Assembly (NCBI GenBank): GCA_018398765.1
Contig: JAHBMJ010004672.1
Location: forward strand, 6,502 to 70,501
Origin: Chromera velia
Lineage: Eukaryota; Sar; Chromeraceae
Length of the DNA stretch: 64,000 nt
Direction of reading: 5' to 3'
Shown: positions 1-64,000 of the stretch, piece after piece
How positions within the stretch are numbered: position 1 is the stretch's first letter
Layout of the letters: each line of letters starts with the position of its first letter
Position numbers and translations under genes: made by a program
The notes under the pieces: model-generated
Database searches by the model: none
Told to the model about the DNA's origin: nothing
Seen by the model: only the letters and a program-made list of their open reading frames with translations

Positions 1-36
1 CCCCCCCCCCCTTTTTCTTTCTGGACGTCTCTGCAG

Positions 37-2570
37 ATCTGTCTTCTCTTCAGCAGGTGCGATGCCCTGATGACTCCCGTGATCAGAAACGTAGAGTCCA
101 CCCCCCCCGCCACAGGGAAGCTCTTTGGTGTTCCCAGACAGCACGTCTGTCTGGTTGCACACCCTGAGGACTGTCACAACAGTGCCAAGAGGCGCAAGAT
201 GGTGACGGGGACGAAGACAGACTCCAAGCACACGTTCTCCCTCTCTGACTGGCTCACTCGCTCTCTGGCTGCCGCCATTCCTTCCCAAGTGACGGAAATC
301 GGGAGCTTCGGGAAAGAATTGGTCAAGGCCATCACCGAGCTCCATCAGTCCCACGCAAACGCCGTTCGCACCCTTGCCGTTGTCTTCGCTCAGGAGACGG
401 CACAGGAAAGGGCATTTGAGGCGAAATTCGGACAGCGCTCCTCTGACTGGGTTGACGAGGACGAGAACGAAGAATTTGGAATTGAAGATCTCTTGGCAGA
501 TGACACCGAACAAATGGCTTCTGGGCCCATTGGTTCGAATCGTTCGGCTTCCCTGGTCCGACATGTGGAATCGTTCCTTTCTCAGAGGGACGAGTTCTCT
601 TCTGAAGAGGGAGAGGAAGACGTGGAAGAGGCAGAAGACGAAGAGGACGATAACGAGAACGATGCAGATCTCGACATCTTCCCTGAAGGCTCTGCTGCCC
701 GTGCAGCTGCGATTCGGGCCCACTGGATTCTGACCCAAACCGACAAGGACCAAGACAAGGAGACGGATTCTGTCCAGACGATTCATCGGATGGCACAGGG
801 AGACGTGAAGAAAGTGTCTCAAGGTCCTCCCAGCTTCCTTCAGATTGGTGCCTCCACTGGTGCCGAGACCATGGTGAACGCTTCCGTGCTTTATTCTGTC
901 ACCGGAAAGTCTGCACAGCACCTCCGAGCCTACTCGACTGAGGAGCTTTCCTTCCTCTCGGGACAAGCCGAAGGTGACAGCGCGGCCTTTTGGCTCCAGG
1001 TTCTTCAGTGGGACTCTGAGGAGGGCTTTGGAGCCATGATGGGCCTCGGGGGAGAGAAATCGAAGTTCCGCGTGGACGGAAGTTCCCCGTCTCCGGGTGC
1101 GATGAATTTGACCTTGTTGGAGAAATCGAAATTGGACCAGATCGCCGGACACATGCACATGCTGGTACGGTCTTCTGCGATGGCAAAGCATCTGGCTCGA
1201 GACGCGGCGAAGGAGAAGATGATGAGGCAGAAAAAGCACAAACACGGGGAGGATGATGATGACAGCGAAGCCTACGAGAATCTTGTGCCTGAGCCCACAT
1301 TCAAGGAGCAGGTGTCGGAATTTGTTGATGTGATGAAGAGTACCTGGGAGTTTCTTTTTATGCTCCCGGACTCTTTGCTGGCCTCATCTGGTCTAATGGG
1401 ATTCGTCCAGACACTTCTACAGGTCTGTCTGTCTGGCCGGTCGTCCTTTCTCTCTCTCTGTCTCTTTGTCTGTGTTTCCGTCCGTCCTTTTTGACTCGCC
1501 AGTCAGAGGAACGAAAACAAAGTTTTTTCTCTGATGCTGCCTGCCTCTGTCTGCAATTCCATCCGTCACGTGGCTTGAGCGGGCGCATCTCTGGACTGTC
1601 TGGTCCGTTTCCTTTCCGTTGCTCGAGCGTCCCTTTCTGTTCTCTCCTTCCGCATCTTTGCCGTCGTTCATCTTCCCCATCGTCTCTGCGTCTTTCCTCC
1701 CCCCCCTCTCTGTCACAGATTCCGGGCGTCTTCAAAAGACTCTGGAACACTCTCAAATCTGCCCCAAGAAAGCTGGTGGCTCAGGTGAAGAAGGTGAAGA
1801 AGCTGTTCATCGACATCTTCAAGCTCTTCGGCCTCCTCGCGAGGGGAGGGATCAAACTGGTCGTTGGCGAATTCGGCTCCAAGGTCGACGCGACAGTGAC
1901 CAAGGCTCAGATGCGTCTGGCCGGTGTGTATCCTCGTTCAGCCTTGAAGGTGGCAGAGGTGCCTGAGCAGGTGAAAGAGTCGATTTCCATGGCCGTCTCT
2001 GTGTTCTATCAGAAGATCATTGCGTCTCCTGCCAAGCAATTGGTAGCGGAGATCATGGATTTGTGGCTCCGTTTCCAGAACGCTCTCCTTCAGGCGATTC
2101 GTCACACCAAGGACATTTTCCGTCCCTTCTTCGACGGCATCAGCATCTCTGACTTCTTTGGGCTCGGCAAGAGGATCATGAAGGCCTGGCAGTCCATGGG
2201 TGAGATCCCCCCTGCATTGAAAGCATTCACGGACGGGATCAAGTCCTTGAAGGAGGAGAGTTACGACATTGAGCCTATCTTCGGTACCGTCTCCGACGCC
2301 CTCCAGTTCTTCATCCGTCTCCTCATGTTCCCTGAGGATCCTGAGCAGAACGTGAGATCCATGCTCGGGTGGTCTCAGCAGGTGCGAGATGTGGCGGAGA
2401 TGATCAAGGACAAACACGCGGACATCGTGACAGACGGAAAGGTCGAGGGAGACAATTGCCTCTTTGAGAGACTGTTGATGGACTGTGAGCACAAGAGCCT
2501 GTTAGACCAGCTCTCCGAAGCGACTCTGGGCACATGCGGGCGTTGCACTCTTAGGGCCAGGGATCCGAAG
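37..2570 (+). other. N-terminal visible region of giant protein 1: acidic and helical, Cys-poor
   Basis: Exons 1 and 2 encode a largely helical, Cys-poor region. An acidic run of Glu/Asp residues lies at about 598-670. Exon 1 ends in a hydrophobic segment (about 1340-1422, rich in Phe, Leu and Met). Exon 2 opens with a Lys/Phe/Leu amphipathic stretch ([20 protein letters not shown], about 1785-1845) and continues as amphipathic helices to about 2450, then a short Cys cluster (CGRC). I do not recognise a family. The Cys-poor helical composition sets it apart from the Cys-rich modules downstream. It could be a coiled or membrane-associating part of the same protein. Confidence 0.5.
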
Positions 2571-4465
2571 GTCGGTACCTCTCCGTCTCCCTGTCTCTCT
2601 GTCTCTGTCTCCCGTCTTTCTTCTCCCCGCCCCTCCCACAGCCGCCATTTCTCTCCCGGCATCTACTTGCTGTTTCTGCTTCTTTTTTTTCCTCCAGTAC
2701 TGTAAGCCTTCTCTCTGCCACACTTTTTTCCAACGGTCTGGCGTTCTCTCGTCAAGAAACGAACGAGAAGAGACAGAGTGATTCACCTTTTCGTTTTCCC
2801 CCTCCTTCCCCGAACCGTTCCATCTGTCGATTGGGTGTCTCTCAGTCTCTGTGTCTGTCGGATTTTCTGGTTTGCCAAGGAGAGCCAAGAAAACAAAACA
2901 ACGGCATTACTCGGTCTCTCTCCTTCCTCTGATACCTGCAGAAGGTCTACGTTGGAGCCACTCCATCAGTTCCCCGTCTCGAGTACGCCTCTGGCAGCAT
3001 GCTGAAGGCCACCTGCAGAGACGAGCGCTACGTGATGTACAAGAAAGACGGCGGGTTTGCCCTGAAAGGTCTGGCCATGGATGTCTCCTGCGTTGACGGC
3101 AACTGGGTCGACTCGGAAGGGAATCCTGGGCTGACCGGAGTGGAGTGCGCTGCTGTGGTGCAGGTCGGGACGAAGAATCTGTCCCCTCTGAAATCCTCAG
3201 CAAAGGAACACCTGTACTTCATGAACACCGTCCCTGTGGCTGCATACGGTGAGAGTTCGGTAAGAGATTTCCATGCCTTTGTGATGGGTGGAGGGTCTGT
3301 GCCTGGTCTCTCATCTGCAGTTTCCGATGGCGTCTTCTCAGCTCTGATTGGGCAGGCAGGAGTCCTTCCTCCTCCCTTCAACATTGCCCCTTTGTACGTG
3401 AAGGTGGCAAAGAGCACAACTGCATTCGGATTGGTAACCTCCGAGGCGGCTTGTGTGACACGCTCAGTCCTCGGAGGTTTCACTCGATCTGAGCTGTCTT
3501 TGGGGAGCATTTGCGACTTTGATGGTGACACGGGGGGTGGCAGTGGGAGTCTCTTTAGCTCCAAGACGTTCCAGTCGGGGTTCTTGGGGGCGTTGGAGAA
3601 TGACGTCGAGACGGGAATGGCAGACGCTTACCACAACGACCCTGAGTTGGCGTTGGACGTTTTTGACATTGACATGAGGGGCTCTCCCACGATCACGAAT
3701 GATCTGCAAGGTCTCGGTTTGAGCAAGGGCAAGCCTTCGAGTTTCTTTCAACTGGGAGCGAGTGTACGAGCTCTGAGTGGGAAGGCATTGCTACAGAAGT
3801 CCCTCGAGAGGGCCAACAGAACGCTCACAGCCTCAGAAGCCGACCACAGCGCGATGCACATGGACGTCTACTCCCACCTTCTCACTGCGGAGGAGAGGGA
3901 CCGACTTGACGCTGCCGCCCTTCTCCAACTGGCAGCGCTGCATCACCGTGCTGAGTTCAAGGAGGCGATGGTTGAGATGCGATCGGTGCAGGCATCCGAC
4001 GGCAGTTTCATCATGTCCGATGCTGCTCGTCTGGAGCTCGAGGTCGGCATGGGGGGCATGTCGGGGTCCTTGATCAAGCGCGCCCTGATTTCGGGAGGAG
4101 TCCCGGCTGGTGTGGTGAACATGCACACAGGTGCGAACATCAAGACAGCCTTTTCCGAGCAGCTGGGAGTGAATCTGGGGGGAGACGCCCGATTTGAGGG
4201 ACTCTTCGAGAGTGTCAGTCAGTCTGTCTGCCTGTCTGCACTTCATGCAATGAGTAGCAAAGCAAGACAATTTGAATTTCCAGTGGATTAGTACATGAAG
4301 GCAGAGAGCGAAGAAGTGCAGAACAGAGGCAAACGGAATTAGATCCCCCTCTTTACCTTGCCCCTTCCTCACCTCAAGAAGAAGGTCCTCGCAAATACTC
4401 TTATCTGGGAAACGTGATCTTCTTTTGTGTGTCTGCCTCATCCTCCGTCTACAAACACAACTGTA

Positions 4466-4507
<42 letters not shown>

Positions 4508-5549
4508 TGTATGACTCTACCCGGTGTGTTTTTGTTTCCTTGCTCTTTTGCAGATGGCGGAGACGGCGTCGCAGATCCGAAAGGTCGAGTCGGAGTTGCA
4601 CGCCTCCACAAATTCCTCGAAGGGGGAGACGGCTGAGGGCCCTCCGCACAAGCTGAGTCTCGCGTTTGCGTGCAGCATGCGACACTGGTCCCCTCAGGAG
4701 TGGGATCTGATCCTGGCAGAGGCCCCAGAGTCCGAGAAGGAAATTGGGCCCCATGGGTTGATGGGAAAGGTGTCCGGTGCAGACATGCACGAAATGATGG
4801 AGGCGTTCTTTGAGTGGGTTCTGGAGACAGAACGAGACGGGTCTGTGGGACATAATTCTGAGTGTTGGAAAGAGGACGGAGGAATGGTTCTGTTCTCTCC
4901 GCAGACACTGTTGAGCTTGATGAAGGAGGAGGAGACGGAAGATCTTGTGAAGACAGAGAAGGAAAATCAGGAGCAGCCCATGTCGCTTTTGGTGGTGAAC
5001 AGATACACCCCGGATGGGACTGGGATGGAGCAGGTCACCGCGATGACCTTGGGGACAGGAGCTGCCAATATGGCCTCGATGAAAATATTCAAGAAAATCG
5101 GAAACTTTTTCAAAAACTTTTTCAAGAAAATTAAAAATGTCATCAAAAGTGCCAAAACAATTTTCAAAGTCTTCACAGGCAAGTGGGGTGGCTTACTGAA
5201 GAAAGGTCTGGGGTTGTTCGGGAAAGCGATGACGATTGTCAAGGAGACGTTTGAGAAGTTGAAGACATTGGAATTCGTCCAAATCTGCCAGGCGATCGTC
5301 GAGGGCGTTTTCGGCATTTTGGAGGCATATGACAATATCTTCAACTACTTGGTCTTGATCAAAAATATCGTTGCCCTGATGTTCAACAAGCACATGAGAT
5401 TGATCATACGTTCCTTGATGCTCCTTATTCCTGGGCTTGCTACTCCTTCGAAGCTCCTGTTCATAATCATTGAAGTCATCCGGCTTTGGTTCCCTTCGGG
5501 GGTACGTGCATGCATGGGGGTCTTCTTTCTTGTTCCGTTTCTTTCCTTC

Positions 5550-5580
<31 letters not shown>

Positions 5581-8500
5581 TTTTTTTTCTCGCTTTTTAC
5601 TTTTCTGTGTTTGCCTGTGGGTTGGGTCTCCTATCTTTCTGTGTTCTTTCTTTGTACACGTCGTTCTTCGCTCCCTCTCCTTGTCTATTTGTCTGTCTCT
5701 CTGGCCGCCTTTTTGCTTATTCGCCTTTTTTTCTTTTCGTCTTCTTTGCTTCTTTCCCCCCTACCCACGCGTCTCTAGAATCTTGGGTTGCTGTTTTTCT
5801 ACATGCTTGCGTCAGTTTCCTTTTCCCTTCATCTGCCTGCATCCTGTGCCACTCTCCCCCTTCCTCCTGATCCTTCCTGTTCCTTGAATGCATGCATGCA
5901 GGTGGAACCAACGAATGCGGAGGTCGAGGAGGAGCTCCCAGTGGAGGGAACGTTCTTCGCTCCCTTCCGGACCGACGGTTCTGGTGTCAACGGACTCCTC
6001 TACCTCCCCCCCAAGGTCGGTCCCCTGCCTGCATCAGCAGAGAGAGAGAGAGAGAGAGACAGAGAGCAGAAATGCGAAAGAATGCTTTCCTGAGCTCCGT
6101 GCTTGCTTGCTCGCTTTCCTCCTTTTCTTTCTTCCATCGTGCTTCCCTCCTTCGCTCCGAGCAAAATGACACAGACGGAATGAACGATAGGGTCATCGAG
6201 AATGCAGGGCAGAACTTGAGATCGGATTCGTTCCTCATTAAAAAAATGTCGTTTTTTTCTCTCGGGTCTTCTCCTTTCCAAAAGTGACAGAGAAAAGAAA
6301 GGTCCCATGGGTTGACCCTCCGTCTCGTTTCCTGATCAAAGCGTCCACTTACTTGCGTTTCTGGTGTTTGTTGGTGTGATCACAGTCGGACTCCACTCTG
6401 AGTCACTCACTGGATGGAGACTTCGACGAATCGAGTCAGTCAGTACTGGCTCACTCACTTTGCTGTGTACTCGCTCGTGTTCACTTCATGCCCAACTCTG
6501 GCTGTCCACATGCAGTAAGAAAAGGGCGGTTCGTTTTGAAAGGATTCTCGTCCGTATTTTTTGATCGATGTCCTTCCTCCTCTCCTTCTAGCCTGGGGGG
6601 TTCTCCGGATGGGTTTGCACTCTGTTGGTCCTTGACCTTCCTTTCTGCTGTCCGGTCTGCCCGCATTCTGAAAGCCCCCTTTTGCACAATGTTATGTTGC
6701 TTCTCCCTGCACGACGTACCTTGTGCTGTACCTGGTCGCTTTCCTGCCTGCAGAGTGTCTGTACCACGACGTGAAGTTTGTCGGCAAGAAGCTGAGCGAA
6801 GAGGAAGTGCTCGCATGTGAGTCTGTCTGGTTTGGTTTGCTATGGGTGGGCTGTTGGGGGAATGATGTTCTGGAATCAACACAAAAGGCTCTACAGAGAC
6901 GCGACTTGCCAGGCAGATTGAGAGAGAAGAACAAAAGCGCGACAGGCAGACAGGCCGAAAGACTGACAGACAGTTTTCTTGCCAGCTTCCCCTCTCTCTG
7001 TGTCTCTCTCTCTTTGAGTGTGTGTCTGTGTCTGCGTGCAATCTCTCCTTCCTTCCCTCCCTCCCTCCTTCCTCCCTCCCTCCCTCCTTCCTTCCTTCAG
7101 GATTTTTTTCTGTTTTCCTCCCTTCGCTTCCCTTCGTTCCTTCCCTGCTTTCTCTCTGTCTTCCGTCCGTCCTTTCTTTCTTTCTTTCTTTCTTTTTTTT
7201 TTCTTTCTTTCTTTTTTTTTTTTTCTTTCTTTCTTTCTTTCTTGCTTTCTTTCTTTCTTTCTTTCTCCTTTTTTCTGTCTCCCTTTCTCTGCTTTTCTTT
7301 GTTCCTTCTGTGCATTTTCCCTTGGCTGATTAGGTCTTTCTGAACTCATTTGAAAGGAAAATCGTGAACGGAGGTCTAGTTGTTTGCATTCGTGAGCTTT
7401 CCCTTTTCCTATTTTCGAACTTGGACTGACTGCGTCTGCAACTAGTTACCGTTTTCCTTTTTTTAATTGTTGGTTTTGCGTGCAGCCACCCCCGAGGAGG
7501 ATGAGTCGGAGAAATGGCACTGCAAACCAACCACCAACTTGGAGGGTGACGTGTCAGTCGCACCCCTAGTCTTTCCAGCTCTCTCTGGTTATTTTCTCTG
7601 TCATTGCTGCTTCATTCAAGAATCTGTCTTCCGCGTCTGTTCGGATCCTCCCATTCTTTCAAGGTGTGGGTGGATTGTCCTTACTTTTCGTGTTTCCATC
7701 AGATTCCCCTTGGAGACGCACGTCGCTACGTACGTATTCGTTCCTGTCTTTCGGTTCGGTTTTGCTGTCTAGAAGGAGAAAAACAAAGAGGAGAAGTCAA
7801 TCGGTGCGTTGCTTGTCATAATTCTGAGAAGCAGTCGAAAGGAGACGTAAACGCGCTTCCCTCTTCCCCAAAAATCACTGGTTCCCCTTGCAGAAGAGTT
7901 TATTCTCGGAATTGTCAGGCCCTTTTTTTAATGACGTCTGATTCGTACCGTCATGCATTCTTTTGAAGCCATATGATGAACATGAGGATGCCTCAATGTT
8001 TTTGCAGCTACGTTCTGTTGAAGAAGGAGTGTGATGCTTCAGGCGAGATGTGTTTTGCCACTCTGAAGCAACGAGACGCCCTCAAGCATTGGTGGCTCAA
8101 ACACAACTGGTTCAAAAACGGGTACAGCAAAAATCCTGGTTCCTACTACGGCTACTGCAGAACATGGGACTCACTCAGCGATTGTGAAGCTGCCCGAACA
8201 GGCAGAAATTCCGCACACACCCTGAGCCAGGCGAAGACGATTACGTGTGGGAAGGACATGACGAAGATGCATACCATCACAGGTATTTACACCTACTCCA
8301 CTTTGATGGATGCAATCAAGAAGCGCGTCACGAATCACTGCGGTAAAACCTGCCCTGCTGAGTCCAAGAAGGGGGCCACGGAACAGGATGAGTATGAGAA
8401 GCACAAGGAGTGCAAGAAAACATGCGAGAAGTCCACCAGGTGCCACTACGTCACCATCACCCCTGCCGGGGAGGATGAGGTCACGTGCACTTACTTCGAG

Positions 8501-11500
8501 ACCATCGATGCCTTTCAGCACATGACAGGGGCAGTCTCGGCAAGGAGCGCCTGCGGAGGTGAGTGCCTTGTCTGTCAAGTTTTGTCTCTCTCACTCATCA
8601 CTCCTCCTCTCAGCCCTTTTGTGTGTGGGGGGGGAGGGCAGAGATCAGATCTCTCCCTCTCTCTCGCTCTGGGTGCGTGTCTGCATGTGCGTGTGCTGTC
8701 GAATCCCGTCTGGATTTGCCCCGGTCATCCGCCACCCCATTCCATTCCAACGTTGGCCTCCCTGTTTTCCGCACGTACGAGTGTGAAACCTCGAGAAGCT
8801 CTCTTTCCCTTTCTTCCGTCTGCCGTTGCCTCTTTCTATACACGCACGCCTGTGCATGAGGACTGACTGGGTACATTTGACCACAGCCATTCAGCCTCAT
8901 TTCTTCTTTTCTTTTCTCTTCTCCTTCTCCACTGCAGCGCCTCCCAACCGCTTGGCTGTGCTCGACAAGGTTCCCGTCTCTGTGACTGAGATTGTCGGAC
9001 CCTTCAAATACCAAGGTTCGATGCTTTCCCAGCTGGATGAAGAAGGCGAGGGGGCAGAACAGGTTGCCCGGTTGGGGTACTACCAAGACAGCCTCGAGAT
9101 AGACTGCTCGAAGGCAGCATCTGGGGAGTTCGACAACACCCCTGGAGGTGCATGGGTCCTGCACAGTCTCGGTGCTCCGACGATCAGTGTGATGGGGGAG
9201 AACTTGCTGACTGACCTGGTTGTCAGGGGAGAGTACACGTGTGCTCTTGCGAGTAACGCGGTCGGGTGTAAAGAGAAGGTGATCAAGATTTCAGGCAAGA
9301 AGTGGGACGACGACAGTGCCAGCGACGAAGCCTCGAGCTTGAGCAGAGCTGCGAAGACCTACTTCGAGGCTGTTGCCGAGGTAGAGGGTCTCTTTGTCAA
9401 GTGGCAGGCCCAGTGTGAGATTGCCGATTTCCCGACTGCGTACGAGAACTGGTGCATCGAGCAGACGGAGATTCCGGAAGATGCGAACATGAGCCTTGTG
9501 TACAACCACACATGTTGCGGCGGTGGAGAGGGTCTCGCTTATTACTCTCCGGATAAAGCGGCGCCAATCAAGGGTCTGAAGGAGACGACCGACGGAGGTG
9601 TGTACAGCGTCCAGGGACCCGGACAGGACTGCAAGAATGATGCTGACGGCAAGTACCTCACGCCTGAGAATTTCGAGACGTTCTGTGCGGAGCAGTACGC
9701 CGCGTACAGCGAGAAGAAGGCCCTCATGTTGGGATATCGGGACACGATGTTGGACCAGGCGACCGAGGCAACGAAGTGGAGGGTGATCCGTGCAGGTACA
9801 CTTGAGTTGCTGGGAGGGAAGGCGGTGTGTCCGGAGGGACAGGTTATCTCCTCCTTGAAGGCAGATGCTGATGAAAGGAAGATTGAGATAACTCTCACGT
9901 GCTGCGCCGTGTCGGCAGGGTCGATTTCGATGCAGCCCCTTTCCCACGCTTACACGCCCCCCTCCATGCGCCTTCCTCTGGACGTGAATGCTTGGGAGGG
10001 CGAGTACTGTCCCTCGAAGAGAGACGAGACCGGGCGCATGATGTTTGAATCTGTCAGTCAGTCAGTGAGTCAGTGGGTGGGTGAAGACAGCAGTCATTGG
10101 ACTTCCTTTTCTTCTTTCCCTTGTTTTTCCTCAGCTTTTTCACTCTCTGTCCTCTGACATTCCATGTCGACACTTTCCGGCCTTTTCCCAACGATCAAAG
10201 ACAGTTTGGATGTAGAGAGAGTCCTCTCTTCCCTCTACCGCCCTCCTCAACAGACCGTTCTTTCCGTCCCTTCGTTTGTGTGCAGTGCACTCTGTTCAAC
10301 AACCCCCAAGCCCAAGGCAGCGAGGCCTACGGGAGGAACCAGCTGGTGTTCAACCCTGCGAGGATGCAGTGGTGCTTGAAGGGCGCGGACATTCCCGACG
10401 AGCATGTGTGCCTAAACTCCATGGCTGGCCATCCTGCACAAGCGCCTGTGCCTTCTGCGGCCTCTCCAGGTGGGGGCGTTCTTGCCGTTACAGTGGTGGA
10501 GGACATGATCACCGCTCCCGAGCCTCCTGCAGAACCAACTGAGATTCTGGAGAAACCCTCCAAACCCCAGAAACCCCCTCCTCCCGAGCTGGTTCCCCTG
10601 AAGCCAGTCGATATGGAGGATCTCTACTCCCCTCACTGCAAAGCCCACGACAAGGATAAGCCCCACGGTCCCCTCGTCAAAGACCTCCCCGAGGACATCT
10701 CCAGCACAGAGGACCTCGAGAGCACGAAGTTCTACGAGGTTGCCTCAGAACCCCTCCCGAAGGAATCGGAGGACGAGGCCGATGAGTATCTCTTCGGAGA
10801 TGACCCTGCTGAGGTCGGCAGTGATGAGACAGCTGAAGTTGATCCCTGCGCCTATGTGCTCACAAACGAGAGGAGTGAGAGCATGGACGTGGAGGACGAG
10901 TCCTCTACTGCCGGGGTTCCCTGGAAGGCCATTGCGGGCTGCAAGGACCGAGTAGACGAGCGAGAGGAGGCAAAGGGGGAGGCCACCAGCGGACTAGAGG
11001 AGATCAAAGAATCCATTCAGGTGCCTTATGACATTGCGAGCAGTATTTGGTCCTATATCGGTTCGCTGACTGAATTCTCCTTCGCACCCTACGGTATGGG
11101 AGTCGAGCTTGATGTCTTCGATCAGATCCAGCAGTTGGCAGAGTTTGTGTGGGACAAGGTGCAGACTCACTTGGACAACAAGATCTCGGACACTGAGACT
11201 GGGTTTGATGAGCTCCAAGAGGGAGATTGTGATGCCACCGACTACGCTCTTGCCAAGACACTTTGCGACATTAGCTGTGTGTCTGATGCAGTGCGTACAG
11301 GCAATCGCGCGATCATGGATCGTCTGCAGGATGTGTACGACACGCTCCTGAAGAATCTGCTGAACTACATGGACTATCACGCGAACTACAGCGAGATGTT
11401 GATGCAGTGGCTCGCAGACCTGCAGGACTGGCACGCACAGGAACTGACGAAGAAGATCGACGAGCTCGGCGACAAGGATGGCTCCTCTCTTCTTCACAAG

Positions 11501-14500
11501 GCACTCACCTCATGCAAGGCCCAGATGCCTCCCTCGCCTGCACGTATTCCGGTCGACAGTGCAGAGCCTCCCACTGCATCCTCTTCTTCCAATTCTGTCT
11601 CCTTCGTTCATGGGGGGCATCATCGTGCTCATATGGTCCGGTGTGTGTCCCGTGCTCTGGGGATGGACGTAGGTGGGTGTCTGAACGACGTGTGTCTTTC
11701 ACAAGACGCAGAGATGGATGCCCTCTCGGAGCGCCTCTCGTCCTTCAGGGAGGCAGCCGAGTCCCGCCTTGGGGCTTTGCCCTGTGTTGGCACCAACCTC
11801 CACCCTGACTGTAGAGACGCCCACACACAGAGGTCTGTGATGGCCCTTGCAAAGCAGGCAACCACCCATGCGCGCCAGATCGCTGCGCGTGCCCGTGGAC
11901 GAACAGATGAGTCCGTCGGACGCCTCGAGACTCTGGCGTCGCAGGCCCACGCTGCTCCAGGAAAGGGAAAGTCTCCAGAAGTGGTAGAGGGCGTTGTCAG
12001 AAAGGTCCTCGATGAAGTCAAGACCCACAGAGATCAGGTGGGCAAGGATATCGACCATCACCTCCAGATGCTCGATGCAATGGGAGCGCCTCCTCAGCAG
12101 CAGCAACCATTGTCGTCCTGGTCGAGAGGCGTGCCCTTGCCAGGATTCAAAGACAAACCGGAGAAAAGCGGCAAGCTCCGTGTGAGCGCGAGGGTGTCTG
12201 ATGGAGATCTTCAGGATTTCCGTTCGAAGGCCCGTCAGTCTCTCGACAAACTTTCCGGGGCCTTTGCGACCCTTGAAAGAGAAGTTTCGTTGTGGGCACG
12301 CCAGAGTCCCAGATCCGCTGCGGCTGCGTCCTCCTGGGTTGCCTCCCACGTGCGCCGCCAGGCGGAGGTCCAGAGAGCTAAGCGGGCCAAGGTCGTCCGA
12401 AATGACCAGTCGGAGCCCTCGAACATGATGGACATGCTTCGGGAGATCAGGGCCAACCAGGATAGTGCTGAGACGGCATCCGAGAGTGACCACGTATCCA
12501 GGGACATTCAGCAGGTCGCGTCGTCTCTCAAGACACTCCACGAGGCCGTCTCTGTCTATCTGAAGGTCGCGCAGTCCCACCTTGGAGAGCGCAGCAAGGT
12601 GCGGAAAGCGCTGGACGAGTACTTGATGTGCAGCGAGAACGAGCCGTATGACACTTTGTCGCAGAGATGGGAGGAGATGAGAAAAGCAGACGCGCAAACT
12701 TCTCAGCTGTTGTTGCGTGCCTGGTGGACTGCAAGTGAGGAGGCGCAGAAGATTTCGTCTCTTCTGGATAGCTTCAAGCTTCCGCTCCGTCTGGCATCTG
12801 TAGAGCTCGACGCGATTTCGTCCGAGCCCGTCGCGGCAGTGCACCTCCTCGTCGGGGTTCTTCCAGCCTTTGTTCAAGTCGAACCATCCGATTCTGATCT
12901 CCCAAGCTCTCTTCTCTCTGATTCGGTGTGCACGGATGCAGAGACCTCGCAAGAGGGCGAGAAAGAGAAAGTTGGCAAATGGATGAGTCGTGCCGTCAGA
13001 GCGTCACTTGCCTCTGGTTCTATGGGTCAGCTTCTTGACTTTGTGGATGAACTGGTGGAGGTCACAGATTTCCTCCAGGGTCGCATGGTAGAGGAGCGTC
13101 TGTGGCATCCCGCCACTCAGAAGAAGATGGCAAAGCACGCCAGAAAGTCTCGCAGCAGCACCATTTCTCTGCTGCAAATGTCCACGGAGGCACAGAAGGA
13201 GGCAGATACATCTCTCTTGGGTCCTGCAGTTGCGAATGGTGAGCAGGCGGTGAGTGTGTCTCTGCACGACACACTGCCATCCAGGGCAGAAGCCGAGATT
13301 GCCGAGGATGCGCTTCTGTCTCTTGAGTTGATTGTCAAGCAGTGGAGAGACGTTGTGGGGGGTGCACGGAAAGTGAGAAAGGCAACCATCAGGAGACGGA
13401 TTGCCCTTGCATCCACAGTCCAGCACCGACTGCAGGAAAAGAATGCAGTCGGTGAGGACGACTCCATCAATTCTCTTCTTGACTCCGCAGCATCGAACTT
13501 GAGATCTGCCTTCTGTGCGGACACACAGCAGTCTGCCTTCGACCTCCTACAGCGATCCGAAAAAGCGACACTTGAGAAGAGGAGGACCACTGCCGTCAGG
13601 CTCACAGACGCAGACCCAACGGCCCCGCGTGTGGTCAAGCGGTCAGTCGAGGAGGCTGTCCACAAAACCTCACTTCCCGTCATCAGAGCGCCGTCTCCTT
13701 CTCGAAAGGAACCAGAGCTTCTGGAGGCTTCAAACAGAATCGAGGACGAGCAGGAAGACGGTGGAGAGGCATCCGACCTGACTGGCGAGACAGATACCAC
13801 ACCAGAGCCTGATACTGAGTCGACACCGGAGCCTGGTCCTGAGTCCTTGCTCGAAATGGGAACGACACCCGAGCCAGACATCGAGGCTACACCGGAGCCT
13901 GACACCGAGGCAAGACCGACGCGTCGTGGCCGGGAGTCCTTGTTGGACATCGGGACGACACCCGAGCCAGACACAGACCCAACACCGGAACCTGGCCCAG
14001 AGTCCTTCCTTGAAGTTGAAAGCCGGAGGGAGAGGCAAAGTAGGGTGAGTGAACCAGGACAGGATTCCGACGTTGACGACGAGGCGATGGAACTCGACAC
14101 TTACCAGAATGCCGCAGCGGCAGATGGGTCTGAGGATGCGAAGGGCCAGAGAAAGAAACGGCTGGAGAGTCAATGTTTCCCATTGCTTCATCAGACAGCC
14201 CCAAGTCTCGCTCCCGTCTTCTCTTCCCTATCATGTGCCACCGTTCCTGGCTCCGTGCTGACCTCGTGGGCCGTAGTTTCTTGCGGTTCCGAAATGTTTG
14301 GTGCCGGCAGGTTGATCGTTGAATGCACTCAGATGGAGAAGCCCTTCGTGGCCGTGTCTAAGGATGGGGAAAGCACAGATTCGACTGATGACGAGGACAG
14401 TCAAGTCCCTGCAGATCTCGACCTCACGAAGGTGGAAGATTTGCAGTGCTCAGAAGTAGCAGTTTCTGCAACTTCAAGAGAGGCAAGCCCTGTCGCCCTC

Positions 14501-17500
14501 TCGAGTCTCCCTCCCCTGAAATGTTTCGGGTCCTCCGTCATGAGAGGCCTCACACTGACTACAGACGCAGCGCCGGAGCCGGAGCGAGAGTCCATTGCGG
14601 GCGGTTGGGTGTGTGTGGAGTTTGAGAGTTACTGGATGGCGCTCGACGGCAATAGGCTGGAATGCGAGAGCCGGGGCGTCCTGAAGGACGGCAAAGACAA
14701 CGCACGATGCTTTAGTCGGGATGACGAAGGCGCGGTCTGCAAGGAATATCTGTCTGAGGAGGACTGCAAGAAAGACGTGGCGAACACAGCAGGCACACGC
14801 AGAACACAAGACTGCCCAAAGCCCCCCGATGACGTTCCTGCGTGGTGCCGTGAAGTCCCCGAGGCCTACTGTCCTGCTGCAGCAGTTATGTACACCCTCC
14901 GTGCAGACTGTTGTTCCTCTTCCGGCACGCCTGACGAACTCCCCACCTCCTCTTACGTGACCTCTTGCCCTCTGACCAGCAACTCGGGTGTTGAATCCTT
15001 TGTGGATATCGATGAGTTGGAGTGTAGAGGACAGGGAGGTACTGGGGAGACAGAGGGCCAGTGGGCGATGAGCGGTTTCGAGGTCGTCTCCTGTGACTCT
15101 GGAGTTCGGGGCGGCGACGAGGAGACACAAAGGGACAGGAGTCAGGAGAAGTTTGCAATCAGATACACCTGCACGTACCTCGACCTCGGTCAGTCAGTCG
15201 GTCGACGTGTGTGCTTGCGCGTCCATGCGTTTGTGTGCCCGTACGTGCATTGTTGCGTTTGTCCGTCCATGTCTGTGTGCGTGTGTGTATGCGATTGCGG
15301 GAGGCAATGCCCCCATGTCCATCCAATCTGTTTCGTTTCCTGTAAATTCCTTCCGCGAGGACCGACGTGAAGTACTTCGACGTATCGTCATTCCTTCTCT
15401 GTGAGATTTAAAATGCCGGTTGTCTGCGTGGGAAGACTCCTTGTTTCTCCGCTCCAATCTTTGATCCTTTCCCCCTGTCCGTCTTTCTTTCGTGCCTGCC
15501 TCTTTTCTGCAGTCAATGCCGTTCCATTTGCGTCGGCCGATGAGGGATGCAACCTTCCTCCTCGTCCTCGTTCCGTCTCGGTCCAACGATGGGGCCGGTA
15601 CGTGGCAGATAATTTCGACCCTCAGATCTCAAAGGGGTGCAAGAGCTTTTTGTCCATCGGGCCCTGTGCCCCGTTTGCTGGGGAACCCGCGTCCTCCCTC
15701 TCCGATTTCGGCGCCTTCTGCCCCTTCCCGGGGTATGGGCTCTCGGCGGTGCAGTTTGAGAGCTGTGGATACCATCAATTCGGGTCCTACGGTCGCGTGA
15801 CGACCTTCTGCCAGGCACTCACCCCACCCGAACAGGTTTCCGACGCCCTTGTGGTTGCGCGTGCGTCAGGACTCCCCGAGGACGATCCTGCAGTGATAGA
15901 GAAGGCAGAGGATCAAGTAGTGGGCTCAGTGATCTGTGCGGTGTTCCAGACTGAACCGAACGGCCCCTCCGCAGTGCTAGAGAGTCTGTCGAGACAGCAG
16001 ATGAAATGCCCTACTGGATGGTTCCTCTCAGGCTTCCAGGTCGGTGCGTGCGTCAGTCTGCCTCTGCTTTCATCATGCGCTGTTTTTTGGCTTCAGACTT
16101 TCACTTCGCATCGGCACCCCTTCTCTCTAAATTGCCTTTTCTTTCTCCTTCTCTTCTTGAACGTTTCGTTTGGGTTTTGTGTTGGTGGTAAGTCTGACAA
16201 AGAAGACCGAGCATCTCCGACGACACCATGCATGCACCTTCGCTCCTGCCTTGTTCAGGTGTTTGCTGTGGGGAGCGCGTCCGATGAGGACAAGGCTGCT
16301 GCAGCGGCTGGGACGGAAGACGATGGCACCACCGTGCAACCGGCAGCGAACCAGTTTTCGTACAGCTGTTGCAAGAGCGCAGCCACAGTCGCGTATTCCA
16401 TGACCCTCAGGTCCGTTCGGTAGATGGATGGATCTCTTGCGGCGTCAATCTGAGCAGCTCGATTCTGTCTTCATGTTTCATCTGAAAGGTTGCCTTTTCC
16501 CTCGTCCTCCTTTGCCGTCTCTTCTGCTCTGCTCTTCTGCCCTACGGCTTTTCGTGTGTGTTTGTGTATCTGCGCCAGGCATGCCGTAGAGAGATTTGTT
16601 GGGGGCTCATATTTTGTTCGACAGGATTGAAGTGTTCAATTATGTGCTTGTTCTGCTGTGTTTGAAATTTGATGTGCAGACGGGAGAACGAGTGCGACAC
16701 GAGTGCTCTTCCTGCGGGAGACAGCGGACAGCTGGAACTTCTGTACAAGCAGAGGATCTTCTGCCCGTCCACATTGCTGATATCGGAGTTTGAGATCAAA
16801 CCCTGCTACACAGGAGAGTCTGAAGTTCCCACTGGACTCCGCGCCTCGTACACCTGCAGAAGGCCAATGGTGCTTCCTGGCACAGTGGCCACCTCCGCGA
16901 AGGTTCCCAGAGGGAAGTGCTCATCCCTGGGAGGGAAGGATATGGCGTTGGTCGCAGACGGTCGGTTGCTTCGGTTGGGTGTCCTGCTTTTGTTTCGGTT
17001 TTGTGGTTTGTCTCCTTCCGTCGTTTTTGGAACATTTGCTGCAAGGTTTGGTCTGGCCAACGATGCTTCGCTTTCACACTTGTATAGGTTCCCAATCGGG
17101 GTGTTGGCTAGCTGAAACTCAAATGCTTTTCCTTACACACCCAGGAGAGGGGATGCAGGCAGGCAGACGCGTAACCACCGAGCCAGCCAGCCAGCCAGCC
17201 CAGCAGTGCTCCAATCTCTGTCTTCTTTTTCTGTCGGTGGTTGTGTATGAGTGGCACGAAGATTCACTTTTCTTTTTCATTTGCCCCTTGATTCCCTGTC
17301 CCTTTCTCTCTCTGCAGCGTCCGTTCCAAAAGACGGTCAGTGTGCGGACGGCAACTTCGTCACTGGCGTCTCCTTCGAGGCCTGCGATGCGACTAAGGAA
17401 GACATTCTTGTTCCTTCTCTCGAGCCATCTGCGGGGACAGAGTGGAGAATGGTGACCAGCTGTGGGGGTCTGGGGGCTGCACAGAAGGCCGAGGATGGAG

Positions 17501-20500
17501 GCGAGAAGTGTGAAGAGAACTCTTCTGAGTGGACTAGTGGGGATGACACGAAGACATTGATCGAGGAGGTGAAAAAATTGGACTCCGCCTGTAAAGCGGG
17601 GACAGCCATGACGGCCCTGAGATTAGAGAAGGATGCGGACGGAAAGAAGCTGAAGGTCGCTTTCAGCTGCTGTCCGATTCCTGCAGAGCGCACTCTCGAT
17701 GTTGTAGTCGAGGGTGCCTGTGAGGTTTTGGAGACGGGAGATGCCTCGGCTGTTGCGCGTCTGTTCGAGACCCAGTGTGGAGGTCCCGAGTTGCTCCTCC
17801 AGTCTTTCAAGGTGGAGGAGTGTCCGGATGCCCCCCCTCTGCCAGGAGAAGAAAGTCTGAGGACATACCGAATGGAGTTCCAGTGTGCTTTCCTTCTCGG
17901 TCAGTCAGTCGGAAAAAGAAGTTTCGGTCTTTCGGTTGTATGGCAAAATGAATGTGGGGGGAAGAAAGGAGGTCCAAAAGAGGGTCTGGGATCCATGCGT
18001 GCTTCTCCACTGAAGAAGAGAAAGCCCTCAGACCTCATCTAGCAATGCTTTCTCTTTTGTTTTTCAATCTCTGCTTCTTGTCAAAAAGTGGATTATCCAC
18101 CCAGACCCCAAGCTGCAGTTCATCTCACTTTTTCTTTTCTGGAACTTATGCTTTCGCGCCTTCCTGCTCCTGTGTTCGCGTCTCTCTGTCTGCTGCATGA
18201 ACCCATTGCAGATTTGGCCTGGACGAAGGAGATCCCCCCATCTCCTTCCGCGTGCACTTTCCAGTCCATCTCACAGAAGTTGGACGACAAGGAGTGGGCA
18301 GCCTCCCCGCCGCCGTGTCCGGTCGTCACGCAGAAGTTCGCCCATTGTGAGCAGTCGACAACCGCGGGAGGGTACGGGTTGATGCAGGTGACAGGGGAGG
18401 ACATGTCCATAGGATGTCCGTTCTCCGACAAGCCCAACAAAATGTACATCCTCACCGGAGCAGAGTACAAAAAGTGCGGAGCCCTCGATGACTTCATCAC
18501 CCCCTTCTCGGCCTGCATCCATTCGCGTGCTTTGACGCAGTTGGCGCAAAAGCAGCAAGTGCCACCTTCTTCCTCTCTGGCAGAGGAGGGCGAGGGCACC
18601 GAGAGCCATTCCGAGCTGGTGTCTCAGACGGGTGTCGACATGGATGAGCTTCCTGTCCGGTGTGAGACGATCGACGTGACTGTCACAGACATCCCTGCAC
18701 CCTCCTCTCTCCAGTTCCTTCCCTCTGCATGCCCGAAAGGTCTCTTCATGACCGGCCGCACGATCAAGAGCGCAAATCTGACGGCGTATCCTTTCGAGGC
18801 TGCAGAGGCAGGACTTGAAAACGCCGAGAAGCTGCGATGCCCAGAGGGTCTGAGCATGACGATCAACGAGGCCACGTTCGAGAATAAGGAGACGAACAAG
18901 GAGTGCAAGGAGGATGTTACCCGTCTCCTTGTGTCCAGGTGTGAGGGTCTGGCCGAGTGTGAGATCACCAAGAACGAAATTCCGAAAGATCCTAAGTGCA
19001 AGACCAGTCTGACAGGAGACAAGAGTCTCCGTCTTTTCACGGGCACCTTCAACTGTCTGAAAAACGTACAGCGCAGAGAGAAAGTGACTGCCTGCGGGGA
19101 TCAGACGGTCAACCTCGAGTGCCCTGCTGGCCTCGCTCTGCGAGTCATCAAGGCAACCTACAGATTGGCCAAGAAGACAGATTGCAACGGACCCGCCTCA
19201 TTCGTCCAGACTCATCAGACGTCTCCGCAGACTTCCTCTTCAGAGGTCCAGTCGGGATCCACCTCTACCGCAGAGACCGAGACAGAGGAAGACGTGGGGG
19301 ACAACGATGTGGTCGACTACGAGAGCATCGCGGGAGAATGCGATCGCAAGACTCGCTGCATTTTTGTCCTTTCCGCCGACATGCTTTCCTCCCGTCTACT
19401 GAAAAAATTCCAGAGCGCCGCGGACATCGAGTACATCTGCGAGCAGCCAGCTGACGAGACACAGCTGACTGTCTCCACGAGGTGCTGCGGTTCTCCCGAT
19501 GCCTATTCTGCCATTGAGAGGATTGAGAGAGAATCCGCCTGTGCTCCTATGGACACTATGTCCATCGACTCCCTCAGAGGAGTGCAGACCGTCTGCCCCG
19601 CCTACGTGAACGATCCCGAGGGACGCGCGCTTCCTGCCGGAATGACCGGATTAAAATTGGAGGAATGTGATCCTTCGGGGACCTACCGTTTCCGTGCGCT
19701 GTGTGAGGGCATCGCTATGGCACCGAAGGGGTCCCTTGAAGTGACCAAGGGGGATAAGTGTCTGGCTGTTGGAAAGACAGACAAGATTGCTGACGTCATG
19801 AAAGGCCTGTTCCCATCAGGCAGCAAGGGCTTTGAGTGCGAGGACGGTCGGTTCCTCGGATTTGGTCTGGCCAGTCCGAAAGGATGCTCTGCTGGGCAGT
19901 ACAAGAACATTGCAGGGTGCACCTCGGGCAGCCGTGAGTCTGAGGATCTCAAGGCGAATCAGGGGAAGACCGCAGTCACTTGTGAGAAGGAAGCAACACG
20001 CCATGGTCTTGCTGCGTGTCCTGCTCACTCTCTCCTCAAGAAGTTGTCGTTCGACTCCACCTCCCACCCCGGGGGGGACGGCACTGAGGTGCCCTTCCTC
20101 AAGTACACCTGTTGCAAACCTAATCTAGGGCCCCGACAGTACCCGACCAGGAGACACGCAAGTCCGTGCGTGAAGCCTGAAGGACTGCTGAAGCAGCTTG
20201 CGGCCACAGATGGTGCCGGGGCCTCCTTCAGTTGCGGTGCTGCCGACTATGCCTTGCAGAAGGTGCAGATTCTTGAGTGTCCCGCTGGAAAGGACGATAA
20301 AGAGAAGACGTACCAACTGAAATTCGAGTGTGCATACGTCGATTTCGGTCCGTCTTGCCTGTCTCTGTTCTTTTTTTTGTGCGCGAGGTCTCCAGATTCT
20401 CTATGCTCTGGCAGGACATCCTTGTCGGTCTTTTTCCCTTGTTGGTTGCATTCGTTCCCGCTCTTTGGTCCTTCGCTTTCCCCTTTATCTGGTTCCTTTC

Positions 20501-23452
20501 GTTCTCTCCTGTGTCTTTGTTCACTCGTCCACGGCCGGTCTCTCCAGTCGAACTGATCGGCCGCGGAGAAGAAGACACCGTCACAAGCAGAACAAGCATG
20601 AAGAAAGCAAGAAAAGACCAGAGGAGAGGGAGAGATTTTCGTTCCTTTCCAGGGAAGCAGGTTGAGAGAGCAGACTGCCAGAGACTGATTCTTCTTCCCC
20701 TTGTGAGTGAATGAGTGATTGCAGAAGAGCAGACCGAATATCTCCTCGACGACGAAGTCTTCCTCAACCCAAAAGACATCCCGAAAACCGACGAATATCT
20801 CGTGAAGGGTCCCTGCGGATTCCCCAGAAAGGGCATCAGCAAACGTCTGCCTGCTGCCTTCTCGACTCAGGAGGCACCCGTGTCCTTCTCCCTTCTGCAA
20901 CAGCAGCAAGAGAGCAGCAGCCATGCACACTCTCATGTGCAAGACGGCGCAGGGGCAGCAGAGGAGGGTGGGCCGAAAACGACACTCCTGCATCAGTCAG
21001 ACACCCACACAGCCGCGCATGTGGAGACTGAGGGTGAGGGTGTTGCCACAGGCGTGGTGGAAGGCCACTCGCACGACTCGCGGAAGAGTGGGGTGGCAAA
21101 ATCCAATTGGGAAGGCTACAGGAAGACCGAGAAGACCACACCATCCTGCCAGCCCGCCGGGGGGGAGAAGACGGCAATTGATGAGCTCACCCAGTTCCCT
21201 ATGTCATGCTCTGCTTCTGAAGGATATTTGAACACGGTGCAATTGATGAGTCAGGTGGGGTCTAAGTGTCCCGTGAAGAAAACGAAGATGAGTTGGGAGT
21301 GTGCCCGCAATTGGAAGAGAGGCGATTGCTTTGAGCAGGAGATCTCTGGCAAGACCGTCCCTGTTCCCCAACCGAAATCACGCCGACTGTTCCGATTCTT
21401 CAAAAACAAATTCCGCAAAACAAAGGAAGAGCCTCTCCAGATTGGCTCTCTGGAGAAGCTAGACTCCCGCATCCAGTGCCCAGCCGGTGCTGCCCTGACA
21501 TCCATTCGTATTGAGGAGACAACGAAAGTGTCTCTGCTTGAGGAAGAGCATGAGCACGAGTGGCGGTTCTTCAGGAGAATCGTCAGAGCGGTCAAGAAGG
21601 TTGTCCAGAAGATAGTTCATGTCTTCAAACCCAAACCCCCTCCTCCAGTCCCCCGCCAACCCGCTCCAAGGTACTACAAGATCATCTACCAGTGCTGTCT
21701 GAACCGAGGAATCTTCACAGGTGCCGAGGCCAGGTTTAATCTCCCGACTGAAACCGTCACCACGGACTGGGTCAACGTCAAAGGTGTGTCTCTGCTGTCT
21801 CTCTGTCTGTCTCATTCCCAGGAGAGAAGGGAAAGAATTTAGAGATCGTCTGGAAAGCGTGTGGAGCAGTGGGCATTTTGCAGTTCTTTTCACTTTGTGT
21901 GCTTTCTGTTGCTGCCCAAACGTCATCTCCTTTCCATACGAAGGATTCCATTTCGAACCATGTCTCTGTTCCGGTATCCCTTCGGATGAAGTGCTTCGAA
22001 GATAGGGTCGGCAGACACGAAGACGGATGCACGCACACGCACTCCACTCACACGCGGACAGAGGTCGCGTGCATGACCTGTTCTTTCTTCTCTTTATTTG
22101 CCTGACTGCTTGACTGCAGGTAAACCTCTGGAGACGATGTCCAGCCTTCGGGCAGAATGCTCGGACGAAATGAGAGTCATGACCGGGTGGGTCAGTGGAA
22201 GAGCTAGGGGGAGTCAGGAGGTTTCCCTGCAGGCAAAAAGAGAGATCTCTCTCCTCGGCCACTCCTCAGTCTGCATTCACTGATCTCTGCTTGTGTGCCG
22301 CCTCTGCTTTTCCTCCCAAGTGTGGTCGCTCTGGCATTTTGCTCGTGTCCCGCTCTCGTTTCTTGCCGCGAAGCTGTGAAGGGCTCTTTTCATTCTTTCT
22401 CTTTGAAACTCGCTCGACGCCCTTCTCATCAAATGAATGAACTGCAAACACTTTCACTTGTGTGCTAAGACCTCAGTGAGACTGAACCCTTGATTGAATA
22501 TTTAAATGCGTGCGAGCTTTCAGGCTCCAATTCCAAGTCCGTAACCACAGGGACCTCCGAATGAAGGCCACGTGCCAGCCGATAGAGAGAGGAGTCGATG
22601 GAGGCTATTCTGAGTGGACACCCTGGAGCCCCTGTTCCCTCTCCTGCCAGTCTCTCCGTTTCCGTTCGTGCACAAACCCCCGGCCTTCCAGGGGGGGCAT
22701 GCCCTGTCCTGATGGAGAGGAGACGGTGCAGGTGAAGCCATGCGACCATGACTGTGTCGTTGGATCCCCGTCAGCTGCCGACCTTCCTCCAATCGGAAAA
22801 GTAGACCCCAACATCGGCCCTGTCTGCGGCTCCTCCACAGGTTTCTTCCTTGCGGGCGCCGCCCAGGAGTCCTGCGGCGTCTCCCAGGGACAGGAGATGG
22901 TCAGGTCCGTGCACACCTGCCGCCTCCCTCTGGATCTCCATGACATGCCCAGCAGGGAGGAGGTGCCCCCGATGCAGTGTAAGGAACACAAGAGCAGATC
23001 GTACAGAAATCTGAAGACTGCGTTGGGATTCGTGGAGTGTCCGGGAACCTCGATCATGGAAAACCTCAGGTGGACAGTCAAGGGAGGAGACACGTTTGTG
23101 CCATTGAAGAATCAGGTCCGTCCGTCCGTTTGTTTGTCTGTCTGTCTGGTCTCTGTCGTCGGGGGAGTGATAGATATTATGTGCGTTCATGCAGTGAGGG
23201 CTTTCTTTTTGCTGGAGCCTGTTTGTGTTTCTTTGCTGGTCACCGTTTTGAGACCATTCCTGGAGATACTATGGATGTGCGCGTGATATCTCACATGTAA
23301 GGAAGAGAGAAAACAAAGAATCTGTCCGGTTAGCGATGGGTCCGGTCCGCAGGCACACGCGCGCCTCCCGACTCTGCCTTTCTCTGAGAGCGTACCTCCT
23401 TGCTCGATGTGCTTTTTGTCGTGTGACCTTGTTTGCATTCTCTCTCTTTCTT

Positions 23453-23524
<72 letters not shown>

Positions 23525-26500
23525 CAGAAGCGCGAGACGACATGCGAGGACTCGGGTTTCCTCGTCCTCCGGTGTCCCCGGAAGAAGTCGGTGAAGATTT
23601 TGGACGCCCACCTCTACGGGCCTGCCGACAAGACCTTGCCCTCCGTGTGCCCCCAGGTGCTCGCAGGGGATGTCGAGGGTCTCCTTGCAGAGGCCGAGGC
23701 AGAGCACGAGGGAATGGGCCAGTGCGACTCTGCGTATGTGAAGGATGCAGTTGCACAACAGTGTAACGGTAGGAGGAGGTGCAAGCTCAAGGCAGACGCG
23801 TCGAATCTGGCGGCTCCCAGATGCGGCGTCGACGGGCTCCGGACTCTGAACGTCCGATACGGCTGCGTGAACAGTGACACGCGGTCTCGAGTTCTGTACT
23901 CATGCTGCGACCTGATCCATGGAGGAGGGAAAGGGAAAGGCAAAAAGGGAAAGAATGGTTCGAAGGCACTGAAGGTGCACAAGGCGAAGAAGGACAAATC
24001 GTCCAACCTCCCTGGAGCAAGGACGCAGATCTTCGAGTCGGCGATCTATCACGCCAAATTCCAGTCGACTTCCTGTTTCCCCAACAGAGACATTGACGAC
24101 CTCGCAGTCGAAAATGCAGACGGAGAGGCTGCAAGTGCGGAGGCACAACAGTCTCCTTACGGGGAACTGGAGTGCCCAGAGGGATTCTTCCTCCAGGTCC
24201 TGTCGTCAACATGCAATTGCTTTCTTCATTCCTAGCTGCCTTTTTTCGTTTTTCTTCCTTTTTCTGTCAATCTGACAGATACACGCGCACTTTTCTTCTT
24301 CGTGTCTTTCCTCTGTTTCTTTCCTTCTCTGCTTTTCGTTCTCTCTTTTTCACCCGACTGCGCTAACAAAGGGCAGCGGGCTCTTGTCAGTCAGTTCAAC
24401 AGATCCGCTTTGGCTTTCCCTCAAAAACTTTGGTGCCGTATTGTTTGCCCGTCTTCTCTCTTTTCTATTTCTCTTAGTTCCTGTCTTTCATCTTTTGCTT
24501 GACAATGAAAGGCTTTCCGCTGGAGGCAATCTCTTCCTTCCTTGATTCGTTTCTCCCTCCTCTAATGCCTGCGCATAAACACCCGTGCTCTTCCCTTCCT
24601 CTCCCCGCCCCTCCCGCCCGTGCAGGGTTACAAGGTCCAGAGGTGCAACAAGAGAGAGAGGAGAATGGCATACAAGTGTGCGCTGATTGACAGACGTCAG
24701 TGAGATAGACTGACTCCAAGTGGAATTTTCATTTGGCTCCGTCCCTTGTGTTCTCACACAAAAGTTCACCTCTCTGTTTGAATTCTTTTGTTTCTCCCCT
24801 GACCATCTTTCGCGAGTGCGCGCCGCCTCTTTATTCTTCTGTTTCTATACGACGCTTCTGTCAATCCTCTTTGCGTGCGTCAGTCCCCATATTTCCTCCT
24901 AGAAGCTGAATGCTGTGTGACTGCCTGATCTCCGTGCGATTTGAACCAACAAGCATCCTTTGCCTTAGCCCCACGATCCCTTCATGATACGCATTCCTGC
25001 ATGCAGGTGGTTGGGTTTCTTACAACACGGCCCCTGTGCATGACGCCTGCGTGGATCCCCTCGCTCTGTCCAGCCAGTTCGCTTTCTCGTGCAACCAGAA
25101 CTCTTTCCTCTCAGACGTTACCTTCCACGGGTGCCTGGACTCCACAAAGAAGGGTGCGTCGGTTGTTTGTTGGTGACTTTGCGTGTTCGTTGGTCCGATG
25201 CACAAACGGAGGCTGTTGGAGGAGACCACTGGCGCACGCACATGCAGATGGCATACACAATGACCGACAGAATGCGACCATACAAAGAGAAAACAAAAAA
25301 TGCTGACAGTCTGACATCAGAAGCACCAGAGAGAGTTCGATGTGAGGATCCTGTCACAGCAACAGCATCACGTTTAGCCTAGATACATGTATCTCTTTTC
25401 TGCACCCGTTTTCCCTCCTCCCTCTGTGTGAGTCTGCAGCTCTTGCTCTGATCGCATCGAGTGCGCGCACATCTCGTCACGAGTCAGACGAGTGGAAGGA
25501 GACGCTCCGAGTGGCAGGGGAGATGGCAGGCGCGTCTTCCTCCACAGGCACGATGAAGGGGTCCTGTGCGGGCATAGAGCTGGACCCTGCAGTGAACGGA
25601 AAGATCCAAAGTCACTGCAAGTCCTTTACAGGGGACTGGTATGACCTTCCGTCCTTTGCAATAGATGGACCGATGCCTCTGACAACTCTTGTGCGCATTC
25701 CGAGCGCGCACTGCCTGCATGATTTCGAAGACGGGGAGGGAAAGAAGTCGGGGGTGATGACAGAGCTGAAGATCGAGAAGTCCTCAGACAGCAGAAAAGC
25801 GAGGTATAAGTACAAGTGCTGCCTGTCCTCCCGTGAGTTCCTCATGGGGCGTGACGCAGAGAAAGAACAGCCCCCGATTATCTACGCCACCACTCAATGC
25901 GCCCCCATTGGCACTCAGTATGTGTCGGAGGTCCCGGAGAAATTGAGTTTCGGGTGCAATGGAGATAAGAGTGGATATGCCCTGACGTCCTTCCAGTTTG
26001 AGCCCTGTGTGCCTGAATCCTGGTGGCAGCCTGCCGGTTGGTACAAGGTGAAGTACACCTGTGGGGCTGCTGACTGGACGAAGCTGGATTCAGAGGCTCT
26101 GCTGTCAGCAGAGGACACAGGCCTTCCTGTTGATGATTCCTTGGACGAGTGCGAGCTGGCAGCAATGGAGTGTGAGGTGCGTCGCGGGCTGGGATTTTGG
26201 GGGGNNNNNNNNNNNNNNNNNNNNNNNNNNNNNNNNNNNNNNNNNNNNNNNNNNNNNNNNNNNNNNNNNNNNNNNNNNNNNNNNNNNNNNNNNNNNNNNN
26301 NNNNNNNNNNNNNNNNNNNNNNNNNNNNNNNNNNNNNNNGGCATGAACTGAGGGAAAGAATAGGGAGGGACCTTCGCAGACCATTGAAGAGTGCAATGGT
26401 GCCACGACTTCCGATAAAGTGACAACAAAAAGATGTCTAGCCAATTTTTCAGTTCTCCCTCCCTTTCTCTTGGGAGGCGGACTGAAGCGCTGCCGTCTTC

Positions 26501-29500
26501 TGATTTTCTTTGTTGCCTTTCCAGCTGCCAATAGTTCTTTTACTGAAACTCTATCTATCGATGTTGCTCTGCGTATGTGGTCCGTCTTGCAGGTGAAGGG
26601 TTCTGACGCCGTGTGGAACGGAAAGAACGCGTGCGAGCAGATGGACGACTGCACGCGTCTGTGCAGAAAGGTGGAAGAGCTCTCGTGCAAGTGGCTTGAG
26701 TGGTCTCTGGGTGTGCAGAGAAAGCCGCGGGTTGGAAGGGGCAAGGGCAGCCTCGCTTCTTCATCCTCTTCTTCGAGAGCCGTCGCTGGAAAGAGACATG
26801 GAGGCAGACACAGGCACCACCACAGGCATCGCCACCAGGTCTGTCAGTCAGTCAGCATTGACGGAAAACGGAAGCTGAAGGAAGAAAGCAGTCGGAGACG
26901 AAGAACGAAAAAAACTGGAAGAGTAGAGAGAGTCAATCCATTCCATTGATGAACGCCCTTCCCCGTGCTTTCTCCCGTCAGACCCTCATGCGAAGGCGCT
27001 TTATCGTTGTTTTGTTCCCATCGCCCGACAAAACCGGATCTCCCGCTCCGTACCCTCTTTCCCCATCTCTCTGCTTTCTTCTTCTCCTCTCCTCTCTTTA
27101 CAGGCGAAGCATCCATCTTCACATCTCCAGGCAGCCCACATGCGGACCTACCACCATCAGCATCGCCGTCACGCAAACAGAGAAGCGACATCTGCCATCT
27201 CCAAGCGCCCCCCCCACCACAGCCACAGCCACAGCCCCTCGAAACCTCTGAAGGGGGCCTCCTCTCCAATTGCTGCATCTGTAGGCGGCAAGGTGGGAGC
27301 ACAGTCCTTGACAGTCACCCGGAGGTCGCACAGACGCTCCACTCACCGCCGTATCCGCAGCCACCGCCGCCGCCGCCACTCTTCGTCCCGCCCTGTGCCC
27401 TCTGATGGTCCTGAAGTTGTTGGCCTCTCTCATCACTCTCACTCGAAGAGGAGAGGAAGGGGAAGAAGAGTTTCAGACGACCCTGAGGAAGAAGAGGAAG
27501 AGGAGGAGGAAGGAGACGAAGAGGAGGAGGAAGAAGAGGAAGAGGAGGAGGACCCGAAAGCCGCGATGGTCGGTTCGATCACCGGTGCGTTCTCTTCCAA
27601 TCCAGGAGATTGGGCAGAGGACATGGAAACCCTCTGGAATTCCACGAAGGATTTGGGGAAGTACACAGGAGAGGCCATGAAAGATTACTGGAACGAGACC
27701 CAGGAGTATTGGGCCAACCTCACCGACAGGTGGGAAGAGGACCCCCTCGGTGCCGCTTTGGAACTGGTTGGCACTGTGCATGGTGCGATTGAGGGCACGA
27801 TCATTGGAGAGATGGCAGAGGATGTTGGAAAGAGGGTGAAGGGAAAGCACGACGACTACAAGAGTGGCAGAGAGTCGGGGGCAAGCTACCGCATGCAAAA
27901 AATGCGGGAGGAAGGGTTTGAGGGAACGGATGAGGAGTTGGAAGAGGCGGTCCGAAGGGAGATGGCGAGGGAGAAGGTTACTGCCGAGAGAGAGAAGGCC
28001 GAGAAAGAGGAGGCGAAGTCAAAGGGTATGAGTGTTGACGAGCTCAGAAAACAGAAGGCCAAGGAGTTAGGTATGACAGATGCCGCCTATGCGCAGAAAT
28101 TGGCGGAGGAAGATGACATCAAGCACATGAAAAATGAGATTGCGGTTGAAGCAAAGAGGGCGGCAGAGAGGCAGAAGGAGGCAGAGAAGGAGGCCGCGAT
28201 CGATGAGCGTGCCGCCGAGTTGAAGGAGAAGAACGGTATGACAGATGAAGAGGCCAGGGCCGAAGCAGAGGCCGAAGCCCAGCGGCGTGCCGAGGCCGGT
28301 GACGCTGCTGCGAAGGCCAAGGGGGAAGAGATTAGTGAGATGTCGCCAGAGGACAAGAAGAAAGCGGCTGCAGAAGCAGGATACCCTGATACTGATGAAG
28401 GTCAATCAGTGCCTGTGCGAGTGAGACGGTGGTGGGGCGAGTGACTGGGTGGGTGAAGGAGTAGGCGGGTGTGTAAGTATGAATGGCTGAAAGGTGTCGG
28501 AAAGGTTTTGTGGGTGGAAGCGAATGCGAGGAAGGGAGCAGGCATGATTGAGTGATCACAGGTGGTCATTTTCCACACGCAAAAGTGCATGTCTTGTCTT
28601 TTCTTCCATCCCTCTTTGCTCTGTATCGCACCCACGTTTTTTTGTCCTCATAGTTGTCTTCCTTCCTTCATTCCCCCTTTCCCCTCTCTCTCTCTCTCTC
28701 TCTCTCTCTTTGTCTGCGAAGAAAAAGAGGGAGAAGAAGAAGAAACATATAGTCTGTCTGTCTGTCTGTGTGTGTGAGCGTATGTTTCAGGAAGGAAGGC
28801 CTGGGAGGAGGATGAGAAGAGGAAGGCGGGAGATCAGGCAGAGAGGGACCGACAGTTGAAGGAAGACGTCGCAGCCGCGAGGGCGAAACGCGACGGTGTG
28901 ACGAAAGAGCAGGCCTTGAAGGAGATGGCGGCGGAGGAAAAGACAGCTGCAGAAACCATTGCGAAGGAAAACGAAAAGAGAAAGAAGAACGGTCAGGATC
29001 TTATGACTCCAGAGGAAGAGGACGCAGCCAGGATCTATGCAGAGGCAGAGACACAGAAAAAGAAGAATGCAGATGCCACAGCCGAAAGAATAAAGCAGGA
29101 GAAGGCGGCTGATAAGTACAATGCCGACAAGCAAGGTGTGTCTGTCGAGGTTTATCGTGAGCAAGAGGCGAAAAAGTTGGGGTGTGACACCGGTGCACAG
29201 CCCGAATGCCTTGACCGAAAGAGGGCTGAAGCGGCTGCGGCAAAGCAGGCAGACAGAGAGAAGGCATACCAAGATGAGAAAAGCAGCGCAGAGCAGAAGA
29301 AAAAAGATTGGGATGCCAAAGAGAAACAGGCCGATGACGATGAGAAGAAGTTGCGGGAGGTGGAGGCACAGGGAGGTGACACGCAAGACGCTGCAGAGAA
29401 GCAGCTAGTAGATAACAACCCCGAGGTAAAGAAAGAGGAGGACAATATGAGTCCGGAAGAGAAAGCGGAAGCAGACAAGGCCAAGAAAGCAGATGAAGAG

Positions 29501-30633
29501 GCCTTAGAGAAGGAGGCAAAGATGAAAAAGGACGAGGCACAGGAATCCTTCGCCTTCGAGTCATCGATGGAAAAGAAGGATGATGATGATGATAAGGATA
29601 AGAAGAAGGAAGGGGAGGACGACAAAGACAAAGATAAGAAAGAGGGGGATGATAAGGACAAGAAAGATGACACTGATACAAAGAAAGACGACGATAAGAA
29701 GGATGATGACAAGAAAGACAACGACAAGAAAGATAACGACAAAAACGACAATGACAAGAAAGACAAAGATAAGAAGGACAATGACAAGAAGCCGAGCAGT
29801 GGAGGAGGGAAGAACGATGACAAATCGTCTCGCAAGAGAGGCGACTCGACACCCGGGTGAGTCTCTCAATCAGGGAGCGAGAGAGAGGCAGGCGGTGGGG
29901 TGCATGGGTTTGGGTTCCTTTTGGTTTCTGTCAGTTTTGTTTTTCCTCGCCTATCCTCGATGGTCGGCTGTCCTCGTTCTGCGCTTCCGCGTTTCCCTTT
30001 CTCTGTGTTACAACCATCTCTTCCCTGTCTTTCGCGGGTTTAGATGAATGCTTTTTGCATGTTCATTTTTATCTCCTTCCCTGACCCTGCGGAGGGAAGG
30101 GAGACCTCACCTCTTCTTGCATGCTCTTGTAGCTCTTTTGGCATCCTTTCTCTCGTCAGGCCGTCTCTCTATACACTGATTTGTGTTGGATCGACCAGTA
30201 TTCCTCTCTGTCGAATTGTTTTCCTTTTCCCTTGTCTGCCTGTCTCTCTCCCTGTGAGCATGAATGCGTGTGTGAGTGAGCTCTTGTTTTGTATTCTCTC
30301 TGCTGTGCAGGTATCAAAAGGATACCGTCTCCTCTGCCGCAAAGAAGAGAGACAAAGTGAGTTCCCCCGGCGGCACCTCGAGCAAGGACAGAAAGAAGGA
30401 CTCCAAGAAGGCGAACAAGAAGAAGAACAAAAGCAAAAGCGGAAGCTCGTCGTCGTCGTCGAAGAAGAAAAAGTGCAAACTCTTCTTGTCAGTCAGTCCG
30501 TCAGTCAGTGAAGCAGCAGATTCGGCCATCTTGCCTCTTTTTTGTACATTAGCCTCTGCGAATTTGAAACTCGGGGGTGACCCTGACACTCGTGTGTGCT
30601 CAGTTGTGACACATGGAGCAGCACGCACACACA

Positions 30634-30682
<49 letters not shown>

Positions 30683-30985
30683 GGATGTGTCTTGCCTACC
30701 GGCTTCTCACGCTTGTTTTGTGAGTCCGACAAGGAAAGTGTGGGAAGCCGATACGTTTTGTTCAGGGTTTTTTTCTCTCTAGAGACCGCTCTCTCTCAAA
30801 CTCGGACCTACGCACGCACACACACACACACACACCTTCCTGCCGTCTGATAGGTAATGTGCGCCTTTGATTTCGACTGTGCGTCTGCGTTTTGTGTTTC
30901 TTGTTTGTGCAGTGAGACGGGCAGCAAGAGGAGGCGCCTCGACGGCGACCACCCGAGCTTCCTCCAATTCCCTCAGTTCTGCTGA
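37..30985 (+). CDS. Giant modular extracellular-type protein, 5' partial, 27 exons
   Basis: Exons: 37-1422, 1719-2570, 2942-4213, 4554-5501, 5902-6019, 6754-6816, 7486-7552, 8008-8558, 8938-10052, 10286-15188, 15513-16039, 16259-16410, 16680-16960, 17318-17899, 18212-20347, 20725-21783, 22120-22186, 22524-23115, 23528-24196, 24626-24695, 25007-25153, 25440-26176, 26593-26838, 27104-28400, 28791-29856, 30311-30487, 30913-30985. All introns are GT-AG and phases agree at every junction, giving about 7,050 codons with one terminal TGA. The exon 5/6 boundary could instead be 6015/6756, also in frame, and the first exon might begin at 57. The start lies upstream of the window. The assembly gap falls in intron 22, so an exon could be hidden there. 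Domains seen: SUEL lectin, TSP1, dermatopontin-like Cys modules and highly charged tails. This suggests a secreted adhesive or structural scaffold (inference). Splitting into two genes is not excluded, but no internal stop or break in phase supports it. Confidence 0.75.
2942..4213 (+). other. Exon 3: sushi-like Cys segment followed by helical region
   Basis: The exon opens with a Cys-bearing segment of about 70 residues in which a Tyr/Gly/Ser stretch precedes LKATC, then VSCVDGNWV and GLTGVEC. That order resembles a sushi/CCP repeat (C...C.dG.W....C), but spacing is loose and I hold this at low confidence. The rest (about 3170-4213) is Ala/Ser/Leu-rich and probably helical. The exon is phase 0 at both ends; its donor at 4214 begins a GTCAGTCAGTCTGTCTG run. 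Confidence 0.4.
4469..4512. repeat. (GT)n microsatellite in intron 3 of giant gene 1
   Basis: About 20 GT units interrupted by an A. It lies about 40 bases upstream of the acceptor of exon 4. Confidence 0.95.
4554..5501 (+). other. Exon 4: Phe/Lys amphipathic helix and hydrophobic segment
   Basis: After an acidic first half, residues from about 5079 switch to a strongly patterned Phe/Lys/Ile region ([20 protein letters not shown] and on to about 5210), then Leu/Ile/Val-rich segments at about 5290-5500 including [13 protein letters not shown] and [12 protein letters not shown]. The first looks like a cationic amphipathic helix. The second is hydrophobic enough to be a membrane segment. This is the best membrane-interacting candidate in the visible part of the protein. 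Exon phase is 0-0. Confidence 0.45.
5545..5592. repeat. (CTTT)n microsatellite in intron 4
   Basis: A pyrimidine-only tract of TTTC units ending in a T run, inside the intron between exons 4 and 5. Nearby 5600-5890 stays strongly pyrimidine-rich. Confidence 0.9.
7047..7268. repeat. Pyrimidine-only (TTCC/TTTC)n tract in intron 6
   Basis: About 220 bases almost wholly C and T on the + strand, made of CCTT, CCCT and CTTT units. It has no coding value. It produces long spurious ORFs on both strands. Confidence 0.9.
8008..10052 (+). other. Exons 8-9: Cys-rich region opening the Cys-module part
   Basis: Exon 8 (8008-8558) encodes about 15 cysteines in 184 residues with Lys/His-rich spacers. Exon 9 (8938-10052) contains HTCCGGG near 9508-9528 and a clear module at about 9818-9920: CPEGQ, a hydrophobic strand, then LTCCAVS. 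These are the first instances of the C-P-x-G ... C-C pattern that recurs through exons 10 to 22. Exon 8 joins exon 9 in phase 1. Exon 9 ends in phase 0 at 10052, followed by a GTCAGTCAGTCAGTGAGT donor run. I recognise no named family for exon 8. Confidence 0.5.
10286..14560 (+). other. Exon 10 first part: long acidic helical region with TPEP repeats
   Basis: Exon 10 is 4,903 bases long, very large for this gene. After a Cys-bearing start it holds a Pro/Glu-rich linker (about 10500-10800), then some 900 residues of Glu/Ser/Ala/Arg-rich sequence that reads as helical or coiled-coil (about 11000-13700). At about 13795-14020 there is an imperfect tandem repeat of two related units, TPEPDTE and [11 protein letters not shown], with at least six TPEP occurrences. 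Such acidic Pro repeats usually form an extended spacer. No catalytic motif is visible. Confidence 0.5.
14600..17899 (+). other. Dermatopontin-like Cys modules, exons 10 (end) to 14
   Basis: A recurring module can be read here: Cys, a Gly-turn, a hydrophobic strand such as FLSGF or AMTAL, a spacer of variable length, then an aromatic/hydrophobic strand ending in Cys-Cys or Cys-Ala. Copies lie at about 15055-15189, 15717-15820, 16004-16039 continuing at 16340-16380 across intron 11, 16759-16867, 17338-17467, 17587-17685 and 17773-17899. The layout (Gly, LxGF strand, then a W/F/Y-x-[FY]-x-C-C strand) resembles the repeat of the extracellular-matrix protein dermatopontin. That likeness is from memory and unverified. 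Exons 10 and 14 both end in phase 1 just after a Y/F-x-C-[TA]-[FY] motif. Confidence 0.5.
18829..19450 (+). other. Two tandem SUEL/galactose-binding-lectin-like domains (exon 15)
   Basis: The first domain (about 18829-19060) shows [16 protein letters not shown], then a Cys, then [14 protein letters not shown], then [10 protein letters not shown]. The second (about 19090-19445) shows [18 protein letters not shown], a Ser/Thr/Glu-rich insertion, then CDRKTRCIF and IEYIC. This order (L.CP.G..I.I..A.Y, C.....C, final strand ending in Cys) is the signature of the SUEL-type rhamnose/galactose-binding lectin family. The second copy is interrupted by an insertion and may not be functional. The domains suggest carbohydrate binding outside the cell. 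Both lie within the 2,136-base exon 15. Confidence 0.6.
19460..21783 (+). other. Exons 15 (end) and 16: further Cys modules plus basic segments
   Basis: Exon 15 continues with Cys modules of the C-P...C-C type at about 19593-19700, 20016-20118 and 20233-20347, the last ending in FECAYVDFG just before a phase 1 donor. Exon 16 (20725-21783) has a module at about 21204-21310, a basic Phe/Arg/Lys segment at about 21376-21430 ([15 protein letters not shown]), and a module at about 21475-21705. That last module is interrupted by a second cationic helix ([18 protein letters not shown]) and a Pro-rich linker before it closes with IIYQCC. The cationic segments echo exon 4. Confidence 0.45.
22600..22755 (+). 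other. Thrombospondin type 1 (TSP1) domain
   Basis: Within exon 18 the reading frame gives [16 protein letters not shown], then [17 protein letters not shown], and a closing KPCDHDC. This is the TSP1 signature: W-x-x-W-S-x-C-S-x-x-C, R-x-R-x-C, and six cysteines. TSP1 domains bind glycosaminoglycans and cell-surface ligands and are typical of secreted adhesins, notably in apicomplexan parasites and their relatives. The WSxC motif could be C-mannosylated or O-fucosylated in organisms that have those enzymes. It is the only TSP1 copy I see in the window. Confidence 0.85.
23459..23522. repeat. (TC)n(TG)n compound microsatellite before exon 19
   Basis: About 15 TC units are followed directly by about 15 TG units, ending in the acceptor of exon 19 (GTGCAG, 23522-23527). 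The repeat therefore supplies the polypyrimidine tract. Confidence 0.95.
23528..23869 (+). other. SUEL/galactose-binding-lectin-like domain (exon 19)
   Basis: The exon begins in phase 0 with [17 protein letters not shown], followed by [10 protein letters not shown], a Cys pair, [14 protein letters not shown] and LNVRYGC. All landmarks of the SUEL-type lectin family appear in order: C..g.L.L.CP, I.I..A.YG, the V...C.G...C.v.A block, and the final L.V.Y.C strand. This is the clearest of the three lectin-like domains in the protein. It lies about 260 residues after the TSP1 domain. Downstream in the same exon (about 23926-24010) there is a Gly/Lys-rich basic linker. Confidence 0.75.
24171..26176 (+). 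other. Exons 19 (end)-22: last Cys modules before the charged tail
   Basis: Small exons 20 (24626-24695) and 21 (25007-25153) and exon 22 (25440-26176) complete the Cys-module array. ECPEGFFLQ at the end of exon 19 continues in exon 20 as a strand ending MAYKCALID. Exon 21 has [17 protein letters not shown]. Exon 22 holds two full modules at about 25746-25830 (YKYKCC) and 25950-26080 ([11 protein letters not shown] and YKVKYTCG). Modules being split by introns at different places shows that module and exon borders do not coincide here, unlike in the second giant gene. Confidence 0.55.
26205..26339. other. Assembly gap (run of N)
   Basis: 135 undetermined bases lie in the intron between exons 22 and 23 of giant gene 1. 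The flanking exons join in phase 0 without it, so the gap need not hide coding sequence, but a phase 0-0 exon inside it cannot be excluded. Confidence 0.99.
28686..28710. repeat. (TC)n microsatellite in intron 24
   Basis: A TC run in the intron between exons 24 and 25, followed by a GAAGAA-rich stretch and (TGTC)n. A similar TC + GAAGAA + CTGT arrangement recurs in introns of the second giant gene at about 47260-47345. Confidence 0.85.
30626..30681. repeat. (CA)n(GA)n compound microsatellite in intron 26
   Basis: A CA run (30626-30651) passes into a GA run (to 30681) in the last intron of giant gene 1; another short CA run lies at about 30813-30833. Confidence 0.9.
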
Positions 30986-32830
30986 TCTGATTTGATCCGA
31001 TCGAGCGATTCGTTGATTGATGGATTGGCAGGGAGGGAATTGGAAAAAGGAGAGAATGCATGGGTGGACGAGCTGTGTGCCTGGGTAGGCTGACGGGGAA
31101 GGGGGAAAAGAAAAGACAGCGAAAGCGGGTCGGTGGGAGCTTCATCGGTGCGCTCTCTCTCTTTCTTTCTTCCTTCGGATCATGCTCCTCGGTCATTGTT
31201 GTCTTACTTCGCCTTTCGTTTCCTTCGCATTTTTGTGCTTTTCGGGACTTGTCTGAGGTGGAGAGATGCATCAAGTGTCTGTCGTTCTTTCTTGTTGGTG
31301 GTCCTTCAAATCGCGTTTGTCCTTCCTTTCAGATCTTTCTGAGAGCCTTTTTCTTTTGCTGTCTCCTTTCTTTCAACTTCATCCGTCCGCCACTCGCTAG
31401 ATCATTTCTTCAAATGCTGCATTCGCCGCCCTTTCCTCTTCTCTACGCACCCACTGGCTGCCTGGTGCACAAGTGCCCTCTTCTTCTCTTCTGCCTCCCT
31501 CCTTTCCCCCTGATTCACTGCTAACTTCACTCATGCAATCGCTTCCTGCTTGCATGAGATCCTCTTCTTCCCGTTGGAAGGAAAGCAAAACAGGGATCTG
31601 CAGCAACCTGGAAGTGGAATCACGACATGACAAAGGAGAGAGAACAAAAGGCAGTGAGTGTGTGAAAGGAATGGAAGGCAAGGGTGATGGATGCGGCCGT
31701 GCGCCATCCTTCTCCGTCATGAATCTTAATTGTCTGTCTTTCTTTTCCTCTTCGTTTTTATCATTCTCTTTGACTCGATTTCGTTCGACTGGGAGGGCTC
31801 CGTTCGGGGAGGAGATGAGGGACGGGGGGGGTGGATGCTCCTCCACGCGTAGCAACAGAATCCGGAGCGCGCATGGATGAACTTGTTTCGTTCTTTCGCG
31901 TCTTTTTTTGACCTCTAATTAATTCGCAGACTTGTGCAGCATCAACTGGCTGTCTGTTTGCGCATTCTGGGCACTTCTCTGTTGCCCTGTGCTCCTCTTG
32001 ACTGTTTTAAGGCAAGACGAAATGGATTTGTCACTGGAACCATCCTTTGGGGGGGAAGGGGGGGAGGGGGGCATTCGAAGGCGCAGAAGAGGGTCTCTCT
32101 CGATTTGTAATTTCTGCCTGCACATGCTGCCAGCCAGACTGGGTGTTTGATTTCTTCAATGGGAAAGAGGGCAAGTCTGCTCAGGGTTTCTTATCGGTAC
32201 ATCTGTACAGGTGGGGTTGTGGGGAAAGATGAGAAAGGAAAGCATTTACTCCGTTGGCTTGGTGTGTTGTCTTTGTGGGTCCTCTCTTTCTTTCCATTTT
32301 TTATGGAAGCAAGAGTGACTTGTTCTGCTTTACTTTGCTGTGCTTCGCTTATCTTTCTTCGTCCGTCTGTACTGGCTCAAGGCTGGCCTACACGGAATCT
32401 TTCTTTTGTGCGTCTTCGCGTCTGTCTGGTCACGTCAGAGGTCGATTGGCACAGGTGACCGTGGGGCAAAGAGACTTCACCGAGTCCCACGCTTTCTTTC
32501 TCTGTTCAAAAAATGTGCTTCCCGCTAGCACGAGTCGATAGACAGACAGAGAGACAAACGACTGCATGGATCAGCCGAGCCCGCCTGAAGGATCGAATTT
32601 AGAAGTGCGTGCAGAGCAGAGCAAAGCATAAACAGGTGCTCAACCGGAGATGCCACCACTTTTTCTAGCACCTTTTGAGCCAAGTGGGAGTTTTGATTCT
32701 CCCTCTCTCTTCCTCTGATGATGTGTTGCAAGATGATGCAGACAACAACGCCCCACCATGGGATAAGTGCACCCTTCCTGAGGTCTCACTTGTGTATTGA
32801 CAGGGACCATTATGATCGAGTGGCATGAAT
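30986..32830. other. Downstream region of giant gene 1, no gene recognised
   Basis: This stretch has the pyrimidine-rich + strand composition of the introns and probably contains the 3' UTR of giant gene 1. I saw no convincing AATAAA signal. ORFs exist on both strands (the longest about 150 codons) but are Ser/Phe/Leu or Arg/Glu-biased, as expected from the base composition, and show no domain. I support no gene here. Confidence 0.6.
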
Positions 32831-34520
32831 TCAAGCCTTGGTATGTCTGGTAGTGTGTGGAACTCTTTTGAGACAGTGAACCTAACCAGAACTGTTGAAG
32901 GTCACGGTACTCAGACTATAGTACTAAGTGCTAGTCAGAATTTGTACTCAGAACATCTCAATTTATATGGAATCTACATTGATTGATTAATTGATTTTAG
33001 AATTAATTGAATCGGATGAATCCACAGTTAATTGGTATATTAACATCTATCATGATTTGTCTTTTTTCTTTTATAACTCGAACCTTTTAGATATTTTTTG
33101 TAGGGTAAAAAAAACTAGAAAAAAAATTGAATTTATATAATTGAATTAAACTATATAGTATACTATATAGGAATTAAACAAAATTTTACACTGTACTGTT
33201 AGGAATAACTACCAGCCCTTCTCAGAAGGCTTTTGGTTACCGTCAAATTGGTAACCCAACTATGGTAACTGGGAAAGTCTGAGGGAAGTACCGCTACCGC
33301 GGTAATCTGGCCGTATATCGCCGCAAGTATGTTGAATTTAGATTTAATATAGGAGAAATGTATCTTTAAAAACTGTGTACAATGTAAAAAAGATTATTTT
33401 TAAACTTGCTTTGTCTAAGCTGTTTCCATAACATCAAAAACTTGACTTTAACTTACATATATTTATGGATATTAGAAAATTTTGCAATAAATCTATCTTT
33501 GGTAGTCAATTTATCCATTCGTATGTTTAGTTTAAAAGAACGATTACCACTGTTTTAGTTATCAAAACAACGGTAATCAAGGTGACCATGCATTATGACC
33601 GTAACCATGAAAATGGTTACCAAGCGGCCTAACGGCCGCCTAGGTAACCAAACTAAGTTGGTTACTCCTAACAGCACATTTACAAATTATGTTTTTAGTA
33701 ACGTTCTTTACTATTTTTTAGATCTAACTAGAGATCTAATTGTTTTTACTACTATGGTCCGACTCACCGCCTTTAATTGCATCCTAGATTGCATCACTAG
33801 CTAGATTACTAGCTGCATCAATTTAAACTCAAATTCTAATTTTTGTAATTATCTAGCATGTAGCTATATGCTTTAATTATATCTACACTGGACGCTGGGC
33901 TAGACGCAAAACTTTGAAGTAAATGGAGAGTGCATGATAAAAGAGGAAGTATACTAAGCACCTTGATCAAATCTCTAGTAAAATCTCAAGAATTTTTAAT
34001 ATACAGATCGAATTCATCCGCTAGTAGACTCGGATACTGAAGGATGGCTCACTCAGGTACGCTCAGGCTTCTTGAACGTGGAAAGCAGTTTCAACTTCCT
34101 AGCACTAAGTTTCAGCTTTTTCGGCGATCTGTTTTTTTCTCATTTTCCTAGCCATTATCATTCACGGTGACATGATTCACCCTGAAAGGCTGCAACACGA
34201 TTCAAATTTCAAAGAAAAAAGCCTAGAAAAAAACTAGAAAAGAAGGGGGGAATTTAGGGCTAGGCGTGGTCACAGATCTAGGGGGAAATTCACAACTTGA
34301 ATCACAAGCACTGTGACACTGTCAAGCAGGACCATGCAGTTGCAGCTGAGTTGCTGATCAGAGATCAACACCTTAAATGCATGTCACCTTTCAACACCAA
34401 AGCTACCACCAAAGCTGCAGCCAGAAAGCATATTTGAAGCAACTGATTTGCACTACACTAAGCACTACAAAGCACAGTCATGCATGCATCGCTGCCATCG
34501 CGGCTGATCGGGTCCTTCGG
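32831..34520. other. AT-rich intergenic island
   Basis: Base composition changes sharply near 32,830 from pyrimidine-rich, GC-balanced DNA to AT-rich DNA with short tandem A/T motifs (for example around 33,090-33,190). Apart from the palindromic element at 33193-33678 I see no ORF or RNA gene. The island ends at the 3' end of the minus-strand PLP enzyme gene. Confidence 0.7.
33193..33678. mobile_element. Possible MITE-like element with terminal inverted repeats
   Basis: The left end reads GTACTGTTAGGAATAACTAC and the right end reads GTTACTCCTAACAGCAC, so their outer 12-14 bases are inverted repeats with one or two mismatches. Inside are many copies of GGTTACC, GGTAACC, GGTAAC and GGTAAT in both orientations, which would let the strand fold extensively. 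There is no ORF. The length of about 486 bp and these ends fit a non-autonomous DNA transposon. I could not find a clean target-site duplication; TTTACA occurs on both sides but not exactly at the borders, so the call is tentative. Confidence 0.4.
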
Positions 34521-34532
34521 CTAGCCTAGCGG

Positions 34533-35789
34533 CTATCTTGAAGATGGCGATCGAAGCAGCTCGTCGAAGCGTCGAAGGATTGTCTCAATTTCAGCATCGC
34601 TCAGCTGAACTAATTCCAGTATGATCTCGGGCCTGTCAAGGTTGTTTGCCTTGTGGTCCATGGCCCAGATCGAGGGATTTCCTCCCTTGAGGTCAGCTAC
34701 AATCTGCACCGCAGCAGCACAACCTCTTTTGCCGTTGAGTGCAAGGCAGTCAACAGTTACGTGAACACGATCAAAGGGCAACCCCGTCGGGTCCGACACA
34801 GCGATCGCATGAACTCCAGGCATGGCAGCGAGCCTCCCCACCGCATGGTCAACTTTGGTTCTGTTTGTTAAAACCCAATCTTCGAGTTTCAACTTCTGGC
34901 GAAACTCAACCGCTGCGTGTACCCCTAGAAGCGCCTCTTTCGAAACTTTCATCCCACGACCGATTCCCTTCTCCTGGGCCCTCACTGCTGCGATGAGGTC
35001 GGGCCTTCCCAGTACAAGACCCGAAGTAGGTCCCGCAAGGTACTTCTGGCCGCTAACGAGCACTGCGTCGGCCCCGGTTGCGAGCAGCTCAGCTATCCGA
35101 AAGTCCTGAGCAGCACCATCAATGATCACGTCAATACCGCAAGAGTGGGCCGCCAACACTGCTTCTCCGAAGTCAATTTCCGCTGCACCTGTCAGTCGAG
35201 ACGAAACCAGCAACAAGCACGTTGCCCCCTCCTGAGCGCATGCATCAGCGATTTCAGCAATGGTGCAACTGTCCGACGTTCCCACAAGCACGGGCTTCGC
35301 ACCTGACATGCGGATGGCTTGCTGAATCTGGTGCCCATAGTTCACCGCGTGGGCTCGCGGCAAGACAACAACGTTTTTGATCCCACTGCTGTCTGGGAGC
35401 TGGGCGATCTGCTGAACATCTGTCCCCACCATGGACGCCGCCACGGTGATGGTGATCGCGGCAGCCGTGCAATGAACGACAGCGGCTGACTTGGCCCCCA
35501 TCATCACGGCGATGTTGCGGCCTACTGCATCGTGCAGCTCCTCCATCTTGAAATGGTGGCGAAGCGCTTCCGCCGTCGCTGCACACACACTTTCGGGAGA
35601 CCGGGAGACACCGAGAGGTGTGAACGTGCCGCGCGCATTGATGACACGGCGGATGCTTGTCTGACAGAGGCTTGGATTCCATGTGCTCCTCTCCTTGACC
35701 ACACCCTCCTTGAAATGCACCGTTTCACACTTGTTAATCTGAAAGAACAGTCGTGTCCAACAGTTAGGCGGCCAGTAACTGGCGGCCAT
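34533..35789 (-). CDS. SelA/DgaE-like PLP-dependent enzyme (bacterial type)
   Basis: A single 418-codon frame encodes a fold-type I PLP protein of the SelA superfamily, closest in motif order to bacterial D-glucosaminate-6-phosphate ammonia-lyase (DgaE)-like proteins. Visible motifs: VINARGTFTPLG (residues 49-60), the Ala-rich VHCTAAAITITVAA helix (105-118), VIIDGAAQ with Asp224 placed to contact the pyridine nitrogen, and SGQKYLAGPTSG with Lys249 as the likely Schiff-base lysine. Members of this family are usually near 370 residues. The first 40 or so residues here have no counterpart, and a CTGTTCTTTCAG just after codon 12 could be a splice acceptor, so the start is uncertain. It is otherwise intronless and GC-balanced inside an AT-rich island. 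It lies head-to-head with the ankyrin gene. The substrate is unknown; transfer from bacteria is inferred. Confidence 0.75.
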   Translation of the reverse strand: MAASYWPPNCWTRLFFQINKCETVHFKEGVVKERSTWNPSLCQTSIRRVINARGTFTPLGVSRSPESVCAATAEALRHHFKMEELHDAVGRNIAVMMGAKSAAVVHCTAAAITITVAASMVGTDVQQIAQLPDSSGIKNVVVLPRAHAVNYGHQIQQAIRMSGAKPVLVGTSDSCTIAEIADACAQEGATCLLLVSSRLTGAAEIDFGEAVLAAHSCGIDVIIDGAAQDFRIAELLATGADAVLVSGQKYLAGPTSGLVLGRPDLIAAVRAQEKGIGRGMKVSKEALLGVHAAVEFRQKLKLEDWVLTNRTKVDHAVGRLAAMPGVHAIAVSDPTGLPFDRVHVTVDCLALNGKRGCAAAVQIVADLKGGNPSIWAMDHKANNLDRPEIILELVQLSDAEIETILRRFDELLRSPSSR

Positions 35790-36223
35790 ATGGCGCGGCC
35801 ATGCAATGGCAGCCGAGCATTGATGAAACCTTGGATGGAACTTTGTCTCGCAATCATGCCCCGCAAACGGTCCGTTGACTCTGACTCTTTTCTCTCTGTA
35901 TGGATGATGGTCCTGCAGATGCTCTTTGCATATCTGTCACGAAAAGGAGAGGAAACAATAGGAGACTGGAAGTCACGATTCAATTTTTGATCGGAGACGG
36001 CCGGGATGGAGACGGGAGATGACAGCCGGCCGGGAGACTCACGCATGGGTCTGCGTGGCGCGGGGGCCGCGGGGCCGCGGGGGGGGGCAGAGTCCGTGCG
36101 AGGGCCGGTCGGTGGCGTCCTCGGCCGGGACTCAGGCTGTCGAATGGCTGTCGATGGGCGTCGAAGTGCCGTCTACACTGTACCGGCAGTGACCAATGCA
36201 AAAGACTTGAAGGCTTCTCGCAG

Positions 36224-37987
36224 AGTTCCCTACATGTGTCCCTTCGAGATAGCCACCGGAAGCGAAACAAGGGAGGAGACGGCAGAGAGTTTACGGAAGT
36301 GTGCCTGAAGGAGCTGGAGACGTGGAAAGCTTCCTTCTCCACCTCTCTCCAGAAGGTGCTGCAGGGAGTTGAGCTTGTCGAGAAGCTGGTGTGGGCAAAG
36401 ACAGCACGCAAGAGTGTTGGGGCGGCTGCCACTTCTCGCGTGCGTCGTGAGGACATCGCGGCTTTGAAGGCGCTGAAGGAGACGGGAGAGAATTTTTTGG
36501 AGGAGAAGGTGAGCGGGAGCCTGGAAGCGGTTGCCCGCGGATACCTGCTGATGGATCTCTCGCCTTTCTTTGAGACAGGGCTGGAAGGGGTAGGGGAGAT
36601 TATCCAGTCCTTCCGTGCAGTCACGAAGGAAGAGTTTCAGGCTGAGCTTTCTGAGTTTCTGAAGGGCGAAACGAAGGGAGACGGCGTGCGTCTGTTCTTG
36701 AAGGTGGGCGCAGATGTGGACGGATTGGTAGACGGGCAGTCGGCTCTGCTGAAGGCGATTTGTACCGACAGCATGAAAGCCGTGCAGATGCTTGTGGAGG
36801 ATGGACATGCGGACTTAGAGGTGAACGCAGGGGATGTGAGTGATCGGCATGGTGTGACAGTCCCGACCCGGGACACTGCCGTGATGGCTGCCTGCCGTTT
36901 GGGGCGGTGGGGCATGATTCCCTTTCTGGTTGAAAAGGGGGCAGACGTTGAAGCATTAGATGCGGGGGGGCGAAAGGCTCTTCAGATCGCCTGTGAGACT
37001 GTCGAACGGCAATACGTACGTCCAGATCGCGTTGCAGATGTCGGAGTGATCGAGACGCTTCGTGCTCTCGTGACACAGACTTCCGATGAGACTTTGAAGT
37101 GCATCAAGGCGAGGGTGAGGGCCCGAGACCGGCCCCTCTTGCACGTCTTCACCGAGTGGGAGATGGAACAGTTGGTGGAGCTTCTGTTAGAGCGGGGGGT
37201 CGAGGTCGATGCTGTTGACGTGAAGGGGTTGACTTGCCTGTTCCATGCTGCAAGTTTCCGAAATCTCAAGCTCATGCAGCTGCTGATCAACCGCGGTGCG
37301 GATGTGAACAGACAAACCCCGAAGGGCGATTCTGTCTTGATAGATGCCACGAGAGTCCCCGACATGGGGATGACGGCAGCGGTGTTGGAGATTCTGCTGG
37401 ACAGGGGTGCTGATGTGAATGTGCGGGGTCAGGGAGGGTTCACAGCTCTTCACAGGGCTGTGGTGAGGGGGTGTGTTGAGAGTGCGCGGCTTCTGCTTGA
37501 ACGCGGGGCTGATGTGAATGCGCAAGAGGATACCGATAATGCGCCTCTCCACTTGGCTGTCGAAAAGGGTTTTGTCGAGATGGTGCGGCTTCTAGTCGAG
37601 AGGGGAGCAGATGTGAATAGACGGAACGTGCACGGCGACACAGCGCTGACACTTGGGGTGTTTGTGTGTACATGTCAAACCTTCGTAGGGGGCAGTCCGA
37701 TGAAGAGCATTGTTGAGATTCTGCTAAACAACGGAGCGGAGGTGAACGTGAGGGGGGGGGGAGGGTGCACAGCTCTTCAAAGGGCTGTGGAACAGACGGC
37801 AAGGAAGAGAAGGGATAGGAGAGGGAAGATTCCGAACATGGACGTGGTCAAGCTGTTGCTCCAGCAAGGAGCCGACGTGAATATTCGGACTGGCAGGAAG
37901 GAAATGGAGCGTGATCTGGTAAAGCCGTGGTCTCGAGAGCTGATAGATCTCCTCGATGCAGTCGCAGCGGCTCAAACGACGGCATGA
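36224..37987 (+). CDS. Ankyrin-repeat protein 1 with conserved novel N-terminal domain
   Basis: The open frame runs to a TGA at 37985-37987 (about 583 residues). There is no ATG in frame before the conserved region; the first start-like codon is a GTG at 36236. The true start therefore probably lies in an upstream exon joined at the CAG ending at 36223. Residues about 20-140 form a helical domain shared with the paralogue at 40869-42320 (ELETWKASFSTSLQKVLQG; LSPFFETGLEGVGEIIQSF). The rest is ankyrin repeats, with LLLERGADVN-type ends recurring about seven times between 37170 and 37890 and weaker repeats before that. Ankyrin stacks bind proteins, and no enzyme motif is seen. Upstream, 36000-36130 is very GC-rich and could hold a bidirectional promoter shared with the PLP enzyme gene. 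Confidence 0.8.
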   Translation, partial: SSLHVSLRDSHRKRNKGGDGREFTEVCLKELETWKASFSTSLQKVLQGVELVEKLVWAKTARKSVGAAATSRVRREDIAALKALKETGENFLEEKVSGSLEAVARGYLLMDLSPFFETGLEGVGEIIQSFRAVTKEEFQAELSEFLKGETKGDGVRLFLKVGADVDGLVDGQSALLKAICTDSMKAVQMLVEDGHADLEVNAGDVSDRHGVTVPTRDTAVMAACRLGRWGMIPFLVEKGADVEALDAGGRKALQIACETVERQYVRPDRVADVGVIETLRALVTQTSDETLKCIKARVRARDRPLLHVFTEWEMEQLVELLLERGVEVDAVDVKGLTCLFHAASFRNLKLMQLLINRGADVNRQTPKGDSVLIDATRVPDMGMTAAVLEILLDRGADVNVRGQGGFTALHRAVVRGCVESARLLLERGADVNAQEDTDNAPLHLAVEKGFVEMVRLLVERGADVNRRNVHGDTALTLGVFVCTCQTFVGGSPMKSIVEILLNNGAEVNVRGGGGCTALQRAVEQTARKRRDRRGKIPNMDVVKLLLQQGADVNIRTGRKEMERDLVKPWSRELIDLLDAVAAAQTTA

Positions 37988-39653
37988 CTTGACTCCTTCT
38001 TTAGCTCTCCCTTTTCCTACTTTGATCTACTTTGCTTTCTTTCTCTGAATATGTTTTTCTCTCTCCTTCCTTTCTTTCTTGCTTCTGCCCTTCCTGCTTT
38101 CTTGTTTGTCTTTCTGTCTTTCTTTTGATTCCCCGTTCTTCTTTCCCGAAAGGCAGTTGTGACCCGATTCAAATGTTGTGGAGATGAAGGAGACGGCCAA
38201 ATATGGCAATGAATCACCCCTTGCATCGTTACCGTTCAGAAGATACGAGCCATTAAAGATTCAGGAAAAGGAAGTCGGGAAACCCAGAATTGCGTCTGAC
38301 CCCATAAAATTAATCCGTATTAATCCGTAAAGCGCACATTTCGCTGCAGAGCTGTATAGAAGCTGTGACAAAGCGGCCCTTTTTTGAGTTTTGCGCTGTG
38401 ATCGGCCTCTGCGCGCGCGGCCCCGGCAAGCCCGCTTGGCGCAATGTGTTGCTTGAAAAAGCTAGGTGTTGCACGCGCGAAAAGCGTGCATGCGCGCATC
38501 AAATTTCTCAATCTGGTGCAATTTTGGCCGTCTGGAGAGGATTTCAGCCTCTTCAGTGGCGAAGCTAGCTTCACTTAGGAGGCGAATCGCAGGCTGATCG
38601 GCACAACAGGCCGTTAGTAGTAAGTAGAGCTCTGAGATACTGGGTCTTTTGTATTGCAATTCACTAAATAGAGATCGAAATGCATAGCATTTCAAAGTCG
38701 ATGTTGCAACTGCAAACTGTCTTATAAGCTTCCCTACTGAACTTCATCTGAAGGTAGACTGCCTTCTGTCGATCTTCTTTCTTTCCTGGCGAACCTCGAG
38801 AGGTTTCTACAGACTTTAACGGTCTTTCCTCTGCTTCTTTGTAAGAGAGCAGGCTTCTACGAGGCCAGGAAGGCCTTGTGAAAGTGCTTAGGACTCCATT
38901 TTCACTTTGAAGTTCACTCTGCGCGATTTAAAAACGATTGATCAGCTATCAGATCGGCCTTCCCATAGGCCTTCGCAGCCTTGCAGCAACCTGTCTGCCC
39001 TTTATTTGATTGCTTTTCTGCTAGAAGGAGGCTGCTGTAAGCTTTGGGACTCTGTTTGTCTTTGTAGGATCGATGTGACTTTTCGATCGATGTGTGACAT
39101 CGATAGGAAGACTATCGGGTCGGGGCTCGAAAGGTACCATCTCGCGAGCGCGCTCAGCTTCTGACCGACGTGCAAATACAATCTTGTACCAGGTTTTTAG
39201 CTGCAACATCAAAGCCGATGTTCGCACGTAGTGAATAAGATTGCCAGAGCAAAAAATATTTTAAAAACTCTTTACTGCACAGCTTCTAAAGCATGCAGCT
39301 CTTAAAATAATTAAAGCCTTACCTCAAACTATTTGCAATATTGTAAAACATTTTTAAATAACTTGATGATTGAGGGTTTTGTCATGCATGCCACGTCCCC
39401 ATATATGGGAAGCGGATCTAACCTAGTTTGTCGATAAGTTAATTCCGTCCTAAATCCACCAGCGACTAAAACAAAAGCGACTTTGATCATTTTAATACTG
39501 TATGCTTATCAGTCGCGGCTTTGCTATGCACTACTAAAATATCAAATCTCTTAAATAGAAAAAAAAAGAAGAAAACAAGAAAAGTTGATCGATCAGGATG
39601 ATAAAGGAAAACAAATGTTATAGAAAGGCTTAATGTCATCAACTCAGATTCGA

Positions 39654-39733
39654 CTGGGCTTCGTAAGTCATAGCTTAGTGGTTATGAATTAGGACTAAAA
39701 ACGAAATGACCTGAGTTCATTAATAAGCCCAGG
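39654..39733 (+). repeat. tRNA-like fragment, possibly a SINE head
   Basis: TAGCTTAGTGG at 39671-39681 matches the RNA polymerase III A box (TRGCNNAGYNGG), and GAGTTCATTA at 39713-39722 resembles a B box, 44 bases apart as in tRNA genes. CTGGGCTT (39654-39661) and AAGCCCAG (39725-39732) form an eight-base stem around both. The stems expected for a working tRNA at canonical positions do not pair well, so this is a decayed tRNA-derived sequence or chance, not a functional tRNA gene. Confidence 0.3.
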
Positions 39734-40739
39734 AAGATCTGTTTTATCAGCAAATTCGCTATATAAGCCTATAAAGAGAACGTGTGGGCAAAACCGGATG
39801 GAAACCGATCAATTGGATCACAAAAATCGATCACAACCCGGCAATTAATCGCACAGCTAAAATCGGATCCGATGTCGATTAATCGCGCAGTATGGAAGAC
39901 TTTCTAAAAGACTAAAAAATGATAAAATTGGATCATGAAAATTAAATAAAAATGCAACAATCTCAGACATCCAAGAATCTAAAAAGGAGCTAAATTCAAA
40001 GAGATCGATCTAGAATTCAGTTGAATCCGTTACGAACCCTTGAGAACACTGAACTTTCCTAGGAGCAATTAAGCCAACTAACCTCTAGAAGGAGGCCTTA
40101 ACAGCTTCACGACAGAATGAACAAACAAAAGAGAGAGAAAAGAGACAGAGGAGATGCAGGGCAGATCAAACCTTCATAACACTTCAGTTCTCAGGTTTTC
40201 AAGTTCATTAGAAAAGGCTATCCTCTTCCCTGTCTTCCATCAACTCATCAGACCTCCTTCTTTAAACACAGTGCCCCAAACTTTTCTGAATGATTCTCCT
40301 TTTTGAAAATGTTTTATTTGCTTGCGCTTAAATAACTTGATTTTTTTTATTTATAAATGTATGTTTAAATTAAATCATTCATGCAAGTTTTGAATTAAGT
40401 CTGGGTTTGAACGCCGGCTAATGCACCGTCGCATGAAGTGAACTCAGTCTAATTTACTGTGTAAATTCTTAGGTAAATTTCACTAAATCTAGGACTAAAT
40501 ACTGCTTAAAATGCATGACTCTAGGCACGAGCCGCACAACTCACTACATTCAATAAAAAAAATTAAGTTCTGCTTCCTAGAATATCTAGAGGATCATCCT
40601 TTTCGTGATCGTGAACGTTTTCCCATTCAAAAACGGAAAAAGGATAAACCAGATCGAAGGTCGATAAACTGAAATATAGGACTCTTTGAAAAAAGAAATC
40701 GATATTTTTGCTAGTGTTGAATGAATGTTTCCAGCAAAA

Positions 40740-40772
40740 TGAGTGAATGAGTGAGTGAGTGAGTGAGTGAAT
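40740..40772. repeat. (GAGT)n short tandem repeat
   Basis: About eight GAGT units with two GAAT variants just downstream of the 3' end of the minus-strand ankyrin gene. Confidence 0.85.
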
Positions 40773-40868
40773 GACTAGGTCAATGAGTCAGTAAATAAGA
40801 AAATTTGTTGAAACCGCTTAGCTACAGACTTTCCGCTGTTTTTAACTAGGTTTTTAAATGGTTCCAGT

Positions 40869-42320
40869 CTAGGTTCCAGCCATCACTGGCATGCTTTGTC
40901 TTGCAGCCGCTGTTGAATCAAGAAGTGCGAGCATTTCTTCCTGGAACTGCTCATCTGTCACTTCAAGTGCCACAGCGCGGGGCGTCTCACCTCCGTTATT
41001 TCTGATTTGCAAATCAGCGCCTCGGTCAAGAAGCAGCTTCACAATTTCAATTGCCCCCAGAGCAACGGCGTGATGCAAAGCCGTCTGCCCCCCTAGCCCT
41101 CTGATGTCAACATCTGCCCCATGATCGACCAGAATTTGCACCACTCTCTGCACAACCGAAATGCTGACTCCATCGTCACTAACAGAGTTCAAGGCATCTG
41201 TCAGGGGTGTATCGAAGTCTCTGTCTCTGCTGTTGACGTCTGCGCCGTTGTCAATCAGGAACTGAACAAGTTCCACACCTTGTTCACTCCGATTCTTGGC
41301 CGCTTCGTGCAGAGCTGTAGATTCGATCTGGTCCATTGCGTTGACCTCTATCCCGGAAGATAGAGCCAAAGCCACCAAGTCTATACAGCCATGACGGGAA
41401 AAAAAGTGTAAAGCAGTCTGACTCACAGGGAGCAAACCACTGACTGTGGCGACTCCGCTATTCCTATCGGAGTAGTTTCTATACAGCTCCTCCAGAACCT
41501 TGCCCCTATCGGACTGCAGATCAAGATAGCTGTGCCCACCAGCAACCAACTCCCGATCCGCAGCCTCACAGGCAATGGCAAACAACTTCCTCCCCGTCGA
41601 ATCCTTCACTTGTGTAGACGCACCCTCAGCAATCAGATAGCGAACCATGCCCCACTTTCGCTGGCGGCAGGCGACAATCACAGCAGTATCTCCTCTATGG
41701 AGATCCCTGCCCCCTGGTGGAGCTGGAGGCAACGTCCCTGCCTTCACCTCCATATTCGCACCGTCCTCCAGAATCATCTGTAGGGCGTCCATGTTGGCAG
41801 CAGAGATACTCTGCATCATCGCCGTCTGCCCTTCCACCAGCCCATTCACATCTGCCCCCGCCTTCAAGAACAGCCGGGTGTCCTCACCGTCGTTGTCACA
41901 GTTCAAAAACCCTTGAAATTCAACTTGAAAATCCTTCGCTGTCACCGCACGGAAGGACCGGATGATCTCACCAACTGCCCCCAATCCCCCGTCAAAAAAG
42001 TCAGACAGATCGATATCGAAATGCCGGCTTGTGATCTCTCCAATATGCCCTCGCACTTTCCTGAAGAAATTCTTAACAGCTGTGTTGCTGAAGAACTCCT
42101 TGCAGATCTTCTCGAGGCTCTCCAAAGACGCAACATCCTCTGGACGCACAGGGGAAACGGGGACAGCTGCAGCTGCATTGCCCTGTTCTGCTTTCTTTTC
42201 TCTCAGGAGCTTCCCGACAAGCTGGATGCCTTGGAAGGAAGTCTGAAGAGAGGAGAAGAAAGAAGCTTGCAACGCCTCCAGTTGTTCGATGAAGGCTTCG
42301 GTTGTAGGAGGCGAAGCCAT
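40869..42320 (-). CDS. Ankyrin-repeat protein 2 with conserved novel N-terminal domain
   Basis: A clean 483-codon frame starts with ATG at 42320 (MASPPTTEAFIEQLEALQAS). Residues 10-150 form the helical domain shared with the gene at 36224-37987: matching blocks are EQLEALQASFFSSLQ, LSDFFDGGLGAVGEIIRSF and TRLFLKAGADVNGLVEGQ. Ankyrin repeats follow to the end, clearest in the last third (ILVDHGADVDIRG, TALHHAVALGAIEIVKLLLD). The paralogue is about 100 residues longer in the repeat region. The gene is intronless as seen, and tail-to-tail with its paralogue across 2.9 kb. That arrangement fits an inverted duplication followed by divergence. The function is unknown; a protein-binding role is inferred. 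Confidence 0.85.
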   Translation of the reverse strand: MASPPTTEAFIEQLEALQASFFSSLQTSFQGIQLVGKLLREKKAEQGNAAAAVPVSPVRPEDVASLESLEKICKEFFSNTAVKNFFRKVRGHIGEITSRHFDIDLSDFFDGGLGAVGEIIRSFRAVTAKDFQVEFQGFLNCDNDGEDTRLFLKAGADVNGLVEGQTAMMQSISAANMDALQMILEDGANMEVKAGTLPPAPPGGRDLHRGDTAVIVACRQRKWGMVRYLIAEGASTQVKDSTGRKLFAIACEAADRELVAGGHSYLDLQSDRGKVLEELYRNYSDRNSGVATVSGLLPVSQTALHFFSRHGCIDLVALALSSGIEVNAMDQIESTALHEAAKNRSEQGVELVQFLIDNGADVNSRDRDFDTPLTDALNSVSDDGVSISVVQRVVQILVDHGADVDIRGLGGQTALHHAVALGAIEIVKLLLDRGADLQIRNNGGETPRAVALEVTDEQFQEEMLALLDSTAAARQSMPVMAGT

Positions 42321-43269
42321 GCTGGAAGTCTACGCACAATCGGTCGAAAATAACAACTGGGTCGTCCACCTGAGCAGGTGGAATGGTGTTTGAAGTTTGA
42401 AACTACATAGAACTCTGTATTGACACCTCGGTACTCGACAAATCTGTATTAAGGAAGGAGGATCAGACCTGCATGCCGCTTCAAAGCCACAGCAAAGCTT
42501 ACTCTTCAATAAAGGGCATTTCGAGTGGTCCTCGCAGGTCTGACATGGCCATAGACTGTACCCATCGCACTCATCTGATGCAGGCTAGAGGTCCCATAGA
42601 GTGTCTGAAATACGTCTGAACGTATATATATACGTGTCTGAACTGCTCACTGCATGTCAATGGCCGGATGATGCATAATTATTGATGCGCAGGGGGGATG
42701 CATGCATGCATGCAACACGCGTGACAAAAAAAAAAGACCCGCCGCTCGCGCGCGCGTAGGCACGCGAGACAGAAATGCATGCATGCGCGCGGGTCCATGC
42801 ACATGCATGCATGAGCTCTGCTAGAAAGTGCATGCATGTCTGACCTTTCTGTCAGAGTCAAATTCTGACTCAGGCTTTAACCTTATTTAATAAATCCAAA
42901 TAGACTGTCGAACAGTCTTTCACCAATCATTCATTCGTCGGTCCACCATTGACATATGTTATGCACTCAGTAAGATCATGAAGACTTTGACAGTGATTGT
43001 TTTCGGTTATATATATATATAAAACCCTTGTGTCAGAACCAGCCAGTGCCAGACCTGGAACGAAGCAGACGCTCGCTATATCAAAAAAGGTTCGTGGTGA
43101 GGCTTGTCAGTCGGTGGAACCCGACCGCTCCATCTTCGTTACCTTTCTCCTGCATGGTGATTCAATTTCGGAGATGATAACACCATAAGATCAAGTAGCC
43201 AAGAAGTGCGCCACGGTTCGCTCTTCTTTTCATAAGGACCAATTTATTCTGCCGTTCCAAAGTCCGCAC
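42321..43269. other. Intergenic, ATGC-rich and palindromic
   Basis: No gene is seen. The stretch 42695-42845 is full of ATGCATGC and CGCGCG runs, alternating purine-pyrimidine DNA. A TATATATATATAAAA run at about 43008-43024 lies 250 bases upstream of the small ORF at 43270. Confidence 0.6.
43008..43024 (+). promoter_or_regulatory. Possible TATA element upstream of the small ORF
   Basis: A TATATATATATAAAA run about 250 bases before the ATG at 43270. It could be a TATA box for that ORF or a simple AT repeat; the AT-rich surroundings weaken the case. Confidence 0.2.
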
Positions 43270-43605
43270 ATGCCAAGTTGGACCCTTGTGTGGTGGAACA
43301 GCGGGGAACGGCATGCCGTGGAGTCCCAACAAGGGGAGTCTCTGGGTGATTTCCTGCAGAGAAAGTTCAAGGCATCCCCACAGGACCTCCAGCCGATACG
43401 TTTCTGTGTGGCGAATACAGAGGTGCCAACAGACAGAAAGGGCGCTTTCCTCATGTTCCGACCTGAATACGCACCAGGGGAGGGAGAGGAGGTCATCATT
43501 CGCACAGGGACTTTCTTTGCAGAGGCTCACACACGCACTGGCACAGACCTGACAGACAGCGACCGGGAACGCATAAAACCGTGGATGCAGTTTCTGTCGT
43601 TCTGA
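43270..43605 (+). CDS. Small hypothetical protein, 111 residues
   Basis: An ATG-initiated frame with balanced, protein-like composition (MPSWTLVWWNSGERHAVE at the start, several Trp and Phe, few low-complexity runs), unlike the composition-driven ORFs around it. It has no signal peptide, membrane segment or motif I recognise. It ends in TGA just before the long pyrimidine tract. It could be a small gene, or the last exon or relic of a larger one. The evidence is only composition and the intact frame. Confidence 0.45.
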   Translation: MPSWTLVWWNSGERHAVESQQGESLGDFLQRKFKASPQDLQPIRFCVANTEVPTDRKGAFLMFRPEYAPGEGEEVIIRTGTFFAEAHTRTGTDLTDSDRERIKPWMQFLSF

Positions 43606-43683
43606 AGTATATATATGAACAGAAGCAGTTTCTCGGAAAGAGATCGTTTGAATGCTGTTGAAATGATAGAAATTGTCGATTCG

Positions 43684-43941
43684 TCTATTCCGTCCTTCCT
43701 TCTTTCCTTCCTTCCTTCCTTCCTTCCTTCCTTTTTTCTTTCTTTCTTTCTTTCTTTCTTTCCGTCCTTCCTTTCTTCCTTCCTTCCTTCCTCCCTTCCT
43801 TCCTTCCTCTCTTCCTTTCTTGCTTGCTTGTTTCCTCTCTTTCTTTCTTTCTTTCTGTCTTTCTTTCTTTGTTTGTTTCTTTCTGTCTTTCTTTCTTTTT
43901 TTTTCTGTCTGTTTGTTTGTCCTTCTTCCTTTCTTTTTGTT
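43684..43941. repeat. Long pyrimidine-only (TTCC/TTTC)n tract
   Basis: About 250 bases almost entirely C and T on the + strand, made of TTCC, TTTC and TCTG units. Confidence 0.95.
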
Positions 43942-43967
43942 CTTGCGTGCCTTAAAGACGTACTTGA

Positions 43968-44045
43968 GCACACACGCACAGTGTCACGCACACACATACA
44001 TACACGCGCGCGCGTGCACGCGCGCAGAGACAGAGACACAGAGAT

Positions 44046-44092
<47 letters not shown>

Positions 44093-44143
44093 GCAGGGAG
44101 GGAGGGAGGGAGGAAGGAAGAGAGAGACGGAGAGAGACCCGTA

Positions 44144-44189
<46 letters not shown>

Positions 44190-44210
44190 AAGAAAGGGAG
44201 ATCTAGGGAG
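43968..44210. repeat. (CA)n, (GA)n and GGGA purine-rich repeat cluster
   Basis: CA-rich DNA with a short CG-alternating core (44004-44026) passes into GA and GGGA/GGAA purine tracts up to about 44210. Together with the preceding tract this makes about 520 bases in which + strand pyrimidines are followed by purines. Confidence 0.95.
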
Positions 44211-44225
44211 AGGGAGAGAAATAGG

Positions 44226-46147
44226 TCGAAAAAGGTGCGCACATGAATAAAGTGAGAGAGTCTGATGCCTTGGCCATTCGAATACGATGGCGGCTGGCTT
44301 TAGAATTTATGCTCATCGTGAAAAGTTTAAGAGTAGGTTTAAGAGAGTGATAATAAAGAGAGTAAATTAGGAGAGTTACTCAAAAAAGCTATCTTATAAC
44401 GAAACTCTGTGCATGCTGACACGCACGGAGAGAGAAAAGCTGTTGGTGTCACATTGTTTCAGATTTGCCTTTGTCTACATAAACTTAGTTGATCGGTGAG
44501 TAAGTTTGATGCATGCTCATAACAAAATTCATGGGTTTGTGTACGCTTTTACGGGGCTCTCGCAAGGCGCAATGAGCGAAATTAATCTACGTACGCGCGC
44601 GAAAGCAATACAAATTGCGTCATTTCATCAGGCAGTGTTTTCGTCCGCGTTTGTGCCGGATCGATGCAACTGAGATCAACCGAGTGTCTTCTTTTAAAGT
44701 ACTCCTGTTGTACAGTTGTGTCAGCAGACAAAGACCCAAGTAAAAGACATAACAGCATAGTGAAGTCATACACTATAGCTTGAGATTTAGATGTCTATTT
44801 CTATCTATTTATGATTGAAGATAACTGAAACACATCATAACTAGAAGAATAAACTAAAGAATAAAGTATTAATTACTTTTTTAGCCTATTGTAGCCTTAA
44901 AATCTTAAAAAATATATATATAGATATCTTTTTAGGGTTTATATTTTCTTTTTATCATATTTGAATCATTTAGAATTATTTATGCATTCATTATCGTCAT
45001 CAAGTTCTTTTAACTTATCTAGACATGTGCACTAAAATATGAAATTCAATATATACGTATAATAATGTGAAAAATTATGTTCAAGGATCGAATTGAATTG
45101 AAGTAAATCAAAGTTTTTTTTATTTTTTTTTAGTTTGAGGGAGCATTATTTAAAAGTGACTACTAGTCCGGCTATTAGTACTAAGCCCCATATTATTAGT
45201 GCACAACTCAACAATTTCGTATAAGGGAACTTCCATAAACTTCCAAGAAGTTCTCTGTGCATCGCTTTGCATATAAGGGAGAAATAGATGGAAACCAAGT
45301 TTATTCAACTTAATTTTCCAGTATTTTCCAGTTCACAAATCTTGTTAATTACGACTCGCCGGATGATCATCTATTTAAGATTCCCTCATATATCCCCTCC
45401 CTTAACTCAGTGAAAGGATTTTGTGACTGGAAAATACGCGCGCGCGACGCAAACCAGATGCGCGCGCAGTACGCGCGAACAGGGCTGCATGCGTGCATGC
45501 TAGCTCTTATTCATATATTCATATAACGTACGTACTGCATCTCACAGCTATATATAGTGCACCCTATATTTATGCAGCAAAACAGACACTTCTGAGAGTG
45601 GGTATTAGCAGGAATGTATGCTTGACCTACCTAAAAGCTGAGTCGTCTGCGTGTGAGAGAGAATCGCTATATATATATCCGATCAGGCAAAGAAGAGAAC
45701 TGTCGTCTGGTTTGCCGGAGCTTTTCCGAATCCTCAACAAATCTTTGGATTTAAAACAACACACAGTCACTACTGTCACTTCAAAATCTCTTGCGGGCAG
45801 ATCGCCTTTGCTGGGTGGATTGAGTACCGCGTTTGAGTTTTTGTGGCAGATAGCCAGTATTCTCTTCCAGAATCGTCCCCTTTGTCGATTGTCCATCGTG
45901 TGTCTCCATGCAATTGACTCACGAGCAATAGTTCCCCCCCCTCCCCCCCCGGGTGCGATCTGGTCTGAATACATCCACAGACAGATGACAAAAAAACATC
46001 AACGCTTTCAAGAAGCTTTGCTCCTCTCCAACGTCGTGAAGGTGGAGTCCTCATAACTGTTTTTGTCCTCAGCTGGATTTTGTGGCACCCCCGTGGTCTG
46101 CCATCTGTATTTGTACGTATATACATGTACGCAATTTCTCTGAGAGA
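44226..46147. other. AT-rich region upstream of giant gene 2
   Basis: AT-rich to about 45,420, then CGCGCG-rich near 45,440-45,480, then a TATATATAG at 45548-45556. A 187-codon frame at 45493-46056 has no recognisable features and I do not call it a gene. GTCCTCAG ending at 46073 could be the acceptor of a 5' UTR intron before the start codon at 46148. No other gene is seen. Confidence 0.5.
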
Positions 46148-46234
46148 ATGACAGCCAAGCGTCTTGGAGAAAGAGGACGGCGTGTCCTTTTTCTGATGTA
46201 TTTTCTTTCGATCTGTGCGGCACAAACTGATGTG
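46148..46234 (+). other. Signal peptide of giant protein 2
   Basis: The start [12 protein letters not shown] is basic, [13 protein letters not shown] is hydrophobic, and cleavage is likely after the Ala-Ala before QTD. The first module begins within ten residues (PPAGIG). Confidence 0.75.
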
Positions 46235-46958
46235 ATGCTGCCTCCTGCCGGCATTGGAAACGGCCACACCTGGACAAAGGACAACACGATCACTTTCAAC
46301 GACAGGTACACCGTCTACAAGGACTACTCAGGAGCCGTGTGTCCAGGAAGATTCCGAGCAGGGACCAATTTCGCGTGGTGGGACGATTCGGGCTGTTGTG
46401 GTGGTTATGGGAGCGCAGAGCACGGGCCTGCAGGCGCTTGGGACGGGGGAGCCGGGTTTGCATCGGAGTTGACCGCGACAGGTGTCGCAGCTGAAGGCTC
46501 AAGCGCCGCCGAAGGAGGGAACTACGCAGTGATCCTCTCGATGCCTTGCAAAATAACCGTGAAGACATGGATGGTACAGGCACGTGGAGACGGTCATGGG
46601 CCAGACAGCGCTCCGAGTGAAGCCACTCTGTTCGGATCGAACGATAACGAAAATTGGATTCGACTCGGGAGCTTCACGGGAGAGACCGGGTGGACGACCG
46701 CGGAGGAAAGGAACTTCACTGCAGACGCGTCGCAAGGAGCGTTTTCGTATGTGAAGGCCGTGGGACACAAAATGGCTTATGCAACCAGCGTATCTTCTCT
46801 CTGTTGGGGAGATGTGCGCTTGTATGGGACTCTTACTGAGGGTCAGCCTGGAACATGGAGGAAAACAATTTTTCTGCGTTGATTGATTGGTGTATTTGTT
46901 TCCCGGCTATGCTTGGCTGTCGTCAGTCTCAAGTCCCTTTGCACACCGTGCTGATTCT

Positions 46959-46997
<39 letters not shown>

Positions 46998-47259
46998 TTC
47001 TCTCTTTCTCTCTTTCTCTCTTCTCTCCTCCTCTCCCTCCTTTGCTCTCCCGTCTGTAGTGCGACTTCCTCATCCAGTCTCATCCTCGTGGTAGTCTATC
47101 ATGTCATGCAACGCTGCATGTGATCGTTTTGTTTTTTTGTGTGTGCCTTGGTTCTCATGTATTCTTCCCACTTTCCCTCTTTCCCCCCCCTCTCCTTTCG
47201 GGACTTTCCTATTCTTGCTTCTCTCCTTCTTTGAGTATCACTTTACTTCCCTTCCCGAT

Positions 47260-47299
<40 letters not shown>

Positions 47300-48047
47300 A
47301 AGAAAAGAAGGGAGAAGAAGAAACCTATAGTCTCTCTCTCTCTCCCCCTCTCTGTACACCCCCGGAGTGAGTGACTGCAGCCGTCGAGATCCCCCCCTCC
47401 GACATAGGCCGAGGGGACACATGGACGAAGGACACAAACCCGACCTTCTACTACAACGGCCTCCAGTCGCTCTACACAGACTACGCAGGGGGTGTTTGCC
47501 CCGGCAGATACAGAGTGAGGTCGAATTGGGAGTGGATCGTTCACACAAGCAACACGACGTTTGATGGAACTGAGTGGGCACCCTCGGGAGCCTTCGACCG
47601 TCTCACTATCGCAGGGGCCCCAGCAGACAGTAAGGGATTCCATGTGGACACGGTGACCGTGCCGGGGTCCGGAACGTCCTCGGGGTCGGATTCTGAAGTC
47701 CATCTGATTCTCGAATTGCCCTGCCGTCTCCGTCTGGCTCAGTACGGAATGCAGGTGCGGGACGAGGCCTGCTGCTTCTCTTATCAGGGCATCAGCAAAG
47801 CGGCCGTTTATGGTTCGAACGACATGAGCACCTGGACAGCGTTGGGGAGTTACTCGGGAGAAACTTCATGGACCCAGGCAGAGACCAAAACATTCGTGGC
47901 AGAGAGCGCAACGGGGCCCTTCAAGTTTCTCAAATTCGACTTGCTCAAGCTCTCACAGGCGGCCGACGAGTGGATCTCCGTCTCCGAGATCCCTCTCCAT
48001 GCAGTCGGATGGGAAGGTCGGTACTTGCGGGAGATGGCGCGATTGGC

Positions 48048-48080
<33 letters not shown>

Positions 48081-49949
48081 GGGGGGGGGAACGGAGTGTG
48101 CGGTGAGAATGTGTGGGCGTTGATCTTTGAGATTGCATGTGAGTGTACGCGTGTGTCTGCGGGGGGGGTGAGTGGGGGTCTGGGGAGTGAATGAGAGTGT
48201 GTACCTGAGTGCGGAGCCAAGTTCATGTGTAAAGATATGTGTGCGTTTGTGTGCGAATGCGTGTGTGTATGTTGCCTTTGAGTTTCCTCACACACTCCTG
48301 CTGACACCCTTCCCCCTTACCGCCCACTCTCCCTCCCTGCTGAAAAGAGCAGCACTCGAGACCCTTCCCCCCTCCGACATCGGCAAAGACGACACCTGGA
48401 CAAAAGACTTCACCGTCTCCTACGGGGGACTGTACACGATCTACAAAGACCACACAGGGGGCATCTGCCCCGGAAGGTGAGTACGTGTGTTTGTCTGCCC
48501 ACTCCTTCATCGGTTTGTCCCTCCATTCCTTCATCGGTTTGTCCCTCCACTCCTTCATCGGTTTGTCCCTTCACTCCTTCATCGATTTGTCCCTCCATTC
48601 CTTCATCAATTTGTCCCTCCATTCCTTCATCGGTTTGTCCCTCCATTCCTTCATCGGTTTGTCCCTCCACTCCTTCATCGGTTTGTCCCTCCACTCCTTC
48701 ATCGATTTGTCCCTCCACTCCTTCATCGGTTTGTCCCTCCACTCCTTCATCAATTTGTCCCTCCACTCCTTCATCAATTTGTCCCTCCATTTCTTCATCG
48801 ATTTGTCCCTCCACTCCTTCTATCCTTCTTTCTTTCTCTCCTTCCTTCCTTTTTCCCTCTCTTCCTTCGTTTCTTCCTTTTCATTGTCTTCGTTTTTTGA
48901 TCAGTGTGTGATCATCAATAATAGCAAATCAGGGGAACGACTCCTGCCCACACTCGATTTCTGATTTCTCTCCGCAGATACCGTGCGAAGACCAATACCG
49001 ACTGGGCCCACAACACTAACGACGCAACGTTCGGATCCAACGAGTGGAGCCCGGCAGGTGCCTTCGACCGTCTCGACGCGGGGTCGAACGTCGTCTCCGG
49101 TTATCATCCTGACGGTACCGTTGCGAATTCAGGAACATCCGACGGCACAGACGGCAACGTGGAACTGGTCCTCGAAGCTCCATGCCTCATCCACCCGCAC
49201 TCCTATCAAATCACCACGAGGGCTGATAACCCATCAGACAGCTCCGCCCCAAGCAAAGCAAACGTCTACGGATCTCTGGGTGGCAGCACGTGGACGCTGA
49301 TAGGAAGCTTTGTTGACGAGATGGTTTGGGGTCAGGGGGTGACGAAGACGTTCTACGCGACCTCCCCGGACCTGGGCCCATTCAATCACTTCAAATGGGA
49401 CATTCAAAAAAGAGCTTCAACATCGGCAGGTACCATGGCAATCGGAGATCTGATGGTGCAAAGCTCCGACATCTCAAGTCAGCCTGGCAGTCAGCCAACT
49501 GCATGGTCGATCGGTTGGTCAGCCAGTCGTATCATGCGTCCATCTAATCCGCCAGTCACAGGCATAAAGGGTAGCTTCTCTCTCTCTCTCTTTCTCTCTG
49601 GTCAACATTGTTTTACCTTTACGAAGCCCTCTGTCTCTCTGTCTCTGCTCAAGAGTCTTTTGATCCTGAGAAACCCTTCTCTGTCTGTTCCTGCCTGCAG
49701 CCTTCGACGAGATTCTCCCCCCCTCCGACCTCGGCAACTCCACCGAGTGGAAGAAAGACCCCTCAGAGATGTACAACGGCCTGCCCTCGATCTACAAGGA
49801 CCACACAGGGACCCTCTGCCCCGGCCGGTACAGAGTGAAGACAAACCAAGACTGGTGGCCTGCAAGCAAAAGTCAGTGAGTGAGTGAGTGAGGGATCAGT
49901 GGATTGGCTCCTTCGCCTAACCTTCTTCCCCACCCACCCCTCTCTCTCC

Positions 49950-49989
<40 letters not shown>

Positions 49990-52160
49990 GTTCTTTCTTT
50001 CCTTCTTTCCTTCTTTGACGAATAGAAAATTTCAAGATTTTTTCTTCCTTTTCGCATTTCGCCTGTCTGTCTAGTCGTGCGTCTTCCCGCACACACCATG
50101 CATGCACCGACCCTCTGTATGCTGTTACTCTCTCTCACTTGTGTTCCGTGACCGGTGTTTCTTCATTTCCTGCCGCTTTGACCGCAAAACACCCGGTCGA
50201 CAGGCTTTGGCTAAAAGACAGTGGGGCCCTTTCGGTGCCTCCTTCCTTTCTTCGTTCCTTCCTGGAAATCAACAGAACACACATAGAGAGACCATGCATG
50301 GACTCAACGGGTGATGAAATAAATGCAGGTTGGTACTCTTACGACACGAACGAGTGGCCTCCCAACGCCCTCTTCGACAAGCAAAAGGGGGTCAGCTACG
50401 CCGTTAGCGGGTATTCCACCGTCGGGAACGTGGCCAACTCGGGCCAGTCGGCTTCGGGAGACGGGAACGCCGAGATCCTTATTCACACGCCCTGCAGCTT
50501 TGTGTTGAAGGGGTATGAACTTGAGGCGAGGGTCGAGGCCGACGCTGGAGCCCGTATTCCTGTGAGGGGAACCGTGTACGGCTCCACTGACGGACTTACT
50601 TGGACTACGGTGAGTATCTACGAAGACTCTGTTGGATGGAGTGCGGAATCAGTGAAGACGTTCTGGGCAGACACGTCTCTTGGTCCGTTCAACCACTGGA
50701 AGTTCGACTTCCATAAGGTCCCAGAGACCTCAGATTCCTACGTGGCCTTCGGAGAGATTCAGATGATCGCATTAAACGTTACAGGTCTGTCTGTCTGTCT
50801 GTCTGTCTGTGCGAAAAAGTAGAGTAAAGAAAAGACGATATAGTCTGTCTGTCTGTCTATCATGAAGAAAGAAGGGAGAAAAAGAAACGTATAGTCTGTC
50901 TGTCTGTCTGTCCGCGTTTGTCAATCTGTCGGTGTGTTTGTGTATGTGTGTGTGTGTGTGTGTGTGGGTGTGGGTGTGTGTGTAGGTAGGTATCGTATGT
51001 CTGTGTGTCAGGGTGTTGGTGGACGAAGCTGTCGACAGTCATTCGGATTGTTCTGTCATCCGTTTGAAAGAAAGCAGGGCTGCAGCATGGAGGGAAGAAT
51101 TAAGTGACAGAGAGAGAGAAGCCTGAGTGGTTTGAGCCTAAAGGCAGGCAGAAGAAAGCGCATTTAATCGTCTCTGCAGGAGTATGGAGGCGCCTCCCTC
51201 CCTCTGTCCGTCCGTGAATGAAGAATGTTAAGACGTGTTGTTCTGTTGTGCCGGATCCCTTTCATCTTTGCAGACCTCTGCAGTGATGGTGCACACAACT
51301 GCCACGCCAACGCAGCATGTGAAAACGCAGTCGGCTCCTTCACGTGCTCCTGCAATTACGGCTTTACCGGAGACGGCCTCTCTTGCTCTGCCCTCACCCT
51401 CATCCCCCCTGCGGACATCGGGAACGGCGGAACGTGGACGAAGGACTCGACGGTGACTTACAACAGTCTGCCCACGTTCTCCAAGGACTATACAGGGGCC
51501 GTCTGCCCGGGGACCTATAGGGTGCGGTCCAACACCAACTGGTTCGGAAACTCAGGAGCGAGCATCCTTGGGTCTGAGTGGCCCCCCAGTGGGGTGTTTG
51601 ACAGGCAAGTCGCATTCTTGGGCCAAAATAACGGATATAGCAGCAACGGAGCTGTGACGAACAGTGGTACAGACAGCGGCACGGACATCGACGTGCAACT
51701 TTGGATCTCACTTCCCTGCCACATCAAGCTCGCGTCTTTCGGGATTCAACCCCGAGGCGATCCGGGGGAGCCCAGACAAGTACCCTCCAAGGTGACTGTG
51801 TACGGGAGTACGGATGCCGGCACTACTTGGACGACCATCGCTTCGTTCAGTGAGCAGATACACTGGGAAGCGGGGGTGACCAGGGGGTTTGCCGGAAATA
51901 AAGATCTGGGTCCTTTCAATGAAATCTTCTTTGGCATCCAAAAAGTGTCGGCGGCCTACAACACGGAAGTGGTCGTCGGTGACATCGAGCTTTACGCAGA
52001 AGGTCGGTTCTCTGTCAACAAAGCTGGGGGGACACACTTAGTTCAGGGATTAAATCTTTATTTCTTTGAGTTGAATTAAGTGGGCCCTCTGTTCGAAATC
52101 TTGTTGTCGACTTTTCACTCCGACATCTCATGCATTGGTGCGTGTCTGTGTGTGTCTGTG

Positions 52161-52199
<39 letters not shown>

Positions 52200-55100
52200 A
52201 TTCATGCAAGTTTCTTACCTTTGCTTTCAGTGCTGAATCAGATCCCCCCCCCCGACATCGGCACTGCCAGCTCCTGGACCAAGGACCCCTCAGTGACCTA
52301 CGGGGGGTTCTACACTGCCTACAGAGATTACACAGGGGTGAGGTGTCCGGGGCGTTATCGGGCGATGACGAACACCTTGTGGTGGGATGACGGGGGGTGG
52401 TACACGTACGACACAAACGAGTGGCCGATTTCAGGTGCGTTTGACCAGACTGGCAGTGCAGACGCGAACAACGTCATGGCCTACAATGTCGACGACACCG
52501 TGACTGTGTCAGGGACATCTGCGGCGTCGGATTCGAGCGTAGAGCTGGTTCTGCAGACTCCCTGCAGTCTGTTCTTGAACCAGTTTTCGATCCGATCTCG
52601 TATCTCCGCCACTTGGGCCGATCATCAGTCCCCCAGCAAAATGGTCGTGTCGGGGTCGACAGACATGAGTACCTGGACAGAAGTCGCGTCCTTTGACGGC
52701 GAGACTGTATGGACGGGAGATGAGGTGAAAACCTGGAGTGCAAACGACACACTGGGGCCCTTCAACTACTTCAAATTTGATGCAAAGAGAATAGCAGGGA
52801 CTGCCGACGAGTGGTACTGCATTGCTGACATCAGCCTCTTTGCTTTCATTACAGGCAAGTGCATGGTTTTTTTTCGGGGAACTAACCTCCTTTTGTTATG
52901 CAGCAGGCAGAGATGAAAGCAGCTGGCGCTCTCAGGGTTTCCCCTGTTGGCGTGCGTTCGTTATGCAGGTGTAGCGATAAGAATACAGACATAGTCATGT
53001 GTCGTTCTGTCGCCCCTGATCCCTTTCTTCGCTTCTTTGCAGATCCCTGCGGAGACGGTCACAACTGCCATGCCAACGCCACATGTGAGAACGCAGGCAG
53101 CTCCTTCACCTGCTCGTGCAACGAAGGCTTCGGGGGAGACGGCGTCTCGTGCTCCCCCCTCACGCAGATCCCCCCCTCCGACATCGGCACCGCCATCACA
53201 TGGACAAAGGACCCCTCACTCACTTACGGAGGAATCTACACGGCATACAAGGACTATGCAGGGCTCACCTGTCCGGGTCGCTTTCGGGCGATGACCAACA
53301 CGCCGTTTGCAAGCGACGGAGGATGGTATTCGTATGCGGCAGACGAAAATCCGCTTTCCGGTGCCTTCGATCAATCCGGCGCAGGAAACTTTGGAAGCCA
53401 AAAATTTTCAACACCTACAATACCATGGCTGTCGCAGGGACGTCAGATGTTTCGGATTCCAACGTTGAGCTTGTCCTCAGGACGCCGTGCAGTGTGACGC
53501 TCTATTCATTCTCAGTGAGAGCCCGGAATTCTGTGTCTTTTCTGAACCAGTGCCCCAGCAAAATGGTTGTTTCTGGATCAGCTGACGGTAGCGCCTGGAC
53601 GCAGCTGTCGTCGTTTGAGGGGGAGATCGTGTGGACTGCTGATGAGGTGAAGTTCTGGAGGGTCAACGAGACGCTGGGGGTCTTCAACTACTTCAAATTT
53701 GTCATTCAGAGAGTCAGTCAGTCTTCGCAGACGTGGATGGAGTTTGCAGACATCTCCCTCTACGCATCCAATACGGCAGGTCGGTAGGTGGGCCGGCCGG
53801 TTGGTTGGATCAATTGCGTGGGAGTCCAGTTGAGGTCCCGACTGATTGGATCCGACTGGAATGCTGCATCACGCTTTCCTTCACATACACATAGCAAAGC
53901 AATACATATGCACGGAAGCATCGATGCAGCCAGCTTACGTTCTCTTGGTATTCTTGAGGAGAGAGGTGGCTGAGCGATACATGGGCTTTTTTCATTTGAC
54001 TGCCGTTTTGTTTTTTTTCTGTCTTCTCCATGGATCTCGGTCACTGTCGGACCGGAGTAGAGATTCCTGACTGAATCTTCAAATTTTCCTCCACATGATC
54101 CTCTCATTCCTGTTGATATCAATGCGCTCTTTCGTTTCACTTAGTCGGATGCATCCTTCTACGCAATGTGTGTGCAGACCTCTGTGAATGGCTGGGGCCG
54201 GGCTCATTTTGCAGACTCTCTTTGTGCAGTGCCCGTCATGCATCTATTGCTGTTCGGTTGCTTTTTTGCAGACCTGTGCGGAAACGGCTCTCACAATTGC
54301 CACACCAACGCGACGTGCAAGAATGCAGGCAGCTCCTTCACGTGCTCCTGCAACGGCGGCTTTTCTGGAGATGGCGTGACGTGCTCCCTTCTCACCCAGA
54401 TCCCCCCCTCCGACATTGGCACTGCCTCCTCGTGGAAGAAGGACCCCTCAGTGACCTACGGAGGCTTGTACACGGCCTACCAAGACTACACAGGAATGAC
54501 CTGCCCCGGTCGTTTTCGGGCGATGACCAACACGCCTTGGTGGGATGATGCAGGATGGTATTCTTACGGTTCGAACGAATGGCCGATTTCGGGGGCTTTC
54601 GATCAGACCGGCGCCGCGGGCGTAAACGACGTCAAAGCGTACACACAGGCCAGCACGGTGACAATATCAGGGACTGACGCAGGCTCGGACTCGAACTTGG
54701 AATTGATTCTGAAGACTCCGTGTAGTCTGGTGCTCTCCCAATTTGCAGTCAAAGCCCGGAGTGATAACATATATGCCCCCTCACATTCACCGAGCAAAAT
54801 GGTGGTCTCAGGCTCCACAGACATGAGTAGCTGGACCGAGTTGGCATCGTTTGAGGGAGAAATCAATTGGACAGCAGACGAGCTGAGGTTTTGGAGAGCA
54901 AACGAGACGCTGGGAGCATTCAACTATTTCAAGTTTTCAATCAAAAGAAGAGCGTCTATAACTGACGATCTCGCCGCACTTGCCGACATTACCCTCTTCA
55001 CCTCCAGCACCACAGGTAGGTAGGTTCGGTTTTGTGTGTGTGTGTGTGTGTGTGTGTGCACTTTTTGTTTGTTCAAAGGCTCTATGCATGCATTTGCCTA

Positions 55101-58100
55101 GTCGAGCTTGGTATGCCGCCAGTGTAGGACGTCAAACGCAGTTTACCTTCTTTTTACAATTCAAAGAATCAGCGCGTCTGCGAGCGCGGCGGTGTCGCTT
55201 GCCGACATTACCCTCTATACGCTTCCAATGTGACAAGTGGGCCGCCTGCAACAAGAGCTCTGCTGGTTTTTGGCCTGCATGAGTCATTGTGTCGCTTCGT
55301 TTTCCCTCTTCGCCCCCTTCCTGCTCTCCTCTCTTGCGTGATTCTTCTTTGTCGACCTCCCGCCTGTCGGTTTTTCACCTCTCCTTTCTTGTCCACTACA
55401 AATATCTTTTCCTCTCGGAGCAGACAAAAGTCTCTGTTCTGCTCTCTTCTCTTTTCGGGGCTCCTCTGTGATGCGCACATGCACCGACAATTTTGTTTTT
55501 GCTGCTTCATCAGTGGACCACTGGATGCCGATCCCGTTCACCGTGTTTGCAGACCTCTGCGGAGACGGAGCCCACAATTGCGACACCAATGCACTCTGCG
55601 AAAATCAGGGCAGCAGCTTTGCCTGCGAGTGCAACACTGGCTTCCAAGGTAGCGGAGTCTCCTGCACACCCCTCATTTTGATCCCCCCTTCAGACGTGGG
55701 GGGGGGCGGTCTGTGGACCAAGGACGACAACGTGACTTACAGTGGCATCACCTCCGTCTACACAGACTACACAGGTGCCGTGTGTACGGGAAGGTTCCGT
55801 GCACTGACGAATAAGAATTGGGTGAACCAAGCAAGCGGCTCTGCGTTTGCAACAGATGAGAGACCGCCGAGCGGAGCATTCGACCGTCTGCCTGAGGTGT
55901 CTAACGGAAAACAAGGATGGGCACCATCCGGGTTCATTGACAAAGCGGACAGCACGGGTGATGACGATGCAGAAATCATCTTGGAAGCCCCGTGCAGCTT
56001 TCGGCTCGAGTCCTGGGCCGTTCAGGCTCGTTCCGTCTGCTGCTCTTTCACCCAGTCACCTGCGAAGATGACGGTGTCAGGGTCCAATGATACTTCTTCG
56101 GGACCTTGGACAGTCCTTGGGAGCTTCGAGGGGCACAGGAGGTGGGAAGCTGGCGAGAAGCGGGGGTTCGATGCGGACCCAAGCTTGGGCGCTTTCACGG
56201 CCTTCAAGTTCAATTTTCAGAGAATTGCAGCCTCATCGAATGGAGACGGGATGATTGCGGACATCGAACTCTACACAGCAGCTTGGACAGGTTGGTGCGT
56301 GCGTGCGGGGGGCTCTTGGAACTCCATATGGATCGATCCATCGTTGTCTTCTCTTTTTGGGTCATGTGGTGCACATTCTGCACAGACAGATACAGACTAT
56401 TACATAGACAGATACAGACGGTTTCACAGACAGAGACAGGAAAAAAGAACAGGAGGAAGGAACGAAAGAAGCCCCAAATTTCTCTTCTCTGAATGTGTGG
56501 CTCTCTCTGGCGAGTGAAAACAACCATTCGTCACGCTCTCTTTCGTTCCGTTTTCTTCTTTCTGCCAACATGTGGAAATTGTTGAGTCGATCAGTAAAAT
56601 ATTTGGCGATTCTCTCCGCGATGCAGGTCCAGACGAGTGCTCTGACGGTACGCACAACTGCGACGGCAACGCCTCCTGCTCAAACACAGACGACAGCTTC
56701 ACCTGCGCATGTAACACTGGGTACGCAGGAAACGGCACCGCTTGCACCGCTCTCACGCAGCTGCCCCCCTCAGACATCGGCAGAGGCGACACTTGGACTG
56801 AAGACAGTTCGGTGACGTACAGTGGACAGTCGACTGCCTACAAGGACTACGCAGGTGCGGGTGGGTGCACAGGGCGGTACCGGGTGAGGACGAACACTCA
56901 ATGGTTCTCATCCTCCCCGTGGATTTGGCCTCCGCAAGGCGCATTCGACAGGACCAACGACCCAAGCTCAGGGACTTTATCCATGTTCGTGACGGATCCG
57001 ACTATTTCTGGGACTGGTGCAGCATCGGATGCTAATGTTGAGCTCATCTTGGAGCTTCCATGCCTTCTGAAGTTGCACGAATTTGGCGTCTGGTCTCGCA
57101 GCAGTGGCACCGTGACCGAGAATCCGAGCAAGGCGGAGGTTTTGGGCTCGACTGATCTCACATCTTGGACTTTGCTCGGGTCGTTCAGTGGAGAAAAGAG
57201 CTGGGTGAACAGCGAGACAAAGACCTTCTCGGCCAATAGCACTGCTGGGCCCTTCAACCATATCAAGTTCGTGGGCCAGAGAGTGAACTCTGGTAGTGAT
57301 GCCCGATTGACGATTGCGGACATCATTTTGACGGGACAAGTATCGACAGGTCAGCGACGCTTTCTGCAAGGAACTCTCCAGCCGTGCAGCAATTATGCAA
57401 ACTGCATTGGTACTTTCTCGGAGTCATTTGACAAGTCGTCATAAAAGTAGCCTCTTGTGTATGTCTGTCTTCAAACATGCACTCCAGTACATGCACAGAC
57501 CTCGCTCTTCAATCTTTTCGAGTTGTATCATTCGTCCTTTCGTCACGGTGACGCTTCCTTGGTGCATCCGTGTTCCTCCAGATCTCTTTGTTCTTCTTTT
57601 TTTGCTTCTCACAATCCCTCGTAATTTGTTGATTCCCCCCCCTCCCTCACCTATTCGAGCCCCCGAACCCACATTCCTTCCTCCGCACGCAGGCCCTGAC
57701 GAGTGCACGGAGGGAACCCACAACTGCGACGGGGACGCCACATGCACAGATACAAGCACCAGCTTCACCTGCGCCTGCAACACTGGATTCACAGATGCGT
57801 ACGTGTCGACGGGACCCACCAGTCAGTTGATGCGGGGGCCATTCAGTCAGCCAGCCAGCCAGCCAGTCAGGCAGTCAGCCAGTCAGCTAGCACGGTAGTC
57901 AGTCAGTCATTAGGGCACGCAGGCAAGCTGGCATTCGCCCTGTTTACAAATCTCTCCCGTCCTCTTGTTTCCTTCCGGTCCCCTACTCATCTGCAATGCT
58001 TTTCCATGCATCAGTCCTTGTTTTAATCTTCGGTTTCCATGTGATCGACTCGTCGATTGGTAATTAATTCCTTTGCAGTCCTCGTACCCCCCTCGGACAT

Positions 58101-61100
58101 CGGATCTGCCCCCACATGGACTAAGGACGGCGCCGTGACCTACGGGGGGTTTCACACGTTCTCCAAGGACTACGCCTCCGGGAGGTGTGCAGGGACGTAC
58201 CGGGCGAGGACGGACACAAATTGGTACGACAATTCAGGGGCGACTGGGGCTTTGGCATCAAACGAGTGGCCCCCAAGCGGCGCGTTCGACAACACACCAG
58301 GAGGGCCCAACACGCAGACAGGGTGGGCGATGGCCAATGGTGACACCTGCGGTGAGGTTGTGGACTGCAATGTCGAGTTGATTCTTGAAACGCCCTGCAG
58401 CCTCGCAGTGAGCACGTGGTGGGTCCAGGCAGAAACAGGGACGATACCAGCAAACACCCCTTCTGCGATGGTTTTGTCCGGCTCGTCGGACGACGGTCTC
58501 AGCTGGACAGAGCTGGGATCCTTCACAGGAGAAACGGGGTTCTCCTCTTCGGAGGTAAAGAACTTCACAGCCAACGAGGCACTCGGGGCGTTCACCTGGT
58601 TCAAGTTCTTCGTGCAAAGAAGCGGGCAGCCTTCGGGTTCTGAAATGATTTCGTTGATGAGTGGTGTAGGCCTATACGGAGAACCAGGTGAGGCTCCGTC
58701 CTAGCCGGGCCTCTCTGATGCATGCGTTGCCTTGCACTTGGATTTGTTCGAGTTTGTTTGTGTCAGGCTTTTTGTCTGTCTGCTGGTCGGTTCTTCTGTT
58801 TGTTCGAGCCTGTTTGTGTGCTTCAAGGTGTCTATGATTGTTTGTCGGTCGCAAGTGTCATACACACAAACACATTTGTTTCTCTTAATTCTGTCTCTCA
58901 TCATGCATCAACTGCAGCCACACTTTCGGGCGGGACGCAGTGCATGGGTCAGACAGGGACAGGGACAGAAACAGAGAGATAAACTGAGAGAAACATAGTG
59001 ACAGAGACCGGCATGGAGACAGAGAAACAAGAACAGACAGAGATGTGGCTAGACAGATACTGACACACAATGTCTTTTTAAAGAATAAAAATGGCTTTCT
59101 GTCCCCAAAAGACTCTATTTCTTTCTTTCTCTCGCTACTGGCTCATTCTCTCGCCCCTCTCACACACAGACTTACTGCTCGCAAGAAGATAGGGTGCGGG
59201 TGTATGTGTGTATGAGAGAGAGAGAGAGCTCTTGTTACCGGTACTCTTCTCTTCTTCTATCTTTTGCCCATTGGTCTCTCTTGCGCTCTCCCACTCATGC
59301 CTCCCTCCGTTTCTTCATTCTGTTTGCAGCCACAGCGGTCGACGAGTGCACGGGCGCTCTGCACGACTGCGACGGGAACGCAATCTGCAATGACACTGCA
59401 ACAAGCTTCACGTGCACGTGTAACGCCGGCTTTTCGGGTTCGGGCGTTAGCTGCTCCAGTCAGTGGGGAAACTACGGGAGGGCGAGAACACCACACAAAG
59501 TTCCCTTAGAGTACCTGCAAACGGAGAGATCGACGAGCGAGAAACAAGCTGTAGTGAGCAAGAAAGAAAGAGAGAGAGAGAGAAAAAAAAAGAAAGAAAG
59601 AAAGAAAGGAAGAAAGAAAGAAAGAAAGCAAGAAAGCAAGAAAGCAAGAAAGAAAGAAAGAAAGAAAGAAAAGATGGAAATCCACAAAGACACACAGACA
59701 GACACAGAGACAGACAGAAATGTGAAGATAAAGATAGGAAGAACGAACGAAAGAAGCCTCAAATGCTTCTTCTTATGGGCACAAGCATGACTTCTGCAGC
59801 GGAGATGCCGACATATTTGTTTTTTGCCAATACTGTTCAGGAGATTTGAACTGTCATGTCATGTCCCTTGCTCCCCGAAATGGTTGAAGAGCTCAATGTG
59901 TCTGTCTGCATGTCATTGCTCAAACTTCCAAACTCCATTGAAGGTCCCTTTACCCTCCTTTCAGATGGAAATTCTCCTACGGGATCGCTATTTCCGAGCC
60001 GATCTGTCTTTTTTGGTCTTTTCAGTAGAAAATGTCTCAGGGCTCCTCAACCCGTTGCATCCTTTCTTCATTCATGTCTCTGCAGGACTTCCACTCATCC
60101 CCCCAGCAGACATAGGAGCCGGGGGAACTTGGACCAAAGACCCCTCAGTGACCTATGGGGGTCTCTATACCATGTACAAAAACTACACAGGCTCTTTGTG
60201 CCCAGGCATATACAGAGCGATGTCAAACACCGCACACTGGAACGACAACGGCTGGCACACCTTCTTGAGCAACGAATTTCCTCCGAGTGGTGCCTTCGAC
60301 AGACAGCCGTCTCCTGGGACGCAATCAGGGTGGAATAGCGCCGCATCGACGATGGCGGGGACCTCTAGCGGGAGTGACGCAACAGTGGAGCTGATTCTGA
60401 AGATCCCCTGCAGTATCGTCCTCTCAGCATACACGGTGCAAACACGCATAGACAGCTGTTGTCTCTACCAGACTCCCAGCAAGGTCCAGGTTTCGGGCTC
60501 GACCGATGGCTCTACCTGGACTGTACTGGGATCGTATTCTGGTGAGACCTCGTGGACAGAAGGGGAGAACAAAACATTCGCTGCAGACACGACGTTGGGT
60601 CCATTCAACTACTTCAAATTTGAACTGTTGAGGATCTCAAAAAGTGGGGACGATCTGATGCACGTGGGCGACTTAGAGCTTTACGCATTGAACATCACCG
60701 GTCAGCCCACAAGTCGTCACAAAACCATGCATATGTTATGACGCAAGCTTCTGGTTTGTGTGACTATTTTAGAATTGGAATTGTAGCTTTTTCTTTTTTT
60801 TGTGTGTGCCCTTTTTGTTTGTTTAAAGGCTCCATGCATGCAGTTGCCTAGTCGAGCTTGGCATGCCGCCAGTGCATGAAGTCAAACGCTGTTGACCTTC
60901 TTTTGCTTTCAGCGAGCTTTTCCGATGTGCTGACGATAGACTGACTCCACCTTTTCACCGCCGCCATACTTGCAGACCTCTGCGGTGACGGCGCACACAA
61001 CTGCCACGCCAGCGCTACCTGCGAGAATGCAGGCAGTAGCTTTACCTGTTCCTGCAACGGCGGCTTTTCTGGAGATGGCGTGACGTGCTCCCTTCTTACC

Positions 61101-63002
61101 CAGATCCCTCCATCAGACATTGGCATGGCCACCTCGTGGAAGAAGGACCCCTCAGTGACCTACGGCGCCGGAGGAATTTACAGCTCATTCATCGACTATG
61201 CAGGTGTGACCTGTCCGGGTCGGTTTCGGGCGATGAGCAACACAGAGGTCCACAATGACGCAGGCTGGTATTCATACGACGCCGACGAATGGCCGATCTC
61301 GGGTGCCTTTGACCAAACAGGCACTGCAGATCTCAACTCCCAAGTCGGATACCACGTAGAGGGTTCGTTGTCTGTAGCAGGGACGGCAGCAGGGTCAGAT
61401 TCCAACATTGAGGTCGTCATCAGGACTCCCTGTGGCCTCACGCTGTCTCAATATTCCGTCCGTGGTCGGGAGCTCGCCTCTTCGGCGGCGAATCAATCTC
61501 CGAGCAAGATGGCTGTGTCCGGATCGGCTGATGGTAATTCGTGGACGCAGCTGTCGTCTTTCGAAGGGGAGATCTTGTGGGCGGGGGACACGGTCAAGTT
61601 TTGGAATGCAGACGAGACGCTGGGCGCCTTCAGCTACTTCAAATTTGCCACCCAGAGACGCGCCGGGTCAACGAGCGCGGGGATGTCGTTTGCCGACATT
61701 ACCCTCTACGCTTCCAATGTGACAGGTGGGGGGGCCGCCTGTAACAAGAGCTCTGCTGGTTTTTGGCCTGCATGAGTCATTGTAGATTTGATCCATCAAG
61801 GGAGCGCTTCCACGAGGAAAGAGGACATGCTGACATGCTCATTCATGCTCAGGCTTGCAAGGTGATATCGATATGTATTGGGTCTGCAAACGATTGGGTA
61901 GAAGGATGAATGCCTCCCATGTCGATGGTTTCATACATGTGTTTGTTAGGTCAATCTCGGCGTGCAGGATGTAGAGGACATCAAAGGCTTTCGATCTCCT
62001 TTTGCTTTGTGCGACCTTTTCCGATGTGCTGACGATAAACTGTTTTGCCCCTGTCACGGTCCTTTTACTTGCAGACCTCTGCGGAGACGGCGCACACAAC
62101 TGCCACGCCGACGCAGCATGTGAGAATGCAGGCAGTAGCTTTACCTGCACGTGCAATTACGGTTTCACAGGAGACGGCCTCTCTTGCTCTGCCCTCACCC
62201 TCGTTCCCCCTGCGGACATCGGCGCTGGCGGAACGTGGACAAAAGACGACTCAAATCTCTTCAATAGCCTGCCGACCCTCTACACAGACTACAATGGCAC
62301 AGTCTGCCCGGGGAGATTTCGAGCTAAGTCCAGCAATGACTGGAGCGGCCGGACGGCGGGCACGAGCGTGGACGCGTCCGAGACGCCCCCGAGCGGCCTC
62401 TTTGACAGGGAGGTTGCGCTCTTCGAGGCAGGGACCCTGTCAACCGGGTTCCGCACTCCCACTAATATCGCGAATAGCGGGACCGACAGCGGCACCGACG
62501 CAAGTGTGGAGCTCATCATCGAGACCCCCTGTCCTGTTCACCTTTTTTCGTTCGGGATGCAGACCCGCAATGACAGTGGAACATCACTGGAGAACATGCC
62601 CTCGAAGGTGACTATGTCGGGATCTGTCGACGGCAGTAGTTGGACTGAGGTCGGGTCCTTCGAGGGAGAGATCAATTGGGAGTACGGCATGACGAAGGGG
62701 TTCTCGGCCAACAGCACACTCGGGCCTTTCACACAATTCAAATTTGACTGTCAGAAGGCAGCGTCGGACACCGACAAAAAATTCCTCATAGGGGACATCG
62801 AGCTGTACGGAAACGGTTCGTTCGTCATTCCACACAAAGAGACATACATACATACAGACAGACAGACACACACACACACACACACACAGAGACAGGCAGA
62901 CAGACAGACAGACAGACAGACTGACACACTGTCACACTGACACACTGACACACTGACACACAGACACTCAGACACACCGACACACACAGACACAGACACA
63001 CA

Positions 63003-63035
<33 letters not shown>

Positions 63036-64000
63036 TCCAATTGACTAGATACAGCTGGGAGTGTCAACCAAAATTATTTGAGTACATTGACTTTCGAGAA
63101 AACGGAAAGCTAGTCTGTCTGTCCAGCAGTCAATAATTCAGTGGTCGTTTCTTGAAAACCACCGTGATGTTTCCAGTTTCGCACCGAGCTTTTTCTCTTC
63201 ATACAGAGGTCCACAGTCCAGCTCTACAGGACGCCGATCTGGTCTCGATTTCTTCCCCAAAGTTTGTATCTGAGTTTTTCCTTTCTTATCTTGCTCTTTT
63301 CCTTGCGTCCTTTCTTCCCTTATCCATCTCCAGCTTACCTTCCGGGTTGTCACCACTGATCTCACTTTGCGTTTGCTCGTGCTCCTTCCCGTCCCGCCAT
63401 GCAGTTCTCACGACCCTGCCCCCCTCCGACATCGGCCAAGGGGACACATGGACGAAGGACGCCGCCACGACCTACAACAGCCTGTACACGATCTACAAAG
63501 ACTACACAGGCACAACCTGTCCTGGGAGGTACAGAGCCATGAGCAGCGCCGAGTGGTACCTGTACGAGACGGGGACAGGCAGCTTTGATGCGAATGAGAT
63601 TCCACCCAGTGGGGCGTTTGATCGAGTGCCGGGGTCAGGAGGGGGAACGTTTTTCGGAAGCAAACACGCGATTGCAGGCACAACTGCTGGAGCTGATGCA
63701 TCACTCGAACTCGTCCTTCAGCTACCCTGCTTTTTCACTCTGCATCATTATGCAGTGCAGAGCAGAGACACCAACGCAGTGAACAACCCGAGTAAGGCTG
63801 AGGTTCATGGGTCAGTCGACGGAAGTTCGTGGACTCTTTTGGGGTCCTTCGATGGCGAGACGAGTTGGACGACCAGTCCGGCAGAGACCAAAACGTTCTC
63901 GGCAGACAGTGCGGCAGGCAAGTTCACCTACTTCAAATTTCTGGTTCAGAGAGTCAGTGGGACTAGCGACAGCGCCCTCAACGTCGGAGATCTGATTCTT
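46148..64000 (+). CDS. Giant secreted EGF/discoidin-like multi-module protein, 3' partial
   Basis: Exons: 46148-46841, 47381-48016, 48353-48476, 48978-49477, 49701-49871, 50329-50784, 51274-52002, 52231-52854, 53043-53779, 54272-55015, 55553-56290, 56627-57349, 57693-57821, 58079-58687, 59330-59458, 60086-60700, 60976-61725, 62075-62815, 63405 to beyond the window. About 3,480 residues are visible. The first in-frame ATG gives a basic n-region and a [13 protein letters not shown] core, a good signal peptide. Fifteen modules of about 200 residues follow, nine EGF-like domains among them. All introns between modules are phase 1. One exon (53043-53779) is one base out of frame. Intron 8 has a GC donor. 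The protein is probably an extracellular adhesive or matrix protein, possibly glycan-binding through the discoidin-like fold (inference). Confidence 0.8.
46235..46841 (+). other. Discoidin-like module 1 (exon 1)
   Basis: This shows the module landmarks used throughout this gene: an N-cap with W-T-K-D, the CPGRFRA motif, a P-A-G-A-W-D variant of PSGAFD, the MPCKI strand with the second conserved Cys, [20 protein letters not shown], and a closing DVRLYG. It is the most divergent copy and carries an extra CC near 46390. The C-terminal half (V.GS.DG..WT...LG.F, ending in .DI.LY) is the pattern of F5/8 type C (discoidin) domains. Confidence 0.65.
46958..47045. repeat. (TC)n tract in intron 1 of giant gene 2
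   Basis: About 85 bases of TC and TTTC units. A second TC/TG run lies at about 47261-47300 in the same intron, before a GAAGAA-rich stretch. Confidence 0.9.
47381..48016 (+). other. Discoidin-like module 2 (exon 2)
   Basis: One module on a single phase 1-1 exon, without an EGF domain. It has [56 protein letters not shown] and a final EIPLHA. An extra CC (DEACCFSY) precedes the second half, also seen in modules 9 and 12. Confidence 0.75.
48353..49477 (+). other. Discoidin-like module 3, split by an intron (exons 3-4)
   Basis: Exon 3 (48353-48476) ends within CPGR and exon 4 (48978-49477) resumes with YRAKTNTDW, joined in phase 2. All module landmarks are then present ([48 protein letters not shown]). 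The dividing intron contains a 24-bp minisatellite. The outer borders are phase 1. Confidence 0.75.
48502..48826. repeat. 24-bp minisatellite, about 13-14 copies, in intron 3 of giant gene 2
   Basis: The unit is TTCATCGGTTTGTCCCTCCA plus four more bases (CTCC or ATTCC-type ends). Copies differ mainly at GG/GA/AA after TTCATC and at C/T in the last bases. All three + frames stay open through the array, which creates spurious ORFs. There are no unique spacers, so it is not a CRISPR. Confidence 0.95.
49701..50784 (+). other. Discoidin-like module 4, split by an intron (exons 5-6)
   Basis: Exon 5 (49701-49871) covers the N-cap to [10 protein letters not shown] and exon 6 (50329-50784) resumes with [16 protein letters not shown], joined in phase 1. 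The split lies about 15 residues further into the module than in module 3, so the two inner introns arose separately. Landmarks include [20 protein letters not shown] and [10 protein letters not shown]. Confidence 0.75.
49957..49986. repeat. (GT)n microsatellite in intron 5 of giant gene 2
   Basis: About 14 GT units between exons 5 and 6. Confidence 0.95.
51274..52002 (+). other. EGF-like 1 plus discoidin-like module 5 (exon 7)
   Basis: The exon starts in phase 1 with [16 protein letters not shown], a six-Cys EGF-like domain of the type with Asn and an aromatic residue before Cys4 ([16 protein letters not shown]). A full module follows ([15 protein letters not shown] to VGDIELYAE). It is close in sequence to exon 18 (62075-62815). 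Confidence 0.8.
52140..52198. repeat. (TG)n microsatellite before exon 8
   Basis: TG-rich run with a few C interruptions, ending about 30 bases before the exon 8 acceptor. Confidence 0.9.
52231..52854 (+). other. Discoidin-like module 6 (exon 8), without EGF
   Basis: A full module from [15 protein letters not shown] to [12 protein letters not shown] on one phase 1-1 exon. It belongs with modules 7, 8 and 13 in having FDQTG in place of FDR and MVVSGSTD. The exon ends before a GCAAGT donor. Confidence 0.75.
53043..53779 (+). other. EGF-like 2 plus discoidin-like module 7 (exon 9), one base out of frame
   Basis: [15 protein letters not shown] opens the EGF domain and the first half of the module follows in frame to about 53400 ([13 protein letters not shown]). 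The second half ([10 protein letters not shown] to [11 protein letters not shown]) continues in another frame. All other phase 1-1 exons here are multiples of three, while this one is 737 bases, so a single missing base near the A/T homopolymers at 53398-53410 explains it. It could be an assembly error or a true lesion. Confidence 0.75.
54272..55015 (+). other. EGF-like 3 plus discoidin-like module 8 (exon 10)
   Basis: [16 protein letters not shown] starts the EGF domain. [20 protein letters not shown], where EGF meets module, is identical to the stretch in exon 17. The module runs to [13 protein letters not shown]. The following donor is GTAGGTAGG. Confidence 0.8.
55032..55059. repeat. (TG)n microsatellite in intron 10
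   Basis: A TG run just after the exon 10 donor and directly before the remnant of the deleted exon. A TG-containing stretch also lies at the matching place upstream of exon 17 (about 60800). Confidence 0.9.
55061..55292 (+). pseudogene. Remnant of a deleted EGF/discoidin exon inside intron 10
   Basis: Bases 55061-55152 match intron sequence upstream of exon 17 (60811-60905), and 55153-55292 match the last part of exon 17 plus the start of its following intron (about 61636-61783), including the strand [10 protein letters not shown] in degraded form. The exon body of about 750 bases that should lie between is absent. The host gene's own duplicated exon was therefore lost by an internal deletion, leaving both flanks joined. 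Confidence 0.75.
55553..56290 (+). other. EGF-like 4 plus discoidin-like module 9 (exon 11)
   Basis: [16 protein letters not shown] starts the EGF domain, whose fifth loop has [14 protein letters not shown]. The module runs from [10 protein letters not shown] to [13 protein letters not shown] and carries an extra CC (SVCCSFTQS). Confidence 0.8.
56627..57349 (+). other. EGF-like 5 (calcium-binding type) plus discoidin-like module 10 (exon 12)
   Basis: [18 protein letters not shown] has the D-E-C start that, with the Asn/Asp and aromatic residue before Cys4, marks calcium-binding EGF domains. The module follows ([15 protein letters not shown] to [13 protein letters not shown]); CTGRYRV replaces CPGRYR. 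Confidence 0.8.
57693..58687 (+). other. EGF-like 6 (separate exon, lacks sixth Cys) plus discoidin-like module 11
   Basis: Exon 13 (57693-57821) encodes only an EGF domain, [18 protein letters not shown] onward. It ends [13 protein letters not shown] where relatives have [11 protein letters not shown], so Cys6 is missing. Exon 14 (58079-58687) holds the module ([15 protein letters not shown] to GVGLYGEPG). The phase-1 donor at 57822 fits the next exon; a stronger-looking GTACGT at 57799 would break the frame. Confidence 0.7.
59330..60700 (+). other. EGF-like 7 (separate exon) plus discoidin-like module 12
   Basis: Exon 15 (59330-59458) encodes a complete EGF domain of calcium-binding type ([17 protein letters not shown] to GVSCSS). 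Exon 16 (60086-60700) holds the module ([15 protein letters not shown] to [11 protein letters not shown]), with an extra CC (DSCCLYQTP). The intron between has a GAAA-rich purine repeat at about 59570-59670. Confidence 0.8.
59562..59672. repeat. (GAAA)n purine tract in intron 15 of giant gene 2
   Basis: About 110 bases of GA then AAAG and AAAGC units, nearly free of pyrimidines on the + strand. Confidence 0.9.
60976..61725 (+). other. EGF-like 8 plus discoidin-like module 13 (exon 17)
   Basis: [16 protein letters not shown] starts the EGF domain. The border [20 protein letters not shown] is the same as in exon 10. The module has [16 protein letters not shown] and ends [11 protein letters not shown]. 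Both flanking introns share sequence with other introns of this gene, which marks a recent duplication. Confidence 0.8.
62075..62815 (+). other. EGF-like 9 plus discoidin-like module 14 (exon 18)
   Basis: [16 protein letters not shown], then [20 protein letters not shown], closely matching exon 7. The module ends [10 protein letters not shown]. The following intron begins GTTCGTTCGTC and is filled with CA and GACA repeats. Confidence 0.8.
62848..63034. repeat. (CA)n/(ACAG)n repeat cluster in intron 18
   Basis: CA, CAGA and CTGACA-type units in succession, followed by a short GA run, downstream of exon 18. Confidence 0.95.
63405..64000 (+). other. Discoidin-like module 15 (exon 19), cut by the window end
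   Basis: The exon starts in phase 1 ([19 protein letters not shown]) without an EGF domain and is open to the last base (NVGDLIL). Landmarks include [42 protein letters not shown]. Only a few residues of the module are missing, so the gene continues beyond the window. Confidence 0.8.

Follow-up and report, generated by a model that had tools for sequence, protein, structure and literature searches.

A giant gene of Chromera velia, its paralogues and a probable secreted protein of about 8,000 residues

In a 64,000-nucleotide stretch of the Chromera velia genome (hereafter the window), coding sequence can be followed through many introns from position 37 to position 30,985. Does it belong to one protein or to several, and what kind of protein would that be? 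From sequence comparison, we conclude that one gene probably encodes a secreted protein of approximately 8,000 residues, one of about six paralogues, that would bind glycans and work outside the cell.

Extent of the gene and its paralogues

A semi-Markov gene finder, with the open frames of the window itself as training set, parses the region into a single plus-strand gene with its stop at the TGA at 30,985. The first model has 33 exons and 6,936 codons including the stop; the gene finder retrained on the window gives 31 exons and 6,991 codons. The corrected model, in which one false 48-base intron is taken out, encodes 7,006 residues and the stop in 30 exons (Table 1). That intron and a micro-exon, at 15,984-16,039 in the first models, are rejected because the same stretch is coding in C594, one of the paralogous copies described below. 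Positions 1-36, the first 12 of the 7,006 residues, are assigned to an intron, and the supported piece of the gene, 37-30,985, has 6,994 residues. The initial annotation placed the stop at the same TGA and described the 5' end as missing, in agreement with the 6,501 bases that precede the window, all of them N; its 27 exons and about 7,050 codons are replaced by the 30 exons and 6,994 residues of the corrected model. We also considered an end at the stop at 29,860 (frame ...STPG), where the C3643 model stops, and rejected it: the two exons that follow, as well as the tail, are present in C2302, and an equivalent of exon 29 is visible in the C3643 DNA. An apparent preference for GTC at donor sites is partly circular, as the matrix is self-trained, and partly a matter of base composition (the window has 1177 GTC, 1332 GTG, 851 GTT and 404 GTA).

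Collinear copies with about 40-47% identity are found on five other contigs of the same genome; contig ends cut two of them off, and the gene spans about 34-40 kb in the three that are not shortened in this way. Because of these copies, 37-30,985 is almost certainly one gene, and here the comparative evidence is stronger than the gene-finder parse. The single gene of the initial annotation is thus borne out by both. In the 31-exon model, one or more paralogues match half or more of the length of 25 of the 31 exons, and a break in a paralogue match falls at the position of 21 of the 30 introns, one of these 21 being the false intron. There is no such match for exons 6, 7, 8, 25, 26 and 30 (numbered as in Table 1). 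A further comparison, with C2302, recovers exon 30. The three small exons 6-8 have counterparts amongst the small exons predicted in C594, in the same order and of equal length modulo 3, and exon 6 likewise has one amongst those predicted in C1162. Exons 25 and 26 come from the gene finder and have no paralogue support.

Each of two probes finds at least six loci in the genome; one probe is the exon-23 Cys module, for which six loci is a lower bound. The predicted products are a family of about six related giant proteins in which the order of blocks is kept. Read from the copies, the upstream part, absent from the window, adds an estimated 1,000 residues, and we estimate the whole protein at about 8,000. 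By inspection, the C1162 and C594 copies begin with apparent signal peptides; the corresponding region of the window copy falls in unreadable 5' sequence. Amongst the aligned cysteines, 177 of 202 are invariant, and identity by residue type is 95% for cysteine, 76% for tryptophan and at most 63% for every other residue. Within the family, conservation is highest in residues 2251-2500 (66% identity). Stop codons appear inside one match in C2302, two in C1162 and one in C594, and inside none in C3643 or C2193; they could reflect either intron read-through or decay. C3471 is absent from all alignments, A1, A4 and A5 are without C594, A6 consists of three of the copies, and A3 omits the exon-17 repeat (one of five repeats), which aligned badly.

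The initial annotation described a giant protein, which stands, but underestimated its size and saw a single protein where we find a family. It contained neither the paralogues, nor the upstream part, nor the recurring S[FL][FLV]Q tetrapeptides. Of its secreted or surface scaffold, secretion is probable, given the apparent signal peptides in two copies and the conservation of cysteine; a "titan-sized scaffold" is something that we still infer. To our knowledge, few secreted proteins reach about 8,000 residues. In Chromera, a modular fatty-acid synthase of more than 11,000 residues has been described (PMC4501334).

Table 1. Features of the window, with their positions and the basis on which each is placed
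Feature	Positions	Strand	Basis
Exon 1, opens with the end of a PAN-like module (11 residues)	37-1422	+	gene finder; 5/5 paralogues; acceptor 36/37 = paralogue exon start
SFLQ motif	832-843	+	motif count; paralogue-place test
Exon 2, helical-looking conserved module	1719-2570	+	5/5 paralogues
Exon 3	2942-4213	+	5/5 paralogues
SFFQ motif	3740-3751	+	motif count; paralogue-place test
Exon 4, amphipathic helices	4554-5474	+	5/5 paralogues
Conserved hydrophobic stretch in exon 4	5343-5474	+	only one over hydropathy threshold in window product
Exon 5	5902-6015	+	4/5 paralogues
Exon 6 (small)	6386-6434	+	gene finder; similar exons in C1162, C594 models; no tblastn match
Exon 7 (small)	6754-6816	+	gene finder; similar exon in C594 model; no tblastn match
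Exon 8 (small)	7486-7552	+	gene finder; similar exon in C594 model; no tblastn match
Exon 9, Cys-rich	7969-8558	+	4/5 paralogues
Exon 10, Cys-rich	8938-10052	+	4/5 paralogues; end 10076 in first model
Exon 11, long, contains best conserved block	10286-15188	+	5/5 paralogues
SLLQ motif	13166-13177	+	motif count; paralogue-place test
Exon 12	15513-16039	+	unbroken in C594 model; corrected model
Exon 13	16259-16410	+	3/5 paralogues
Exon 14	16680-16960	+	2/5 paralogues
Exon 15, paired Cys module	17318-17899	+	4/5 paralogues; internal repeat
Exon 16, two weak SUEL-like domains and paired Cys module	18212-20347	+	4/5 paralogues
SUEL lectin-like domain 1, divergent	18829-19062	+	Pfam SUEL 0.012 in window copy; best 8.1e-7 among 3 copies scanned
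SUEL lectin-like domain 2, divergent, with insert	19108-19449	+	latrophilin-like protein 8suf, E 0.00068; placed by inspection
SFVQ motif	19198-19209	+	motif count; no paralogue window carries motif
Exon 17	20725-21783	+	4/5 paralogues
SLLQ motif	20889-20900	+	motif count; paralogue-place test
Exon 18	22120-22186	+	2/5 paralogues
Exon 19, TSP1	22524-23115	+	4/5 paralogues
TSP1 domain	22606-22755	+	Pfam TSP_1
Exon 20, SUEL lectin	23528-24196	+	4/5 paralogues
SUEL lectin domain 3	23537-23875	+	Pfam 7.4e-10; structure match 5h4s
Exon 21 (small)	24626-24677	+	1/5 paralogues
Exon 22	25007-25153	+	3/5 paralogues
Exon 23, paired Cys module (about 25559-26077)	25440-26176	+	4/5 paralogues; six genomic loci
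Assembly gap, inside intron	26205-26339	.	
Exon 24	26593-26710	+	2/5 paralogues
Exon 25, predicted, uncertain	26778-26842	+	gene finder only
Exon 26, predicted, uncertain	27104-27292	+	gene finder only
Exon 27, acidic, coiled-coil-like	27449-28420	+	3/5 paralogues
Exon 28, charged coiled-coil-like tail	28799-29856	+	2/5 paralogues
Exon 29	30311-30487	+	C2302 copy
Exon 30 with stop, tail (11 residues)	30913-30985	+	C2302 copy ends in 11 residues, stop next
SFLQ motif, C-terminal tail	30956-30967	+	motif count; C2302 tail comparison

Domains and hydrophobic segments

The TSP1 and SUEL lectin domains of the initial annotation are recovered, one of each over the curated Pfam cut-offs. The TSP1 domain (PF00090) scores 24.4 bits against a cut-off of 21.6 when exon 19 is scanned alone, and 17.6 bits, under the cut-off, in a longer piece; all five members scanned (the window copy and four paralogues) have TSP1 matches at E up to 0.1. 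SUEL domain 3 (PF02140) scores 39.5 bits in the window copy against a cut-off of 31.4. In a genome-wide search, the window copy is the only one of the family over the SUEL cut-off; C3643 reaches 26.9 bits, and the other copies are not amongst the matches listed. Since these copies fail the cut-off, sugar binding is not assured. Domains 1 and 2 are below the cut-off (16.4 bits in the window copy). Also below cut-off are PAN/Apple matches in paralogue sequence (PAN_4 0.017, PAN_1 0.031 and MANEC 0.0016) and an Ig-like He_PIG match in two copies (0.042 and 0.11). Much of the protein matches no known family, and paired Cys modules are repeated along it. A dermatopontin identity of these modules, for which the initial annotation suggested a profile search, is rejected, as that family is absent from the Pfam families matched at E up to 0.5. 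The profile of the exon-23 Cys module finds no match amongst solved structures; the best hit, a nitric oxide synthase at 0.24, is taken as chance. By eye, exons 1-2 and 3-4 look like a tandem duplication, which profile comparison rejects.

The hydrophobic stretch of exon 4 aligns in all six rows, and is over threshold in the window copy, C3643 and C1162 and not in the other three. Comparing hydropathy amongst the copies, we find no conserved transmembrane segment near the C-terminus, nor one that separates the coiled coil from the Cys region. As exons 25 and 26 are unsupported and the untranslated frames around them contain hydrophobic runs, a short membrane segment there could have escaped notice.

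Tetrapeptides in the linkers

The S[FL][FLV]Q tetrapeptides are a new observation: they recur at matching places in the variable linkers of the family. The window copy has six for 0.46 expected, for a form that was picked after the data were seen. Amongst all 400 x[FL][FLV]y pairs, S..Q ranks first in the window copy (6 vs 0.55) and also over the six rows, which are related (16 vs 2.85). For the related form S[FL][FLVMI][QE], 10 of 22 informative linker windows in the copies carry the motif at the matching place, against a mean of 0.93, a score reached by none of 2,000 controls. In a strict test at low conservation, S..Q is kept in 4 of 18 windows, and some single-site pairs score higher fractions (AE 3/5, GM 3/3, TE 2/4). 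Taken one by one, not all copies are enriched in the motif. Four control proteins have no S[FL][FLV][QE], and seven instances of the looser S[FLIVM].[QE].

These tetrapeptides resemble the SΦXE site of Toxoplasma rhoptry precursors with Q for E, and may be places of cleavage. In Toxoplasma, ASP3 matures rhoptry and rhoptry-neck precursors that carry SΦXE sites (PMC5595437; that paper itself found no obvious consensus), and a candidate SFLQ site has been placed near the extreme C-terminus of RON8 (PMC3053350). The Chromera family is like these precursors in its S-hydrophobic-X-[E/Q] tetrapeptides in putative secreted precursors, a candidate site near the C-terminus included, as suggested for RON8. 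It is unlike them in showing no sequence relationship to them, in Q where the published consensus has E, in its size, in its lectin and TSP1 modules, and in that cleavage is here hypothetical. In the window copy, SΦXE as published shows no enrichment (13 seen, 12.8 expected), and enrichment of the broad SΦX[EQ] is weak (24 for 18.6 expected, a count also attained by 222 of 2,000 shuffles). The genome has 20 pepsin-family matches on 11 contigs; the excerpt of PMC8540915 puts C. velia enzymes in clade B and names none for clade C, to which ASP3 belongs.

Possible roles and known systems

In the reading we favour, the product would enter the secretory pathway and fold into disulfide-bonded modules, its lectin and TSP1 parts would bind glycans, and it would act extracellularly as matrix, wall, extrusome or adhesion material. 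Less confidently, it may be made as a precursor and then cleaved in its linkers, at the sites where S[FL][FLV][QE] recurs. A more specific form of this idea, which we hold to be rather unlikely, has giant proproteins of a free-living photosynthetic alveolate cut at S-Φ-Φ-[Q/E], a rhoptry-type variant, by a pepsin-family maturase, with adhesive and helical pieces released from an extrusome or microneme-like organelle; the apical-organelle maturation system would then predate parasitism. The lack of SΦXE enrichment and the placing of the C. velia enzymes in another clade count against it. Rhoptries reportedly do not seem to be present in chromerids (PMC4501334). A stable, uncut structural protein of the wall or cyst, with tetrapeptides that serve some other purpose such as binding, is a possibility of some weight, on balance doubtful: Cys-rich repeated modules, a charged tail and the lack of SΦXE enrichment speak for it, while the recurrence of the tetrapeptides in variable linkers and the lectin and TSP1 modules, more typical of adhesion, count against it, though not decisively.

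That the gene finder, favouring long frames, joined several adjacent smaller genes is very unlikely. When the first model is made to break into two genes at one of its 32 introns, for each intron in turn, the cost is 7.4 to 53.8 nats, including a start penalty of 7; the weakest split is at intron 23,116-23,527, and at introns 21, 23, 24, 27 and 31 the cost is only 7.4 to about 11 nats. But five paralogous loci share the blocks in one order, the last exon is kept in C2302, and separate genes would have to have stayed together as a cluster in all of them. It is improbable that the protein is membrane-active, with exons 2-4 as an amphipathic and hydrophobic helical unit inserting in membranes and the lectin modules for targeting. 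The aligned hydrophobic stretch of exon 4 fits this proposal, but the pieces scanned match no pore-forming family, no relationship is detected between exons 2 and 4, and helical bundles are common. Membership in the "CAST multi-domain" family (Cys-rich outside, one transmembrane segment, a cytoplasmic coiled coil; said to be amplified in chromerids) is very unlikely: the Cys-rich region followed by a coiled-coil-like tail and the multiple copies agree with its description, but no conserved transmembrane segment is found between region and tail.

Other known proteins resemble the family in part. Like it, the extracellular TSP1 or microneme-like proteins of apicomplexans and chromerids are built from several domains, TSP1 modules alongside carbohydrate-binding ones; the domain order, size and multi-copy giant family of Chromera are not mentioned in the excerpt of that source (PMC4501334). 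Domain 3 belongs by sequence with the SUEL or rhamnose-binding lectins and the lectin domains of latrophilins, unlike which Chromera has single modules, two of the three divergent, inside a giant protein. The cysteine repeat modular proteins (CRMPs), also large and Cys-rich, are said to be numerous in Chromera, with Ig-like He_PIG listed for some (PMC9815656). Their conserved core has transmembrane domains (PMC9815656), unlike the family described here, in which none are seen; the pieces scanned give no EGF, kringle or ephrin-receptor-like Pfam match.

Here a whole family of about six such giants keeps its order over very long genes. Should the tetrapeptides in the linkers prove to be cut, the signal with which parasites mature the proteins that arm their invasion organelles may, in some form, already have been in use in a photosynthetic relative of apicomplexans.

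Gene model and paralogue family

A gene finder combining a codon-phase Markov model with splice matrices trained on the window, parsed by dynamic programming, gives as its best parse a single gene that ends, as the initial annotation had proposed, at the TGA at 30,985. Forcing a gene boundary into any of the 32 introns of the first parse costs 7.4 to 53.8 nats. The single gene of the initial annotation stands, and its 27 exons and roughly 7,050 codons come close to the corrected model, which has 30 exons and encodes 7,006 residues when counted from base 1 and 6,994 when counted from the acceptor at 36/37. The giant gene is real and well supported. Its 29 introns have GTC donors in 18 cases, GTG in 11 and GTA in none, a preference that is partly base composition and partly the self-trained matrix.

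A probe with exon 4, an exon that carries a conserved hydrophobic stretch, matched five other contigs of the genome. The comparison took in all of C1162 and a part of each of the other four, at most 40 kb in every case, and tblastn of the joined product finds ordered blocks along all five. The collinear chains cover 6,061 (C2302), 6,001 (C3643), 5,425 (C2193), 5,358 (C1162) and 4,006 (C594) of 6,990 residues, the last two being cut by the contig end, with mean identities to the window product of 39.7 to 46.5%. DNA-level alignment with a paralogue (E below 1e-6) is seen for 13/30 exons versus 2/29 introns, a contrast that is rough since exons are longer on average. The exon 23 probe finds at least six loci, on the window contig, C2193, C3643, C1162, C2302 and a further contig, C3471; all locus counts from probe searches are lower bounds. 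The C594 copy ends near residue 4,090, and C3471 matches the exon 16 probe only over the second half of that exon; we infer that the two may be halves of one copy, for a total of six copies. There is an in-frame TAG within the exon 4 equivalent of the C594 copy (L005), so this paralogue may be decaying or misassembled.

The window covers bases 6,502-70,501 of its contig, which is 78,890 bases long; the genome totals 177.8 Mb in 4,040 contigs (published for Chromera velia: 193.66 Mb in 5,953 scaffolds; PMC4501334), and the 5' end of the window copy is unreadable because all 6,501 contig bases before the window are N. From the gene models, we estimate that the part shared by the copies extends upstream of residue 1 by another 1,000 residues or so. 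The first exon of the C1162 copy reads MSRALLWWTSCLLSLTLSGCVSLSVSG (L016, minus strand, ATG at 1962), and a candidate N-terminal frame upstream in C594 reads MSSSLFVKLLLVAPLAVSAGA; by inspection, both look like signal peptides. The C1162 start precedes the counterpart of the first window exon by about 5.6 kb, and a start at a similar distance would fit within the unread 6.5 kb. At the other end, the C-terminal exon of the window copy is kept in C2302, the only paralogue in which it could be seen. Given the shared upstream residues, the apparent signal peptides and the kept C-terminal exon, the full product is about 8,000 residues long.

Domains and cysteine modules

The third SUEL lectin domain of the window copy is over the Pfam cut-off, and a five-copy profile of it matches the L-rhamnose-binding lectin chain 5h4s (E 0.00011). 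In a genome-wide SUEL search with 15 matches, the C3643 copy is under the cut-off and the other paralogues are not among the matches listed. Stronger SUEL matches occur elsewhere in the genome (C3885, C723, C3959, C3915, C3172, C1), several of them paired on one contig. Exon 16 has two additional, more weakly matching SUEL-like stretches. TSP1 is over the cut-off when its own exon is scanned and is matched in 5/5 members scanned; among solved structures it hits many TSP1 chains, with 6ool the best (E 6.7e-18). Upstream PAN-like and He_PIG-like pieces, seen in paralogues, remain under the cut-off. No further Pfam family is over the cut-off in the pieces scanned, which leave out small exons and some joins and take the Cys-region piece from the first model. 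The tail encoded by exons 27-28 is charged and coiled-coil-like, and occurs in two or three copies.

A paired Cys module repeats inside the protein, for example at residues 4207-4278 versus 5984-6067 (E 8.5e-7) and 3835-3914 versus 6025-6110 (E 4.7e-6), both being the best of 866 comparisons, with E-values each for one comparison. Six cysteines are invariant in an alignment of four copies of this module from the window. Across paralogues cysteine identity is 95%, with 177/202 aligned cysteines the same in all aligned copies; as a sequence signature, this is the pattern of disulfide-bonded extracellular proteins.

Neighbouring features and host

In the second large predicted gene of the window an EGF_3 domain recurs (3e-10 and 1.2e-7 in two exons). 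It adjoins a module of roughly 200 residues that starts PPSDIG..TWTKD and has no over-cut-off Pfam match in those two exons; this gene may extend past the window. The N-terminal regions of the two ankyrin-repeat frames, on opposite strands, are alike by eye, and the SelA-like enzyme is placed between them and the giant gene. Matches in the genome number 58 for the light-harvesting family (PF00504) and 11 for alveolin (PF12314), the alveolin control search also matching one bacterium, and because of these matches the source organism is probably a photosynthetic alveolate.

Features of the window
Feature	Position	Strand	Basis
Giant gene	37-30985	+	30 exons, corrected model
SelA-like PLP enzyme	34533-35936	-	Pfam SelA 2.3e-7, over cut-off
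Ankyrin-repeat open frame	36023-37987	+	
Ankyrin-repeat open frame	40869-42329	-	
Second large predicted gene	46235-63966	+	27 exons, gene finder
GT and CTTT-type microsatellites (introns, intergenic DNA)	4460-4515, 5540-5590, 7160-7290, 43600-43900		by eye

Linker tetrapeptides and proposed working

The tetrapeptide analysis concerns the linker motif TETRAPEPTIDES. The window copy has six sites of S[FL][FLV]Q, a pattern picked after looking at the data, versus 0.46 in local shuffles (0/2,000 reach six), and in a check on pattern selection S..Q ranks first among 400 x[FL][FLV]y pairs. Four further proteins predicted from the window, with 4,851 codons, do not contain the motif. Around the six sites, S[FL][FLVMI][QE] is found in 10/22 informative paralogue windows versus a mean of 0.93 at linker-matched positions (0/2,000), and the looser S[FLIVM].[QE] in 11/22 versus 3.17 (8/2,000). 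S[FL][FLVMI][QE] is present in two paralogue copies at sites 278 and 3116, in three at sites 1025 and 5071, and in no paralogue window at site 4633 or the last site; the last site is without an aligned paralogue in the window test, yet is kept in C2302. Against the motif stands its variation between copies, where seen versus expected numbers are 4 vs 0.50 (C2193), 3 vs 0.42 (C1162), 2 vs 0.40 (C594), 2 vs 0.71 (C3643) and 1 vs 0.60 (C2302). The strict linker test, at 4/18, also counts against it.

In Toxoplasma, passages of PMC5595437 report SΦXE as the consensus for rhoptry precursor cleavage and show the protease ASP3 cutting peptides of ROP1 (SFVE) and ROP13 (SFTE), its authors finding no obvious overall consensus; SFLQ near the extreme C-terminus of RON8 is named as a candidate site in a passage of PMC3053350. 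The published SΦXE form is without excess here (13 vs 12.8 expected), a further point against the motif. The genome has 20 pepsin-family matches on 11 contigs, and passages of PMC8540915 place C. velia enzymes in clade B and name none in the ASP3 clade C.

This family is not described in the listed titles and abstract openings on Chromera or chromerid extracellular, lectin, TSP1, PAN, SUEL, giant or rhoptry/ASP3 proteins. Section 55 of PMC4501334 reports TSP1 and sugar-binding secreted proteins in chromerids, MacPerf proteins that carry a DERM domain, and a family called 'CAST multi-domain'; the giant family's architecture is absent from that section, and the paper's figures and supplementary files could have it. 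Individual gene models may well be present in the public annotation. As far as we have seen, the architecture is undescribed and built partly from known modules.

The sequences show a giant frame that is conserved and multi-copy, has modules of glycan-binding type and, in two copies, begins with an apparent secretory signal. Such a product would be secreted, would fold oxidatively and may bind glycans outside the cell. More speculatively, the protein would be cut at the linker tetrapeptides and its pieces released from an organelle of regulated secretion; it is this idea of processing that merits testing.
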